Assembly (NCBI GenBank): GCA_947184155.2
Contig: CAMXCT020002713.1
Coordinates: 1 to 64,000, forward strand
DNA length: 64,000 bases
Source: Cladocopium goreaui
Lineage: Eukaryota; Sar; Dinophyceae; Suessiales; Symbiodiniaceae
Reading direction: 5' to 3'
How positions within the stretch are numbered: the first letter of the stretch is position 1; every line of letters starts with the position of its first letter. The notes beneath the pieces are model-generated. The model saw nothing but the letters and a program-made list of their open reading frames with translations. It did no database searches and was not told the origin of the DNA. A program made the position numbers and the translations under genes. Shown piece by piece: positions 1-64,000 of the stretch.

Positions 1-342
1 GTTGCGTGGTGTTGCGTGGTGTTGCGTGGTGTTGCGTGTTGTTGTTGTTGGTGGTGGTGGTGGCGGCGTTGGTGTTTGTGTTGGTGTTGGTGTTGCCCCT
101 GCAGCGTTTTTCTCAGTTCCGTAGTGGCCGAGAATCGTCAAAGGTGTGGTGTTTTCGCGTGTTTTTGCAACTCGCTGGTTGTTGTGTGTTGTTGTGTGTT
201 GATGTGTGTTGTTGTGTGTTTTTGTGTGTTGTTGTGTGTTGATGTGTATTGTTGTGTGTTGTTGTGTGTTGTCGTGAGTTGTTGCGTGTTGTTGTTTGTT
301 GGTTGTTGTTGTTGATGATGATGATGATGATGTTGTTCTTGC

Positions 343-373
<31 letters not shown>

Positions 374-460
374 GGTGTTGGTGTTACCCCTGCAGCGTTT
401 TTTCTCGGTTCCGTAGTGGCCGAGAATCGTCAAATAGGTGGTGCTTTCGCGTGTTTTTGC
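1..460. repeat. GT/TTG-rich microsatellite with an internal direct repeat
   Basis: The stretch is made of TTG, GTGT and GGT runs. A unit holding CCCCTGCAGCG followed by a TTCCGTAGTGGCCGAGAATCG-like segment occurs twice, near 95-175 and 388-465. Its second copy can fold as CTCGG/CCGAG around TTCCGTAGTGG. The open frames across it are low-complexity Val/Cys or Asn/Thr strings and are not credible genes. Confidence 0.8.
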
Positions 461-462
461 AA

Positions 463-690
463 CTCGTGGAGCAAAAAACATCGTAAATACCAATGTTTTT
501 GGCCGGTCGGAAGCCCAAAACCACGGTATTTACAATGGTTTTTTGCATCTGGTAGCAAAAAACATCGTATTTACAGTGTTTTTTGGCCAGCACCTAGCAA
601 AAACACTGGTATTTACGGAGGTTTCACCATGTAACAAAATGTGGTTTCTTGATCCGAAAAGAACAAAAATACTGTAAATTACAATGTTTT
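463..690. repeat. Degenerate tandem repeat of about 42 bp with palindromic core
   Basis: Four to five diverged units alternate AAAACATCGTAAATACC-like and GGTATTTAC-like segments followed by AATGTTTTTTGGCC-like text. Neighbouring units therefore carry partly inverted copies of the same core and could form cruciforms or RNA hairpins. No coding potential. Confidence 0.65.
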
Positions 691-948
691 GAGTCTGCTC
701 TTAGGGTGCGTGGGAGGCGGGGGGGGTGGGGGGGGGACTAAAATGACTAGCAATCTCCTGAATAATCAGGTAACGGGGCTGGCCGCCCTCCCCTTTACTT
801 CGTAAAGTAAAACTCAAGGTAGCCCCTCTGGAGCTACCTTTCGTGACTAGGGGTTCGGACCACTTTTGGATGTTACGATATCGAAAAAGTGCACGCCGTT
901 GTGATACGAAGCACATTTGGAAAATCGGACCACTTTTGGAAGATTAGA
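691..948. other. Non-coding stretch with a G tract and short repeats
   Basis: Contains a run of almost only G near 717-736, a small inverted repeat TTTACTTCGTAAAGTAAA near 794-812, and two copies of TCGGACCACTTTTGGA (about 856 and 923). I see no gene in it. Confidence 0.6.
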
Positions 949-1184
949 TAGATAGATAGATAAGATAAAATAAGATAAGATAGGATAACGTAAGATAAGA
1001 TAAGATAAGATAGATAGAAAGAGAGAGAGATAGATAGATAGATAGATAGATAGAGAGAGAGATAGAGAGATAAAGAGATAGATACATTGTTAGATAGATA
1101 GACAGATAGATAGACACACAAATAGATAGAGAGACAGCTGAATAAAAAGATAGAAAATAGATAGATAGATAGATAGATAGATCC
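949..1184. repeat. GATA-type microsatellite
   Basis: GATA/GATAA tetranucleotide and pentanucleotide repeats interrupted by GAGA runs. The overlapping minus-strand open frames are Ser/Leu/Tyr/Ile strings produced by the repeat. Confidence 0.9.
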
Positions 1185-1306
1185 ACTACACTACACTCCA
1201 CTCCACTACATTACGCTACACTACACTCCACTACGCTACAACTACAGCTACACAACTACACAACTACAGAACTACACTCCACTCCACTACACTAAATTAC
1301 ATTACA
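1185..1306. repeat. CACTA/CTACA pentanucleotide repeat
   Basis: Imperfect CACTA, CTACA and CTCCA units. It directly flanks the left (3') end of element A. The recombinase frame broken at the other end of A does not continue here, so this flank is not the expected remainder of that gene. Confidence 0.85.
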
Positions 1307-1431
1307 CATCCCTTTCTTGGTGTAAGGTTAACTCTAAACCCAAACAGCACTGCAAGGGGGTGGAGACACAAACTGCTGGTGACCCCAGGCCAGCCCTGTG
1401 CTGGCTGGGGCACCACTCATACATGCCCACC
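1307..1431 (-). repeat. Element A terminal repeat B2
   Basis: Near-identical to 1676-1800 (I see one substitution in about 125 bp). Begins CATCCCTTTCTTGG on the plus strand and contains an imperfect hairpin at 1383-1410. Confidence 0.85.
1383..1410. other. Hairpin in element A terminal repeat
   Basis: CCCCA-G-GCCAGC pairs with GCTGGC-TGGGG around CCTGT, leaving one bulged G. The same structure recurs at 1752-1779 in B1. Elements F and G have hairpins at the equivalent place. Confidence 0.6.
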
Positions 1432-1513
1432 TTGGGGGCAAACCAAGAACAAAAGCAACCATTCACTTCTTCTCCTTCTTCTCCACTCACCCAAATCAGG
1501 GCGGGAGGGCGGG

Positions 1514-1676
1514 CTTTCACAAACTGGGCCCTTGCCCTGTATGCTGCAGCTGCACTTAGCATACCAAAGCTACAAATCGCTGACAAAGCATTCACAAAGC
1601 ATTCACAAAGCCAAGGCACCTTTAACCTTCCACAGCAAGGGATTGACCTTCCCAATCCTACGGTTGGGGGGTTACC
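1514..1676 (-). repeat. Element A internal repeat A2
   Basis: Copy of 13541-13692. It carries an extra 11-13 bp duplication (a second ATTCACAAAGC-like unit near 1590-1612) that the outer copy lacks. It abuts B1 exactly, giving the circle-type junction. Confidence 0.85.
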
Positions 1677-1800
1677 ATCCCTTTCTTGGTGTAAGGTTAA
1701 CTCTAAACCCAAACAGCACTGCAGGGGGGTGGAGACACAAACTGCTGGTGACCCCAGGCCAGCCCTGTGCTGGCTGGGGCACCACTCATACATGCCCACC
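1676..1800 (-). repeat. Element A internal repeat B1
   Basis: Copy of the outer B2 repeat at 1307-1431. It lies just downstream of the pol stop and contains the hairpin at 1752-1779. Confidence 0.85.
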
Positions 1801-1935
1801 AAAGCAAAACCGTCGACACCCCAGCCTGCAGAGCGCTCAGGAGCAACGCCCCTCACCCAAATCATGCGCGCTCAGCAGCGACTCCTGCAAACATACCTGC
1901 ACCGCTCGCATAAGCTTATAAGCAACAATGAGTCG

Positions 1936-3384
1936 TTACACCTGCCCAAGTGCTAATAGCTCTTTCCACTTGGGGAAGCACCTTTGCTGCGGCGACAGCT
2001 TCTGCCAAAAGTCATTGAATCTGTCTGCTCCTCGCGACAGCATGTCTGCCCACTCGTTGCGTTCCCCCGCAACATGCGACGATCGCAAAGTGAGCCGCTT
2101 GCTTGAACAAAACAAGGCACAAGATTGTAGCACCGCAGCCAATGGTCGCTTCAGTGAAAGCTTCTTTGCCGATGCGCCAACCACACCCAGGTTGTCACAC
2201 ATTTGGCGTATTGCCAGCCAGCCAACCTGATGCTGGGACACTTCCTGCGCCTCCACGCGACATGCCAGCAACAGCAACTGGGCTAACGCTTCCAATGCCG
2301 CAATGCAACTCTGCAAATCACCAGAAGCCGGTCTGAACCAGTCCGGCAAATCATCCCACGTGATGCGGACAGAGAAATACTGTACACACTCTGGCCGCAA
2401 TGGCGCACCAGCTGGAAGCCACCAGCCTCCCAAATCCGCTGTTTTGCCTTCAGCAAACGCATCAGCAGCGGCAATCCCAGTGGCGTTGCTAACAACCAAG
2501 GGCACTGGCACACACTCGTTAACTACCTGTGTGATGAACCTTGCCACTGCAGCTTCTGCTTTGCTTACCTTTACTTTGGCACTTTCTGAGTCGCCAAACT
2601 TGACCCACCACCATCCACTGCGGTGTGGCAAGCCGAGGAGCTCATGCTTGGTGGCCACCTCACGGCTGCCAACACTCAACAACTGCCAACCTGGCAGGAT
2701 GTCGGCCAAGCGGCATTTCGCCAAAACACGCATGCTATCAGACAAGACTCCGGCAAGTTCATGCACTTGGGCCGCATCAAGTTTTTGAAACCGCAACTGC
2801 TGTTTGAACAGGAGATGAAAAAGTTCGCTTAGCCAAGGTCGCAGCCACCGCGCGCCTGTGGTGAACCAACACAGCATTCCCAGCAACTGCCTCAACTCTC
2901 GCCAACACACACTGTTCCCCTCTTGCACCAGCGCACGCAAAGCAACACCAATCCTGACACGCTTGTCACCCGGCAGCGAAGCACACGGTTCATTTGTAAA
3001 ACAGAGGCGCCATCCAATCCAATTCAGATCCGTGCATAACAGTAGCTTATGCCAGGAAAGAGGCACCCCCAAGGCACAGGCCAACATTATGCAGAGGGAG
3101 GCTTGCAACGGCGCATCAGTCTGCTTAAACAATGCCAGCAAGTCATCAACATACATCGCCAGAAAATGGCCCCCATGAAGGAGCCGGTGCACGCATCTCA
3201 CATAGGCTGCACCCGCTCTTGACCACCAGTATGCCGACCGGGCTGCCCCGAAGTGGCACGTTCTGTAAACGAGCCAGTGGTTCTGCCCTGCTGAATCCAC
3301 TGCGCAGAACAGAGAAAAACCTTGCTCTGAAGGATGCACCCGAATCCGCTTGTGTGCCTTGGCTACGTCAAGAGAAAATGTAAT
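1936..3384 (-). CDS. Element A pol, 3' part: reverse transcriptase palm and RNase H
   Basis: C-terminal part of A Pol. The first frame residues after the B insertion are the RT motif A region (TFSLDVAKAHKR). Next come AxxSAYWWSR, the catalytic MYVDDLLALF, and WIGW in the thumb-side region. RNase H follows: DAFAEGKTADLGGWW, then CDN, and finally HVAGERNEWADMLSR. The frame is open from the insertion point to the stop at 1936. It is the continuation of 11839-12642, separated by element B inserted at a GAT crossover; the fusion codon would be Ile. Expected role: copying element RNA into DNA and removing RNA. The assignment to YR-retroelement RT is firm; activity is unknown. Confidence 0.85.
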   Translation of the reverse strand: MTFSLDVAKAHKRIRVHPSEQGFSLFCAVDSAGQNHWLVYRTCHFGAARSAYWWSRAGAAYVRCVHRLLHGGHFLAMYVDDLLALFKQTDAPLQASLCIMLACALGVPLSWHKLLLCTDLNWIGWRLCFTNEPCASLPGDKRVRIGVALRALVQEGNSVCWRELRQLLGMLCWFTTGARWLRPWLSELFHLLFKQQLRFQKLDAAQVHELAGVLSDSMRVLAKCRLADILPGWQLLSVGSREVATKHELLGLPHRSGWWWVKFGDSESAKVKVSKAEAAVARFITQVVNECVPVPLVVSNATGIAAADAFAEGKTADLGGWWLPAGAPLRPECVQYFSVRITWDDLPDWFRPASGDLQSCIAALEALAQLLLLACRVEAQEVSQHQVGWLAIRQMCDNLGVVGASAKKLSLKRPLAAVLQSCALFCSSKRLTLRSSHVAGERNEWADMLSRGADRFNDFWQKLSPQQRCFPKWKELLALGQV

Positions 3385-3723
3385 CTTATATTAGAACAAA
3401 CTCAGGTAAACGTTTGGTTGGGGTATGTTTAAAGGTGTGTTATGCGCAATAGTTGCGGACGTATCGCTATAGCGCATCGCAAAATGAAACCACGATAAAA
3501 AATTAAAACCGAGCAAGCCGCATCTGAAAGAAGTTTGAATGATAAACATGCCGACGCAACGTGACAACTGCTTCTTTCTTTTTCTCGCGCCCTGAAGGTC
3601 TGGGGTGGTCGCACCAAATGGTTCGAAGAGCAAGCTTTGATAAGACAGTTGTGTGAATCTGTCTTTTGGTTCGAATCTCACGGTTGTGAGTTGTCGATAC
3701 AAAGGTGCTCAGTTGGTGCCCCC
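3383..3723 (-). repeat. Element B terminal repeat B2
   Basis: 341-bp copy of 4036-4376 with about four substitutions. Contains small inverted repeats (AGACAG/CTGTCT; CTCAC/GTGAG). A 25-bp purine-rich linker (3724-3748) separates it from A2. Confidence 0.9.
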
Positions 3724-3748
3724 CCCAAAAAGGGAAAGGGAGGGTGGG

Positions 3749-4038
3749 CCGAAAAGAAATGGTTGGTTGAAGAAAGGTTTTTTAAACCCTTCCCTACCTC
3801 ACCCTTGATATGAAAAATGCCACACGAATAAAAATTCAGATGTGAAACCAAGGGAGAAAGATGTTTAAGGTTTGGTTTGTTTGTTTGAAGTTGAGGGAAA
3901 TCTTCAGAAAACAAGTCAAACATCAGAGACCCCAAACATAACAGATAACGTTTTGACCTGAGTTGCAAAAATTTGTGTTGATGCATTTTTGCAATGTTCT
4001 TTTAAAGATTGTGCTCTCACTTCGTGACAGCACTCATC
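3749..4038 (-). repeat. Element B internal repeat A2
   Basis: 290-bp copy of 11551-11839, differing by a one-base indel and a few substitutions. Joined directly to B1 at the ATC crossover triplet. Confidence 0.9.
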
Positions 4039-4376
4039 TTATATTAGAACAAACTCAGGTAAACGTTTGGCTGGGGTATGTTTAAAGGTGTGTTATGCGC
4101 AATAGTTGCGGACGTATCGCTATAGCGCATCGCAAAATGAAACCACGATAAAAAATTAAAACCGAGCAAACCGCATCTGAAAGAAGTTTGAATGATAAAC
4201 ATGCCGACGCAACGTGACAACTGCTTCTCTCTTTTTCTCGCGCCCTGAAGGTCTGGGGTGGTCGCACCAAATGGTTCGAAGAGCAAGCTTTGATAAGACA
4301 GCTGTGTGAATCTGTCTTTTGGTTCGAATCTCACGGTTGTGAGTTGTCGATACAAAGGTGCTCAGTTGGTGCCCCC
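4036..4376 (-). repeat. Element B internal repeat B1
   Basis: Copy of 3383-3723. The last codons of B pol run into this repeat, so the repeat supplies the Pol C-terminus. Confidence 0.9.
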
Positions 4377-5689
4377 AGTTCAGGAGGAGCAGCTTTGCAT
4401 GGAGAGTGAAGCAATTGGATCACAATTTCCGTAAAGTCATTGGAAGCATCTAAAAGCTTTCCGTCCACAAGGTTGTATCTGAGAAGAGCTTCAGCAAGTT
4501 TGCCTCTTGAAGGCAGATCTGCTGGATTGGAAAAAGAACAAACCCTCTCAGTCCAGGAAGCAGTAGGCCATCGTATTTCGATGTCCGCCATGATGCGTCC
4601 CAAACTCCTCATGGTAGTAGAAGGGCTATTAGCTTTTATGGTGGTCATGCGAGCCGCTTCATTGTCGATCCATTCAATGGCTCTACGGTTATGCAGTTGT
4701 TTTCTCAAGCACCATCTGACTGAGAGCAATGCCCACAACTCAACTTGTGAAATTATCTGATCGCCAGCAAACCGAGTCCAGTGGTCAATCAGATCCTTTG
4801 GTACAGCGACTTCATATGCAACCCGTCTATGACCATCAATCACCACAGCTCCTGCTGTTGCAATTCCGTTCTCATAAGCTCCATCTGTGAAGATCAAGAC
4901 AGGCTGGCAAGGCGCTGACAAAGAGTGTACTCTAGGTTTTGGACTGAGAAGCATTGATTTGGCATAGGCACACAAGCACCTAAGCTCGTCCGATTTCGCT
5001 TTCCGCTGACCATCTGCAAATTGCATGAACGCAGAAACCAAGTGCTTCAAACCTTTGCCCATGTAAAAACTTACAGCAAAATTAAGAAGTCCCTGGATTT
5101 CGCTTGCCCTGGCTGCTGTGAGGGTGCCAGCGGTTTCTATGTCTTCAAACATCTTGCACAGCTTTTCAACTCTGCTGTCTTTGTTGGATATCACGAAGTT
5201 GCCCTGCGATACTTGGTTGAGGTTAAAAGTGATGCCCAGCAGATCAAAAACTTCTGAAAAGTCAAGCGCCTTGTCACCCTCCTTTGCATGTTCCCAGCCG
5301 AGTAAGTCTAAAGTAGCACTAAATGCCAATGTCAGCACTCTGCAACCCTCCGATCTCTCCAGTGTTGGAAAGTCATCGAAGTAATGCGATGTGATGCAGT
5401 GAAGGAGCTTGCCAGTGATGAACCATAACGCCTGCGACATCCTAACAAAGCCATAAACACTTCCAGTGCAGCCAAAGGGGAGTGAGATGCTCTTATAAAA
5501 GCGCCAAACACCCTTCACTGGGAAGCCAACTACTGCGTGTCGCTGATGTTCAGGTAGCACTGCAAGTTGTTTATAGGCCTTGCTCAAGTCAAATGTTTTC
5601 CCAAGCCACTTAAGGCTTGGGCCAAGCCTGTCTGCCGATTCTCGCATGACTTCCACAACCATGGCTGCAGCATAGTCGACATCTTGCAA
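4331..5689 (-). CDS. Element B pol, 3' part: RT and RNase H
   Basis: 452-codon frame holding RT motif A (WLGKTFDLSKAYKQL), SLPFGCTGSVYGFVR, and the catalytic box HYFDDFPTLE with Phe in the variable position of YxDD. RNase H follows: FTDGAYENGIATAGAVV, QVELWALL, WIDNEAARM and NPADLPSRG, so all the acidic positions are visible. It overlaps the upstream MTase-RT frame by about 100 bp, and the protein similarity moves from one frame to the other near 5695, implying a one-base change. The C-terminus is encoded by the internal terminal repeat. RT identity is strong; this copy needs the frameshift repaired to be functional. Confidence 0.85.
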   Translation of the reverse strand: MQDVDYAAAMVVEVMRESADRLGPSLKWLGKTFDLSKAYKQLAVLPEHQRHAVVGFPVKGVWRFYKSISLPFGCTGSVYGFVRMSQALWFITGKLLHCITSHYFDDFPTLERSEGCRVLTLAFSATLDLLGWEHAKEGDKALDFSEVFDLLGITFNLNQVSQGNFVISNKDSRVEKLCKMFEDIETAGTLTAARASEIQGLLNFAVSFYMGKGLKHLVSAFMQFADGQRKAKSDELRCLCAYAKSMLLSPKPRVHSLSAPCQPVLIFTDGAYENGIATAGAVVIDGHRRVAYEVAVPKDLIDHWTRFAGDQIISQVELWALLSVRWCLRKQLHNRRAIEWIDNEAARMTTIKANSPSTTMRSLGRIMADIEIRWPTASWTERVCSFSNPADLPSRGKLAEALLRYNLVDGKLLDASNDFTEIVIQLLHSPCKAAPPELGAPTEHLCIDNSQP

Positions 5690-7404
5690 CTGGAGTTTGT
5701 GACCGACCCTTGTTTGGCATCATCTATTACTCTGACTTTGTTGTTGGCTCCTTGAAACAGCACAAATCTGGGGTTGAGCGACCAGTCTTCCGATCCCATT
5801 AACACCGACATTTCAGCCTCGTTGTATGGTCCTTGCAGAAAACCTCGTTCCACTTCGTTTGCTGTTGCTTCCAGCAAGGCCGTCTCTTCAGTTGTTGTAA
5901 GCTGTCGAGCGCCCTGCATTATGCTTTGCCTCCTCCACATGGCCGTCTGTAGCAGCTCATCTTCTGTCATGCTTGCAGGCACCAGCAGCTTCTGGTACCC
6001 TTCCGGAGGAGGCTGTAGTCCAACTAGTGGGACCCCATGTTTCAGCAAGTTTACCACTTCCATATCCCAAAACTCAAAGTGCTTGAGGAGCTGTTCAAAC
6101 AAGAGAATGTTCTTGGTCTTGACGCAACGGCTTACGTCTGGATGCATGCTTGATTTGAGTTCGACCTCCTTTTGGCACAAATCCGATGACATTTTGCGCA
6201 TTTTGAAGACTGCTGCAAGCCTCTCCTTGGCAAGCTTTGTCGGGCATGTGTGAACCACCTTGTGGATGGCCTCTTTGGTGAGTGGGTGCAACATCAAGTC
6301 ATGGTCCATGGGATGTCTGACTTCAGACGCCTTTTGCAGAAACTCTTCCGGAGTATGCCAAACACCATATTTGAAAGTTGTTCTTGACCTCTTGCTTGGC
6401 GCTTCTTCGCTGCTTTGCTGCTGCTCAGTGGATTCTGCCCCTTTTAGAGGAGGAGCAGCTAGCAATTTGTAAGCTTCATTGGACTCAGGTACGTCAGAAA
6501 AGACGTAGGTTTTGTACTCTGGCACAAGCGGTGGGTGTGACAAAGTCTGTTGACCCATGTTGAACTTCAGCAAGTTTTTCAACCTAGCCGGCACTTTAGG
6601 TGTAATATTCATGGTTTGAGCCATTTGTAAAACGCAAGCTGCCATTCTACGACAAAGTAAGGCTGGGTATTCCGCCTCTGCTGCTGTGGGAAACACAATA
6701 CCCTGCTCCGTTTGGTATGGTTGCCATGATGAATGAGTGTGGTTTTGAGGACAGCTCGCTTCCAAAGATGTAAACAAACCTGGAGTACCGAGCAACTTTG
6801 TGCGTTTGTCTCTGGTGCTTCCATGTGCACAAGCATCAAAGTACACAGCTTCGAGGTCAGCAAACCAAGCAATGAAATCGGTGTCATTGGTGGCGTTTAC
6901 CAACATTGCAAGGAGAGCCCACAGCCATGACCTCGCGGGATTTTCAATTGATATCATGCATCCCAGTTCCATGCAAACTTTGAGCAATTGAATGGCACAT
7001 TTGTAAAGTTTGTTTGCAAGTTCAACTTTGGTTTGGTCACTGTCTCTCAAGCCCGGCAACCCAAGGAGATGTTCGGCATCACGGAGTGGTGGTGGACCCA
7101 TGTGTCCCCCAAATTTTGCTGGCATCGGTTTCTCACGTGCTCTGGAACAAGTTCCGCATGGTAAACCCATGTGGATGTGACACGGCTTGCAGTGACGCAT
7201 CATTTTTTCCAACAGCGCCACATGTTTTGAATTCGAAACATCCAAAGTGAAAACTTTGACCTTAGGTGCATGTCGATTTGCCGCATGGTCGATGGGGTAG
7301 ACTTGGAAGCCAAGACGCCTTAATGCGTCAGACAATCCTGCTGAGCCACAACAAATCTCAAATGTTGTAGCTTCCAAAATGAAACTGTCATCCATCTGTT
7401 TCAA
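5584..7404 (-). CDS. Element B pol, 5' part: C5-methyltransferase-like domain fused to RT N-terminus
   Basis: 606 codons. Residues about 16-24 read FEICCGSAG (SAM-binding motif I), IDH at 38-40 fits motif II, and LPCGTCSRAR at 81-90 has the Pro-Cys of catalytic motif IV. ISIENPARSWLW at 151-162 is the motif VI Glu-Asn-Pro box. RT-leading sequence follows (FVLFQGANNKVRVIDDAK). The frame is continuous with gag through a UGA at 7411-7413 (codons CTT TGC TTG follow), and the listed start TTG at 7404 is not a natural AUG. The distal end is out of frame relative to RT. A DNA or RNA cytosine methyltransferase activity is a reasonable hypothesis from the motifs, not shown. Confidence 0.75.
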   Translation of the reverse strand: MKQMDDSFILEATTFEICCGSAGLSDALRRLGFQVYPIDHAANRHAPKVKVFTLDVSNSKHVALLEKMMRHCKPCHIHMGLPCGTCSRAREKPMPAKFGGHMGPPPLRDAEHLLGLPGLRDSDQTKVELANKLYKCAIQLLKVCMELGCMISIENPARSWLWALLAMLVNATNDTDFIAWFADLEAVYFDACAHGSTRDKRTKLLGTPGLFTSLEASCPQNHTHSSWQPYQTEQGIVFPTAAEAEYPALLCRRMAACVLQMAQTMNITPKVPARLKNLLKFNMGQQTLSHPPLVPEYKTYVFSDVPESNEAYKLLAAPPLKGAESTEQQQSSEEAPSKRSRTTFKYGVWHTPEEFLQKASEVRHPMDHDLMLHPLTKEAIHKVVHTCPTKLAKERLAAVFKMRKMSSDLCQKEVELKSSMHPDVSRCVKTKNILLFEQLLKHFEFWDMEVVNLLKHGVPLVGLQPPPEGYQKLLVPASMTEDELLQTAMWRRQSIMQGARQLTTTEETALLEATANEVERGFLQGPYNEAEMSVLMGSEDWSLNPRFVLFQGANNKVRVIDDAKQGSVTNSSCKMSTMLQPWLWKSCENRQTGLAQALSGLGKHLT

Positions 7405-7410
7405 GCAAAG

Positions 7411-7413
7411 TCA
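7411..7413 (-). other. Gag-Pol UGA, element B
   Basis: Gag ends ...ECPH-UGA, and the same frame continues CUU UGC UUG AAA into the MTase-RT open frame. The stop is the only barrier between the two. Proposed readthrough site, by analogy with C, D, E, F and G. Confidence 0.65.
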
Positions 7414-8607
7414 GTGGGGGCATTCATTGCCCGGATGCAGCTTATGGCATGCCTTCTTCCAACACATGTGATAACTAACCATGCAGCGTTTGCCCGGCTT
7501 TACTTTTGCAGTGCAACGTCCAATCTGCCATCGTTTGCAAAGTTGCTTGCCATCAACGAAGATTTCACAATCATCCGGCACTGCAATGCCAGGGGCTGTC
7601 TTGCCTTTGCCTTTGCCTTTTGAAGACTTCCCTTTGCCTTCTGCATTGTATGAGCCTTTCCCTTTCCCAGTTGCAGAGAAGGAGTGCGTGTGCTCCGACT
7701 TGGACATTCCATGACTCTGCAACGGTATCAAGTGCTGAAGGACTTCGGGATGATCAGCAAATTTTGTAAAGGCAACGTCAAATGGTTTATCTGCTCCAGC
7801 CTTTGGATGCAACTTGCCTCGCGTCTCATTGGAGACCTTCACCCAAAGCGCCTTGTCGGCGTTGATTGCCTGTTCAACGCTGATGTGCCTATAATTGGCA
7901 ATGGGCGCCTCATTCATTTTTTCAAAAAGTTTCTGTGTCCATAGGTCCAAAACTGAAAAGGTTCCAATACCAGCCAAGTCATATGCTAGTGATCTCCGCA
8001 GGAAGGCTTGTCTCAACTTGTGCTCACCTGTCACATTCACATCATCAAGCCGTTATTTCTTACTGAGTCGCAGGCCACCAGCGTTGTCCAAAGCCAATGA
8101 TGTGTCAACCTTTGAGTGCAAAGCCTCGTCATGACGTGATGAGCACCTGTTCAATTCAACGTATGTCACAACATTGTCCTCCAACTGCTGGCAAACACGG
8201 TCAATCAAGGAATGCGAGGGTTCACTTTGAGGAGTGAAGCTCAAACCTACAAGCCGTTCTTTCTGTTGTCTGATGCGGTCCATCTTTTCAGCCAAAGGAA
8301 GTATTCTGGCCTCACTGGACTCAACCCTGTCTGCACGTGACTTCAAATCTTCCAATGACAAAGCATGAGCTTCAAAGAAAAGCCTACGAAATCTGGTTGC
8401 GGCAGCAGCATTTGGAACGGCACCCAAGGCTGTTCCCAAGAAGTTAGTCAATGCAGTGTCATCAGTTTGACCAGGTTGAAACGTGCAGCAGTATGCATAA
8501 GTAGCATAATTGTTTATGCCTTTCTCTGCCAGTGCCTCGATGTCATCCTGCTCGATTCCAAGTTCAGCTGCCCTGTTCTGAAACGCGATTCTTGAGTCAA
8601 TAGCCAT
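7411..8607 (-). pseudogene. Element B gag, split by one in-frame UAA
   Basis: The start AUG at 8607 opens 184 codons (MAIDSRIAF...). A UAA at 8053-8055 interrupts, and the same frame then continues 214 codons to the UGA at 7411. Element C has the homologous protein uninterrupted (aligned region ...RRSLAYDL versus ...RRALAMDL), so the UAA replaced a sense codon. The C-terminal part is rich in Gly-Lys-Gly repeats, then Cys/His residues (CKRWQIGRC, HMCWKKACHKLHPGNECPH), a nucleic-acid-binding finger. Upstream, TTTTTCTTTATGCGTCGTTCAG precedes the start and looks like a splice acceptor. Role: nucleocapsid-like RNA binding, inferred from position and finger. Confidence 0.7.
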
Positions 8608-9191
8608 TAGTTGCTGAACGACGCATAAAGAAAAATCAAGTTGAAACTATTGCGAGATTAATTTCAATATGTAAGTCAAGAAGTTACAATTGCTGTCCAA
8701 CAGTTTCTGTGAACATAGCAACGCTTTAATGCAAAACTTATTTGTCTGTGAACCTGCGCAAACGTGATGTGTTCTGTTTGGAGCACGTTGGTGCTGAGCC
8801 AATGCAATGCCCCACATGAAAGAAGTCTGAGTTGAGATGTCAGGCAATGATACCTCTGCCGCATGATGACATGCTAGGCATTGGGCAGTCATGCGAACCT
8901 AATCTCATGACTCCCATGTGACGCATGCAAAGTGTGCCCATGATGGCTCCAAAAGAAATCACAAAAATTTCAAGCACATGGGTTCCAGTGACAAAAGTTT
9001 TGTGCGATCAGCCATTAAACACAACTGTGAAATTGCCGCTCACTTGCTCACTTTTATACCTCCAATCGGACGTGGTACAGATAAGCCAACTTCGCGGAGA
9101 GTAAGGCTCAAGAAACTGCAGCCCCATGTACTTTGTCGGGGTATTCGAAAGCGAGCCAGTGGTTTCTGTAACTCACACTCCAGCATGGCCA
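8608..9191. other. Element B spacer between YR and gag
   Basis: About 580 bp with no credible gene. It ends in the T-rich/AG tract just before gag. No minisatellite is present, unlike the same position in F, G and J. Confidence 0.6.
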
Positions 9192-11255
9192 TCATGACTG
9201 ATTATCTGAAGCCTTGTAAGCATGAGAACAGTTGGCACAGATCACTGCTTCCGTTGCATTGAGGTCATCCATGGTTGCATTCCTGAACGAAGTCGTGGGA
9301 TGCCTTCCACACCAAAACTTTCCGTCTTCGCAAACCAGCATATGGATTACCCTTGAATTGCTGTTGATAAGGCACAAACTCAGCTCCACTTCGTCAGTCT
9401 CCAGTCGTTGGTACGCTGGTCTCTGCGCCACAACGTTGTGCCCACCCTCTGAGGAAGCCACCGATGAAGCATCAGACGTAGAGCTCGAATCGCTGGAGCT
9501 CTCATCACCATTGCTTTCCAACATTGTCGCATATGCCAGCTGAAACAAGCGACTGACTCGAGTTGCATCAGGGTCAAAAGTGCCATCTCTGATCTTGGTG
9601 AACATGTCATGCAACTTTTTACAAAGGCTGATCTGGTTGTCCCTCGAGTAGATCATGGCCGAACGATACTGTGCACTTACATGGTGTCCCAAAGCCAGTT
9701 GTTCGTCTGCTGAAAACAATGTGCTCTTGGCTGCCCAGCTGAGAATTGTGGCCTTGAGGCCGTGAACTGTAAGCAGCCTAGCCCGCGTAGAACCTGTAAG
9801 AGGCTCCAAAAGTTCTCTCAACCAACCTGTAGCTTCAGCAGTCGACATCCTAGAATCAACCCAGCAATGAGCACTTTCTGACCATGAGTTCAAGAAATTG
9901 CTCCAGCCACTTGCATCGCATCGCTGTCGTGCATCCATCCAGCTTTGTCCCCAGTTGCCTTCATCAGTCACTTTTCCCAGGGCAGTGAAAGGCAGTAATT
10001 CCATCTGCTGTTCTTTGCCTCGAGACGATTTATGTTTCGATGTCAGGGCCTCCAGGAGGACTATGCTGCCAGCAGTCGACAAGTCCAGTGACACCACAAA
10101 CATTGAATCATGCCATCGTGCTGCAGCAGTAAAACTGAAAAGTAAGTGCCCAGCGATTACCCTTCGATGAAGCTCTGCGTCATTCAAACAAATGTCTTCC
10201 AAGGCTGAAACTTCGGCAACAGTCAAAACTTCGGCAGGTCTCCTCACTCTCTTAGTCATGTATGTGGCATGAGCAGCTCCGACAACTCGAGCACTCAGCA
10301 TGTCTGACAAACGCACCTGTGTGAAGCCCAGCAAAGCGTCAGAAAACCTCATAGCCTCCAGGAATTGAGAGGGTGTTGTTGGACCTGCTTGAGACTGCCG
10401 CAAATGACAAACGTATTGATACAGCATCTTCTCTTCTTGGCAAAATGGTGATCCAAGGCCCTGCGTTTGCAGCCAACCAGAAAATCTCCAAAGTGCGTTG
10501 CATCTCTTAAGAATGGTTCCAGTTGCTTTTGGTGCAAAAACATCCATGAAAATCTGTGACAACTCATCATCAGGACATAATGTACCAGCAAAACTGCGCA
10601 GTGATTGCCCAAGCCTTGTGCTATCTAGGTTCAACAAAACCATAGTCTTAAACCTTGACAAAGCCAGGTGGCGGTAATCGTCCTGCGAAGAGACAAGTCT
10701 TGAAGCCCTGATGCGTTGCACTGTCAACTCAGTCTGCCGTATAGGTTTTGGCATGGCACTATCTTCCGACAACGATGCAATGTGGTCTGAGAGTCCAACC
10801 AACGGCATCTTGTTCTGTCGCTGCAAGCGTTCCCAAAAAGGTTTCTGTTTTGAAAATAAGGTCGACAAAGGTCCCGTCTGCCATGGTTGCTTGACATCTG
10901 CAATAAGCCTATGGATCTGAGTCGAAGCCATTTCATCTGCAGTGCGTTTCACAGCAATGCCAACTGAGGTCGAGACAGGAGGCTTTTCTGCCGCCATCTT
11001 TGGTTTGGGTTGCATGAGAAGTTGTCCAGTTCTAACAGGTTCTACTGGCTGATCATCCATAGCTGTTGCAATGTCATCAAAATCATCGTCATGAGGCAAA
11101 CTAAATATATCACTTGCAGCTGACTGTTCGACATGTTCCCAGTCCACACCAGGATCTGAAAAAGAAGGATCAACATCGTTTGAGTCTGTGTTGGTGACGT
11201 TTGCAGATTCAAAGGGTTGCCAACGTCCTCTAAAACCTCTGTGTTCAACAACCAT
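9192..11255 (-). CDS. Element B tyrosine recombinase
   Basis: 687 codons, intact. The N-terminal 200 residues are acidic and low complexity. A SAM-like core-binding region (PKATGTILKRCNALWRFSGWL) precedes the catalytic part. Catalytic positions: Arg in AAARWHDSM, HxxK in VHGLKATILSW, GHH in LALGHHVSAQY, and the nucleophile in MIYSRDN. A Ser/Glu/Asp-rich linker (ESNGDESSSDSSSTSDAS) leads to a C-terminal module with CEDGKFWC and CANC pairs. It is the first major gene of the element. Expected to resolve cDNA circles and integrate them without target duplication. HxxK instead of HxxR is unusual. TTTTCAG lies about 20 bp upstream of the start. Confidence 0.85.
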   Translation of the reverse strand: MVVEHRGFRGRWQPFESANVTNTDSNDVDPSFSDPGVDWEHVEQSAASDIFSLPHDDDFDDIATAMDDQPVEPVRTGQLLMQPKPKMAAEKPPVSTSVGIAVKRTADEMASTQIHRLIADVKQPWQTGPLSTLFSKQKPFWERLQRQNKMPLVGLSDHIASLSEDSAMPKPIRQTELTVQRIRASRLVSSQDDYRHLALSRFKTMVLLNLDSTRLGQSLRSFAGTLCPDDELSQIFMDVFAPKATGTILKRCNALWRFSGWLQTQGLGSPFCQEEKMLYQYVCHLRQSQAGPTTPSQFLEAMRFSDALLGFTQVRLSDMLSARVVGAAHATYMTKRVRRPAEVLTVAEVSALEDICLNDAELHRRVIAGHLLFSFTAAARWHDSMFVVSLDLSTAGSIVLLEALTSKHKSSRGKEQQMELLPFTALGKVTDEGNWGQSWMDARQRCDASGWSNFLNSWSESAHCWVDSRMSTAEATGWLRELLEPLTGSTRARLLTVHGLKATILSWAAKSTLFSADEQLALGHHVSAQYRSAMIYSRDNQISLCKKLHDMFTKIRDGTFDPDATRVSRLFQLAYATMLESNGDESSSDSSSTSDASSVASSEGGHNVVAQRPAYQRLETDEVELSLCLINSNSRVIHMLVCEDGKFWCGRHPTTSFRNATMDDLNATEAVICANCSHAYKASDNQS

Positions 11256-11264
11256 TACTTAATC

Positions 11265-11537
11265 CTAACTGTGCTGAAAACAACGGTGGGCAGTGTGGTC
11301 ACCTTCCAGCTCACACCACTTGTGGCAACCCGCACTTCCACAGCCGTTCCAGCAAGGGTTTGGCGTTTGACTTTCACCACGATGCAAGCCAACCTCTGTG
11401 TCCTGAGATCCCTGCGCTGTGCTGTTGGGCGATAGGACCAAGGGCACTTCAAGGCGTTTGGCAAGTTCTCTGAAAATCAACAGGAGCAATGAAATGATGC
11501 TGTAGTTAGACAGTTCCGAAATCTGCTTTGCATCCAT
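11265..11537 (-). CDS. Small Cys/His-rich ORF at the 5' end of element B
   Basis: 90 codons between repeat A1 and the YR gene, in the same frame as YR but separated by UAG and UAA. The C-terminal third reads CWNGCGSAGCHKWCELEG followed by DHTAHRC, spaced like a zinc-binding module. I do not recognise a named family. It may be a separate small protein, or an upstream exon if the TTTTCAG/CACAG region before YR is a splice acceptor. Elements C and D have no counterpart that I can see. Confidence 0.4.
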   Translation of the reverse strand: MDAKQISELSNYSIISLLLLIFRELAKRLEVPLVLSPNSTAQGSQDTEVGLHRGESQTPNPCWNGCGSAGCHKWCELEGDHTAHRCFQHS

Positions 11538-11550
11538 TAGCCCCCGTACG

Positions 11551-11839
11551 CCGAAAAGAAATGGTTGGTTGAAGAAAGGTTTTTTAAACCCTTCCCTACC
11601 TCACCCTTGATATGAAAAATGCCACACGAATAAAAATTCAGATGTGAAACCAAGGGAGAAAGATGTTTAAGGTTTGGTTTGTTTGTTTGAAGTTGAGGGA
11701 AATCTTCAGAAAACAAATCAAACATCAGAGACCCCAAACATAACAGATAACGTTTTGACCTGAGTTGCAAAAATTGTGTTGATGCATTTTTGCAATGTTC
11801 TTTTAAAGATTGCGCTCTCACTTCGTGACAGCACTCATC
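11551..11839 (-). repeat. Element B terminal repeat A1
   Basis: Outer 5' repeat of B. Its outer end GATGAGTGCTGTCACGAAG (minus strand) meets the interrupted A pol frame at the Trp-Ile codons. Confidence 0.9.
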
Positions 11840-12642
11840 CACCTGTCACTGGGGTGCCGCGACACAAACTGCTCCACATCAAACAAACTTGGGAGCTCAA
11901 TCTTCTCCCGGATGCGAGATAGCTGATTGGCGCAACTGATGCTGCTGTCACCCACTAACCTTGGCTCCGAGCCAGCTTTCTTGACTAAGCCCAACTTGCC
12001 GGCCGCACAATTGGCCCCAAAGAGGCGCCGGGCCTCCTCCACACCGCCAGGAATCCAGTCAGCAAACCCGGCTTCCACATCTGCTTGCACTAGTCGCATT
12101 ACGCAGTCTGGATCTTCCAACGCTGAGCCCCAGGGCTCATCTAAGATCTCCAGTTCCACGCCTTCAGGGCGCACAGGTTTGTCTACTGCACGCCACACCC
12201 CTGAAGGTAAAACATCTTCCAAAATGCCTGTGGGCACGCCCTCACGTAAAATGCCAGGCAATTTCACATCGATGTCGTCGCAGAACAGCAAAAGCGCACG
12301 CCACAGGTCCAAAGTTAGTGGCTGACCCGGCGGCACCTCTACCTTGCAAGGGAATTCGAAGCCTTTGCTCATCAGAAAGTCCGCTAAGCGTTGCCCCACA
12401 CACTGAACTTCATCTTCATACAGCAAAGGCTCCCGGCTAGCCTGCGCTACATGGGAGCGCAGGCGTGGTAGTAGCTGCCACTCACACACCAACTCCAAAA
12501 ATTGGCTCCGCAGTTCCGCAAGCAAATCTCCACCCTTGGGAAGATACCAGTCAGCAGTTGAATCTATACCACCACCATCTTTCAGCCGCAACAATCCGCA
12601 AGCATCCAGGCTATGTGGCAAACCGCTTGGTACTTGGACCAT
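11839..12642 (-). CDS. Element A pol, 5' part: RT N-terminal region
   Basis: Open from the UGA at 12691 through the first AUG (12642) to the B insertion. It carries the family's leader KDGGGIDSTADWYLPKGGD and the pre-palm region with CAAGKLGLVKKAGSEPRLVGD, then SRIREKIELPSL. This whole block recurs in F, G and J. It stops artificially 8 codons into B's repeat (11818). Joined across B it runs in frame into the RT palm at 3384. No methyltransferase domain is present. Confidence 0.8.
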
Positions 12643-12671
12643 TTGCGCCGGCGCATCCTGCTCAGAAGAAT

Positions 12672-13622
12672 TTACTGGCGAGATAGATAGTCACTCAAAT
12701 TTGCCGCCCCGCGGCTTGGTCTTTGGAATCTTCCGATGATCTGCGCTTGCTTCTTGCAAATTTCAGCATGGTGATCTGTGGCTCCGCACGCTGCACAAGC
12801 ATGCGCGAACCGGCAGTTCTTCAGCTTGCACTCACCAAGGCGCCACTTGAAACACTCTCCATTGCGTAAGCGTTTTGATGGACCTGTGGCCGGTGCTGTT
12901 GGGCGCTTCCGCGCCAATGGCTCTCTGCTGAACAACTTTTCCAACTTTGGACGAGGCATCAAGAGAGACCTGAGCATATCCCTGTCAACAGCAATTGAAT
13001 GTAAAGCATCATCAATGCTCGAACCTGCATAGCACAAGTTGAAGACTTCTCTCATTGCAGCTTGGTCTGCCTCTTCGGCTTCTTGGGCCGAGCAGAAACG
13101 CAAGTGGGGTCCTGGCACCTGAGTATAGAATTTCATGAACCTGTTGTTGTAAAGCGTCCAGCTACCTAAGTGCCCGCTCCCAACCATGGCATACGCATGC
13201 CCACGCACTGTCAGCAACTGCAAAATAGGAAAAGGCTGATTGGACAACTCACGGTCCAACTGCTCCTCCACATTCGCCCCGCATAAAACTTCTAGGGGCC
13301 CGAGAGCAGGCTTCTTATCTTTAAGCGCAGAAGCCACCTTTTCGCTCAACACCTTCTTCCATGGCAACCAATCCCAAGCCTTGTTGTCATGCTGCGTCTT
13401 CACAATGTTAAGAAAAGGCATGGAAGGAAGTGATTCCAAGTCCACCACACAACCTGTATACTTTGCCTCCAGGGCGCAACATCGAACACAACCGGCCGCA
13501 ACAGCAAACAAGAAAGAAAACAACACAAAATGCAATACAACTTTCACAAACTGGGCCCTTGCCCTGTATGCTGCAGCTGCACTTAGCATACCAAAGCTAC
13601 AAATCGCTGACAAAGCATTCAC
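12672..13622 (-). CDS. Element A gag-like protein with CCCH finger
   Basis: 316 codons as opened in repeat A1; an upstream hydrophobic stretch is translation of a T-rich tract, so the true start may lie nearer 13480. The core resembles F, G and J gag (YAMVGSGHLGSWTLYNNRFMKF; IDDALHSIAVDRDMLR). The finger CFKWRLGECKLKNCRFAH is followed by a Cys knuckle (CAACGATDHHAEIC). It ends in a different frame from pol: slippery-looking A-AAT-TTG at the end precedes the UGA-CUA of the pol frame. Either a small indel or a frameshift separates it from pol. Role: RNA binding/packaging (inference). Confidence 0.65.
   Translation of the reverse strand: MNALSAICSFGMLSAAAAYRARAQFVKVVLHFVLFSFLFAVAAGCVRCCALEAKYTGCVVDLESLPSMPFLNIVKTQHDNKAWDWLPWKKVLSEKVASALKDKKPALGPLEVLCGANVEEQLDRELSNQPFPILQLLTVRGHAYAMVGSGHLGSWTLYNNRFMKFYTQVPGPHLRFCSAQEAEEADQAAMREVFNLCYAGSSIDDALHSIAVDRDMLRSLLMPRPKLEKLFSREPLARKRPTAPATGPSKRLRNGECFKWRLGECKLKNCRFAHACAACGATDHHAEICKKQAQIIGRFQRPSRGAANLSDYLSRQ
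12691..12693 (-). other. UGA-CUA at the head of element A pol
   Basis: In the pol frame the sequence GAG UGA CUA UCU sits 49 bases upstream of the pol AUG. UGA-CUA is also the junction in F and G. In A the gag frame arrives out of phase. Confidence 0.5.
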
Positions 13623-13692
13623 AAAGCCAAGGCACCTTTAACCTTCCACAGCAAGGGATTGACCTTCCCAATCCTACGGTTGGGGGGTTACC
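13541..13692 (-). repeat. Element A terminal repeat A1
   Basis: Outer 5' repeat, copy of 1514-1676. The gag reading frame opens inside it. Just inside the element it is followed on the minus strand by a T-rich tract ending near TGTTTGCTG. Confidence 0.85.
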
Positions 13693-14425
13693 GGTGCTCG
13701 ACCATTGCAACACTAAGGGGATCTTTTTGCAGGGTTCGTCTCTTCTTCAAATAAGCTTCACGGGCACACCCTTCTACCCTCTTGCTTACAAGGACTGTGT
13801 CACCACCAGCAACCCCAAGGACATGGAGAGAAAACCTGATTGCAACTAAATAGGACCGCAAAAATGTTGGCGCAGAGGTGTCAGCGTGTTCACACATAAA
13901 ATTGTAAACCGTAGCCTCATTCAAAGGAAAAGCAGGAATGCCCTTTTTGTCACTCCACATGACATACCGCAGAACTGGACTGGCACGTGCATGAAGTGTG
14001 CCCGTGGCTTTACCTGCAAAAATGTGCTTCAGACCATCACCCAAAGCCTGTCCCATCGGTGACAAGCGGTCCCATTGTCTGCCAATTTCAAATGAGTTCA
14101 AATACATCATGATGATTCCAGCCCACTTCCGAATTGCTGCAACTCGCTGTGAATTCAGCATGGCCTCCCAAGAATGTCCTGTCACAGTTCGCTTTGCCCT
14201 GAAAATCCTTAGAGCCTCAGGTTTGTCAGAGGTGTCTTCTTCACCTTCATGCTCGGGGGAGACCACTGCAATCACGCCACAAGGTCTTGGAACCAAAGGT
14301 ATACTGCTGCCAGGAATTGAAATTGGAGGGCGCACAACATAAATTGGATTGAAAATTGACCCCCACACCGCACGTCTCGAAAAAGCCAAATGTGACTCAA
14401 AAGCATCCATATCATTACAGCTCAT
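13693..14425 (-). pseudogene. Gene I: truncated YR-element recombinase (N-terminal part)
   Basis: Starts MSCNDMDAFESHLAF and holds the N-terminal and core-binding regions (FAGKATGTLHARASPVLRYV; KKRRTLQKDPLSVAMVEH) that match element B recombinase closely in layout. It stops where element A begins, before any catalytic residue. The missing catalytic part does not resume on the far side of A, which is microsatellite. A further YR retroelement must once have been here. A T-rich tract (GATTTTTCGCAGC...) lies upstream of the start. Confidence 0.65.
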
Positions 14426-14782
14426 CCCCACTTTCAAACCACAGTAAATAGGCAATTGCTGCGAAAAATCCAACAATGAATGACAACATGCCACAACAGC
14501 ACAAAGTTGGAATGAAAATAAATGACACATGTACTGATGAAGTTGGAAATGCAGCGTGGCCCTTCTGGATAGCTGATGCAGTGCGAAAGGTCGCAGGCAT
14601 GAGCGAGAAGACACAAAAACGTTTGGCCAAATGCCAGCGAGATCACTTGAGGGGAAACTTGAGCCACAATGGTTTCCTTTTTTTTTGGTTGAGGTGGCAC
14701 ATGCCACACCTGCGAGTTGATAAGGTAACAAGGCTGAAGCCTAGTGAAACTTTTGTCCAAGGCCTGGCAACCACTCAATGTT
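14426..14782. other. Spacer between gene H and gene I
   Basis: About 350 bp without a convincing gene; the open frames here are Cys/Phe/Leu-rich readings of T-rich DNA. It may hold the 5' leader of the element that gene I came from. Confidence 0.5.
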
Positions 14783-16264
14783 CTAGGGGTCTTGATGTTC
14801 TTCTTCGTCAAACTTTCCTGCATCCGTTGAAGATGAATCAGCATCTGACTCACTGTCCTCGTCGAGGTCCTCCTGGCCCTCGCTCTGCTGTATGCGACGT
14901 TTGCAATGGAAGCAAACTGCGTCGAAAGCCCCCAGCGCCACGTCCGTCACGGGTTCCATCTCTTGACACCTCCATGATTGCACCGGGCAGGCTCCTGCCA
15001 AATGCAAGCGCCTGAATCCGTTTCGCCTGGAGATCGTCACAAAGTATGTGGGGCCTTCCTTTGAATCAGGATGGGCTGCTCCAGACATCGTCCCGGATTC
15101 AGCTTCCAAATTCCGTTGGTGGCGATCCTCATTCTCAACTTCCGCATCAGTGTCTTCCACAATGGTGAAGCGAGGGTCCAACCTGTCAATGGGCAAGACG
15201 CGATGTCGCCTGACCAACCGGTATCCGACCAAACCCTGTCGGTCAGCGAAGTCCTTGATGTCTTCAAGGAGCTCTTGTTCATCATATCCACCAGCACCCA
15301 CCTGTTTGTAGAGTGCTTCCAAGATCTCTCTCTGAATTGCCTCCACTACCTGTCTAGAAGTGTGGAGATATGCATTGCTCCCTACTCGTCCAATTGCCCA
15401 GCGACCCAAATAGTCACGCCTCTCTTTCTCAACACCAATCGCAGCTGCAGCTTGCGTGGCAAAATGCCTCGCACTGTGTCCCGTCCAGAAAAGGTTCAAT
15501 GTCTAGGGCACCAAAAGCAGCTGTTCACTGAGCGTCCATCGTCCCTCCGCAAAACGTGGGGTGCAGAGGCGCGACAAGACCATCCTGAAATAGTTCGCCA
15601 ACTCTGGAGGTTCCACAATCTTGGGTATGAAGCCTGAAAAATCTTTGGACGGTCCCGGAGTCAAATAATCTCGGGGATACTTCATGTCATCCCGCTGCAT
15701 CGACAGCATGCCAACCACCATCCAGTCCTCTCCGGTAATGGAGACCTCTCTGCAAACAAAACCATGCACAGCACCATGAATTCTTCCTGGTCCAGTGGTT
15801 TTCGTTCTCGCCAACTTGAAGCTCAGTCCTCTGTTGCTCAAACGCAAGGGCTCCGGCTGAATGCTTTGTATGTCATCAACACGCAGTGAAGTCCAACTAG
15901 CCAGGAACATGAGCCACCCCACAAACCTAAAGTAATAGTCGGTCTCTTCATTGACAACCAAGAGCTCCAGTGATGTCATGATGGCCACGGTGTATGGCCT
16001 TGCAGGTCCCCTCTCCTTTCCGCTTCCACTCAAAGCCACCTTCCAGCTTTTCAAGTGTTCCTGCAAGAAGGGATCTCCTGCAATGCGCCTGGAGTCCGGC
16101 ACTTTCCCAACCTGCTCCAACAAGGACAAAGCAGCCAGGAGCTCGTTGGGGTAGCTCACAGGACACCCATAGTCAATCAACTCTTCTATGAAGTTCACCA
16201 CTTGCGTAGCGTCTTTTGGCCACACAACCCCATATGTTGCATTAAGCCAGGAGCGAAACTTGTT
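14783..16264 (-). pseudogene. Gene H, 3' part: tyrosine recombinase with canonical HxxR
   Basis: Continues 23250-23823 across element G. Catalytic features: SLRVDDIQSI (first Arg), KLARTKTTGPG (Lys hairpin), TGHSARHFATQAAAAIG (HxxR), YLGRW in place of GHH, and SNAYLHTSRQVV for the nucleophile. The C-terminus has a zinc-ribbon-like pair (CFHC) and an acidic Ser-rich tail. A single in-frame UAG at 15503-15505 divides it into 15503-16225 and 14783-15499. This recombinase differs from the HxxK recombinases of the elements and has no gag or pol next to it. It resembles a family I recall as abundant in dinoflagellate genomes, perhaps Crypton-like. Confidence 0.7.
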
Positions 16265-16408
16265 CCTCTACAAAATTTACTTGCTAGATAAAACCTAAGT
16301 AACCACCCGCAGGCACTCTGGCCAAGCACTCACTTTTCAATGCGCAGATGAATCCAGGTGGGACCACTGCTGGGTGGCAGCCCAGCAGCAGCCCCACCTC
16401 ACCAGCCC
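16265..16408 (-). repeat. Element G terminal repeat B2
   Basis: 144 bp, two or so substitutions from 16867-17010. Starts CCTCTACAAA like element F. Contains an imperfect hairpin at 16357-16398. Confidence 0.9.
16357..16398. other. Hairpin in element G terminal repeat
   Basis: GGTGGG and CTGCTGGG arms pair with CCCACC and CCCAGCAG arms, with three internal mismatches and a TGGCAG loop. Duplicated at 16959-17000. Confidence 0.55.
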
Positions 16409-16600
16409 TCTTGGGCTATGAGCACATGGGCTCAAGCAGGCAAACCATGAATTTTCTCAATTCTTCTATAATTCATGCAGATCTCTGCCATCATACCTGG
16501 ATCGAGAGTTTCCTGACACTGGGGCAACACGTGCCTGTCAAAAAACCAGCTAGTAGAAGCTGAAACCAAATCCAAATTTCTTTGGCGGTGGGTGGGGGGG

Positions 16601-16868
16601 AAAAGAAATCTAACCACCAGGCAAGGGCTAGCCAATCCACAAGATAACACTATCCAAGTGCACCATACACAGGGGAACTACTTCACAGCTCACACTGTCA
16701 GGAAACTTAACAAATCAACAATGTGCAATTTCACACAAGGGGCCCACACGCTCACAGTTAAGCTCCACAATCTGCCTACATGAACTAGCCATGCATCAAC
16801 ACCTACAAGGCAAGGTAAATTTAGAGAGGGATCGATTCTTTAGTGCAAGCTCTCAAGAATGCAGTACC
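16601..16868 (-). repeat. Element G internal repeat A2
   Basis: Copy of 22978-23249, lacking 4 bp in a CCAA motif. Abuts B1 at the CC crossover. Confidence 0.9.
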
Positions 16869-17010
16869 TCTACAAAATTTACTTGCTAGATAAAACCCAA
16901 GTAACCACCCACAGGCACTCTGGCCAAGCACTCACTTTTCAATGCGCAGATGAATCCAGGTGGGACCACTGCTGGGTGGCAGCCCAGCAGCAGCCCCACC
17001 TCACCAGCCC
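16867..17010 (-). repeat. Element G internal repeat B1
   Basis: Copy of 16265-16408, immediately downstream of the pol stop; hairpin at 16959-17000. Confidence 0.9.
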
Positions 17011-17061
17011 CTTCGCCAGAATTCATCAAGCACCCCTACTGATAAGGTGGTTACCACTCCG

Positions 17062-18447
17062 TCAAGAAAAGCCACACCAAGGCTCCTCCAACAACTCTCG
17101 AACATTCAGTCGAACGCGTCGACCCGGATCAAAGCCTTCTAGGCAATTCCGGCTGAGGTTGTCGGCCCATTGATTTCGAACACCAGCCACATGCTGGGGG
17201 TCTAAACAAATGCCTAATCTGCAGCAATCAAAGCCCACGGCCTCCAAAACATAACACAACGGCACTTGCATAGACAATTTCTTCCGCAAGCTGGCGGCAG
17301 TGCCCATGTTGTCGCAAAGCTGGTGGAAACGCAGCGTCACACCAGGTGGTGGAACCTGACCTGCTGTCCGTCCAACAAGCAAACATAGCTGCGCAACGCC
17401 TTCAAAGGAAGCAATATCCTGCTGCAAAGTCTCTTTCGCACACAACCAGGAAGGCAAAGACGTCGAGTCCAGCATCTCACTAAACCAAAACACCTTCGAC
17501 TGTTGCAGCGCATCTTCGGAGACAGCCCACCAACCTCCTACACCTGCACGCTGTCCTGTTGCAAATGCGTCAGCTGCACTCCGCACACGCCCGGGCTCCA
17601 AAACGCGCAAAGGAATGCGAACTTGGTTTTCCACTGCCCTCAAGAAAAGCTGGGCAGCCCATGCTGCGGCTCGGTTACATTGAATAGTGGGGCTTGAATA
17701 GTTGTAAAAAACACAGCTGATCATTCCCTGACGAATACGGGGAGTTCGCAACGGCTCACTGTCAAGTGAATCAACTGGGCAGTTCCAAACAGAATGAAGT
17801 TTCCAACCATGCAGAATATCGCAATCCATCAAATCTCGAGAAACAACAAGTTTGTTCGTAAGGGCCCCAAGAAGAGCACCAAACTGCCCACTAGACACAG
17901 AGCGAAATACGCATGCAGGTTTCAACAATAAATGATATATACTCTGCAGCCATGGTTTCAACCAGTAGGCCCCACCACAGAACCACACCAACATGCCTAT
18001 GCAGCGCTCCACAGTCTTGCGGGGTACCTTGCGACCGGGTGTTGTCAGTTCCGTGAGCAATCCTAACAAGGTTTGTCGCTTGTTGTCTGGTAGTTCCGCA
18101 AAGCCACGATCCCAATGAAAAGACCAACCAATCCACGACTGTAGACCTCCCATACGCACCTTCTCCCACGACAGCGGAACTCCTAGAGCAGCGAGAAACA
18201 AGAGCAGAGTTGCTGACAAGATTGGGCAGACTCTATGTGGGAAAAGGGCCAAACCGTCATCGACGTAGATGAATAGACCATGTTGGACCCAAAGAAAGCG
18301 ATGACAATGACGGACCAAGAATGCACCCACTCTTGAAAACCAATAGGCCGCCCAACGACATCCAAAATAGCAAGACCTGTAGACGAACCAACGACCTTGG
18401 ACAACGAAGCAGGAAAGGCCCTGTTCAGCAGGAGACACATTGACCAA
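17062..18447 (-). CDS. Element G pol, 3' part: RT palm and RNase H
   Basis: 461 codons. Begins in RT motif A context (HKLVNVSPAEQGL), with YRSCYFGCRWAAYWFSR, the catalytic FIYVDDGLALF, and WIGWSFHWD. RNase H: AADAFATGQRAGVGGWW, QLCDNMGTAA and HVAGVRNQWADNLSR. The frame is intact to the stop at 17062, which directly precedes repeat B1. It is separated from the 5' part by a frameshift near 18450 (two bases short of the family sequence between RG and HK). Probable role: element reverse transcription. Confidence 0.85.
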   Translation of the reverse strand: MVNVSPAEQGLSCFVVQGRWFVYRSCYFGCRWAAYWFSRVGAFLVRHCHRFLWVQHGLFIYVDDGLALFPHRVCPILSATLLLFLAALGVPLSWEKVRMGGLQSWIGWSFHWDRGFAELPDNKRQTLLGLLTELTTPGRKVPRKTVERCIGMLVWFCGGAYWLKPWLQSIYHLLLKPACVFRSVSSGQFGALLGALTNKLVVSRDLMDCDILHGWKLHSVWNCPVDSLDSEPLRTPRIRQGMISCVFYNYSSPTIQCNRAAAWAAQLFLRAVENQVRIPLRVLEPGRVRSAADAFATGQRAGVGGWWAVSEDALQQSKVFWFSEMLDSTSLPSWLCAKETLQQDIASFEGVAQLCLLVGRTAGQVPPPGVTLRFHQLCDNMGTAASLRKKLSMQVPLCYVLEAVGFDCCRLGICLDPQHVAGVRNQWADNLSRNCLEGFDPGRRVRLNVRELLEEPWCGFS

Positions 18448-18448
18448 T

Positions 18449-19336
18449 TTATGTGCCCCTCACATCAAAACTCAAAGCCCCCCATTGTACATCGGGACCA
18501 GATAATGACATGAAGCGCTGGACGCTCTCAAAGGTTGGTAGGCGCACCTTCTCCTCAATGACACAATGATGGTTTGCTCCCGAAATCGTCCCATCCCCGA
18601 TGAGACGTGGTTTCTTTCCAGGCGGCTGTGCTATTCCTAACTTGCCCGCGGCAACCAGATCACCCCACCGCTGTCGCGCTTCCGCCTCCCCTCCAATCAG
18701 TTCATAGGCATGACCTGCTGCCACATCCTTCAGCATTAGCTCCAGAGTAAGGTCTTCACGGTCTAAACCACTGCGCCAAGGCTGTAAATGAATTGACAGG
18801 TCATCTAAACCAAGGTTAGGGGCAGGCTCAGACGGCTCCCAAATACCTGAAAATGGAATTGGAGAGACTATACCTGTGGGTACACCGCGCTCCAAAAGTG
18901 GGGGAAGCAAGGCATCCTTGTCATCGCAACAAGCAGCTAATGCAGACCACGCCTCAAGCAAAAAGGGTTGATAAGGAGACACCTTTGTTGAACAATCAAA
19001 CCCCTTGTTCCGCAAAAAGGATACTAGATCGCGCTGAGCTTGATGTATTTCCTCAGGAGAAAACAAGCAATTTGCATTTGGGTGCTGCGAATGGGCTTGA
19101 AGCCGCTCGACAACCCCCCAGGAAACAACTAAAGATTGAAAATGTCTCCGAAGCTCACGCAGCACATCAGAATCAGCACGTGGAATTAACCAATCTGCAG
19201 AAGAAGCGCATCCTCCCCCGTCAGCGATGGGAAAAGGCGCGGCCATTGATACCGGCGCGGCGCGGGGCGAAGGGGCTACCGCCTCATGGGGCGTCAACGC
19301 AGGCAACTCGCAAGAATCATTGCTCGCATCCACCAC
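18449..19336 (-). CDS. Element G pol, 5' part: RT N-terminal region
   Basis: The frame is open from the UGA at 19364 without interruption. It holds the DGG leader (ADGGGCASSADWLIPRADSD), AAGKLGIAQPPGKKPRLIGD and the start of motif A (GALSFDVRGT), where a frameshift brings the stop at 18449. The first listed start is a GUG 9 codons after the UGA, so translation as a Gag-Pol fusion is more plausible than a separate start. Confidence 0.8.
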   Translation of the reverse strand: MVDASNDSCELPALTPHEAVAPSPRAAPVSMAAPFPIADGGGCASSADWLIPRADSDVLRELRRHFQSLVVSWGVVERLQAHSQHPNANCLFSPEEIHQAQRDLVSFLRNKGFDCSTKVSPYQPFLLEAWSALAACCDDKDALLPPLLERGVPTGIVSPIPFSGIWEPSEPAPNLGLDDLSIHLQPWRSGLDREDLTLELMLKDVAAGHAYELIGGEAEARQRWGDLVAAGKLGIAQPPGKKPRLIGDGTISGANHHCVIEEKVRLPTFESVQRFMSLSGPDVQWGALSFDVRGT

Positions 19337-19363
19337 CGAACTTTTTGCTGGGCCGGCAAATAG

Positions 19364-19366
19364 TCA
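19364..19366 (-). other. Gag-Pol UGA, element G
   Basis: Gag ends HSAVE-UGA, followed in frame by CUA UUU GCC and an open pol frame. UGA-CUA is a known leaky stop context in other eukaryotic and viral mRNAs (established knowledge); use here is inferred. Confidence 0.7.
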
Positions 19367-20506
19367 CTCCACGGCACTATGATCAAATTTGCAAGCGTCA
19401 CCAAAAGAACATTTGCCATGCTGTTTGAAAGCGAAACAAGGCGGCTTCCCTTTTTGATGTGGGGCTTCAGACATTTTCCCTTTTCCGTGCCTGCCTCGTG
19501 GCCTCTTGGCATCAACAAGCGGCTGCGGCAAGGTGCGCTTGGGCCCCTTGGCACTGATCACCGATTCTGCATTGACCACCTTGGGTTTGGGTTGCAGCCA
19601 CATTTGCAAGCTGTGGCGCACCACCACCACTTCATGAAGAGCGGAATCAAAATGGAATCCATCACTCAGTAAGGCATTGAGTTGACGACACAATTCGCCA
19701 TCTGCATGTTCTGCTTCGGCCAGAGTTGGGGATCGAAGACCCAGTGACCCCAAACCAGGAGCGGCATACAGCCCCATGAATGCCTGCACCAATCGTCGAC
19801 CTGCACCAAGGTGGCACCAACCTACTAATGCCCATGCTACTGAACGTAATAAAAGCAAACGCTGAACACCATAATGAGAAGGCGACGGGTCTTGCTCCAA
19901 TGCGTTGACATGTCCCGCAGCATCAGCCAGCACATCAAGAAAGGTCTTCTCCTTGTTCCCCGCTTGTTTGGCGCGATCCGCTTGCGCTTCACTGAGAATC
20001 TGCCGCCATGGAATGAAACGGAGCTCATTGGCCGCTTTTTGCGCAAAGACCATCTGAACCAACGCCTTGCAAGGTCTGGTATCGCCCACGATCACTTCTG
20101 CCGGATAATTTTTCGTGAAATCCGACCACAATTTTTGCAGAGCATCACTTGTGAGTCGCGGGCCAACATCGAAGCCAAACAGATTGGAAGATACTTTGGC
20201 AGGTACGGCAGGTGCTGCCTGTGCTGCTACACTTGGCGGGCCATCGCAGATTGTGCGGCACTCATGCAAAAGCCGGCGCAAACACCCGGCTTCTGCAGAC
20301 TGAAGCATGGGTGCAGCTGCCTTGATGTCTATCTGTGCTTCATCCAAAATTGCACCAAAAGTCTCCTCGGAGCCTTCTTTCAATGGCCAAAAGAATTTTG
20401 CTGGGGTTGTAAATCCGCGGGACTCCAAGGCTTTTATAATCGGATCAACTACCCCAATCTTGGCGCACAAGGATTGGAAAGTCTCTGTGCAGTCCATTGC
20501 CGTCAT
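19364..20506 (-). CDS. Element G gag-like protein with CCCH finger
   Basis: I chose the AUG at 20506 (MTAMDCTETFQSLCAKIG) because the longer opening to 20599 only adds a reading of a T-rich tract, and because F gag aligns from the same region. The middle part has IPWRQILSEAQADR and WALVGWCHLGAGRRLVQAFM, shared with F. The C-terminal finger CFAFKQHGKCSFGDACKFDH (C-x8-C-x5-C-x3-H) follows a basic stretch. Full length about 380 residues. Likely nucleocapsid/RNA-binding protein. Intact. Confidence 0.75.
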   Translation of the reverse strand: MTAMDCTETFQSLCAKIGVVDPIIKALESRGFTTPAKFFWPLKEGSEETFGAILDEAQIDIKAAAPMLQSAEAGCLRRLLHECRTICDGPPSVAAQAAPAVPAKVSSNLFGFDVGPRLTSDALQKLWSDFTKNYPAEVIVGDTRPCKALVQMVFAQKAANELRFIPWRQILSEAQADRAKQAGNKEKTFLDVLADAAGHVNALEQDPSPSHYGVQRLLLLRSVAWALVGWCHLGAGRRLVQAFMGLYAAPGLGSLGLRSPTLAEAEHADGELCRQLNALLSDGFHFDSALHEVVVVRHSLQMWLQPKPKVVNAESVISAKGPKRTLPQPLVDAKRPRGRHGKGKMSEAPHQKGKPPCFAFKQHGKCSFGDACKFDHSAVE

Positions 20507-20774
20507 GAGCAAAACACAATCAAATGAAATGTGAATCAAGCGAGAGTAATCTCTTGCAAGTACATGCAGCACACACGATCTATGTTCGCTATAGCACAAG
20601 AAGGAAAAGCCGAATATGAAAACTTTACATGCAACCTTCCATCACTTTGGACACAAAAGGCGACATCCGCGCCAGGCATACGCAAAATTCAATCTATGAC
20701 TCAATAAAGCATGCCCTGATGCACAGCAAATAATCTTACCACAAACTGTTTGCCTCCTAGGATAACTCCTACAG

Positions 20775-21075
20775 AGCCCACCACAGCTCAACCTGCGCCA
20801 CTCGGACGCACCCAATGAGCACACCACGGCTCAACCTGCGCCACTCGGACGCACCCCACTGAGCACACCACGGCTCAACCTGCGCCGCTCGGACGCACCC
20901 CACTGAGCACACCACGGCTCAACCTGCGCCACTCGGACGCACCCCACTGAGCATACCACAGCTCAACCTGCGCCACCCGGACGCACCCCATAGAGCACAC
21001 CACGGCTCAACCTGCGCCACACGGACGCACCCCACTGAGCATACCACAGCTCAACCCGCGCCACACGGACGCAAC
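20775..21075. repeat. 44-bp minisatellite between YR and gag of element G
   Basis: About seven tandem units of 44 bp (CCACGGCTCAACCTGCGCC... then GGACGCACCCCACTGAGCACA), nearly identical. Each holds GAGC...GCTC arms around ACACCACG that could pair. The same gene interval carries unrelated minisatellites in F and J. Confidence 0.85.
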
Positions 21076-21203
21076 GCAACGACCAACAATGACCAAAGCA
21101 GCCTGTAAATTAACACCACTTACGCTATCCGGGCGCTAAAGCTGGCACACTGTCCGCGTAATGGACGCAAGCAATCACACTAGTGGACATGGCCACAAGG
21201 ACA

Positions 21204-23027
21204 TCACACCGCAGCTGCACAAGCCGGATGAGCACAAGGCAAATAAATCTCTTCACTATCTGCTGGACTGGAATGCCATACCTCCCACCTCGGTGGGCGC
21301 AGAACTTGCCGTGGAGCGCAAGCTCGAGCAAATTCATCAGTTCCAAGGCAAATTGCTGCGTGATAAAAACAAGTGGAAGTATTTACCACAAAAACTCCTG
21401 CTGTCAAAGGCTGCGTCGAAACCTGAATCACAGAAGCCTCATCAGAGTCAGAGTCGCTTGACATAGACGAAGAAGAACTTGACTCCGAATCATCTTCGGT
21501 TTCTGAACCATTGTCAGCATTGCACCTAACCTGGTAAGCGGGCACTTGCAAACCACTAGGTATCCAAGATAACAATGGCAACGGCTGCGCAGGCACTGTT
21601 TCTGAGGCAGGTGGCGAAGAACCTCTAGCTTGGGGTGTTAGGGGAACCCAACCCTGACGAACATGGTGTAGCACATGCAACTGAGCCCGCAGAGCTGGCA
21701 ACACATCATCGCGGCTATATTTGCTCGCCATCTTTGTTCCAGAATCTCTTCCACGATGATGGCCCCACAACCGACGTTGAGTGTGATCAACATCAAGCTG
21801 CAGGGCCCAAGACAAGCCAGTGGTCTTAAGGCTATGTAACGTGTAGTTACATGCTTGCTCAGGTAACACACCCCCAACCGAAACCAAAAGTTTGCGAAGA
21901 AGACCTAGTGCATAGGCAAAGTTCGCGCGTGCACCCCCAGGGCCAGTTAAAAGAAAATCACACTGTCGCATAACATTGCAAAGTTGTAAAACGCCATCAT
22001 CCCAAGCAGCGTAGAGCCCAAGGGTCAATATACCAAAGGGCATACCATCCCGAGCAGATTTTGTTCGATAGCAACGTCCCCGCACAACTCCTCGCTCGAG
22101 AAAGATGGAACTGACATCAATTCTTTGAATGTCACTAAAACGCAGAGCGCCCCATACCATCATCAAAAAGACAACTAAAGCCAACGTATTTTGAGTCACC
22201 GACGTAGCTAGATCTTCATGGACTTGCGCTTCAAAGGCAGCAACCACAAAAAGGGGAAGGGGAAGAGCTTCTTTACAAGGTACTCCTGTGGCTGGTGACT
22301 CACACCAAGCTAGAATCACTGGGTGCGCCAACGTGTCGAGCCAAGCTTTCCACCCCATGAGGGATGCAACAAACTTCAAAGAACAAAGGGAAGACTTTGC
22401 ACCACCTAAACACTTGCCGTTTGCCACCAATGCCTGAATAAATGCAACCAAGTCAATCAAAGGAGGATCATACACTGGCCAATTTTGATGTAACGCAAAT
22501 TGACTCCAAAGCCGCCAACTTGGCAGATGGCGGCGCAAAGTTGAAGCTGCCTTTTGATGTAGAACTCGATCTAAGGACGACTGCGCCAAGAAGCCTAGTT
22601 CCGCAAATGCAGGAGCCTGTGAGATAAACGGTGTCAAAGTTGCAATCCATGCATCACACCATTTCTGAAGCTCTAACTCCTCAGCATGACGGCCTGAACC
22701 AATCCCAATGATAGGACCAACTCTGGAAGAACCTGATCCTTGAACTGCATGATGTTCAACTAAATCAACTCCTCCACGGGGCATAGCATCTGACAACTTC
22801 GGCCATGAAGACCAAGTGTCTGGCTTCACGCCAATCACTGGAGCAGCCAGGCCCGACCCCCGCTGACTCACGACAGTGCGGGAGGGGCCAGGACAAGGAG
22901 GCGCAGTTCCAGCACGCGCATAATAAGGGCCTAAACCCACCTGGTGTCGCTCACGCAACATCGCAGCAAAACACAAGAAAAGAAATCTAACCACCAGGCA
23001 AGGGCTAGCCAATCCACAAGATAACAC
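21204..23027 (-). CDS. Element G tyrosine recombinase
   Basis: 607 codons as opened, though the first 22 are read from repeat A1 and a T-rich tract; AUG in LCFAAMLRERHQ is a likelier start (near 22961). Core-binding region KAASTLRRHLPSWRLWSQFA. Catalytic positions: Arg in GALRFSDIQRID, HxxK in LHSLKTTGLSW, GHHRGRDS, and KYSRDDVLPAL for the nucleophile. A long acidic Ser linker (ETEDDSESSSSSSMSSDSDS) leads to a C-terminal Cys module (CAHPAC). The coding frame is intact. F has the same protein with frameshifts. Integrase/circle resolvase role is inferred from family. Confidence 0.85.
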   Translation of the reverse strand: MLSCGLASPCLVVRFLFLCFAAMLRERHQVGLGPYYARAGTAPPCPGPSRTVVSQRGSGLAAPVIGVKPDTWSSWPKLSDAMPRGGVDLVEHHAVQGSGSSRVGPIIGIGSGRHAEELELQKWCDAWIATLTPFISQAPAFAELGFLAQSSLDRVLHQKAASTLRRHLPSWRLWSQFALHQNWPVYDPPLIDLVAFIQALVANGKCLGGAKSSLCSLKFVASLMGWKAWLDTLAHPVILAWCESPATGVPCKEALPLPLFVVAAFEAQVHEDLATSVTQNTLALVVFLMMVWGALRFSDIQRIDVSSIFLERGVVRGRCYRTKSARDGMPFGILTLGLYAAWDDGVLQLCNVMRQCDFLLTGPGGARANFAYALGLLRKLLVSVGGVLPEQACNYTLHSLKTTGLSWALQLDVDHTQRRLWGHHRGRDSGTKMASKYSRDDVLPALRAQLHVLHHVRQGWVPLTPQARGSSPPASETVPAQPLPLLSWIPSGLQVPAYQVRCNADNGSETEDDSESSSSSSMSSDSDSDEASVIQVSTQPLTAGVFVVNTSTCFYHAAICLGTDEFARACAPRQVLRPPRWEVWHSSPADSEEIYLPCAHPACAAAV

Positions 23028-23249
23028 TATCCAAGTGCACCATACACAGGGGAACTACTTCACAGCTCACACTGTCAGGAAACTTAACAAATCAACAATG
23101 TGCAATTTCACACAAGGGGCCAACCCACACGCTCACAGTTAAGCTCCACAATCTGCCTACATGAACTAGCCATGCATCAACACCTACAAGGCAAGGTAAA
23201 TTTAGAGAGGGATCGATTCTTTAGTGCAAGCTCTCAAGAATGCAGTACC
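22978..23249 (-). repeat. Element G terminal repeat A1
   Basis: Outer 5' repeat. The YR frame opens inside it, and TTTCTTTTCTTGTGTTTTGC follows at its inner edge on the minus strand. Confidence 0.9.
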
Positions 23250-23823
23250 AGGCCCTAAAGCGGTTCCGCAAGGTTTTTGCCCTACGGCTTCCCCAGACTC
23301 TCAACCAAGCAAGCTCCGGTTTGTCCAGAGTAACGATCTGCAGGGCAACCGGCAAACATGACTCCTCAATGATGCTAGCAAGTTCCAACGCATACCTTCT
23401 GCGTTCCCTGTCTTCCTTCTCTGCGCGGCTGCCAAGTCCTCCAAGATCCTTGGATCGCTTTTGTGCGCGCCGAGCTGCTTCAAGGAAAGCCTTGGGGTCG
23501 TTGTGCACAATCTCCTCAAATTCCAGTGAAGGCTTCGATGGGGCCGGTTCGCCCGGCAACAACAGAGTTCCGGCAATCCCTTCCAGATGCAAACGACGTC
23601 TGCGCTTCATGCCAGGTCCAGCTGAAATTTTCCACTGCAGCAAGTTCTCAACAGCTGATTCCAGAAATGCATCAGAAATCGAATCAGAATCAGAGCACAA
23701 AAGTTTGACCAGTGAACGCGCTTCTTCTGCAGCGTCAAACGCCTCGTAGAAATGTCTGACCTCCCCAAACGTCTCTGCAACCAGCCTCAAGATATTTGCA
23801 CCAAGAAATGCCAGATCATCCAT
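23250..23823 (-). pseudogene. Gene H, 5' part: recombinase N-terminal region
   Basis: Begins MDDLAFLGANILRL. Acidic N-terminus, then a very basic helix-rich stretch (EAARRAQKRSKDLGGLGSRA; RERRRYALELASIIEE), ending in RAKTLRNRFRAW where element G enters at CC. In frame with 16264 downwards. With the 3' part it makes about 685 residues, long for a simple recombinase. Confidence 0.7.
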
Positions 23824-24370
23824 TGCTTGCGGCCCAACGGGCTAGCTACCGGCGCCCCATCCTATCAAAAATTTTGACAACTCCTAGGTCCTCAGCCTTA
23901 TCTGCACATGGATGGGAAATGACGGACCGGTACAGCTGAGCGATGTGAGAATGCTGAAGCCCAGCAAAAATTTGAATACATTGATCTGACAAGATCCCCT
24001 GGAAAATGATTTCTCATCTCTGAAGATTGTCCAATAAAATTTTGACATGCCTCGACTGAACATGTCCGCATCTCCAAATGATTCTGCTCAAATGAAATCA
24101 CTGAAATTGGAAACTGAAAATAAACGCCGACGAAAAGGAAGTCATTCCGAGTCCGCCGCTCAAACTGAAACTTCCGCAAAGCAAGAAGAGAGACAAAGAC
24201 CAGAGAGACAAGCAACCAGGAAGGGCCCCGAAAGGGAAGCCAGCCAGAAGCAGGCAGTACGCTGACACCGAAAGAGGGGAAGCACCAGCACCCTGGGGAA
24301 AGAAGCGGACAACAAGCACCCGGCCCTCCCTCCCAGCAGCCCCTGCGAACAGTCACCAAAAAGGGGACCT
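23824..24370. other. Spacer between gene H and truncated element J
   Basis: About 550 bp with no credible gene. Purine-rich on the plus strand (AGAGAGACAAAGACCAGAG-like) at 24180-24350. J pol ends abruptly at its right edge, so a deletion or rearrangement breakpoint lies near 24371-24385. Confidence 0.5.
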
Positions 24371-25347
24371 TTAGGACCATAGGCGGTGCCCCGTTCTCAC
24401 GAAGGCTGCAGCCAAACGCGACCACCAATAACTCGCCCAGGAAGCACCAAAGTGCGCAGTCCGGTAAAAGACCCAATGACAAACACCATCTTGATCAGGC
24501 ACAGCGAAAATACTAAGTCCCTGTTCTGACGGGTGAATTTTTACGCGTTTGTGCGCTTTGTTGGAATCCAAGCTGAAAGCGATCCAATCTTGATGCGCAT
24601 GCCGAGAAACGAAGGCCCCAATGCTAGAGATCCCAGGGAGTTCAAAATTTTCTCTCTGATGCGACACAAGCCATTTACGTTTGAAATTGAGCTGTCACCG
24701 ACTAACCTTGGGGCAGAACCGTCTTTCTTTACAACGCCGAACTTGCCAGCAGCGCAGTGCGGGCCAAACCGCTTTCGAGCTTCCTCCATGCCAGCAGGGA
24801 GCCACTCAGCAAAGCCGTCCTTTACATCAGATTGCACAAGTGCCAACAGCAGGCCTGGATCATCGAGGCCAGAAGGCCAAGGTTCATCCCACACCAGAAG
24901 TTCATCAGGAGGTCGATCTGCAACCTCGATTTCTCGCCAAATACCAGAGGGCGGAATTGTTTCTAGTACACCTGTTGGCACACCCAAAGCCAGCTGGTCT
25001 GGCAGCCCCACGTCTGTATCAGACCAGAGCTGCAGCATTCCTTTAAGCAGATCTAGCGTGATAGGCTGATGACTAGCAATTGTCTCGCTGCATGCACACC
25101 CTTGCTTTTTCAAAAAAGAACACAGATCACTACGTAGCACCTGGATCTCTTCGTCACTCAACAAAGGCGTGCGCGCACACGTGAGAACATGCTCACGAAG
25201 TCGCGGGACCAAGCCCCAATCCATAATTCTAGACCACCACACCTGCCTCAAGTCTGCTGCAAGGTCTGGATCACGCGGCGCACACCAATCACCATCCGAG
25301 CACATCCCCCCGCCATCACGCAATTTCACTCTAAAAACCTGAAGCAC
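24371..25347 (-). pseudogene. Element J pol: truncated RT N-terminal region
   Basis: RT leader LRDGGGMCSDGDWCAPRD and CAAGKFGVVKKDGSAPRLVGD are clear in 25347-24541. The motif A part (WIAFSLDSNKAHKRVKIHP, SYWWSRLAAAFVRTGHR) continues in another frame (24667-24371), so one frameshift lies near 24600. The catalytic aspartates are lost by truncation. Confidence 0.75.
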
Positions 25348-25507
25348 TACCTATCTGCAATGCGGGTTCAAATGCAACCGGTTCCTTGGAACCCTGGGCA
25401 ATCAAACAATACGGATTTTCTGGCACAGGGGAGCCGCCGCTGGGTCGTCGGGCTTGAGTCACCGCACCGACTGTTGGGCACCCAGCGGAGCCGGCGTCAT
25501 AGGATTG

Positions 25508-25510
25508 TCA
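25508..25510 (-). other. Gag UGA, element J
   Basis: Gag ends QSKE-UGA-CAA. The same frame stays open about 60 codons further (to about 25335), then a one-base shift would be needed to enter the RT frame. Fits a decayed gag-UGA-pol arrangement. Confidence 0.5.
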
Positions 25511-26677
25511 CTCCTTGCTCTGTGGGCAAGACCGCGAATCATGCTGCGAACTGCCACACGAAGCACACACATGCTTAAATCTGCAATTGGGATCCGAGCA
25601 ACGACCATCCATCCAAGCAAAACATTCGCCAGACCGTGGTTTTTTGGATGCAGAGGGCAAGGGCAGGCGTCGCTTTGGCCGGGACATGTTCTCTGCCGTT
25701 TCATCCGGCAGCCCGTTGCGCTTCAACGGCTTGCCTTTCCCATTGCCTTTGCCCTCCCCCTTTGGTCTGTCACTGCGCATCGGCTTTGGGACCGAGACCA
25801 GCAAGTGGCGCAAGATGTCTCGTTCCACCAATACCTGGTGGAGAGCATCATCCATACTGAAGCCCGCAAAACACAAATCAAATACTTCCTGAACAGCCAC
25901 ATGGTCAGCCTCCTCCGCTTCTGCTCCAGACGGACCACGATAGGTGTCCCCAACCTTCTTGGTATAATAGGCTAGAAATTTTTTGTTGTAAAGCGTCCAC
26001 GAGCCTAGATGACATGCCCCACACATCGCAAAAGCATCGGCCCGTGTCTCCAGCAGGCACTGGATCCGGTACGCAGACTGAACATTGTCCGGCCCTCGCT
26101 CCTCCCGCAGGACTCCCATAGAGTCAGCTACTAAATGTAACAAGTCGTTGTGGGAGTCGGCAGCTCGCCGGGCCCGTGCCTCTTGCGATACAGCTTCTGA
26201 CAAGATACGCTTCCAGGGAATCCATTCCCAATGTTTGCCAACGCACTGCTGCTTGACTATTTGAAGCAAACCCATGGAAGGCAAAGTATCATGGCAAAAC
26301 ACATGTGATGCATATTTTGCTTCTACTTCTTTGCGCATGCGGTCACGGTCAGTAGTAGACTTTTTCGTGCAGGCAGGAAGTGGCGCGGCAGTTGACACAC
26401 CGGCTTCTGGCGCAGGTGGGGGCGCAGGCTTAGAAACTTGCTGCCACAAAATCCTGCACTTAGCCGCCACCGGATGCGAGATCCATTCCGCTGGTGGTAA
26501 ATCTTTGAAAGCTTCACACTTGCTTTGGAAGCGAGTCAGCCAGGCTTCAAGCGCCGAACTGTCCGTAAAGGCAAATCCGAAGATGTCAGCTGCATCATAG
26601 CCCTCCTGGCTGATTGCTTCCTGAATCGCTTCAGCCAACCCCACCTTTGTCATGATCTCCGACCAAGATGAAGGCAT
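25508..26677 (-). CDS. Element J gag-like protein with CCCH finger
   Basis: AUG at 26677 (MPSSWSEIMTKVGLAEAIQE) chosen over the longer opening, whose extra residues are a translated T-rich tract. Shares IPWKRILSEAVSQEAR and FAMCGACHLGSWTLYNKKFL with A, F and G. The finger CFAWMDGRCSDPNCRFKH is followed by CASCGSSQHDSRSC, the same two-part arrangement as in A. About 390 residues, intact. Confidence 0.75.
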   Translation of the reverse strand: MPSSWSEIMTKVGLAEAIQEAISQEGYDAADIFGFAFTDSSALEAWLTRFQSKCEAFKDLPPAEWISHPVAAKCRILWQQVSKPAPPPAPEAGVSTAAPLPACTKKSTTDRDRMRKEVEAKYASHVFCHDTLPSMGLLQIVKQQCVGKHWEWIPWKRILSEAVSQEARARRAADSHNDLLHLVADSMGVLREERGPDNVQSAYRIQCLLETRADAFAMCGACHLGSWTLYNKKFLAYYTKKVGDTYRGPSGAEAEEADHVAVQEVFDLCFAGFSMDDALHQVLVERDILRHLLVSVPKPMRSDRPKGEGKGNGKGKPLKRNGLPDETAENMSRPKRRLPLPSASKKPRSGECFAWMDGRCSDPNCRFKHVCASCGSSQHDSRSCPQSKE

Positions 26678-26869
26678 GGTGCCACGCAGCAACAATAAAA
26701 ACAACAAACGTTGCAAAACCTTGAGCACACGTGTCAATTAAGCTTTAACTGGCTCGACCTCACGTCGCAACACCGCGCATGGCAGAAAGAAAAAACTCCG
26801 CATGGTGCAAGACCAGTCACACAAACTGCGCAAAGGAAACTGCAAGACACATTGCAACAGCCTACTGCA

Positions 26870-27195
26870 CCGAAGGGAAAGAAGAGCTGCTTCCTGCAGC
26901 GAGAAAGAGAAAGCTGCCTCCTGCAGCGAGAAAGAGAAAGCTGCCTCCTGCAGCACAAGAGAAAAGCTGCCTCCTGCAGGAAAAAAAAGGAAAAGCTGCC
27001 TCCTGCAGCAAGAAAGAAAAGCTGCCTCCTGCAGCACAAGAGAAAAGCTGCCTCCTGCAGCACAAGAGAAAAGCTGCCTCCTGCAGCACAAGAGAAAAGC
27101 TGCCTCCTGCAGCACAAGAGAAAAGTTGCCACCTGCAGCAAGAAAGAAAAGCTGCCTCCTGCAGCAAAAAGGAAAAGCTGCCTCACGCAGCGTAC
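26870..27195. repeat. 26-bp minisatellite between YR and gag of element J
   Basis: Tandem units of about 20-26 bp built on AAGCTGCCTCCTGCAGCA followed by AGAAA-type spacers. Each unit contains GCTGC-CTCCT-GCAGC, a perfect 5-bp stem hairpin. Open frames in both strands (PPAAQEKSCL or GGSFS repeats) are by-products of the repeat. Confidence 0.85.
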
Positions 27196-27374
27196 CCGAA
27201 CGAAATGAAGCTGTAGCAGCATGTATATGAATATGCATACAGATTTTGAAACTGCATCCTGCGGCCAAAAGCGAGCAACTGCCACCTGCAGCTGAGCATG
27301 TACTTAAGAGCTGCTATACAAGCAACACTAAGCAGAAATAACTTGCACACAGGATGTCGCCCAACGTCGGGACT

Positions 27375-29261
27375 TCAACACTCAGCTGAGCACTTGGGCT
27401 CACAACCAAAGCACCCTGAGTGGTGACAACGCGAGTAACCTTCCAAAAAGGGATCAGAAGTGCGCACTAGATTCACTAGATATTGTGCCCCCAGGGCTTG
27501 CGCAGGGCGGCAGGAAAGTGCTACACGACCATGGGGCGCAAGCAGGCCCATATCACTGCCCTCGTCCACATGCGTGGCTTTGTGATACCAGCCAGTAGTG
27601 GAGTTGAGGATCCACGGGCCATTTTGCAAAACTTCCTCATCTGAACTGCTTCCCGCATCAGTGTCGCTGTCGCAGCTCCTGTCAGAAACCTCCCCAGGTT
27701 CTGCTGCCTGAATGCCTTGTACGTTAACAATGCCGCTGGCAACATCGCCGGGTAAAAGGCGCAAATCCACAACGCGCTCAGGAGCATGTTCCATGATGGA
27801 TGAAGCACCACGCGACAAGGCAGTTTGTGGCACCCAGCCACTGCCAATGGATTGAAGTATCAACCGCTGGCAGCGCAAAGCAGGCAAGACGTCATCACGG
27901 CGATATTTTTCTACGCTACCTGTTGCTGTTCTCAAGCGATGGTGCCCTTGGCAAGCACGATCCTCTACAGGTGCTGAAATTTGTAAGCTCCAGCTCAGTG
28001 TTGTGGCTTTGGGGCTATGCAGGGTGTAATGGGATACAGCTGTGGGCTCCAGTGTTGTGTAAGTCCCTAAACACCTGCGAAACTGTGCCACGGCAGCAGC
28101 GTAAGACAAGGGCACACGATCAGAACTCAAAAGAAAGTCTCTGCCCGAATCCTGCGCTCGTAAAGCTAACAATCTATTTGCAAACTTGCAGCCCCAGCGC
28201 AAACCAGTAGCACCAACCGTCAAAACGCCCCAGGGGAACCCAGTGGGGGACGATTTACTGCGCCAGCACCAACCTCTGATCACACCATCTTCAACTTGTA
28301 CCGATGCCAGATCAATGCGCTGTCCGTCACTGAATCTGAGGGCCCCCCATAGCATGAGGAGCAAACAACCAAGCACCCAAGAGTCTTCTTCCGCGCCCGA
28401 AGCAGCAGCTTCTTCCAACTCGCAAACAGCAAACAGTGGCAAAGGGAGCGCTTCATTTGGTGGTGCCCTATCCCATTTGGCACTGCTGAGCCAAGCGCAC
28501 ACTGTCGGTCCTGCCAGCAAAGTATGAAACTTGTGCAATTCCAATTTGAAAGCCATGAACTTCATCGCATGAACAACGCTACGAGCAGCCCCAACACGCT
28601 GCGATCCGCGGTCAGAGCGGGCGCCTTCTGCTAAAGCTAAGAGAAAATCAAGTAGTTCCTTGGCTGTAGGGGAGCCAGTATCCACGGCACAGCCCTGACA
28701 ATAGCTCGCCCACCTACGCCAACCTGAAAGGTGTTTCCGCAGAGTTCCTGGTGCACGGTCTCCAAACAAGAAAGCAATGTCTGCAACTTCAACTTCGACT
28801 CCCTCCAAAGCCGATAACACTAGACTGTGTTTGGCCACTGCGCGTGCCAGCCCTACCAGCATGCGGGCTAGGTCAAGCCGCTCCACTCTCTCTGCTTCAG
28901 CCTTCCATCCCGTAGGCCCTGCTGCTGTTGTCAATTTGCGCACTGCAATACGCTTGCTGCCTACTGCTTGGATGGACAAGCAGCAAGGAACCGGAACATC
29001 CTCCAGTCTACCAAACCTAGAGGGCACTTTGATACGACTCACCTCTCGCCTTTTATCAAGCTTCAAATCTGTGAGCTGATAGGGCGAAGGCCGCAGCTTA
29101 GGCGTAGGCCTAAAGTCTGCAGCCACATCATCTAAGTTAAAGGCGCGGCACAGCATAACAAAAGAAAGCAACAGGAAAAAAACACAACCACACTTGCAAC
29201 AAACTTTGCTGCTCCCTTCCACTGCCCTTCCTTTTTCTATTGAAAATCCTTTCCTGCACAC
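27375..29261 (-). CDS. Element J tyrosine recombinase
   Basis: 628 codons; the initial 45 residues include a hydrophobic reading of TTGTGTTTTTTTCCTGTTGC, so a start near the AUG of MLCRAFNLDDVAAD is also possible. Core-binding GTLRKHLSGWRRWASYC. Catalytic: Arg in GALRFSDGQRID, HxxK in LHSPKATTLSW, GHHRLRTA, and KYRRDDVLPAL, where the nucleophile Tyr is kept but YSRD has become YRRD. Acidic linker CDSDTDAGSSSDEE, then a C-terminal Cys/His module (CHHSGCFGC). Intact frame. Confidence 0.8.
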   Translation of the reverse strand: MCRKGFSIEKGRAVEGSSKVCCKCGCVFFLLLSFVMLCRAFNLDDVAADFRPTPKLRPSPYQLTDLKLDKRREVSRIKVPSRFGRLEDVPVPCCLSIQAVGSKRIAVRKLTTAAGPTGWKAEAERVERLDLARMLVGLARAVAKHSLVLSALEGVEVEVADIAFLFGDRAPGTLRKHLSGWRRWASYCQGCAVDTGSPTAKELLDFLLALAEGARSDRGSQRVGAARSVVHAMKFMAFKLELHKFHTLLAGPTVCAWLSSAKWDRAPPNEALPLPLFAVCELEEAAASGAEEDSWVLGCLLLMLWGALRFSDGQRIDLASVQVEDGVIRGWCWRSKSSPTGFPWGVLTVGATGLRWGCKFANRLLALRAQDSGRDFLLSSDRVPLSYAAAVAQFRRCLGTYTTLEPTAVSHYTLHSPKATTLSWSLQISAPVEDRACQGHHRLRTATGSVEKYRRDDVLPALRCQRLILQSIGSGWVPQTALSRGASSIMEHAPERVVDLRLLPGDVASGIVNVQGIQAAEPGEVSDRSCDSDTDAGSSSDEEVLQNGPWILNSTTGWYHKATHVDEGSDMGLLAPHGRVALSCRPAQALGAQYLVNLVRTSDPFLEGYSRCHHSGCFGCEPKCSAEC

Positions 29262-29360
29262 TAGGGCACCTGAAGCAAATCAACACCTGTTCAAAATCCA
29301 AGCAGGGGGGTGTGAGGAAGTGTGAGGCTATGAGTGATCGCCTAATCCTTTATTCAGGGA
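29262..29360. other. Boundary between element J and LINE fragment
   Basis: Short stretch with no gene. J's 5' repeat should be here but no second copy exists in the window, so its exact end cannot be placed. Confidence 0.4.
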
Positions 29361-30258
29361 TTGTGCAATCTTCGATGGCAAAAGTTGCACCTGAACAACG
29401 CAACTGATGCAGTGTACACCACACGCAGTTTGAACAGCATTCTTAGGAAATTAGCTTGGAACGTCGATAATAAAAGCAATTTGATCACCGACCAAGGGAC
29501 CCTTAGTTTTGAAATTGATTCATTTAAGTCAATATGCGGGTTTGCTCAACAGGCTTGGTTCCGGGCAATGTGGAAAGTTGACAAACGAGTCAGCCAATTG
29601 GAACGTGAGCAGTGGCCTGACCTCCAGGTCTTAAATCGCGCCAGTGCAAATCTTGATAAAATCAATTGGCAACGTGATGCAGTGCTTACGGGTGCTGGAG
29701 TGGATGGTCGTATGCTGTTAAAATTTCACAAAAAAGAAGTTTTCTATTTTTGTGGTGAAAGCAACCCTAATCGTAGACATCTCACATGGCATTGTGAAAG
29801 TTTTTGCAGCGCATAGAGTCCAGTTTTTTACTGCCCAAGATGTGCCTGCTAGACAAACGGCTGCTGAGGGATTGCTTGTCCTTTCTCGTCCATGCGAGAT
29901 GCAATTTGCCCCGACTGATCTTTTGAAGCAAGGACTCTCGACTTTGTCTTTTAAAACGCAACTGGATTTAATCTCTATTGTCACTAGTGCTTTTCAGAAT
30001 CCGCAAGGTAACATGTCCATCTTAGCCACTGACGGTGGATCTTCTCGCTGTGCTCGTTGCACACGAGGCGCGTGGGCAATTGCCAATTGTCACCAGGCAA
30101 CCGGTGGTACACTACAGGGTTTCGATCAAAGCTCTTACGCTGCCGAAATCAACGCTGTGCTAATTCTCCTTTTGGCAATTGAACAGTGTTTGCACCTTTT
30201 TGCTCATGACATCATAATCTTGATTGACAACCAGGATGTTGCAAAAAAAATTGAATTT
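29361..30258 (+). pseudogene. LINE-type non-LTR retroelement, C-terminal part (zinc knuckle and RNase H)
   Basis: The only convincing plus-strand coding DNA. 29361-29816 gives a post-RT region ending FYFCGESNPNRRHLTWHCESF, a Cys/His knuckle typical of LINE C-termini. A frameshift near 29780 leads to 29752-30258, an RNase H domain: SILATDGGSSRCARCTRGAW (first Asp), SSYAAEINAVLILLLAIEQ (Glu) and IILIDNQDVAKK (second Asp). It is cut by element E at 30259 and seems to resume at 63809. The RT proper is absent. LINE identity is inferred from domain order. Confidence 0.65.
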
Positions 30259-30353
30259 GTTCAAGGTGGACATTCATTACATTTAGTTATATCTCATACA
30301 AGTAGATATAACCATAAAGCAAAACGCAACAAAAGCATATGTATAAACATATA

Positions 30354-30385
<32 letters not shown>

Positions 30386-30591
30386 ATATTAAAAAGCGCG
30401 TGAATCGAAATCGCAAATCAAAACCGAAACAGACATGAAATTTCCACATCTCCCTTCCACTTGATCCCTCGCTCTCGAATTAGTACTTCCTTTTTTCCAC
30501 ATTGCTGGATATTAGAATGCCAATCTGAACCAGTTCGTTCTGGTCACAAATCCATCTATGTCAATGGACTTAAATTCCCCCCGTCAAGGAT
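30259..30591 (-). repeat. Element E terminal repeat B2
   Basis: Copy of 30993-31309; differs in a TA-dinucleotide run (about 16 bp longer here) and three or so substitutions. Begins GTTCAAGGTGGAC on the plus strand. Confidence 0.85.
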
Positions 30592-30862
30592 TTATGTCAG
30601 CTCATGTGAAACTGGTTTCAATTATCTGCCGGTAGTGGATTATAACAAATCCATCAATGCATGGGTGAAACAAAACGGATGCATGGCAAAATGCGCAGCT
30701 GCAAAGGAACCGATGCTCGGATGTTGGATGTTGATTCAGCGAATGACTGGCTAGGATCGGTGTTGGAAACCGATACTGAATGGCGACGGAGATAGGATCT
30801 TCGGAAATAAGCTACGAATCTGGATCTATAGGTCCCAAAACAAAAGGGGAAGTGGAGGGAGG

Positions 30863-30993
30863 GTCAAATTATTTCAAACCAAGCAAAGCAACGCCAAATA
30901 CAATGAATGTCCACTTGAGCCAAAATGAATCAGGGAATAAAATACTGATAACGAAGTTCCCCATTAAACATAACTGAACAAGTACAGTTAACG
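30863..30993 (-). repeat. Element E internal repeat A2
   Basis: First part (TCAAATTATTTCAAACC to GATAACGA) matches 63711-63803. About 33 bp before B1 are missing from the outer copy. Confidence 0.75.
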
Positions 30994-31309
30994 TTCAAGG
31001 TGGACATTCATTACATTTAGTTATATCTCATACAAGTAGATACAACCATAAAGCAAAACGCAACAAAAGCATATGTATAAACATATATTATACATATATA
31101 TATATATGTATAAATATTAAAAAGCGCGTGAATCGAAATCGCAAATCAAAACCGAAACAGACATGAAGTTTCCACATCTCCCTTCCACTTGATCCCTCGC
31201 TCTCGAATTAGTACTTCCTTTTTTCCACATTGCTGGATATTCGAATGCCAATCTGAACCAGTTCGTTCTGGTCACAAATCCATCTATGTCAATGGACTTA
31301 AATTCCCCC
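30993..31309 (-). repeat. Element E internal repeat B1
   Basis: Copy of 30259-30591, downstream of the pol stop at 31438. Between them (31310-31437) no gene is seen. Confidence 0.85.
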
Positions 31310-31437
31310 AACAAAAAACTATTGACATTTGATGGATGATAACGCCAATTAACCCCCTATAAATAAGTGGGATTATCCAGCAAATTGGAAAAATAAAGGA
31401 ATGGTAACTCTACGGAGCAATTGCCTGTGACATAATG

Positions 31438-32067
31438 CTACAATGGAAAAGTCCAAGGGATTTGGGCATCGGACGGATGCAAACTCGGATGCTGATCTAA
31501 TTGCCAGAGTTGAGATAGGGTCAGCTGAAAACGATCATGGAACAGAAAATGGTGAGGAGGATCACCATTGCCGTCCCATCGGCTCAGGGCATCAGCATAA
31601 TCATTAGAGTGTCCGGGGATATGCGAAATATCTGCATCGATGTGGGACATCGAAAGCAGAAGGCTCAGCTTCTCAAGAAACAAGGCAATGGGCATGTTGG
31701 TAGAAAATAGTTTGTTGGACAATGATTCTGCCGTGGTATTATCGGAAAGCATTGGAATTTTTAGTGGAATGCGTGATCCTGGGAAATGTTGGATGGTAAT
31801 ATATACTAAAGCAATTTGAGCGAGTGTTTCAAGAGATGCAATGTCTTTCTGAAGGTTGTCATGCATTGGAATTTGTAATGCCACAAAATCGGAATGACAT
31901 AGGGGGAGACTAAACCAACAGCATTGTCCATTTGGGAAATTGATTACTCCCCCGATTCCCCCCTGTTGCCCGGTAGTGAATGCATCGGCAACGCATAACC
32001 CTGACCATTGGGGTTTCGGCCACATCGATTTGACGGGTGAAAGATTTTTTAACCAACGCAAATACAT
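31438..32067 (-). CDS. Element E pol, RNase H part
   Basis: RNase H-like domain: VADAFTTGQQGGIGGVINF, ASLETLAQIALVY, MLSDNTTAESL, and HIPGHSNDYADALSRW. These fit the D-E-D-D pattern of retroelement RNase H. In the same frame as the RT part above, with a single UAG at 32134-32136 between them. Ends at 31438. Confidence 0.75.
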   Translation of the reverse strand: MYLRWLKNLSPVKSMWPKPQWSGLCVADAFTTGQQGGIGGVINFPNGQCCWFSLPLCHSDFVALQIPMHDNLQKDIASLETLAQIALVYITIQHFPGSRIPLKIPMLSDNTTAESLSNKLFSTNMPIALFLEKLSLLLSMSHIDADISHIPGHSNDYADALSRWDGNGDPPHHFLFHDRFQLTLSQLWQLDQHPSLHPSDAQIPWTFPL

Positions 32068-32133
32068 TTTTAGGATCCTAGTTGAGGATTGGGAAAGTTT
32101 GCGTTTACTAGAATTGGGATCTCGGATCCTGAG

Positions 32134-32961
32134 CTACACACGCTTATCTGAAAGAGCACAGGTGTGGAGATCTGCTTTAGTTTTCACCGGTTGGTGGCGT
32201 ACCTGAATTAGTTGGCCATCCACTGGAATGGCAGAGAAGGGGGGTTTTTGGGTAAAAACTAATTGGTCGGAAACGCAGTTGCAAACCGTCTCCCAACTAC
32301 CTGGGTCAACAGAGAACTGACTGGCCGGAATGGAATGCAAATCTCGATAAAGGTAATGCAACCATGTGCGCATAGACGGCCACAACTGGGTCACCCAAAG
32401 TGCCAACCCTAAAAATCGTTCCAGGGATTTCTTCGAACAATGGGATGACTGGAGTAGTTTATTAATCAGTTCCAGGATTTTTGCTCTTTTTGGGGTTGGT
32501 AAAACTATGAATCCGGCTGCCAGATGAAATTCCCAGCCTATCCACACAATCGTGGGGCCCAGCTCGCATTTCTTCCATGAGATCGGCAGTCGAAGCAGCA
32601 TGCACAGGATGGCAATGACAGAAGCGCTCAGACCGATGATAGATGTTTCTTGAAACATCAACAGATCATCAACGTATAAGAACGATGCATGCGGCAAATA
32701 ACACATTCTATGGAACAGCCGTTGAAATGCCCCTCCAAGTCTCGACCAAAAATGAGCACTCACAACTGCTCCGAAGGGGCAGACTTCGTAGAAATAAATG
32801 CGGCCTTTAAACTGGAAACATAAATGGCCTCGATACCGAGGATGGACGGCCATCTGCTTATGAGCACTTTTGACATCAAAAGATACTCCTGAGAGTTGTC
32901 GATTCGAACCCCTTAATGGATACGATCGTACCACATCACGAGCCGTAGGTAAACTTGCTTT
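32134..32961 (-). CDS. Element E pol, RT palm part
   Basis: Frame is open from the C insertion point (32961) through LPTARDVVRSYP, motif A (GVSFDVKSAHKQM), CPFGAVVSAHFWSRLGGAF, the catalytic FLYVDDLLMFQ and WIGWEFHLA, to a UAG at 32134. Residues on both sides of the stop belong to one domain series. Rejoining across C at the TT crossover gives an open frame (SRIPEK-ASLPTARD). Confidence 0.8.
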   Translation of the reverse strand, partial: KASLPTARDVVRSYPLRGSNRQLSGVSFDVKSAHKQMAVHPRYRGHLCFQFKGRIYFYEVCPFGAVVSAHFWSRLGGAFQRLFHRMCYLPHASFLYVDDLLMFQETSIIGLSASVIAILCMLLRLPISWKKCELGPTIVWIGWEFHLAAGFIVLPTPKRAKILELINKLLQSSHCSKKSLERFLGLALWVTQLWPSMRTWLHYLYRDLHSIPASQFSVDPGSWETVCNCVSDQLVFTQKPPFSAIPVDGQLIQVRHQPVKTKADLHTCALSDKRV

Positions 32962-33255
32962 TTATTTCCTTACACATAAAAAACAGGGGTCAAGAAGTAT
33001 GGGGGCAACGCCATAATAGGAAGTAAAGACATACAGCACGCTACCCATCGTGAGTAGCCGGAGAACGTGCCATAAACGGAAGTGCGTAACGCAATCGCAA
33101 CGCAAACAACGCACGTTCGAAAAAAGCCAAACTGCACAAATAAATAAATAAACATGCGGACATGAGAAAACCCTGAAAACCACAAACAGCAACATCGGAA
33201 TGCAGTGCTTTTTTCCTGAGCTGAATTGGAGTCACACTGCCATCCATCGTTCGGA
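32962..33255 (-). repeat. Element C terminal repeat B2
   Basis: 294-bp copy of 33721-34014 with about two substitutions. Starts TTATTTCCTTACACATAAAA. Confidence 0.9.
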
Positions 33256-33410
33256 GGGATGGAATGGGGGTGAGAAGTATACTTGCATACAGGAAAGAAA
33301 AAGGGCGAAAAGCATACCTGCATTCAGGAAAGAAGATGGGTAAATAGCATACCTGCATTCAGGAGAAAAAATCCATCACATATGATGGAACATAGGGTCA
33401 GGGAGGGCGG

Positions 33411-33722
33411 GCAAATTTCAAACATGGCGTCCTAAAAAACGCGAAACCCACCCACCCACCTCTTGAACATAAACTGTGGGAAAACATAAAAGTCATTGAC
33501 ATGTACCCAAGATAAGTGTTGACAAGAAAGCACAGCAGTCTGAGGAAAAACACATCAAAGAAAAACGTTGCAAGACAAATGTTAACTGTTTGAAATTACA
33601 GTGTTGACATTTGAGACCCATACTTCAAGTGACCCCCAGAACCGCATAGCCTGCATTCAGGCAGACGGTTTTTTAGATTTAGGAAATAAAGAGTTATCAC
33701 CACGTTGGGCGAAAAACCTCTT
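33411..33722 (-). repeat. Element C internal repeat A2
   Basis: 312-bp copy of 50357-50668, apparently identical, joined to B1 at TT. Confidence 0.9.
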
Positions 33723-34014
33723 ATTTCCTTACACATAAAAAACAGGGGTCAAGAAGTATGGGGGCAACGCCATAATAGGAAGTAAAGACATACAGCACGC
33801 TACCCATCGTGAGTAGCCGGAGAACGTGCCATAAACGGAAGTGCGTAACGCAATCGCAACGCAAACAACGCACGTTCGAAAAAAGCCAAACTGCACAAGT
33901 AAATAAATAAACATGCGGACATGAGAAAACCCTGAAAACCACAAACAGCAACATTGGAATGCAGTGCTTTTTTCCTGAGCTGAATTGGAGTCACACTGCC
34001 ATCCATCGTTCGGA
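33721..34014 (-). repeat. Element C internal repeat B1
   Basis: Copy of 32962-33255, 19 bp downstream of the pol stop at 34033. Confidence 0.9.
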
Positions 34015-34032
34015 CCCATGGATCCCCCCCAA

Positions 34033-34670
34033 TCACTTATGGGGACGGAAAACAAACTCCAGTGCATATTGGAAAGCTGCCAGCACCACGTTGTGTGCAA
34101 TCATCTTTTGAGTCTTCAACAAAGGGTGCCTCTGAAGACGTGACGGAAAGTCAGCAATGTTAGAAGGTGAGGCAACCCTCAAAAACCAAGGCAGTATCAT
34201 CGCTTCCTCGCACAATGTGGAGGCAAGTCGCACCAGCAAAGTTACAAATGGCGCTTTTGAGTAACCTTTTATCAAACCAAATCGCGTCATTGTCAAGGCA
34301 GAAAACGACATGTTGTGAGCATAACACTGATGCACAAAGTTTCATCGCCACAACTGTAGCAAGGGTTTCCAATTCAGCAATTGCATTCTCCTGCAGCTGA
34401 GCCATGAAGTGTTCAACCTGGTTGGGTTCCAACTTTAATTGGAACCAAGTTTCAACTTGCCCCTTAGGGCTGCACAGCACCCCACCGATGCCACCTGTCA
34501 AGTTCGCCTCAAGGCAGGCGTCAGTCAAAACAAATCGAGTGTGTCTGGTAGCCATGTTAATAGACCTTGGTAGGCCCGTCAGCAGACGGTCTCGAAAAAA
34601 TTGCAAAGCATATCTCAGTTCATCGCTCACGGCATTTTTGAAAGGTTTTGCATAAACATGATCCGACACT
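34033..34670 (-). pseudogene. Element C pol, 3' part: RNase H
   Basis: Resumes after D with VSDHVYAKPFKNAVSDELRY, then RNase H: FVLTDACLEANLTGGIGGVL, ELETLATVVAMK, and VFCLDNDA. A frameshift near 34285 moves the match to the frame ending SPSNIADFPSR (34335-34033). All four acidic positions are visible across the two frames. Stop at 34033. Confidence 0.75.
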
Positions 34671-34940
34671 GTTCACTAGTACGCCTTCCGTTGCTCAAGT
34701 TGTGGGTGACGCGAAGAGATAAAATCTAGATACCCAAAATAAAGAAAAGAAATAGGGAGTACAAAAAACAGTTTTGAATTCCCAAAGACGCTATCCGCAG
34801 CATGCATCCTGTTTTACGCGTGGCGACAAATAGTCAACGGACTAAGTACATGTTATGTTATACAGCGGTATAACAAGAAGCACAAAACAGTGATAACAAA
34901 TGGTTATTACAAATTTTGATCAGGGGGTTTTGGAAACCCA
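34671..34940 (-). repeat. Element D terminal repeat B2
   Basis: 270-bp copy of 35284-35553 with a handful of substitutions. Starts GTTCACTAGTACGCC. Confidence 0.9.
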
Positions 34941-35082
34941 GATCAATTAGAAGAACAACAGTGAGCCAGCGGGAACACAAGAAAGGAAGAAACGGGAAAC
35001 AGCCCAGCGGGGAGCCCGAAAGAGACCAGGTGACAAAACGCTGGCACCAGGGTGAGGAGGCTGTCAAGGGGACGGTGGTGGG

Positions 35083-35284
35083 AAAAGGAAAACGAAAGGT
35101 AGAGCAGCGGTCTACCAAAACCACAACTTGACCCAAAATGGCAGCCACAAACCGGATCACCCCTGCAAAACCAAAAAACCTAGAAAACACAAGACACAGG
35201 TTTTCAGGTTTAAGAAACGGGTTTTGCAAAACACAAGAGGCCGGTTTCTTACTAGTGAACAAAACCGATCAAGCTCGTGTACAG
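35083..35284 (-). repeat. Element D internal repeat A2
   Basis: 202-bp copy of 43528-43729, apparently identical; joined to B1 at one G. Confidence 0.9.
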
Positions 35285-35553
35285 TTCACTAGTACGCCTT
35301 CCGTTGCTCAAGTTGTGGGTGACGCGAAGAGATAAAATCTAGATACCCAAAATAAAGAAAAGAAGTAGGGAGTACAAAAAACAGTTTTGAATTCCCAAAG
35401 ACGCTATCCGCAGCATGCATCCTGTTTTACGCGTGGCGACAAATAGTCAACGGACTAAGTACATGTTATGTTATACAGCGGTATAACAAGAAGCACAAAA
35501 CAGTGATAACAAATGGTTATCACAAAATTTGATCAGGGGGTTTTGGAAACCCA
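35284..35553 (-). repeat. Element D internal repeat B1
   Basis: Copy of 34671-34940, about 90 bp downstream of the pol stop at 35641. Confidence 0.9.
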
Positions 35554-35640
35554 AATAAAATCGAGAACATCGACCGAAAGGATCAAAACCCCCAAATGCA
35601 AATCGATGTGCAACCATGTCAAATGCCACGACTTTTGGAC

Positions 35641-37824
35641 TCAGCGGGACAGCAAAGTGGATGGGATTCGAGCTTGACTAGGTGAAAATTTCGGTATGGC
35701 GGAGCAGAGCCATTTCCAGGGAACTTCAATGCGTAGTTCCGGAGTGCAAGAAGGAATGTGCCTACCACGACTCAACGCATCAGCATCGTCATTCCATATA
35801 CCTGGGATATGCTGGATGGTCACATCAATGTTGTGGATGCGTTGGAAACGGAAAAAGGCCGCCAATATGTGACACATGCCTGCAGAGGTTGACAAAGCTT
35901 TCAAATGCGCTGCTTCAGCCGATGTGTTGTCACAAGCAAATGTGACTGCAATGGGGGTTTGACGACCCTTCAACGAGCAATCCAAGCAATACGCTAATGA
36001 AAATTGACCAAGAAGTTCCCAAACGTTAATGTGTTTCTGCATCGAGTCAGAAACCCATGGAAAAATTGACTTTGCTTCGGAATGTGAAATTGTGAATGCA
36101 AACCAGGCCATCACCGAACCATTCATACGAATAACGCCGCCCAACCCCGCTTCATTCGCAGTTGCGCATGCATCAGCTGAGGCTTGAAGAGGTATATGGT
36201 GAGGTGGTACCATGTCATGAAGGAAAGGAGTACCAATGAGGACATCTTTCCAAGCCTGCAGGGCCTCATGCGTGTCAGGCAGCAGTTTGCGTTTGCTGGA
36301 GCCAGGTATTTGAATGCCCAGCCATATCCTGCGAGACTTGAAGTGCAATGATTTGGCGTGTTCACGATCACGCAATGTGAAATTGGCCACACGAACGACT
36401 TTCACAGACTTGCGCAGGGAAGGGTGGGTCATCGACTTCGACAGACACATATCCTCCTGCAGAATATCAAGAAGTTCAGGCCATTGATGCGGCGAAATGG
36501 AAACCAGGGTGAGAGGGACAGTCATCATCGCATGATACAGTGGTCCCAATAAAGGGCGTAGAGTCTCCCATAACGATGAAACCCAAAGTAGTTGCCCTGT
36601 AAGTGATTCCAAAACCTTCAAATCACATCGTGATGATCGCAGCAAAGATTCGATTTGAATCAGGATTTTCTCGCGTTTGTCAGGAGTGATCGAAACCACC
36701 CATCGACGAACATTGATGTGCCAGCCGATCCATGTCACGGCAGGACCCCAGTCAGTTTTGTGCCAGGACATAGGAATGCTCAAAATTTGACATGCAATGG
36801 TAAGTACGCCAATCCAAATGGGAGATGTGGCCGCTTCGAGAAGCACCAACAGATCATCAACATACTGAAAAAGGGCATGTCTGACATGTAATAGGCGATG
36901 GAAGGTGCGTACCATCAAACCTGCAACACGTGCCCAAAAATATCCACTGGCCCTGGCACCAAAGTTCAAGGTTTTGCTCTTGAACAGGACATCTTGATAC
37001 CAAAAGCATAGCAAGCCTTGGTCACGAGGGTCTATTTTAATCCGGCGATGGGCCTTCGAGACATCCAAAGTCAAGGCGATAAGCTCCAAAGAGGAAGATG
37101 TCAATGGAGCGGCCTGCAAAACGTCAGAGATTTTGGGCAGCAGCATACGATTTGGGATGGATGTATTGTGTGTGACACCTGAAATGGTTGAGTCGACCAC
37201 CAATCGTGGCGGTCTATTGTTAGCACAAACCAAGCCAAGCTTGCCGACTGCTGTATGCTCGTGTTCATGTTGAAGCTGTGCAAGGCCTCCAGAAACACGT
37301 TCAATAAAACCTGCATCAATCTCATCCTGGAGCAATTGCCAAACCACTTCAGGTTGGTCCAAGGCGCTCTTCCAGGAAGATTCACATTGCAGCAATTCCT
37401 GGTCATCCGAAACAGGTGACTGTTGTAGGGGCCACAAAGAGGAAGCTGGGATGTCATTGTTGACTCCCAGTCGTACCCCACTCACAAGTTCATCAAGAAA
37501 TGCAATGTCAGGATCATTCATCTCTCGCAAAAGAAGTCGCCAGAGGTCCAATCGAAATGGTTGACCAGGAGCAACTTGCAGAGCTTGATCCCAAATCCGG
37601 TCAGGAACATCCACAAACTCGCGCACATCCATCAAAAAACCCTGCAGCTGATGGTCAGATAATGGGGGGATCTTTGGACCCCGTTGCAAAATGCGACAAG
37701 ATATGTGAATGAAGCCCCATGCGGAGGATTCGAGAGGTCCAACGCTTGCGCAAGCCTCCCAACACATCTGGGGCCTGTGGGGAATGCCACACTGCAGTAC
37801 TAATAAGACCACCCCCGTCCTCAA
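35641..37824 (-). CDS. Element D pol, 3' part: RT and RNase H
   Basis: 727 codons. RT: VGKLGLVCANNRPPRLVVD, TSIPNRMLLPKISDVL, motif A (IALTLDVSKAHRRIKI), FGARASGYFWARVAG, the catalytic FQYVDDLLVLLE and WIGWHINVR. RNase H: ASADACATANEAGLGGVIR, INVWELLGQFSLAY, TFACDNTSAEAAH and HIPGIWNDDADALSRG. The frame begins upstream of RT; the real join with the MTase-like part is at the C6 run near 37664-37669. No stop inside. This is the most complete RT in the window. Confidence 0.85.
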   Translation of the reverse strand: MRTGVVLLVLQCGIPHRPQMCWEACASVGPLESSAWGFIHISCRILQRGPKIPPLSDHQLQGFLMDVREFVDVPDRIWDQALQVAPGQPFRLDLWRLLLREMNDPDIAFLDELVSGVRLGVNNDIPASSLWPLQQSPVSDDQELLQCESSWKSALDQPEVVWQLLQDEIDAGFIERVSGGLAQLQHEHEHTAVGKLGLVCANNRPPRLVVDSTISGVTHNTSIPNRMLLPKISDVLQAAPLTSSSLELIALTLDVSKAHRRIKIDPRDQGLLCFWYQDVLFKSKTLNFGARASGYFWARVAGLMVRTFHRLLHVRHALFQYVDDLLVLLEAATSPIWIGVLTIACQILSIPMSWHKTDWGPAVTWIGWHINVRRWVVSITPDKREKILIQIESLLRSSRCDLKVLESLTGQLLWVSSLWETLRPLLGPLYHAMMTVPLTLVSISPHQWPELLDILQEDMCLSKSMTHPSLRKSVKVVRVANFTLRDREHAKSLHFKSRRIWLGIQIPGSSKRKLLPDTHEALQAWKDVLIGTPFLHDMVPPHHIPLQASADACATANEAGLGGVIRMNGSVMAWFAFTISHSEAKSIFPWVSDSMQKHINVWELLGQFSLAYCLDCSLKGRQTPIAVTFACDNTSAEAAHLKALSTSAGMCHILAAFFRFQRIHNIDVTIQHIPGIWNDDADALSRGRHIPSCTPELRIEVPWKWLCSAIPKFSPSQARIPSTLLSR

Positions 37825-38695
37825 CCCGTTGGGTCAATGGCTGAGCAGTAAAGGTGGAGGGCAAACAGGAGGGCCATGCTCGCAATGTAGCCACCTTCGA
37901 ATGTCTGGACAGATAGGGCAAAAAGACCTGCGCCAGAGCTTCTGCCAACCTTTTGGGATAGCAAGCTGTAAGCCGACTGTAGAATGAACCATCCGGAAGT
38001 CGAAGGCCTGCAAAATTCAAATGTGACTTGGGGTTGTGATCACAGCCCAAACCAATGGCAAGGATGTCCACTTTGTTGGAGCAAAACAGCCAGGACTTCT
38101 GCCAGTCCTCCCCAAACCTGCAAGCTGCTGCCGCGGCAAGGTAGGGGGATGTAGCCCTGACCCAAGCACTCATAAGCCCGTCCAGCCATGTCATGCTGGT
38201 CAGAGGATTTTCAATGACGACAATGCCACCCTTCGCTGCCACCAAGGTCAAGATGTGCCGTGCCCGATCATGCACTGTGGCTGATTCTTGGACTTGAAGG
38301 TCCTGTAGGGCAGTATTCGTTGGCAATCCATCTAAAGCGGCCGGAGTTCGAACAGGTTTGGGGCCGTTAGGGCGAAGAGTCGCCATAGAATGTTTTGAAC
38401 AGTATGGAGCCGCTAGGGCCGCTCCAATCAGTCCTGATGCTGCCAAATCCAGGACGTTTTGAAAAACCAAATCATCAAGCAAGTCACAATGCTGTCCAAA
38501 AATTAAATCCACTGGTTCAATGGAATCTGCATGCAAAGCCCTCACCGCCACTGAGACTGGAGAGGATGCGCCAGAAAAAATATCAAGGAAATAAGCAAAT
38601 GAATCATGCAAACTGTCCACAACCATAGGCTCGGAGGCTGATGCACCTGGCCAAGCTCCCACAGAAAAATCGCCAGGGGGCGGCTCCAAGGCCAC
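37655..38695 (-). CDS. Element D pol, 5' part: eroded C5-methyltransferase-like domain
   Basis: 346 codons, in frame with gag through UGA at 38723-38725. FLDIFSGASS at about residues 36-45 matches motif I. AAPYCSKHS near 95-103 sits where Pro-Cys should be but has Pro-Tyr-Cys. VVIENPLTSMTW near 159-170 is the Glu-Asn-Pro box. The RT leader VEDGGGLISTAVW follows near the end, then a one-base shift. Element E carries a homologue. Given the altered Pro-Cys, catalytic activity is doubtful, though the fold seems kept. Confidence 0.65.
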   Translation of the reverse strand: MALEPPPGDFSVGAWPGASASEPMVVDSLHDSFAYFLDIFSGASSPVSVAVRALHADSIEPVDLIFGQHCDLLDDLVFQNVLDLAASGLIGAALAAPYCSKHSMATLRPNGPKPVRTPAALDGLPTNTALQDLQVQESATVHDRARHILTLVAAKGGIVVIENPLTSMTWLDGLMSAWVRATSPYLAAAAACRFGEDWQKSWLFCSNKVDILAIGLGCDHNPKSHLNFAGLRLPDGSFYSRLTACYPKRLAEALAQVFLPYLSRHSKVATLRAWPSCLPSTFTAQPLTQRVEDGGGLISTAVWHSPQAPDVLGGLRKRWTSRILRMGLHSHILSHFATGSKDPPII

Positions 38696-38722
38696 AGTTG
38701 AAGATGGCCCTTGGTCCGTTGG

Positions 38723-38725
38723 TCA
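38723..38725 (-). other. Gag-Pol UGA, element D
   Basis: ...KGAPH-UGA-CCA-ACG in one open frame. The residues before UGA (Pro-His) are the same as in B and E. Confidence 0.65.
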
Positions 38726-39913
38726 GTGTGGAGCACCCTTATGCGACTTGGCAGGATGCTTCTGTGCGCAAGGCGTTCCATCAGCCTTCGGAATGGGGCA
38801 AATGTGAAGAAACCTGCACGTGTCCCCACTGCCGCACTTGGAGAACTTCCAACGTATACAAATGCCCTTGCCATTGTGCTTTCTGACCCAACTCTCATTC
38901 CAGTCTTTCAGTCGATCATCCTTGCGAACTGGTGGTGGAGTACCCGGCTTTTTCGGGGTGGCCTTGGGTTCCACCTTCTTCGGAGTCGTTGGAGCATGTA
39001 GAGAACGAGGTCTGGGCTGCAAGGCTGTCTGCATGTCCTGGCGACAGTAGGCGATTTCAGACATGGTGTCACTCAGGGACCAGCTGTTGTCCCTCATGGC
39101 TGAAGTCACTGCCATCCAGACGGCTTTATCTGCTGCCAGAACCTCTTGCAAGTTCGGAGATCGCAATGATGAATCCACAGGTGCAGCCAGAGCCAACTCG
39201 TTAAACTTGTGGTGAAATTTCTTGATGACAATCAAATGAACCAACTGCAACATCGCCAGCGCGTTTGCAAGCAAGGTTTGAAATCGCATCAATACTGGTT
39301 CGACTGGGCCACCTGACGGGACGCTGGCTTCTGGGAAGTCCATCAGTTCCTGCTGGTTAAGCATGCGTTGAAGTAACTGATGATCTGATCGAGGCTTCCG
39401 ATTTTCCTGAAACAGCATCTCAGCATGTTCAGAGATACGATGACGCCATGGTGTCCATGTCCAAGTGCCGGCATCCACTTGCTCTTTCAAACTGGCAAGA
39501 AACATGAAGCTGGGAGTGGATTCCGGTGTCAACAATTCACCTGGGAAGTCTTCAACAAACTTAAGCTTCAGTTCCTTATGCTCCGACAGAGACAGCTTGG
39601 GTTTGGCTGCTGTTGCAAGGTTGGGTTCACATGGAATGCCACCTTTCGCCTGGCACGCTTCGTAGCATTGGCGGATAGCTCGTCTCAAACTAGCCGCACC
39701 TGGCGATAAGAGGTCAATCTGCTCCCCTAGATCATGTGGAGTGAGCTTTTCAATCATTTCATCCACGTGTCCATCACTGGGGACTGCAAAACCAAGCAAA
39801 GCTACAGAACGGTAGCCTAAAAGATTCAAGTTGGCAACAGTGGGTGCTGGAACTGCACAATTTTCCAATAGCTTCTTCAAAGCAGCGGGATCGTCCAGTG
39901 CAAGCTGTGCCAT
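38723..39913 (-). CDS. Element D gag-like protein with CCCH finger
   Basis: The AUG of MAQLALDDPAALKKLLENC (near 39913) is chosen; the longer opening to 40075 adds only a hydrophobic reading of TTTTTTCCTGTTTGGTTTG, an acceptor-like tract ending in GCGAG. Middle: FVEDFPGELLTPESTPSFMF and TWTPWRHRISEHAEML, shared with E gag. Finger: CIRWKFSKCGSGDTCRFLH then CPIPKADGTPCAQKHPAKSH. About 395 residues, intact. Function inferred as nucleocapsid-like. Confidence 0.75.
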   Translation of the reverse strand: MAQLALDDPAALKKLLENCAVPAPTVANLNLLGYRSVALLGFAVPSDGHVDEMIEKLTPHDLGEQIDLLSPGAASLRRAIRQCYEACQAKGGIPCEPNLATAAKPKLSLSEHKELKLKFVEDFPGELLTPESTPSFMFLASLKEQVDAGTWTWTPWRHRISEHAEMLFQENRKPRSDHQLLQRMLNQQELMDFPEASVPSGGPVEPVLMRFQTLLANALAMLQLVHLIVIKKFHHKFNELALAAPVDSSLRSPNLQEVLAADKAVWMAVTSAMRDNSWSLSDTMSEIAYCRQDMQTALQPRPRSLHAPTTPKKVEPKATPKKPGTPPPVRKDDRLKDWNESWVRKHNGKGICIRWKFSKCGSGDTCRFLHICPIPKADGTPCAQKHPAKSHKGAPH

Positions 39914-40352
39914 GGTGAGAATCTCGCAAATGAAACAAACCAAACAGGAAAAAACGGCAACTGAAAATTCCAAATGGTTGGCATGAAAGAAAATGCTGAC
40001 AAAATTGAAATGCTGAAAACTGTTGCGACATGCAAATGTGTCCCCTGTGCTGAGAGCCCAACACGCAAGGTCCACTGATTGAAATATGGTGGATTGCCAT
40101 CATCAAAATGCAAGTGAGAAATTCGAAAATGAATGCAAACAAGATCACAATGTGAGGCATGTCACTGCGGTGTTGGCATGCCACATGTTCCGCAGGATTT
40201 ATCCTGCTCCATTAAGGCTGCCAGCGGGCAACACCTTTTTGTCGCAATGGCAAGAGCAAGTGAGGGCTCTGCATGAATGCTAAAAAATTCACAAATGCCA
40301 CATATGGTGGGGGCATCTGGTGCAGCCAATGCTATCAACATAAAAGGACGAC

Positions 40353-40931
40353 CTATGGGTCCTTCAGCTGCGACACCCTTGTAATGTGCACGCCCACAAG
40401 GTCATGCAAATCACGTGTGCCATCAGCGGCATGGCGGATGGTGCCCCAGACCTCGAGGTTCCCACTCCGAGCAAGCTCTGCGGCAAAGTCATCGAAAAGC
40501 ATAGCTGCGGCATGCAGCTCCGACTGCCATAGAGCCGCCGTGTCTGGAGACAGGCCAGCAATGCTGTCCAACACAGCCCGTGATGGTTGTCTATAGTCCC
40601 ATGAGCGATAGCAAATGCTTTCGAGTTGGGCTACTTCTGACTGAAGCCCCACAATCGTTCGAGCCAGCACCCATGCCATCTTTGGCATCCAGGACCACGA
40701 ACCATGGACTGAGAGGAGCTGACATGCACGATTCAGCGCTTCTTTCGCATTCTCGCAGCGAATCAAAGCTCCATCCCCTCTCGGGGCCAGCCAGACCATC
40801 ATCAAGGCGACCGCCTGGGCAATCATGCCAGTTGTGCGGTTGTTGAATGTCAGCACAGGACTAGGAGGCATTGCGATCCAAGAGCAAAATGGAAAATGCC
40901 AAGTAACCCTGCACGAAATGCGAGTGTCCAA
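40353..40931 (-). CDS. Unrecognised ORF between YR and gag of element D
   Basis: 192 codons as opened; AUG of MPPSPVLTFNNRTTGM (near 40871) gives about 172. I do not recognise it. It is Ala/Leu/Trp-rich and predicted mostly helical by eye (KEALNRACQLLSVHGSWSW; LWQSELHAAAMLFDDFAAEL). No Cys/His finger, no catalytic motif, no signal peptide. It has ordinary composition without stops, on the element's strand, in a slot that is empty or minisatellite in the other elements. It could be an accessory protein specific to D. Confidence 0.5.
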   Translation of the reverse strand: MDTRISCRVTWHFPFCSWIAMPPSPVLTFNNRTTGMIAQAVALMMVWLAPRGDGALIRCENAKEALNRACQLLSVHGSWSWMPKMAWVLARTIVGLQSEVAQLESICYRSWDYRQPSRAVLDSIAGLSPDTAALWQSELHAAAMLFDDFAAELARSGNLEVWGTIRHAADGTRDLHDLVGVHITRVSQLKDP

Positions 40932-41200
40932 AAATTGATGAAACGTTTATAAATTGAAATTCAAGTCAATGACATGCGGAAATCAAAATGGGGTGTCTCG
41001 AATCTGGAGCCAAATCAAGATGCAGTGCTCACCATGCTGAGTCAAATGGACATCCCGTGAGTTGAGCTGCATGGACATCACAGCGGTGATGACACTGAAA
41101 CACATGCTGCGGCATCAGTGTTAAGTAAACACCCCACACCCAATGATGAAAAAAAAGAAACGCAATTAAAAATCACTGCAGCTGCGGCTGTTTTTTCCCT
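40932..41200. other. Element D spacer after YR
   Basis: No gene seen; A-rich on the plus strand, with a possible acceptor tract before 40931. Confidence 0.5.
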
Positions 41201-43447
41201 TCAGGCAACATGTGACATGATCTTGGCACATGCCCGTCGCAGGCATAATCTGGCTCCAACCGGCAAGCAATGGGTGAATTGTAAGTCACCTGAAATTGCA
41301 TTGGGGCGTGCCCCGCATCCAGTTCTGTAGGCCTGCAAAGTGGTGTCTTCATAGCACCGTGCCCGGTCCAAGCTGTCACATTGGATCGCCAGATGGGCAA
41401 CCTTCGTAATCGGGTTCACCAAGAACACCATTTCTTCTGGGGCCTCAGCAAGTTTCTCAGCAATTTTGAGAGGAACCTCGTCTTCCATGGCTGACTCTTC
41501 GGATGCTTCAGAGTCCTCCGCATCAGATGGTGCCTGTGGATCATCAGGTTCCTTGGCACGCTCTGGCATCTGGTCAGTCACAGCTGGCTGAGGTACCACT
41601 TGAAAAGGTAAAGGCTGCCAGGGAGGCAAAGAAATCGCAAAATCGGGAAGTGAAGGAGCACCTCCATGCAACATCGGCCTAAGTGGCCTGAAGCCTTCTG
41701 CAATTCGTTGGGCAATGGTGCCCTGAAGTACAAGCGCTGGTAGGGTGTCATCCCTACTATACAATGAAACAGAGCCATGAATCGAACTCCTGTGGTGGCC
41801 CTGGAGTTGTCTTTGCTCCCAGGGCAATTGCAGTTGTTGGGCCCAGCAAAGCAATGTCGTTTTACAGGAATGTGTTCCCAAAAGGTGAAAATCAGAGGGC
41901 TGGGCAGGTACCTGGTGAGCTTCATGGCACTTGCACAGCCAATAGCGCAGTAACTGCAAACCTCTGTCACGTGGCATTGGGCGAAGGAAAACTGGTTTCA
42001 TCAGGTCTGGGCCCACTTCTCTCAGCAGGAAGTCCACTTTGAATGTGGGGAAGCGCTGCTGGGTGTCATGCAATGCCTGTTGAACCACATTGAGCCACAC
42101 CTGTGCCCATGCCACCTGACCATGACGTCCCAGAAGTCCAAAAGCAAAACATGCAATAGGCATACCCCTGTTTGTCGTCTTGGTGTGGGACGCCAAAGCA
42201 AACATGGCATGCTGTTGTATCGTAAGCGTCTGGGGGTCCACCCACAAGGCATCCGACCAACGCAAGCTGCTCCAAATCAAGAAGAGCAAGGACCCCAGCT
42301 GTAACACATCGCATGCAGAGGTGGTTTTGGCAAGTACCATCTTTTCAAGAAAAACCACAAACGACAATGGAAGAGGAGCCGACTCACGCTTCTCCCTGAT
42401 GATGGCCGAGTGCAGATAGGCCTTGCACACGGATTGCTGCAGGGCCTGAAACAAGTCATCCAGTTGTGCATATCTGGCCATCCATGTCAATCCCTTATGG
42501 TATGCAGTGGCAACACCTAAAGGTCCATGTGCATGCTCTGCCAAGAAATCTGCCAGGATCGCGGCATTCGGCTGAAATGGGCACACTGTCAACTGTCGTG
42601 CAAAATCATGCCACCGTTTCCAAATGCGAAAATAAGATTGCAGAGTGGTTGGAGCAAACTTGGATAGCACACGAAGTCTGTGTTCATCCACATGGTTGGA
42701 GATGGCAGTTGATTGCACCAAACCACTAGCACGTCCCATTTCTTGTAAAATGTCAAGCCACTGTTGGTTGAGCGCAAGCTTAGCCTCTGACCATGCCTGT
42801 TGCATTGATGGCACAGGTCCCTGTTGTAGCTGGGTCGACAATGGGGTCCGCACCACTGGCATGTCTGAGCACATCACCCTAGAGGAAAAGGTCACTGGAG
42901 ATACCGACTTCTGAGGTTGAACTGCCAAATGAACATTGGATTCCAATGAAGCCCTTGACTTACAAACCGCATGAGGTGGTCTCCATAACGCTGCTGCATT
43001 TTGAAAAACAGGTGCAGCAAAAGAACGAGTACGTGTCTGAGGAGGCAACCATGGTGACACACTCGAAGCTCCCAACCATGTAGCCCTCCTGCCAGCCGTA
43101 CCCAATGGGTCTGAAGATCCTCCAGGTTGATAATTGAAATTATATGTACCCAAACCAGTCCAACGAGGTTGAAAGTCAACGTCCGGGTTAGTGTCTGAAC
43201 CAAACAGGTCAACAGGTGCAATTGAGCTCATGGCATCATGTTCTGACCAAAACGTCACCTCATGAGATGCAGCATCCTGAGTAACAAGCTCAAATGACCC
43301 TGATGACGAACAAGGAATTGGCTCAGCTGCATGTGGTGTTGCAGGTGCAGTAGGAACATTTCGTCGAAACCTTTTGACCACACACACCGGTGCTTCAGCA
43401 GGAATCATGCCAATGAAACTGCACAAGAAACCCGTCTTCCAAAACAT
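41201..43447 (-). CDS. Element D tyrosine recombinase
   Basis: 748 codons; the AUG of MIPAEAPVCVVKRFRR (about 43408) follows GGGTTTCTTGTGCAG on the minus strand and may be the real start. Long variable N-terminus, then core-binding FAPTTLQSYFRIWKRWHDFA. Catalytic: Arg in SSLRWSDALWVD, HxxK in GTHSCKTTLLCWA, QGHHRSSIHGS, and LYSRDDTLPAL. Acidic linker (SDAEDSEASEESAMEDE), then VFLVNPITKVAHLA and a Cys module (CLRRAC). Intact. Confidence 0.85.
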   Translation of the reverse strand: MFWKTGFLCSFIGMIPAEAPVCVVKRFRRNVPTAPATPHAAEPIPCSSSGSFELVTQDAASHEVTFWSEHDAMSSIAPVDLFGSDTNPDVDFQPRWTGLGTYNFNYQPGGSSDPLGTAGRRATWLGASSVSPWLPPQTRTRSFAAPVFQNAAALWRPPHAVCKSRASLESNVHLAVQPQKSVSPVTFSSRVMCSDMPVVRTPLSTQLQQGPVPSMQQAWSEAKLALNQQWLDILQEMGRASGLVQSTAISNHVDEHRLRVLSKFAPTTLQSYFRIWKRWHDFARQLTVCPFQPNAAILADFLAEHAHGPLGVATAYHKGLTWMARYAQLDDLFQALQQSVCKAYLHSAIIREKRESAPLPLSFVVFLEKMVLAKTTSACDVLQLGSLLFLIWSSLRWSDALWVDPQTLTIQQHAMFALASHTKTTNRGMPIACFAFGLLGRHGQVAWAQVWLNVVQQALHDTQQRFPTFKVDFLLREVGPDLMKPVFLRPMPRDRGLQLLRYWLCKCHEAHQVPAQPSDFHLLGTHSCKTTLLCWAQQLQLPWEQRQLQGHHRSSIHGSVSLYSRDDTLPALVLQGTIAQRIAEGFRPLRPMLHGGAPSLPDFAISLPPWQPLPFQVVPQPAVTDQMPERAKEPDDPQAPSDAEDSEASEESAMEDEVPLKIAEKLAEAPEEMVFLVNPITKVAHLAIQCDSLDRARCYEDTTLQAYRTGCGARPNAISGDLQFTHCLPVGARLCLRRACAKIMSHVA

Positions 43448-43527
43448 GCCACAGAAATCAAATCAGGTTGCAAAATTGGAGAAGTAAACCACTCATCCCA
43501 AAACCTGTTGATCCATGGCCCAAAAGA

Positions 43528-43729
43528 AAAAGGAAAACGAAAGGTAGAGCAGCGGTCTACCAAAACCACAACTTGACCCAAAATGGCAGCCACAAACCGG
43601 ATCACCCCTGCAAAACCAAAAAACCTAGAAAACACAAGACACAGGTTTTCAGGTTTAAGAAACGGGTTTTGCAAAACACAAGAGGCCGGTTTCTTACTAG
43701 TGAACAAAACCGATCAAGCTCGTGTACAG
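43528..43729 (-). repeat. Element D terminal repeat A1
   Basis: Outer 5' repeat. The end of the interrupted C pol frame runs into it for about 35 codons (HELDRFCSLVRNRP...). Confidence 0.9.
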
Positions 43730-46349
43730 CTTGTAAAACATATTTGCCTGCCAGACCAAATATCTGGCCATGTGCAAACGTCAGCTTACCATTCAAGACT
43801 TGGCCCTCCTTGTACTGCAGGGTGCCCAGGTTCACAACACTGGTGATTAGCTCAACCAAGTCTTTTTTGCGCTTCTCGGTGTTCATAACTTTGATCTCCC
43901 CAGCAATGGTCTCGGCCAGGGAAATTGAGACACCCAAAGACGCCACCACTTCAGAAAAAGTGTCAGCCTTCGGCCCTTCTTTATCATATGCCCACCCCAA
44001 CATCTCGAAAAGCAAGCTCATGGCCGACTCACTGCTGCTCTGTAGTTGAGGGGTGGCAATGACCACAAAATCGTCATAGTAACATGTTGTAGGTAGAAGC
44101 AAACACTTACAAGCAAGCCACTGTATGCATCTGGAGCATCGTATGAAAGCATTCACCGCTGCCTTTGACCCAAATGGCAAGCAAACTTGCGAGAAGACCT
44201 CATTGGCCCGCTTGCGCGGATTGTAGACACATATGTATGAAAATGCCCTTGAGGTCGGAGCCACACATAACTGCCGATAGGCTGCTGCTAAGTCAAAGGA
44301 GCGAGCTTTCAACTCCGTGCTCCGTCCAACACTGCTCAGCCCAGTCATAAGCTGCAACATCATAGCACAAATTACATCCACGTTGTCAGCTGTAGCCTGG
44401 TCCTTGACCGTAACTGTTGCATTAACTGAGCTCATACTGTAATCATCTATAGGACGAAGCTTCTCACCCTGCTGCAAGGCAAAGCGCCTTGAGACAACTG
44501 CATTTGGCTCCAGCGAATCCCAGGGTAGGGGGCCAAGAAGCCAGCCCCTCTCGACCTCATCAAGGGTTTTTTGGTAAAGCATCTCATCCAAATTTGGATC
44601 ACCGCAAGACGCGCTAGCAGTCCTCATGGCAACACGAGCCCTGCCAGCGTTAGGGGCAAGCTCACCCACCGCCATCGTAGCAGGAACAAGTTTCGCTGGC
44701 AGCATCCCGCCAGCAGTCGGCAGCTCACCCACCAAGTCAAAGCCACGCTTGAGATCTTGCACCAGGCCAACGTCAGGATACTCCTCGTCCTGCAGGATAC
44801 GCTCCAATAAAGCAATGCGCTTTGCAGACATGATGCTCCTCATGGGGCCAGGCATGTCTTGTAAGATGGCGGCTTCTTCTTCTTTCAAAGCTGCAGCCAT
44901 TGGCAGGTACTTGCCAAACCATTTGCATCTGTGAATGACAATATCATGATAAGACCAGTGTACGTTGGCATCAACCGCAACCTGCATAACATCCGAAATC
45001 CCTGACATGAGGTGTTGAGGGTGTCCCGCATGTGCTACTTGTTCCAAGAAAAACTCAGGTGACCAAAAACGTCCAAAAATAACTTCATCCGATTCCATCT
45101 CTTTGTCACATTTCACTTGCAGGACCCCTGCACATTGGTTGCAGTCCTTGTCAGTTTTGTCCTCTGTTGCCGTCATGCCATCACCCAAACTTTGTGTAAC
45201 ATTCGCCTGCAGCAAGTCCAAGGCAACAGTACTGTCGCCGCAACTGGTACACCCCTTTTGAGGAGTGCGGCGAAGCATACGAGTCTGGCATGGAATGAAA
45301 ATTTCACCATTGTCACATAGAAAATTGTGGCATTGCATTGTATTACACTTTGAATCCAAAGGAATATCGACAGCCCTGGGCACATGACGTACTTGTAGCA
45401 CCTTTTGAAATTCAGGCACAAGCTGTGGCATACGTTTTGGCTGTTGATTCGTAGCCACTGCAGCCGACCGTGCCAGTTTCACACGCTTGGCAAGGTCTAA
45501 AGAACCCCACTGATGGAGTTTCTGTAAATGCTCTGCCACACCACGCACCAAAACCTCACAAAAATTCTTTGGATACTCAGCTTCCAAAGCAGTGTCAAAT
45601 TGACCATCACGAAACTCATAAGGTGCATGCTCATGTAAACCATCACATTGAATTGCATAAGAACCCAGGTTCTCACAGTTGGTGGCGATGCCAGTACGCT
45701 TCAGTCGTTTGCCACCAAACATACACATATCAAACTGAAAAAACAAAACCTGAGTCTGCTCCTGGATTTGCTGGAAATATGAGGTTTGCCAAAGCCAGCT
45801 TCGCAACGGATTCTCAATGGTCCAAACTGTAGTGGAAGGCAAGCTCAAAATGAGCTTTTGCATGAAGTGATACAACCTGTTGGCCGCCCTGAGTCGGTCA
45901 CGCGAATTCTGACTCAGCAAATGTGGAGGTAGTCCATCTGGGAAGTGCTTTGACCGCATCGGTCGTGGCCCAAAATGTGTCTTTGACATCCTACGCTCCC
46001 GTGCACGAGAAGCTGTACCGCATGGGATCCCAAAATGGACCCAAACGCATCTCGGGTCTGACACCCATTGCATGACCATCTCTTGAACTTCAGGTTTCTG
46101 AAGATCCAAGCAAATCACCTGACTTTTGGGATGCTTCACTTTGTGATCAATTCCAAAACTATCAGGGAGAAGTGTCCTGATGCACGCAGTGAGGCCAGCT
46201 GTACCGCAAAACAGTTCAATACCGAAGCAGCCTTCCAGAGGTATCTCGACAGGATTGTGCGTTGCTCCATCATTAGCTGGCATCTTAGGCACATTGTTTG
46301 TCGTAGAGCATTGCACAAAGTCCCTTTTGGATCCTCTGCCAGCCTGTTT
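43730..46349 (-). CDS. Element C pol, 5' part: C5-methyltransferase-like domain and RT
   Basis: Open from the codon after the gag UGA (46350) to the D insertion; first listed start is GUG at 46316. Counted from there: motif I GIELFCGTAG at 32-41, IDH at 56-58, motif IV GIPCGTASRAR at 96-106, motif VI TIENPLRSWLW at 166-176, and RTGIATNCENLG where a target-recognition region would follow. RT: LRPIDDYSMSSVNATV, motif A (ARSFDLAAAYRQL), LPFGSKAAVNAFIRC, catalytic CYYDDFVVIAT near 745-752, and LAGKYVLQA at the D junction. Best-preserved methyltransferase-like domain in the window. Substrate unknown. Confidence 0.85.
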
Positions 46350-46352
46350 TCA
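46350..46352 (-). other. Gag-Pol UGA, element C
   Basis: ...EHEGQ-UGA-AAA-CAG in one frame, pol open immediately after. The next base is A, a weaker readthrough context than the C seen in the others. Confidence 0.6.
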
Positions 46353-47570
46353 TTGGCCCTCATGTTCCGTCTGAGGGTGGTTCTTGTAGCACCCTGGCAT
46401 ACAACACACATGTTCACGAGGACATTTCTTATCCTTGCACTTGCCCAGATTGAAGTTGAAACAGATTGCTTTTCCCGAAGGCGTCTTGTGATGCATCCCA
46501 TGAAGCTGATGTGGCATCGGCTGCCTCTTGTTCTTGCCTCCCCCTTTGCCCTTGGAGCTAGGGGCACCTCCAGTCTTCTTACCCCCGGGCGTTTTCTTGA
46601 TTGGGGGAGTCTTTGTACCGGCTGCATTCGAAGTCTTATCATCATCACGGTGGCGTCCCAAGGGCACCGGCAGCATATGATATGTCACCGTGACATCATT
46701 GTGCAACTGGTCAAAAGCCAAATCAAGTGGTAAAACTCCAGCTGCATTGATGTGGTAAGGCGGGGACACTGTTTCTGCCAGCCTCATGAAAGCCTGTCTG
46801 TCAGCACGCAAAAGTTGCGCATGCCCTGGACGGCCAAACCCAGGAGCAGGTGACTGGGTCAACAGCGCAAACAATCGGTTCACAAACTTCATAACTGTAT
46901 TGAAAGATGCCATGCCCACCAAATCCATAGCTAATGCACGACGTGTCATAGCTTGCAACAGACTGAGGTCACTGGTGATGTCTGTCTCTTGATCATGTGG
47001 TTTGTCCTTTACCACCAGGCTGCCGCGCGTCTCGTCAAGCTTGATCTGCTTGTCCGGCTTGTCACCTGAAAGTTCCTGTTGACGCGTCATGCATTTGCCT
47101 GGAGATATGTATTTCATCTCACCAGTCTCAAGCATGGCTGAAAACTGATCATACAGCCAATGACTTGGTTCCATGGGCCCAGACAATTCCAAACCTTGAA
47201 GTCGCTGACGCTGGGCTTCAATTCTAGCAGATCGCTCAGCAGGTGCTACCCTACGTGTGCTGGCATCATCAGGTGAGTGCACAGTTGAACGTAGGCTTGC
47301 AATGGTCAAAGTCTGTGCTTCAAACAACACAGGCTTCACAGCTGTTATCTCACTGAGTGTAGGGCCCACACCAAGACGCAAATGATTCATGAACTCTGTC
47401 ACTTGTTCAGTTGTAGGAGCAACACCAGGCGTTGTCACTGCATATGCCAAACGCCCTAACTTGTTGAGATCATTCCTGCCAAACGCTTCAATCCACTGCT
47501 CATTGAGGCCAGCACGCTTAGCTTGCGACTCAAACGCCGCCACCGATTCAAGCAAGGTGTTGCTAGCCAT
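46350..47570 (-). CDS. Element C gag-like protein with CCCH finger
   Basis: 406 residues from MASNTLLESVAAFESQ. Homologous along its length to B gag (AMTRRALAMDLVGMASF; PSHWLYDQFSAMLE). Gly/Lys-rich basic region (KKTGGAPSSKGKGGGKNK), then the finger CFNFNLGKCKDKKCPREH and CCMPGCYKNH. TTTCTTTTACTGCCTTTCTTAG precedes the start by about 20 bp, an acceptor-like sequence. Intact. Confidence 0.75.
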   Translation of the reverse strand: MASNTLLESVAAFESQAKRAGLNEQWIEAFGRNDLNKLGRLAYAVTTPGVAPTTEQVTEFMNHLRLGVGPTLSEITAVKPVLFEAQTLTIASLRSTVHSPDDASTRRVAPAERSARIEAQRQRLQGLELSGPMEPSHWLYDQFSAMLETGEMKYISPGKCMTRQQELSGDKPDKQIKLDETRGSLVVKDKPHDQETDITSDLSLLQAMTRRALAMDLVGMASFNTVMKFVNRLFALLTQSPAPGFGRPGHAQLLRADRQAFMRLAETVSPPYHINAAGVLPLDLAFDQLHNDVTVTYHMLPVPLGRHRDDDKTSNAAGTKTPPIKKTPGGKKTGGAPSSKGKGGGKNKRQPMPHQLHGMHHKTPSGKAICFNFNLGKCKDKKCPREHVCCMPGCYKNHPQTEHEGQ

Positions 47571-48092
47571 TCTGACACACGCGATCTAAGAAAGGCAGTA
47601 AAAGAAAGTTGTTGGATTCATCAGCACCAAAATTCACATTATTGAAGTTGAACATGCAGCGAGAAAAATTAAGACAGTGAAAGCATCTCAAAAATCATGT
47701 CGTGCAAAATGAATGACATCGTGTTGTGATAATGCTGAGGCTTGACACATATGTGCGCATTCGCACTTCGAGCTGTGGCCATAACTCTGCAATGAGATAC
47801 AAACATGTGTTCTCACATGACTCCAAAAAATGAGTCCATCTCACCGTGCATTCACGGCACATCTGACATCATGTCGGTTGAGCATTCTCAAGAAACATCT
47901 GATCACTCACAAATTCAACTGTCATTTCAGTGTTCTTTCTGAGAGCTGCCACGCACATTTTCCAAGCCACAGCTGAGATACAAACCAGTTCCTGCTGTTA
48001 CGCAGGGTCCCTATGTCTGTCGACAGGGTGCACAAATGAAAGGAATGAAACAACATGCATGAAATCAAAGGTCAGAAAATGCAAATGAAATT
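47571..48092. other. Element C spacer between YR and gag
   Basis: About 520 bp with no gene or tandem repeat that I can see; ends in the acceptor-like tract before gag. Confidence 0.5.
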
Positions 48093-50360
48093 TCACTTCT
48101 GAGCACGTCGCTTGGCATGAACAGCTTCCAATGCATCGGCAAGGTCCTGAACCTTGGTGATGACCTCGCCCTTGAAACAGATTGCACACCGTGCCCATTT
48201 GAAAGATGCCCCATTTTCCAAGTAGTTGTAGCTACTGCCAACCTTCCTGCCACACGCCATCAAGCCAGACACTTCGTTGGGCCTGTGTAAGACCCGGCTC
48301 TTTTTGTGCTGGTACACCGGCTCCTCACAGTCCTTGGTCTCACCAGCAGCACCGTATTTCTGTTGCAACGGTTCTTCACACGCAGAGGAGCTTGATGAAG
48401 TCGAGCTCGATTCATCTGATGACTCTTGAGCTTGCGCAGCCCGATCATCCTCTGCCTCACTGCCAGGTGCACCAAAAAGGTCCCAATCGGGCTCTGTAAG
48501 ATCCACAACACCGCAAACATTGTCAATACAATGTTGGTCCTCAGATCCAAAAGCACTGGGGGGGGCCTCTACCTTCACGCGGGTCCTTGGAGGAGCATCT
48601 GAAGCAGAAGCTGCATCATCTGGCTTGCGCCTCACAAACCGGCCAGACCTTGTCTCATCTGGAAGAAAATGACCAGTTCTGATGTTCATCAGCATAGCCT
48701 CATACAACGCCAGGGGCCTACTGAGCATGTCACGGGAGTAGCAGGCCAAGCTTTGAGACTGCAACTCATGATGACCCAGCAACGTCCTTGCAGATTCATC
48801 CAAACCATACTTTGCGCTCCAAGTGAGCGTTGTGGCCTTCATGCAGTGGCTTGTAACCACATTCTCACCATGCAGCCCCAACATATGGTTGAGGAAATCG
48901 CCAATCTCTTCAGACGACAAATGTCGAGTGCCCAATGTGCCATTCATGGGAGGTCTGCACATAGCTCCCACTGGTTCTGCCGCTAGGTCAAACTGAACCT
49001 GATCCAAAATGTGAAACCACTCAACTGCCCAGAGTTTGTCTGTCACCCCACAAATAGGTGCCACCAGCGGCATCTGCATCGCCCGCTTCAAGGCCGTGGA
49101 GCCAGTCTTCTGAAATCTTGTTGAGCCTTCCACAAAACAAATTCGGCCCAGCTCTGTTTCTGTCGTATCCAAAGCCAGGTCACTTAGGAATGCCAAATCC
49201 GACCATCTTGACCGGCTGTAAATTGCAAAAAGGACACAACCAGCAATGTACCTGTCGAAAACGTTCATGTCAGACATCATGAACTCCTCTATGAATTTAA
49301 CCTCAGCAAGAGTCAGCGGTCGGCTCTGCTTGATTGTGTCCCTTGCGGCATCCATGCGCCTCACTCTACCTGACAGCACAGGATCATCAATGATCTCATC
49401 CAGATCTGGCAGCCTCATGACATGCTTGCAAAAACGGAAGGCTTCCATCAGTGTTTTGCCCTTGTTGCTGCCAGCGCCACCCACGTTTGATTCATTCAAG
49501 TAAGCTGCAACATAATCAGATCTGACTGGCCACACACTGAGATTCTTCTTGTCCAACCATGCAAAGAGTGCTAACATGGTTGATGCCCGTTTGTTTGCAG
49601 TGCGCGGCGATTTGTTGCCAAACACATCCCTGAGGATACTTCCATAGTCCTTTCCATCGCTCACTGCATCCCTGACTGCCGCACCAACTAAACCTGTATA
49701 GCAAGCACACGCCAAAACAGTGTGCCATTTTTTCAGTGCTTTCGCCCATGACTCATCTATGGCTGTGAGATGATCCACATCACGTTTCAACTTGACAACC
49801 TGTGAAAAAATGCAGTCAGTGCGGTCACGCTTCAGAATCTTACTTGAGACACCTGTCAAAGCATCAACACTTGACTCAGTTGGTTGTGCATCCTCGAGGT
49901 CAGGAGGCAAAGGACATGAAGCCAAATTGGATGCCAGAAAATCTTCATTGCTTCCAAAAATTGTTGCAAAAACACCGGATTCCCACGGCAGTGACTGAGT
50001 GAGGTTCCGACTGTTGACAAAATGCGCCTCCTGCAAAGCCCGATCAACCTGTTGGCCAATCCATGCCGCACCTTCGTCCACAGGTCCATGCAATGCAGTG
50101 TCAACCTGAACATCATGCGACAAATCATCAACATCAGGAATATCAAATCTGTCAGTAGGGTGTTGAACATCTGTATGCGTACGGCTCCAAACTGTCAAAG
50201 AATCAACCAGACTGTCATTGTTTGCATTTGCAGTTGCAACACGTCTGTTTGCATTCACCGCTGAAACAGGTTCAGATGTATCTGCTCCAGCTCCATACAG
50301 TTCAACGTCCTTGATCACCACGTCGAAAAAATCGGCCATACGCAAACCCCTACTCAGCAA
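48093..50360 (-). CDS. Element C tyrosine recombinase
   Basis: 755 codons as opened; AUG at 50339 (MADFFDVVIKDVELYG) is a good start. Core-binding NKSPRTANKRASTMLALFAWL. Catalytic: Arg in IYSRSRWSDLAFL, HxxK in SHCMKATTLTWSA, LGHHELQSQ, and CYSRDMLSRPL. Acidic/Ser linker (QESSDESSSTSSSSSACEE), a C-terminal stretch HKKSRVLHRPNEVSG and a CAIC pair. Intact, close in plan to B recombinase. Confidence 0.85.
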   Translation of the reverse strand: MLSRGLRMADFFDVVIKDVELYGAGADTSEPVSAVNANRRVATANANNDSLVDSLTVWSRTHTDVQHPTDRFDIPDVDDLSHDVQVDTALHGPVDEGAAWIGQQVDRALQEAHFVNSRNLTQSLPWESGVFATIFGSNEDFLASNLASCPLPPDLEDAQPTESSVDALTGVSSKILKRDRTDCIFSQVVKLKRDVDHLTAIDESWAKALKKWHTVLACACYTGLVGAAVRDAVSDGKDYGSILRDVFGNKSPRTANKRASTMLALFAWLDKKNLSVWPVRSDYVAAYLNESNVGGAGSNKGKTLMEAFRFCKHVMRLPDLDEIIDDPVLSGRVRRMDAARDTIKQSRPLTLAEVKFIEEFMMSDMNVFDRYIAGCVLFAIYSRSRWSDLAFLSDLALDTTETELGRICFVEGSTRFQKTGSTALKRAMQMPLVAPICGVTDKLWAVEWFHILDQVQFDLAAEPVGAMCRPPMNGTLGTRHLSSEEIGDFLNHMLGLHGENVVTSHCMKATTLTWSAKYGLDESARTLLGHHELQSQSLACYSRDMLSRPLALYEAMLMNIRTGHFLPDETRSGRFVRRKPDDAASASDAPPRTRVKVEAPPSAFGSEDQHCIDNVCGVVDLTEPDWDLFGAPGSEAEDDRAAQAQESSDESSSTSSSSSACEEPLQQKYGAAGETKDCEEPVYQHKKSRVLHRPNEVSGLMACGRKVGSSYNYLENGASFKWARCAICFKGEVITKVQDLADALEAVHAKRRAQK

Positions 50361-50668
50361 ATTTCAAACATGGCGTCCTAAAAAACGCGAAACCCACCCA
50401 CCCACCTCTTGAACATAAACTGTGGGAAAACATAAAAGTCATTGACATGTACCCAAGATAAGTGTTGACAAGAAAGCACAGCAGTCTGAGGAAAAACACA
50501 TCAAAGAAAAACGTTGCAAGACAAATGTTAACTGTTTGAAATTACAGTGTTGACATTTGAGACCCATACTTCAAGTGACCCCCAGAACCGCATAGCCTGC
50601 ATTCAGGCAGACGGTTTTTTAGATTTAGGAAATAAAGAGTTATCACCACGTTGGGCGAAAAACCTCTT
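50357..50668 (-). repeat. Element C terminal repeat A1
   Basis: Outer 5' repeat. The YR AUG (50339, MADFFDVV) lies just inside it, with no separate leader ORF. Confidence 0.9.
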
Positions 50669-52142
50669 CAGGAATACGAGATTGAGGGTTGACCCCACAT
50701 ATAGTGGAGTCTAGAACTAATCTAGGAGGGCGGCTGTCGCTCAGAGCTAATCCAAGTTTCCCGACTGCAAGGCCATGCTCGAAGAATGCCTGAGCCTCTT
50801 CCATTGTGCCATGGAATTGCGACACCCAGCCTGCCTCTATCTCCTTATCGATGAGTTCCTGGACTGTTTCTGGATCATCCTCTGCAGATTGCCAATTTGT
50901 ATGATGAATGGAAAGTAAAGGGGGGTCGTATGGAGTATCCGGTGGATTACTGGGGAAACAGTGGGATGATTGAATTTCTTCGTCAATCCCTAACGGAACC
51001 CCGGCAATGAGGTAGGGAAATAGGGAAACATCGGGGTCATGCATGACCAAGCATAATTGCTGCAATATATGAAGGCATAATTGTTGATCTGGTGGGATCG
51101 ACCAATCTGGTTGAATCCCTTGTGCCAACAAAAATTCATCAAGAAATGCACGGAATGGTTGAAGTTGTTCTGCAGAAAATGGAGGCTCAGCCTGCCGATT
51201 ATTGAATGCACGGAGGATCACCTGATCCAATCGTTGGGACATAATGGTTCGAAAGAAATTCTTACGAAGAGTTTGGAAACAATCTGCAAAATTATGTTGT
51301 CCACTCCAATCTGCTTTAGAGGGGAAACCGGCCCCGTCTTGGCGTGCAAATGGGGGTGCTGAAATGGATTTTATCGGAAGGTAAGACTCAAAGGTTGACA
51401 ACTGGAGTTCACGACCCTGGTCTGACAGCAAAGGCAAAATAATCTGAGCACATTGATTCGCCAACTCTGGGGGATACTCTGCCGTATCACGGCTCAAATA
51501 ATGACCTGCTGAAGTTCTAACGCCGGCTATTTGCTGATGGCTCCCCCATGGGTGATTACATGAGCAGGCCATACGCACCAATGCCGCAAATGTGCTAGCA
51601 AACAACCAAAATTTATGCCAATTGCGACCAAACCCGCAGGCTGACATGGAGATACACGAGCATGCATGTTGTGAAATGAACTGTTGGACAATGGGCTCGC
51701 TCCAACTCATGGCTGATTTCGGTTGCTCGAGATGGCCGTGACCCCCTGACGCAACTGTGACCTGTAAACAGTCGATGCACCTGTGCAGCATTGTAGAGCT
51801 CTCCTGGACACGCAATAATTCAGGACCTGATAGGCCTGGGATGCCATCTAAATGTTGTGGGGTACGCAATGCAGGGGGCCCATTGGGGAGCAATTTTAAC
51901 CGGCTATATTCACAACATGATGGTGAAGCAGCAGTATAGGCTACAATGCCTGATGCACACAGTCGTAACAATTGTTCGAATTTATTAGAGTCCAAGAGAT
52001 CATCCGAAGTATGTACCAGGATGTCAAATTTCATTACATCCCCCTTTAATTTTATGACGGCACTGGAAAGGGGAGGAATTAACTCCACAGCAAATATCAA
52101 GAAAGATCCTAATCCCGGGGGAACGTGGAAATTGAATGACAT
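50669..52142 (-). CDS. Element E pol: eroded methyltransferase-like domain and RT N-terminus
   Basis: Frame from 52142 down to the C insertion. The methyltransferase-like part is related to D: AASPSCCEYSRLKLLPNG in the motif IV place, and GHGHLEQPKSAMSW where the others have IENP. RT leader: RQDGAGFPSKADWSG, then VGKLGLALSDSRPPRLVLD and SRIPEE at the break. Motif I (IFLDICCGVNSS) lies upstream in another frame (see 52080-52503). Asn-to-Gln in the ENP box and the missing Pro-Cys argue against methyl transfer by this copy. Confidence 0.7.
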
Positions 52143-52503
52143 CTACGGTGGGCATCTGAGGTGGAATCGTGTCAACTACACTTGGGTTCACTGGCGGATG
52201 CTTGGAGGAATCTGAGCGAATATCGGAGGTATCTTCCCTTTGAGAAGATTCTCTGTGCTTGGAACCAACACCGGCTGGTTGGTTAGCATGCTGAGGTGGA
52301 ATGATATCACTTAGTGAATCATTATGGGATGATTCCAACATCGAATGCATCGTGGTGAAACTTGCACTGGATTGGTCGGGCAAAATGCCGCTGTCATGCA
52401 AATCCAATGTACGATCTGCCATTGAGGTATCTGCTTGACCTGTAGGAAACTGAGCTGTCGATTGTACTGTAAAATCTGGATCTGTCGCGGTCTCATCAAT
52501 ATG
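52080..52503 (-). CDS. Element E pol, start: linker and motif I
   Basis: In frame with gag across UGA 52504-52506: HIDETATDPDFTV..., then MADRTLDLHDSG at 52422, ending in RIFLDICCGVNSSPF. Similarity to D continues in the frame of 52142, so a frameshift lies near 52080. The first 100 residues are Ser/Pro/Asp-rich. Confidence 0.6.
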
Positions 52504-52506
52504 TCA
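52504..52506 (-). other. Gag-Pol UGA, element E
   Basis: ...DKTPH-UGA-CAU-AUU, the same frame staying open for about 140 codons. Confidence 0.65.
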
Positions 52507-53733
52507 GTGTGGAGTCTTGTCATGCATCAAGGCTCCATGGCTCTTATTACATGCTTCACCTGATGGCATGGGATAGGCACATCCATGATGAAACCTGCAA
52601 GCACTGCCCATATCGCATTTTCCAGTCTGAAGTCTCATGCACAATTGTTTCTTGGTGCCACCAGCTGATACCTCTGTAATCAAATTGACCTTGCCGCCAG
52701 TTTTGCCGGCAGATTTGCCTGACGATTTGCCTGCTTTACCCTTTCCATATGGAGATGGACGGTTGGTTTTACCACCACCCTTCTGTGATCCAGCTTCGAT
52801 ACGCTGAAATGTCTGACGTGGAAGTCGAGGTCGAGCCTGAAGCAATGTATTGATCTCCGCCCGGATGAAGGTCACCTCATGGATGGCGTCGTCAAAAGAC
52901 CACTGTTTCTCCATCACTAAATCACAAGCAATTGTCATCAATGTCTTGTCGGCGCTCTGAGCCTCCAATATCGTCGGGTTTCGGAGACCCGTCTCAGAGT
53001 CCAACTTGGTGGTCATCAAATTGATGAATCGAAGATAATAATTCTTCATGGTAGCCAAGTGTGCAAGATCCACCATTGCCATAGCATAGCTGAATGTCTC
53101 AAACGTCTGACGTAAAGCATGCATACCCATGGAACCATTCTCGATTGTCAATTCCGGTGGAGTATCAACCAGCAAGGCATGAAGCTGAATGCCTTCGGAT
53201 TTCGCAAGTCTCGATGGCTTAGAGGAGCTTAGCTCGTCTGCTTTGGCCTGACTCAAACGATATTTCCACGGAACCCAGCGAAATTCCAGTTTGGTTTTTT
53301 GATGGTGCACTAGACTTAGCAGTCTCAGGCTCGGAGTGGTCTCCGGCAATAAGATCTCCGCCGGGTAATTCTTCTTAAATCGCTGCTTCATCTCCGAAAC
53401 CACTTGGGCTGTTAACTTCGGAGGGAACGTCTCTGACCAGCTGGCATGTGCTGGACCTGCTTCATTCGGGCTCGGATTGGATGGCAGTGACGGTTGAGGA
53501 GCACCTGATTGGGATGACTGACAACGCGTCCAAGCTAATCGAATTGCCGATCGCTGGACGGCTGTGGTGATATCAAACAAATCACCCAGCATCGACTTCA
53601 ACTCTTCGTCAAAACGGTCTAGGTTGGGAGCAGCCATCGCAAACAGTTCGATGGTCCAACCATCTTCAGCTAACTTGTCAATGAAGGTGTCCTGAACGCC
53701 TGCATTTTGTAACAATTCTTGCAGTGAAGCCAT
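52504..53733 (-). CDS. Element E gag-like protein with CCCH finger
   Basis: AUG of MASLQELLQNAGVQD (about 53733) preferred to the opening at 53781. KNYPAEILLPETTPSLRLLS and FRWVPWKYRLSQAKADE match D, and more loosely F and G. Basic KGKAGKSSGKSAGKTGGK, then CMRLQTGKCDMGSACRFHH and CAYPMPSGEACNKSH. A TTTTTTTCTTTGGTCATTCAAG tract lies upstream. About 410 residues, intact although YR and pol of E are damaged. Confidence 0.75.
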   Translation of the reverse strand: MASLQELLQNAGVQDTFIDKLAEDGWTIELFAMAAPNLDRFDEELKSMLGDLFDITTAVQRSAIRLAWTRCQSSQSGAPQPSLPSNPSPNEAGPAHASWSETFPPKLTAQVVSEMKQRFKKNYPAEILLPETTPSLRLLSLVHHQKTKLEFRWVPWKYRLSQAKADELSSSKPSRLAKSEGIQLHALLVDTPPELTIENGSMGMHALRQTFETFSYAMAMVDLAHLATMKNYYLRFINLMTTKLDSETGLRNPTILEAQSADKTLMTIACDLVMEKQWSFDDAIHEVTFIRAEINTLLQARPRLPRQTFQRIEAGSQKGGGKTNRPSPYGKGKAGKSSGKSAGKTGGKVNLITEVSAGGTKKQLCMRLQTGKCDMGSACRFHHGCAYPMPSGEACNKSHGALMHDKTPH

Positions 53734-53781
53734 GTGAGGTCCCACCGCAGAATGGACGCAACGCAGTGCTTGAATGACCAA

Positions 53782-54256
53782 AGAAAAAAATATGGATCTA
53801 CTGAAAATTTACATGGGTCTGCATCCAAATGCTAATGCATACGTTGGGAGCCCCATTTTTTTTTTGAAATTGTTTTTTTGAACTGGAGCCATCGGATACA
53901 ATCATGAATCCTTGTTCCAACGCACCGAAAATGCAAAAGATATCTGTGAGCATGTTTGCACCGTGATTTGCCATGCCTATCAAATGACGGCCACGCACAC
54001 CCCCTCAAGGTGAAAATAAGGACATCCATCCGTGCACATGCAGCAATTCACGATTGCCGTTGATGCAACGCGACCAAACAAAATTTTGAGTGAAGTACGC
54101 CAGCCATAACCACCCCCAAGTTGGCATGTATAAATCTGGTCAGGCATTAGAATTCTATATATAAAACGTTATAGACATATATCAACCCGATCCCCCAGTC
54201 ATATTGGTGGTTTCCACAAGTACTGCAATTCTTTTGCTGCACCACTGAACGCAAAT
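53782..54256. other. Element E spacer between YR and gag
   Basis: About 475 bp, no gene or tandem array seen. Confidence 0.5.
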
Positions 54257-54840
54257 TCAACTATGCAATCCAATGCTAACGAACCCTTTGCGACAGCCAA
54301 CATGGCTGCACAACGCTTGATTTGCACCAAGGTTGAGCTCCAAACCTGGATGCACCGTGACTTGGGAAAGGTAACGGCCACATGCCGTTTTTAACGCCTG
54401 ATTTTGCCACATTGGTAAAGACGCTTTTTCAATTGGGGATGGAACCATGATATGCCATGTCCGGCGATGCAAGCCGATCAACGCTTCTTCTGATGGGCCT
54501 AACTGGTCAATGGCTGCCACTTTGGACTTCTTGGATTGAGGAGGTTGGTCTGTCTCCTCCGAACTGCTGGAACTGGACGATGACGATGATTCGTCACTGG
54601 AATCTGAAACCATGGCTACATCATCTGCTGGCACATCGCTGGAATCAGCTAGAAACTGAAGACTGGATGCAGCCGAAAAATTGAAGAAACGCCATTCCAG
54701 TGAATCTACATCTTTTTTGAACTTCTCCAATTTGAAAGTTGGTTCAGCTAACGGAACCTGGCCGCCCCGACTGAGCGGAGTCACTGGTCTCCATCCTTGA
54801 GAGATCTGCTCAATCAGAGCTAACTGCACACGAATGCTTC
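54257..54840 (-). pseudogene. Element E recombinase, C-terminal part
   Basis: Continues the YR after element F: SIRVQLALIEQISQGWRPVTPL, acidic linker SDSSDESSSSSSSSSSEETD, then the C-terminal module ending CSHVGC. The catalytic residues are on the other side of F. Confidence 0.7.
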
Positions 54841-55007
54841 CCTCTACAAACTTCACTAGCATGCATCACAAACCAGGAACATACTAATAGGTGAATAAAC
54901 CTGACTCCTGCCCAACCACCAGAGCACTAATCCTTTTTCATGGATTGGCTTGATCACACACAGGTGGAGCAGCTGCTGGGCAGCAGCAGCTCCACCACAC
55001 CAGCCCC
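54841..55007 (-). repeat. Element F terminal repeat B2
   Basis: 167-bp copy of 55449-55615, essentially identical; hairpin at 54964-54995. Confidence 0.9.
54964..54995. other. Hairpin in element F terminal repeat
   Basis: GTGGAGC-A-GCTGCTG pairs with CAGCAGC-A-GCTCCAC-type arms: about 14 paired positions with one mismatch and a tiny loop. Duplicated at 55572-55603. Confidence 0.65.
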
Positions 55008-55226
55008 GCAGGGCCATGAGCACTTGGGCTCAATCCCAAACATAGGCAAAAAATCTTTCAGTGCCCATGTTACAGCTTGCACCATCAGCAAGCAACTTCA
55101 TAAACACCTGACAAAAAATTGCCTGTCACAAAATCAAGGCCAGGGGGCCTAATCCAAACTTGCCCCAAACAGGTGGCAATGTGGAGGGTAACAACCCGTG
55201 AACCAATGCAGGGAGGGGTGGGGTGG

Positions 55227-55450
55227 AAAAGAGAAAACAACAAACAGGCAAGCGGGTTGGAAAGCACTACCTCTCAGGGAAAGGAGAGATGAACAACTAC
55301 TAGCCCAACCAGGCTTGCCACTAGCTGCAAAGCATGTTCAGCCAACTCATGAAGCAACAACAGGGTAAATCCCGACAAACCAACAAGGTATGCAAGGTGA
55401 AGTTAGAGAGAGTGGTGTTCATGTGTGCAAGCCCACATGAAAACAGCACC
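55227..55450 (-). repeat. Element F internal repeat A2
   Basis: Copy of 61642-61853; the outer copy has three small deletions (7, 1 and 3 bp or so). Confidence 0.88.
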
Positions 55451-55615
55451 TCTACAAACTTCACTAGCATGCATCACAAACCAGGAACATACTAATAGGT
55501 GAATAAACCTGACTCCTGCCCAACCACCAGAGCACTAATCCTTTTTCATGGATTGGCTTGATCACACACAGGTGGAGCAGCTGCTGGGCAGCAGCAGCTC
55601 CACCACACCAGCCCC
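55449..55615 (-). repeat. Element F internal repeat B1
   Basis: Copy of 54841-55007, just past the pol stop at 55650. Confidence 0.9.
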
Positions 55616-55649
55616 AACAACGGTGTTGATCAAGCAGGGCACTAAAGTC

Positions 55650-57026
55650 TCACAACTTCCCACACGCAGTGCGCCCGGCGCCATTCCAAGGCTTTTCAAG
55701 AATGGAACACACATCAAACTCCATTCTATTAGCTGCGTTGAAATTTTCATAGCAGCCACGACTCAGGGCATCAGCCCACTCATTGCGAACACCCGCACAA
55801 TGCTGCGATGACAAAGATACACCATGCTGACAGCAATAAAACCCAATCGCTTGCAGCACATAGCACATGGGTGCCTTCATGGTCAACTGTTTGCGAGTCA
55901 ATGCCACCACGCCATTATTGTCACACAGTTGTTACAAAACCACTGTCGCATTTCCTGGATGTGTGAAATGCCGAAGTCGCCCCAGCAAAAGCAGCAGCTG
56001 TGCCAAAGCTTCAAAAGATGTAATGAATGACTGCAAATTTTCGGACTGTAACCATGCTGGAAGATCTTTGGCGCGAAACTGAATACTAAACCACAAAACA
56101 GTTTGTGGGGATGGAGCCACGTGAGAGGGGCACCACCATCCTCCTACACCGCAAGATGAAGAATCAGCAAATGCATCAGCAGCGCCGAAGCCATGTTCCA
56201 CCTGAGTGCAACGCAGGGGAAGCGGTTTTTGCACGGAAACAGCATTGAAAAACAAAGTGGCCGCATCAATCGAGATCTTGTTGGTTCGCACCTTGGCACT
56301 GCTATAGTCATAGAAAACGCAATCAATTGCACCACGTTTCAAACGCGGAGTCTGAAGCGGGACATCGCTCAGCGCACGCACAGCACAGTTACTTACTGAA
56401 TGTAACTTCCAACCCTGCTGTAAGTCCCACTGCGAAAAGCTATGCTTCAAACGTAGATTGGGGTCCAGTGAGCCACGCATGCATTCAAATTGCGCGGGCA
56501 ACAAGGCACGAAATACACACAAGGGTTTGAACAATAAGTTATATAAGCATTGCAGCCACGGCTTCAGCCACGAAGCACCCCCGCAATACCAGAGCAAAAG
56601 GCCGATAGCTTGCTCCACCAGCTTACGTTCAACCCGCCGGTTCTCTACCATGAGACAAAAAAGCAACTGCTGCAACTTCTGCTTCTTCGCGTTAGGCAAA
56701 CAAACTGTAGCATTGGAAAAATGGAAATCCCACCCAATCCAGGAAATAGCAGTGCCCAGTTGCAATTTTTCCCAACTGATCGGCATACCGATCGACAGCA
56801 AGAACATCAATGAAGTAGTTGCAACCAGCGGCGCCACATCAGCGGGAAGCAAAAGGAGGCCATGCGTGTGGTATCCAAACCCAGCGATGCAAGAGTCGCA
56901 CAAGAAATGAAGAAGCACGCGAGAACCAGTAAGCCGCCCAGCGACAGCCAAAAAAACAGGTTCGGTAGGTATACCATTCTCCATCCAAAACAAAAGTGCT
57001 ATACCCTTGTTCTGCAGGTCGTACAC
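55650..57026 (-). pseudogene. Element F pol, 3' part: dead RT and RNase H
   Basis: RT-connection and RNase H: WIGWDFHFSN, AADAFADSSSCGVGGWW, then an in-frame UAA at 55932-55934, then CDNNGVVAL-type sequence and HCAGVRNEWADALSRG to the stop at 55650. The expected YVDD is replaced: the aligned sequence reads LLLLPADVAPLV. A frameshift near 56868 joins it to the 5' part. The polymerase cannot be active. Confidence 0.8.
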
Positions 57027-57957
57027 GAATTAGCTTGTGGGCTCCACGAATATCAAAGGAAAAGGCAGAAAAAAGTTTGTCAAGCGGCGTTGCGCTAGCA
57101 ACTCTTTGCACGCAGCTCAAAGTGGGCAAGCGAATCTTTTCCAGAATCACGCAGCGCGAATTTGCACCAGAAACCGTGGCATCGCCAATCAACCGTGGTT
57201 TCTTGCCCGGGATTTTCACCAAGCCCAATTTACCTGCAGCAATCTTGTCCCCCCAGCGTTCCTTCGCTTCCGCTTCACCTCCACGTAAATGCATGAGACA
57301 ACCAGCGTCAATATCCTTTTGAAGCAACTGTTTTGCCAGGGGTAAATCTTCAGCTGCCGAGCGCCAAGGCTCAAGGTGAACCAAAAGATCACAAGGAACC
57401 AGCTCAGGCTCAGGTGCCATTCCATCAAAATCTACTGCATCCCAGACACCAGAAGGTGAAATCGGGGATTCGATGCCTGTAGGAACCCCTTCTGAAAGAA
57501 TGTTGGGAAGATGTGGATCAACATCAACAGTCATCTTGGCCAAAGCTTGCCAAACGGAAAGCAGAAAAGGCTGATTGGGTTCGACATCACCGTTGCAAGA
57601 AAAACCATGGTTACGCAAAAAACCAACAATCTCTTCACGCAAGTGTAACACTTCTTCAGCAGAAAGCAGCTCAGCATCCGTGGGGTTAGAGACGTGCGCC
57701 ATCAGGCGGGGAACTAGACGCCATTCCATAGCCAAAGATTCAAACCTGCGGCGAAGATCACGAAATAAATCGTCCTTGACCCGCGGCTGGAACCAATCAG
57801 CCGTAGAGCAGATTCCCCCTCCGTCTGGGACGGGCACCCCACAGTAATCTAACTCCGACCTTGTCATCACCTCTGCTTCTGCAGGCGGCTGCCGATGACA
57901 CACAGATGGATTGTCACCTGACGACCAAATGGCTGCGGAAGCATCAAACTCTGCCAC
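56839..57957 (-). CDS. Element F pol, 5' part: RT N-terminal region
   Basis: In frame with gag through UGA 57976-57978. Leader PVPDGGGICSTADWFQPR, AAGKLGLVKIPGKKPRLIGD, RCVILEKIRLPTLSCVQ, motif A (SAFSFDIRGAHKLIRV), and YRTCFFGCRWAAYWFSR. It leaves frame at HRWVWIPHAW. Close to G over its whole length. Confidence 0.8.
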   Translation of the reverse strand: MAEFDASAAIWSSGDNPSVCHRQPPAEAEVMTRSELDYCGVPVPDGGGICSTADWFQPRVKDDLFRDLRRRFESLAMEWRLVPRLMAHVSNPTDAELLSAEEVLHLREEIVGFLRNHGFSCNGDVEPNQPFLLSVWQALAKMTVDVDPHLPNILSEGVPTGIESPISPSGVWDAVDFDGMAPEPELVPCDLLVHLEPWRSAAEDLPLAKQLLQKDIDAGCLMHLRGGEAEAKERWGDKIAAGKLGLVKIPGKKPRLIGDATVSGANSRCVILEKIRLPTLSCVQRVASATPLDKLFSAFSFDIRGAHKLIRVRPAEQGYSTFVLDGEWYTYRTCFFGCRWAAYWFSRASSFLVRLLHRWVWIPHAWPPFASR

Positions 57958-57975
57958 TTGGGGCTCCTTTGATAG

Positions 57976-57978
57976 TCA
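57976..57978 (-). other. Gag-Pol UGA, element F
   Basis: ...FEHAE-UGA-CUA-UCA, open pol frame follows at once; same UGA-CUA as G and A. Confidence 0.7.
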
Positions 57979-59075
57979 TTCAGCGTGCTCAAATCGGCAA
58001 TTTTCACCAAAGCTGCATTTGCCAGACTTCTTGAATGCAAAGCATACCTTTTTTGCACGGGGCGCCTCCAGCCCTGGAGTATGCGCGTTTTTGATCTTCG
58101 CAGATTTCCCAGCAGGTTGTGGCAACGGCCGCTTCCCTTTCTTATTGTACAAATCGGATTGCGGCAGCAGTTTTGGCCTCGGCTGCAACCAAATGTGAAG
58201 ACAATTTCGCACGGCAACTAGTTCATGTAGGGCTTGATCTAAGCTGAAGCCAGCGCCCAGCAGCGCATTCAATTGGCGACAGATCTCCCCATCTGCCGCT
58301 TCAGCTTCAACCAAGGAGGGACCCCGCAGGCCCACTGCATGCAAGCCATGAGCACCATACAGTTCCATGAAAGCGTGAACTAGGCGACGAGCTCCTCCTA
58401 AATGACACCATCCTATCAAGACCGCACGCAACATCAACAGGCGTTGAACCCCAAACGGCGAAGGAGATGGCTCTTGCTCGGGTGGGTCAGCGTGCCCTGC
58501 CGCATCCGCCAGAAGGTCTAAAAAGGAACGATCTCGCTTGGTAGAACCTTGCTTGACTCGGTCTGCTTGGGCTTCACTCAAGATCCTTTTCCAAGGAATG
58601 TATTTCAACTCTTGTTGACATTTTTGCGCATAAACCATTTGCACCAATGCTTTCCCGGGGCGAGCATCGCCCTCTACTACCTCTGCCGGGTATTTCTTTG
58701 CAAATTCAGACCAAAGCTGTTGTAACACATCACCGGACAACCGAGGCCCTACATCCATGCCAAGAAGTGAAGGGGCCATCTTTTCAGCTGGCGTTGGTGG
58801 GCCAGGCTGCGGGGCTTCGCACACAAGCTTGCATTCTGACAACAGACGACGCAATCGTCCAGCTTCTACACACTGAAGTTTCGAGGGGGCCGATGAAAGA
58901 TCAATTCCAGCCGCATCGAGAATTGCTTCAATGGTATCATCCGCCCCATCTTTGAGTGCCCAATAGAACTCAGCAGGGCTCTTGAAACCCAAAGGCTCCA
59001 ACGCAGCACAGACTTTCTCTGCTAGCTTGACTTTGGCGCATAAAGCTGCGACAAAGCAAATGTTTCTCCAGCTCA
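57976..59075 (-). CDS. Element F gag-like protein with CCCH finger
   Basis: The frame is open far upstream through a minisatellite (to 59883). By alignment with G the protein should begin near 59075 (…AALCAKVKLAEKVCAALEPLG). Shared blocks: EFAKKYPAEVVEGDARPGKAL, IPWKRILSEAQADRVKQG, VLIGWCHLGGARRLVHAFM. Finger CFAFKKSGKCSFGENCRFEH right before the UGA. Core intact. Whether the 270 extra Trp/Cys/Val-rich residues are ever translated is doubtful. Confidence 0.7.
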
Positions 59076-59269
59076 GGCGTTTGCTGACCGTCCAACCCCA
59101 ACACCAGAATGAAATGCGGAAAAGTTCAGGTTTGGAAAAAATTGCAACCACACCGAACCACTTCATGCACCATAATTCCAACAACAGGGATACCCTCGAC
59201 CCCCTACCAACAACACAAAGGGACACACGGTCTCCAACAAATACTTGTAATTTTATCAATACACAACAA

Positions 59270-59765
59270 AACAAGGGACACACAGTCCCAAGGAGCACTT
59301 GAAGCTCCACCAACAAAAAAACAGGGACCCACGGTCCCAAGGAGCACCTGCGGCTCCACCAACAGGGGCACACACGGCCCCACCAACAAAACTGGGACAC
59401 ACAATCCCAAGGAGCACCTGAGGCTCCACCAACAGGGACACTCTCGGCCCCACCGACAAAACAGGGACACACAGTCCCAAGGAGCACCTGACGCTCCACC
59501 AACAGGGACACTCTCGGCCCCACCAACAAAACAGGGACACATAGTCCCAAGGAGCACCTGAGGCTCCACCAACAGGGACACTCTCGGCCCCACCAACAAA
59601 ACAGGGACACACAGTCCCAAGGAGCACCTGAAGCTCCACCAACAGGGACATACACGGCCCCACCAACAAAACAAGGACACACAGTCCCAAGGAGCACTTG
59701 AAGCTCCACCAACAAAGAACCAAGGGGCAACCCACAACAGGAACACACCTGACCCCAACAACACA
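59270..59765. repeat. 70-bp minisatellite between YR and gag of element F
   Basis: About seven units of 70 bp. Each holds GGGAC-ACACA-GTCCC and GGAGC-ACCTGA-GGCTCC, two short hairpins in a row, then CACCAACAGGGACACTC-type spacer. It is open in at least three minus-strand frames, giving spurious long ORFs. Confidence 0.88.
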
Positions 59766-59953
59766 GCCAGAACGGCACCAGCCAAGCAGGGACACATTCC
59801 GCTCTACCTGACCTACCAACAATTAGGGACAAGGAATACATGCAACTCCAACCCTTTAACTGGACTAACAAACAGCAGCTCACTATCCATCATGAACAAA
59901 AGTAACCATAGTGAAAACACCATCGCGGGCTTGGCCACGTGACCCACACTCTT

Positions 59954-61042
59954 TCACAAGCAAGAAGAGCAAGCACCATGCGCGCATGGAAAAAATACTT
60001 CTCCACTGGCCGATGGGTCTGAATGCCAAACTTCCCATTGAGGTTGCTTAATTGCACGGCATGGCGCGCAAGCTCTCCCAAACTGCTTTGATCCAAGCTC
60101 CACTGCTGCATGATAGAAAGCGCTGGACGTGTTCACGATAAACACACCTGGCACTACTGTAGAGTTCCTAAGGTCGTGCTCAACTTCCTTGTCTTTTTCT
60201 AGGTCTGAATCTACATGTGCTTCAGATTCTGAAGAGGATGAAGATGACGAGTCCTCATCATCAGACACCTCAGTTTCTGCATCCGATGCAGGGTCCCAGT
60301 CGCTTGACCTGGCAGGTATCAAACCTGACCAGAATCTGCCTTCCAATGGCACTAGAGGTGCGGTTAAAGCCGTTTCTGCCACAGGATGCTGCGCACCGCG
60401 GCTCTGTGGCGCCAGAGGAACCCAACCACCACGAATAGCTTGCAACACACGCAACTGCGCACGAAGAGCGGGAAGAACATCATCACGCGAATATTTGGTT
60501 ACCATCTTGCTGCCAGAATGAAAGATGGTGGCCCCACAATGCCGCTGGTGCACATCTACATCTAATTGCAACCCCCAAGATAGACCTGTTGTTTTCAAGC
60601 TGTGCAGCGTGTAGCTGCTGGCTTGAGCTGATACTAGAAGACGCCGAAACATACCAAGTGCATAAGCGAAATTTGCGCGAGCTCCTCGTGGACCTGCCAA
60701 AAGAAAATCGCATTCCTTCATAGCTTCGCACAAACGCCGGAGCCCGGCATCCCAAGTAGAGAAAATTCCAAAACACAGCAAGCCAAACGGCATGCCATCC
60801 TTTGCCGATTTGCAGCGATAACAGCGGCCACGAGCAATGCTATTTTCTATTTGCAAAGAATCACGTTCAACTTGCTGAAGATCAGAAAAACGAAGCGCCC
60901 CCCAAAACATCACTAAAAAGGCTACTAGGGCCATAGTTTCCTGAGTTGCACCAACGGCCAGGTCTTCGTGAATGCGCGCTTCAAAAGCTGCAATTACCGA
61001 TAAAGGCAAAGGCAAAGCTTCTTTCCGTGCTTGACGGGACAA
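59954..61042 (-). CDS. Element F tyrosine recombinase, catalytic part
   Basis: 362 codons. Catalytic: Arg in GALRFSDLQQVE, HxxK in LHSLKTTGLSWGLQ, KYSRDDVLPAL for the nucleophile. The GHH box is damaged (RHCGATIFHSGS where G has RLWGHHRGRDSG), though a His remains nearby. Linker SDDEDSSSSSSSESEAHVDSD and C-terminal CAHGACSSC. The N-terminal half lies upstream in broken frames (61043-61640). Probably inactive. Confidence 0.75.
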   Translation of the reverse strand: MSRQARKEALPLPLSVIAAFEARIHEDLAVGATQETMALVAFLVMFWGALRFSDLQQVERDSLQIENSIARGRCYRCKSAKDGMPFGLLCFGIFSTWDAGLRRLCEAMKECDFLLAGPRGARANFAYALGMFRRLLVSAQASSYTLHSLKTTGLSWGLQLDVDVHQRHCGATIFHSGSKMVTKYSRDDVLPALRAQLRVLQAIRGGWVPLAPQSRGAQHPVAETALTAPLVPLEGRFWSGLIPARSSDWDPASDAETEVSDDEDSSSSSSSESEAHVDSDLEKDKEVEHDLRNSTVVPGVFIVNTSSAFYHAAVELGSKQFGRACAPCRAIKQPQWEVWHSDPSASGEVFFPCAHGACSSCL

Positions 61043-61641
61043 GATGAATCACACCAAACCGTCACAACAGGTTTGGAAAGCATGTCAACCCAGTTTTGCC
61101 AACCCATCAATGTAGCAACAAACTTCAAGGCGCACAAGGTGTTCTTGGACCTTTAGATTTGCCGTTGGTCACTCCCTGCAAAAAGGCCACCATGTCACCT
61201 TCTGGAGGCTCAAACACAGGCCATTCATGAAGTTGCGCAAAATCAACCCAAAGACGCCAGTTTGGCATGACGGCGTTGTAGCGTGTGCTTTTTTCCGCAA
61301 CAACCGCTCCAAAGTACTAGCCGCGAATTCACCCAGATTCGTAAAGGCTGGAGCTAGTGGAAGCAAAGGGTTCAGCAATGTTGACAAGCTTGTCCATCTT
61401 GAAGTTCAACTTCGTCAGCATGTTTGAGCCTGTGCCAGACAAAATAACATGCAGGTACTGGATGAATTCGCCTTAAACCCAGCAGGCGCAGATGCATGCC
61501 AAGAGACTGCTGCAGAGAGCCAGCTTAGGCCAAAAGGCCCAGGAATCCCCAATAACACGGTGAAGCGGTGCCGGGCTTGGCATAATATGGGCCAAGGCCC
61601 GCACGCTTTTTTGCGCGATCTAGGGCGCAAGCAGCAAACAT
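61043..61641 (-). pseudogene. Element F recombinase, N-terminal part in several frames
   Basis: Pieces similar to G recombinase appear in turn in different frames (RKKACGPWPILCQARHRF; AFTNLGEFAASTLERLLRK; LHEWPVF region near 61230). At least two indels separate them from the catalytic part. Confidence 0.6.
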
Positions 61642-61853
61642 AAAAGAGAAAACAACAAACAGGCAAGCGGATTGGAAAGCACTACCTCTCAGGGAAATGA
61701 ACAACTACTAGCCCAACCAGGCTGCCACTAGCTGCAAAGCATGAGCCAACTCATGAAGCAACAACAGGGTAAATCCCGACAAACCAACAAGGTATGCAAG
61801 GTGAAGTTAGAGAGAGTGGTGTTCATGTGTGCAAGCCCACATGAAAACAGCCC
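61642..61853 (-). repeat. Element F terminal repeat A1
   Basis: Outer 5' repeat. TTGTTGTTTTCTCTTTTATG on the minus strand marks its inner edge. Confidence 0.88.
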
Positions 61854-63298
61854 AAAATGCATCTCTTGAGTAGAGTTGGACGCTCATCTGAGCTGGGCGA
61901 TCTTGCATGGAGTCTGCGGTCACTTTCCAAATTTGCTTGAGCTGCCCATGAAAGTATGGTTGTTTTTAAACCGTGAATGGAATAACTCGATGCATTGATG
62001 GGCAACTGCAATGGTTGAAGACTCCATGGTAATGTCATGTAATGCCGTACGTAATACAACCTTCTGCATATGTCATGGCCTCAAATGGAACAGGTGGAAC
62101 ATCATATTCCAAAAAGGATGGTAATGCAAAGTCAGTGTCATCCAAGTTTTGACCTGTGTAGAGCTCGTCCAACGTCTGCACCATGTCCACGTTCCACGTG
62201 ATAAGAGACCTGCCAAAACCACCGAAAGGTGTTGCAGTATCAAATCTTTGTCTCCAGGTGAGCCCTCTTAAGGTCTGAGAGTCAAGTTGCCAATTGCGAG
62301 ATTCGAACGTTGAATGTCGAATCTTCCAGACCAGCACAGCAATAAGAAACCACCCATATGATCACTTCTTTCAATGTGGACGAGGGATTCGAGTTCTGCA
62401 TGTGGAGTTAGGGGAGACTTCTCTCCTGTCATGGTAATTTTTGCTTTTTGATCAATCTCGCTCCAAACGGTTGAAGGGATACCCCTAACTGTTTGGCGCC
62501 CATCTCCCGTTTTTTGAAAACATTTGCCTGAGCCTCGGACCCTGGAAGACACCGGATCAAAAGGTCTGCAAAAATTGCTCTGCAAGTCATCAATTGAGAG
62601 TGCTGGTTTAAAAATTGGATCAAACATGTCATATAGCGAACCAGGGTGGTTGCGGCAAACTGGTTAAGGAACCGTTCGGCATGTTCTGTTCCAAAAGCGC
62701 TTTTGCCCATCTGTTGCAAAACGTTGGAATACGGATGCATTAAGGCTGAAAAACGAAGCCATAGGTTCCAGACCACTGGGGATGCTGCCGCAATGCGCAC
62801 TCTGGTCAAATTTGAGGCTTGCTGAGAATGCCTGATCCCTGGAAACGGTGCTGGAGTTTTACTACTTTGAACTGGCTTACTCAAACTTGAATGAGCTGGA
62901 ATCCCTTGCAAACAATGGACTGGTGATCCAACATCAGGTTCGGATGCCAGCAAACTCTGAGGCACAGGCTGCGAAAATGCAGGAGCTGGTAATCCACTCC
63001 AATGCTCACATGACGCTTTCTGAAATGGATACTGCAATGATTCAATGTCTACTTCTCTATTGGTTGGACGAGGCAAACCTGGCGAATGCAACACCGAAGA
63101 CACTTGGGTGTCGGCTCTGGTCGGTACGGATGCATCCAGACCAATGTCCATCACCTGAAATGGGGCACGAATTCGAGGTCTGGGGTGGTCCCGCAAATTA
63201 GGAGGCAATGGCAGTGATTTCGGAGTCGGTGCCAACAAGGTCCAACTGGAAGCACTTGAATCTACTTCAAATAAATCATGGGAATCGCTCGGAGTCAT
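61854..63298 (-). pseudogene. Element E recombinase, N-terminal and catalytic part
   Basis: Starts MTPSDSHDLFEVDSSASSW. N-terminal and core-binding region (FLNQFAATTLVRYMTCLIQFL) lie in 63298-62429. Catalytic remnants are in other frames: SIHGLKTTILSWAAQ (HxxK) in 62059-61854 and QLYSRDAFW in a neighbouring frame near 61860. Three or more frameshifts. Element F enters just after the nucleophile region. Confidence 0.7.
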
Positions 63299-63710
63299 CT
63301 AGAGATGCAACTGACGGAGTGTCAACTTGTCGAAATGTTGTGCAATTTCTCCACATCAAAGATGAACAACACCCCAGCTGTGCAATGTCCACTGTAAATC
63401 CGGCTGAATCGTCTGTCAAATAGAGCAAGATATCAACCAGTAAATGTTTGTGCAAAGGGAATGCAAAGACCAAATAGAAAGCTTCTGAGGCCCCCTGAAA
63501 TTGACGCGGCCGGATGTTCAAACGCTGGGAACCATTGCCCAGAGTTCGCGCCCGGGAATGCAAGAGTGCTTCCATGAAAAGTGCAAAAAAACCAAATAAT
63601 TGAGTGCCCTATTATTTGTTTTTTTTTTGAAACGCGTTGTGGTTGTGCGAAACATGGTGCAACTGTCAAAGCAAAATTGTGAACACATGTATAAATTGAG
63701 AAAAAGCAAA
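63299..63710. other. Element E 5' leader
   Basis: About 410 bp between repeat A1 and the YR start. A 99-codon minus frame (63575-63276) overlaps the YR start in another frame; no motif is recognised in it. Confidence 0.45.
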
Positions 63711-63808
63711 TCAAATTATTTCAAACCAAGCAAAGCAACGCCAAATGCAATGAATGTCCACTTGAGCCAAAATGAATCAGGGAATAAAATATTGATAACG
63801 ATGTACAG
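63711..63808 (-). repeat. Element E terminal repeat A1
   Basis: Outer 5' repeat, about 95 bp alignable to 30863-30955 plus GTACAG, with an internal deletion. Confidence 0.7.
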
Positions 63809-64000
63809 AGCAAAAAGCGCAGTCAGCATATTCTTACTGTTTGGAGGAAGAATAGCAGTTCATAGCATCAGTCTTCAGCGAAGCTGACAAGGCCTATACC
63901 ACGGCGCTTCCTCGTAAAGCCTCTTTCGACCTGCCAAGGCCGGTTAATGGGCCGTTTCATCAGGAACTTCATTTCCGGGCGCTCCTTGAGAAGCTCGAAG
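63809..64000 (+). pseudogene. LINE RNase H continuation after element E
   Basis: Plus frame reads FSEADKAYTTALPRKASF and on to the window edge (...FRALLEKLE). The same frame follows from the broken LINE at 30258 if E is removed, apart from one UAG near 63857. The AD pair suits the last RNase H acidic residue. Partial, cut by the window end. Confidence 0.5.

Follow-up and report, generated by a model that had tools for sequence, protein, structure and literature searches.

How is the polymerase of a retroelement made when the frame leading to it is closed by a stop codon at the end of gag? The question is raised by a 64,000-nt stretch of DNA from the peridinin dinoflagellate Cladocopium goreaui (GCA_947184155.2, contig CAMXCT020002713.1, positions 1 to 64,000), called the window here, in which the original prediction had placed one in-frame stop, always UGA, between the gag and pol frames of the tyrosine-recombinase (YR) retroelements. 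The best-supported reading is that Gag-Pol is made by programmed readthrough of this UGA, gammaretroviral-like and set by a short local context, and we put its probability at roughly 0.86.

All of the features considered lie on the minus strand. At six elements, B, C, D, E, F and G, a gag frame with a terminal CCCH finger is followed by a single in-frame UGA and then by open pol, exactly as had been claimed. With the next codon, these junctions read UGA-CUU (B, 7411..7413), UGA-AAA (C, 46350..46352), UGA-CCA (D, 38723..38725), UGA-CAU (E, 52504..52506), UGA-CUA (F, 57976..57978) and UGA-CUA (G, 19364..19366), and in each gag is open on the 5' side and the same frame is open on the 3' side. The corresponding gags, all including the finger, are at 7414..8052 (B, the C-terminal open portion), 46353..47585 (C), 38726..40099 (D), 52507..53808 (E), 57979..59889 (F, a frame taken from stop to stop) and 19367..20641 (G, where Pfam zf-CCCH scores above its cut-off). 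Two further copies, A and J, keep the UGA and are frameshifted. The UGA-CUA of A (12691..12693) heads pol as predicted, and this copy's own gag frame with its finger (12675..13637) reads past the UGA site in a different frame. At five sibling places (L030/L033, L032, L034, L035, L055) the 25 codons displayed ahead of the UGA contain no stop and share the frame of pol. The J gag and finger (25511..26737) end at UGA-CAA (25508..25510), beyond which 58 codons are open, against about 60 claimed, before pol continues in a different frame. Also borne out are the shared contexts that had been noticed, UGA-CUA in F, G and A and Pro-His before the stop in B, D and E; Glu precedes it in F, G, A and J.

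The pol of C contains a methyltransferase-like region, seen as a motif, and then a putative reverse transcriptase (RT) within 43605..46349. In B and D the initial part, with the same kind of motif (5587..7410 and 37658..38722), and the RT part (4334..5719 and 35644..37833) are in different frames, as are the initial part (18452..19363) and RT part (17065..18459) of G. RT-like motifs are seen in the pol translation, and RVT_1 matches range from E 1.3e-4 (D) through 0.0053 (B, weak) to 0.057 (C), all below the curated cut-off. Initial parts of pol were also located in F (56842..57975), A (11821..12690) and J (24544..25350, frame differing from gag). The main portion of the E pol (50646..52142) likewise differs in frame from gag, the frame being broken about 160 codons past the UGA, within the methyltransferase-like domain; in D it is broken about 355 codons past. 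The breaks in D and E are damage beyond the junction, and the proposal that internal stops represent decay fits what is observed. Separate ORFs with a conserved R, K, H, H/K, Y-like pattern, putative tyrosine recombinases, were recognized by motif reading only, as searches of Pfam and PDB both gave no match. They are found in D (41204..43462, upstream of gag), G (21207..23054), J (27378..29279) and F (59957..61671, frame broken), with a second type in C (48096..50363) and B (9195..11258). The original prediction spoke of every YR retroelement in the window; it stands for the gag-bearing elements and not for two pol pieces (1939-3390 and 31441-32961), on whose upstream side no gag match was found in the window.

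Is the UGA also kept by the relatives of these elements? In 74 of 80 sampled relatives, gag and pol are separated by a single in-frame UGA, and in those 74 the stop nearest upstream of pol in its frame is the gag terminator; none of the 80 has UAA or UAG at the junction. The other six are visibly damaged: in five (L073, L075, L110, L140, L190) pol is frameshifted while gag still terminates in UGA-C, and in one (L184) the gag end has been lost by deletion, so that the remainder of gag runs into pol. With these six excluded, every one of the 67 clusters has UGA at the junction. Neither the identity of the stop nor the frame relation is therefore random in the relatives; randomness in either would have counted against the original prediction. 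Frameshifting as a general route to pol is rejected, because the frame is kept in 74 of 80 copies and the offset differs among those that are shifted. Stop-less gag-pol fusion was considered at the nine places where the pol frame exceeds 1200 aa; six (L121, L133, L135, L181, L182, L183) have the UGA, L075 is frameshifted, L184 has the gag-end deletion, and L026 was set aside. As to the sample, the 139 records represent 105 distinct sequences because some places were fetched twice. Twenty regions (L081-L100) start within pol, miss the junction and enter no count, and from L001-L060 we kept L025, L026, L037, L039, L048 and L059 out of the junction set, on grounds that include frame decay or being the same place as J; L039 and L048 are one decayed copy with other stops and a sense codon at the UGA place. 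Scans of viral contigs for relatives found none.

The bases around the UGA are conserved too. In human cells, termination is weakened by UGA_C, readthrough is raised by UGA_CUA, and the P-site codon matters (PMC9841425). The +4 base at the junction is C in 57 of 67 clusters (A in seven and G in three of the other ten), and in those 57 the codon after the UGA is one for Leu, Pro, His or Gln, C-initial in every case; UUR, CUG and CGN are found in none of the 67. CUA makes up 14 of the 27 CUN codons after the UGA in 52 clusters, but only 14 of 35 in the 67. When His precedes the UGA its codon is CAC in 33 clusters and CAU in 2, against the bias of the gags, whose background His codons are CAC 100 times and CAU 178 times.

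Could this pattern be shared ancestry, or chance in a genome that favours UGA, with no function at all? The elements are indeed relatives, and UGA is the favoured ordinary stop, closing the YR frame in 6 of 6 cases in the window and 18 of 20 among relatives, and pol in 25 of 40, so that the six window junctions, offered originally as too many for chance, are weak evidence by themselves; on UGA alone the junctions (67/67) and the relatives' YR ends (18/20) barely differ (P 0.05). Chance is made untenable by the genome-wide sample and, above all, by the +4 C. In the same 40 elements UGA stands at 40 junctions and 25 pol ends (P 1.2e-5), and C follows at 34 junctions and 8 pol ends (P 6.3e-9), where these P values, like the one above, treat as independent clusters that are related; C follows the YR stop in 3 of 20 relatives. 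The pol-end control comprises 40 of 60 loci (L061-L080, L101-L140), the loci set aside being those with short frames and some nine whose frames are long or odd. Ancestry fares no better, for within one subfamily the terminal pol stop changes (L114 UAA, L117 UAG, L122 UGA, L124 UAA) while the junction stays UGA-CU, the UGA persists among gags of the window whose identity to the G gag is as low as 17 to 27% (55% for F), and the third position of the His codon before the UGA is fixed whereas that of the codon preceding it is variable (A in 14, C in 9, U in 9, G in 3). We regard a functionless junction as next to impossible.

The remaining alternatives give the UGA a different role. Ribosomes might halt there and restart at a downstream AUG, making Pol as a separate protein; pol lies closely behind gag, the linker has an AUG in many clusters, and in the window elements other than J the first AUG is 5 to 39 codons past the UGA. 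Restarting does not, however, require the same frame, UGA, the +4 C or CAC, and of the 27 clusters whose sequence extends to a pol motif, 9 lack an in-frame AUG ahead of it. Over the 1875 codons from the UGA to the first AUG or the end of the piece frame 0 has 2 stops and the other two frames have 34 and 104, an openness that is partly built in, the junction being defined as the last in-frame stop before pol. We find re-initiation very improbable. The post-UGA pN/pS, 0.59 in frame 0 and 0.87 and 1.12 in the others, speaks for readthrough. Two observations speak against it: the linker is loosely constrained, with a dN/dS of 0.61 ahead of the AUG versus 0.09 for gag, and 7 of 40 post-UGA gaps have lengths not divisible by three. 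RNA editing occurs in dinoflagellate organelles. A case is also described in Amoebophrya (PMC6394959), and removal of the UGA in RNA, whether through editing, such as an A to I change that would give Trp, or through splicing of a short intron, is compatible with the DNA data taken alone. An intron would have little space between the finger just 5' and the open frame just 3' of the UGA, and a conserved +4 C together with CAC in the P site is what marks a termination context (PMC9841425), so that removal seems quite unlikely to us. Might the UGA code for selenocysteine, or be reassigned throughout? Its exclusive use at the junction would suit selenocysteine insertion or a general reassignment. 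Selenocysteine occurs in dinoflagellates. With Rfam, the 64-kb window gave three matches of E 1 or less, none of them a SECIS, which goes against the selenocysteine decoding once suggested, and wholesale reassignment is disfavoured because the same elements terminate their other frames, pol and YR, with UGA. Decoding of either kind has, in our view, very little chance of being the explanation.

Readthrough thus remains the preferred account. The sequences show a conserved stop, frame and context, with a coding signature running from the UGA to pol; the event itself, its rate, the inserted amino acid and the purpose of having both Gag and Gag-Pol are inferred. The element would code for Gag, which closes with a CCCH zinc knuckle, and for Pol, the two sharing one frame and parted by a single UGA. 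Most ribosomes would terminate at the UGA and release Gag; a minority would decode it by a near-cognate tRNA and continue to Gag-Pol, so that the polymerase would be made at a small ratio and be carried along with Gag. The signal is presumably confined to a few bases at the stop: most often CAC (or CAR/GAR) in the P site, next the UGA, and after it a C followed in most cases by U, A or C. A check for RNA structure downstream had been suggested. Such structure assists readthrough in MuLV and alphaviruses, though it is not present in all cases, and in local windows 3' of the UGA none was found, a point against readthrough, the mean z being +0.19 for 80 nt (n 46) and +0.17 for 60 nt (n 47), with z < -2 in 2 of 47 of the 60-nt windows; the remaining windows tested have mean z from -0.40 to +0.35. 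It is conceivable, though unlikely, that the nine-base CAC-UGA-CUA-type context constitutes a structure-free codon of dual meaning, at which a dedicated or unusual tRNA inserts a defined amino acid at a high rate, a Gag-Pol switch kept by a large and diverse retroelement superfamily and perhaps used by host genes too.

What would readthrough here mean? It appears to be the common arrangement throughout a large and very divergent group of tyrosine-recombinase-type retroelements. A first look at one genome gave 3761 and 3464 candidates, only 116 and 150 of which were scored; with thousands of candidates in a single genome, the group is therefore a natural set for finding which bases weaken termination in alveolates. 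In a literature search of titles and the starts of abstracts, none of the matches listed described stop readthrough for this class of element. Some retroviruses are known to make Gag-Pol by reading through a stop, and one yeast LTR element with a UGA is suspected of doing so.

The closest known elements are SymbioDIRS-Dnmt3 and the other Symbiodinium DIRS (de Mendoza 2018, PMC5890265), which like those described here have a dinoflagellate host and, as the motifs here suggest, a divergent RT poorly detected by Pfam, a methyltransferase in the pol of some members, and a separate recombinase ORF whose order relative to pol is variable. The word 'gag' is absent from the main text of that paper, and the portions consulted carry no mention of a gag/pol stop; the present account adds a gag, the in-frame UGA and the context of that stop. 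In murine leukemia virus, as here, gag and pol share one frame with one stop that a minority of ribosomes passes, as we suppose for the present elements; the viral stop is UAG with a downstream pseudoknot, in contrast to UGA-C with no local structure found (PMC8310308). Tca2 of Candida albicans is likewise a retrotransposon with a gag-UGA-pol arrangement, though unlike the present elements it is an LTR element; a potential 3' pseudoknot has been named for it, and its junction alone did not drive readthrough in S. cerevisiae (PMC2194720), which speaks against the proposed reading. In unrelated hosts and genes, the alphavirus nsP3-UGA-nsP4 junction uses UGA readthrough, as proposed here, and adds a downstream stem-loop (PMC8310308), and mammalian OPRL1 shows readthrough at UGA-CUA together with effects of the P-site codon (PMC9841425).

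Is the gag-pol boundary of the window's retroelements a site of programmed UGA readthrough? The original prediction, that in B, C, D, E, F and G gag and pol are separated by a single in-frame UGA, holds: both lie in one frame and UGA is the only stop between them. A and J were said to carry UGA as well, and do, with frame damage on one side in each; in siblings of A at five places (L030/L033, L032, L034, L035 and L055) the 25 codons shown are in frame. For relatives we searched the 1.17 Gb assembly with the pol sequences of G, A, C, D and B, which gave overlapping lists of at least 130, 138, 116, 114 and 150 matches, respectively. From these lists 80 loci were hand-picked, not drawn at random, as three groups of short regions (L061-L080, L101-L140 and L181-L200), so as to spread across identity levels and to include the longest open frames. 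In 74 of the 80, gag and pol share a frame and a single UGA separates them. The base after the stop (+4) in these 74 is C in 63, A in 8 and G in 3. In five further loci gag ends in UGA-C and pol is in a different frame, and in one, L184, the gag end is missing and the frame runs open from gag into pol; UAA or UAG was found at the junction in none of the 80. Clustering this sample, the window elements and 54 of the regions L001-L060 with an 85% identity threshold across roughly 110 nt gave 67 clusters, and the stop is UGA in all 67, followed by C in 57, A in 7 and G in 3. Thus neither stop identity nor frame relation is random among related copies.

Because stops here favour UGA, the ends of other ORFs served as controls. 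The terminal stops of pol in 40 of the same elements, all with frames of at least 1016 codons, some of which may end at a premature stop, are UGA in 25, UAA in 8 and UAG in 7, with C at +4 in 8, against 40 UGA and 34 C at their junctions (Fisher P 1.2e-5 for UGA and 6.3e-9 for C; 2.3e-5 and 2.8e-8 when each of the 34 clusters contributes a single element). One subfamily has UAA (L114), UAG (L117), UGA (L122) and UAA (L124) at its pol ends and UGA-CU at all four junctions. Among 20 relatives the putative tyrosine recombinase (YR) ORF ends in UGA in 18 and in UAA in 2, and UGA alone barely differs from the junctions (P 0.05); C at +4, present in three, does differ (P 1.3e-8). Within the window, the stop of YR is UGA in all six cases, followed by A or U.

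The bases flanking the UGA are also restricted. In 57 of 67 clusters the following codon begins with C, encoding Leu, Pro, His or Gln, and over all 67 its second base (+5) is U in 36, A in 15, C in 13 and G in 3; CUG, UUR and CGN are absent from this position throughout. The preceding codon has A as its middle base in 49 of the first 52 clusters and 57 of 67. Two further biases in the 52, with P values that overstate the surprise because clusters share ancestry, are that CUA makes up 14 of 27 CUN codons (background 0.13, P 1e-6; against 38/271 downstream, P 1.7e-5), and that His before the UGA is CAC 25 times and CAU twice, while gag has 100 CAC and 178 CAU (P 6.5e-9). Over 67 clusters the CUA share drops to 14/35, and CAC stands at 33 to 2. 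The codon preceding that His has a varied wobble base (A 14, C 9, U 9, G 3), which shows that recent descent is not the whole cause. A subfamily (L192, L193, L195 and L196) has UCC before the UGA, the codon found at the frameshift site of antizyme, and nonetheless keeps pol in frame 0.

Does translation continue past the UGA, or does it restart at an AUG? Counted from the UGA to the first AUG, or to wherever the piece or frame ends, the 67 clusters comprise 1875 codons. The other two frames contain 34 and 104 stops there and frame 0 only 2, an openness that is partly by construction because, in sampled loci, the junction was defined by the in-frame stop nearest upstream of pol; in 74 of 80 loci this stop proved to be the one that terminates gag. 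The two frame-0 stops were traced, in an earlier tally of 52 clusters, to J and L038. No AUG lies ahead of the pol motif in 9 of the 27 clusters that reach such a motif. Downstream of the UGA, comparison of relatives gives a pN/pS of 0.59 in frame 0, 0.87 in frame 1 and 1.12 in frame 2, and of 40 gaps, 33 have a length divisible by three. This stretch argues for continuous translation over restart at AUG. The linker itself is loosely constrained, with dN/dS of 0.61 ahead of the first AUG against 0.09 at the gag end.

All eight gag-bearing elements of the window lie on the minus strand. The order is YR, gag, UGA, pol in B, C, D, F, G and J, and is identical in relatives with a recombinase match and a junction on one contig (e.g. 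C1813, C512, C305, C5879, C1502 and C1725); lying upstream of A is a recombinase-type ORF like those of B and C, and upstream of E only a fragment. The eight gags align with six invariant columns, four of them ligands of a CX8CX5CX3H finger. Pol of B, C, D and E begins with what we take, from motif reading, to be a methyltransferase-like domain. The reverse transcriptase (RT) in pol gives a weak Pfam match, as is likewise reported for Symbiodinium DIRS elements (de Mendoza 2018, PMC5890265). The window elements agree in content with published dinoflagellate DIRS elements, and we call them DIRS-like because RT and recombinase are putative assignments from weak profile matches and motif reading.

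Several other observations concern these elements and their surroundings. A appears mosaic (12675-14740), with J-like gag and pol and a B/C-like recombinase-type ORF (13691-14740). Short repeats at 3394-4361, 11268-11845 and 32973-34100, 96 to 99% identical between elements in translated matches, are possibly terminal or internal element repeats. Many elements are clustered in the same direction on the window's contig, C2713, and on C3557, where every pol match listed for G and A is on the minus strand (for A, 10/10 and 13/13 rows, respectively, some being pieces of one element); on C6017 the strands are mixed. B-like relatives (e.g. C2945, C36, C158 and C443) gave more than 20 matches of equal score, 192 bits and 45% to B, many with a 1026-aa pol frame, and are a recent burst of near-identical copies. 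Among host genes, peridinin-chlorophyll protein matches (at least 150) lie in long tandem arrays, e.g. on C278, C360, C1913, C2358 and C4249, which marks the host as a peridinin dinoflagellate.

At the level of DNA, stop, frame and context are conserved and coding is continuous across the UGA, and the proposal of programmed readthrough to Gag-Pol is supported as the best reading, with the local context CAC/CAR/GAR-UGA-C(U/A/C) as its probable determinant. Most product would be Gag, and a minority Gag-Pol; the event itself, its rate, the residue inserted and its stoichiometric role are what we infer. Removal of the UGA from the RNA by editing or splicing would look the same in DNA, and we think it very improbable. 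Downstream RNA structure, named as something to test, was not seen in local windows, which show no excess of structure over shuffled sequence (mean z +0.19, n=46), and no SECIS match was found within the window. Among the titles and abstract openings listed, a search of the open literature found none on gag-pol readthrough for DIRS elements or retroelements of dinoflagellates; the term DIRS is absent from 300,000 of the 475,107 characters of PMC5009743. In human cells UGA_C terminates more weakly, UGA_CUA increases readthrough and the P-site codon has an effect (PMC9841425). Readthrough at the DIRS-like junction would resemble gag-pol expression in MuLV.
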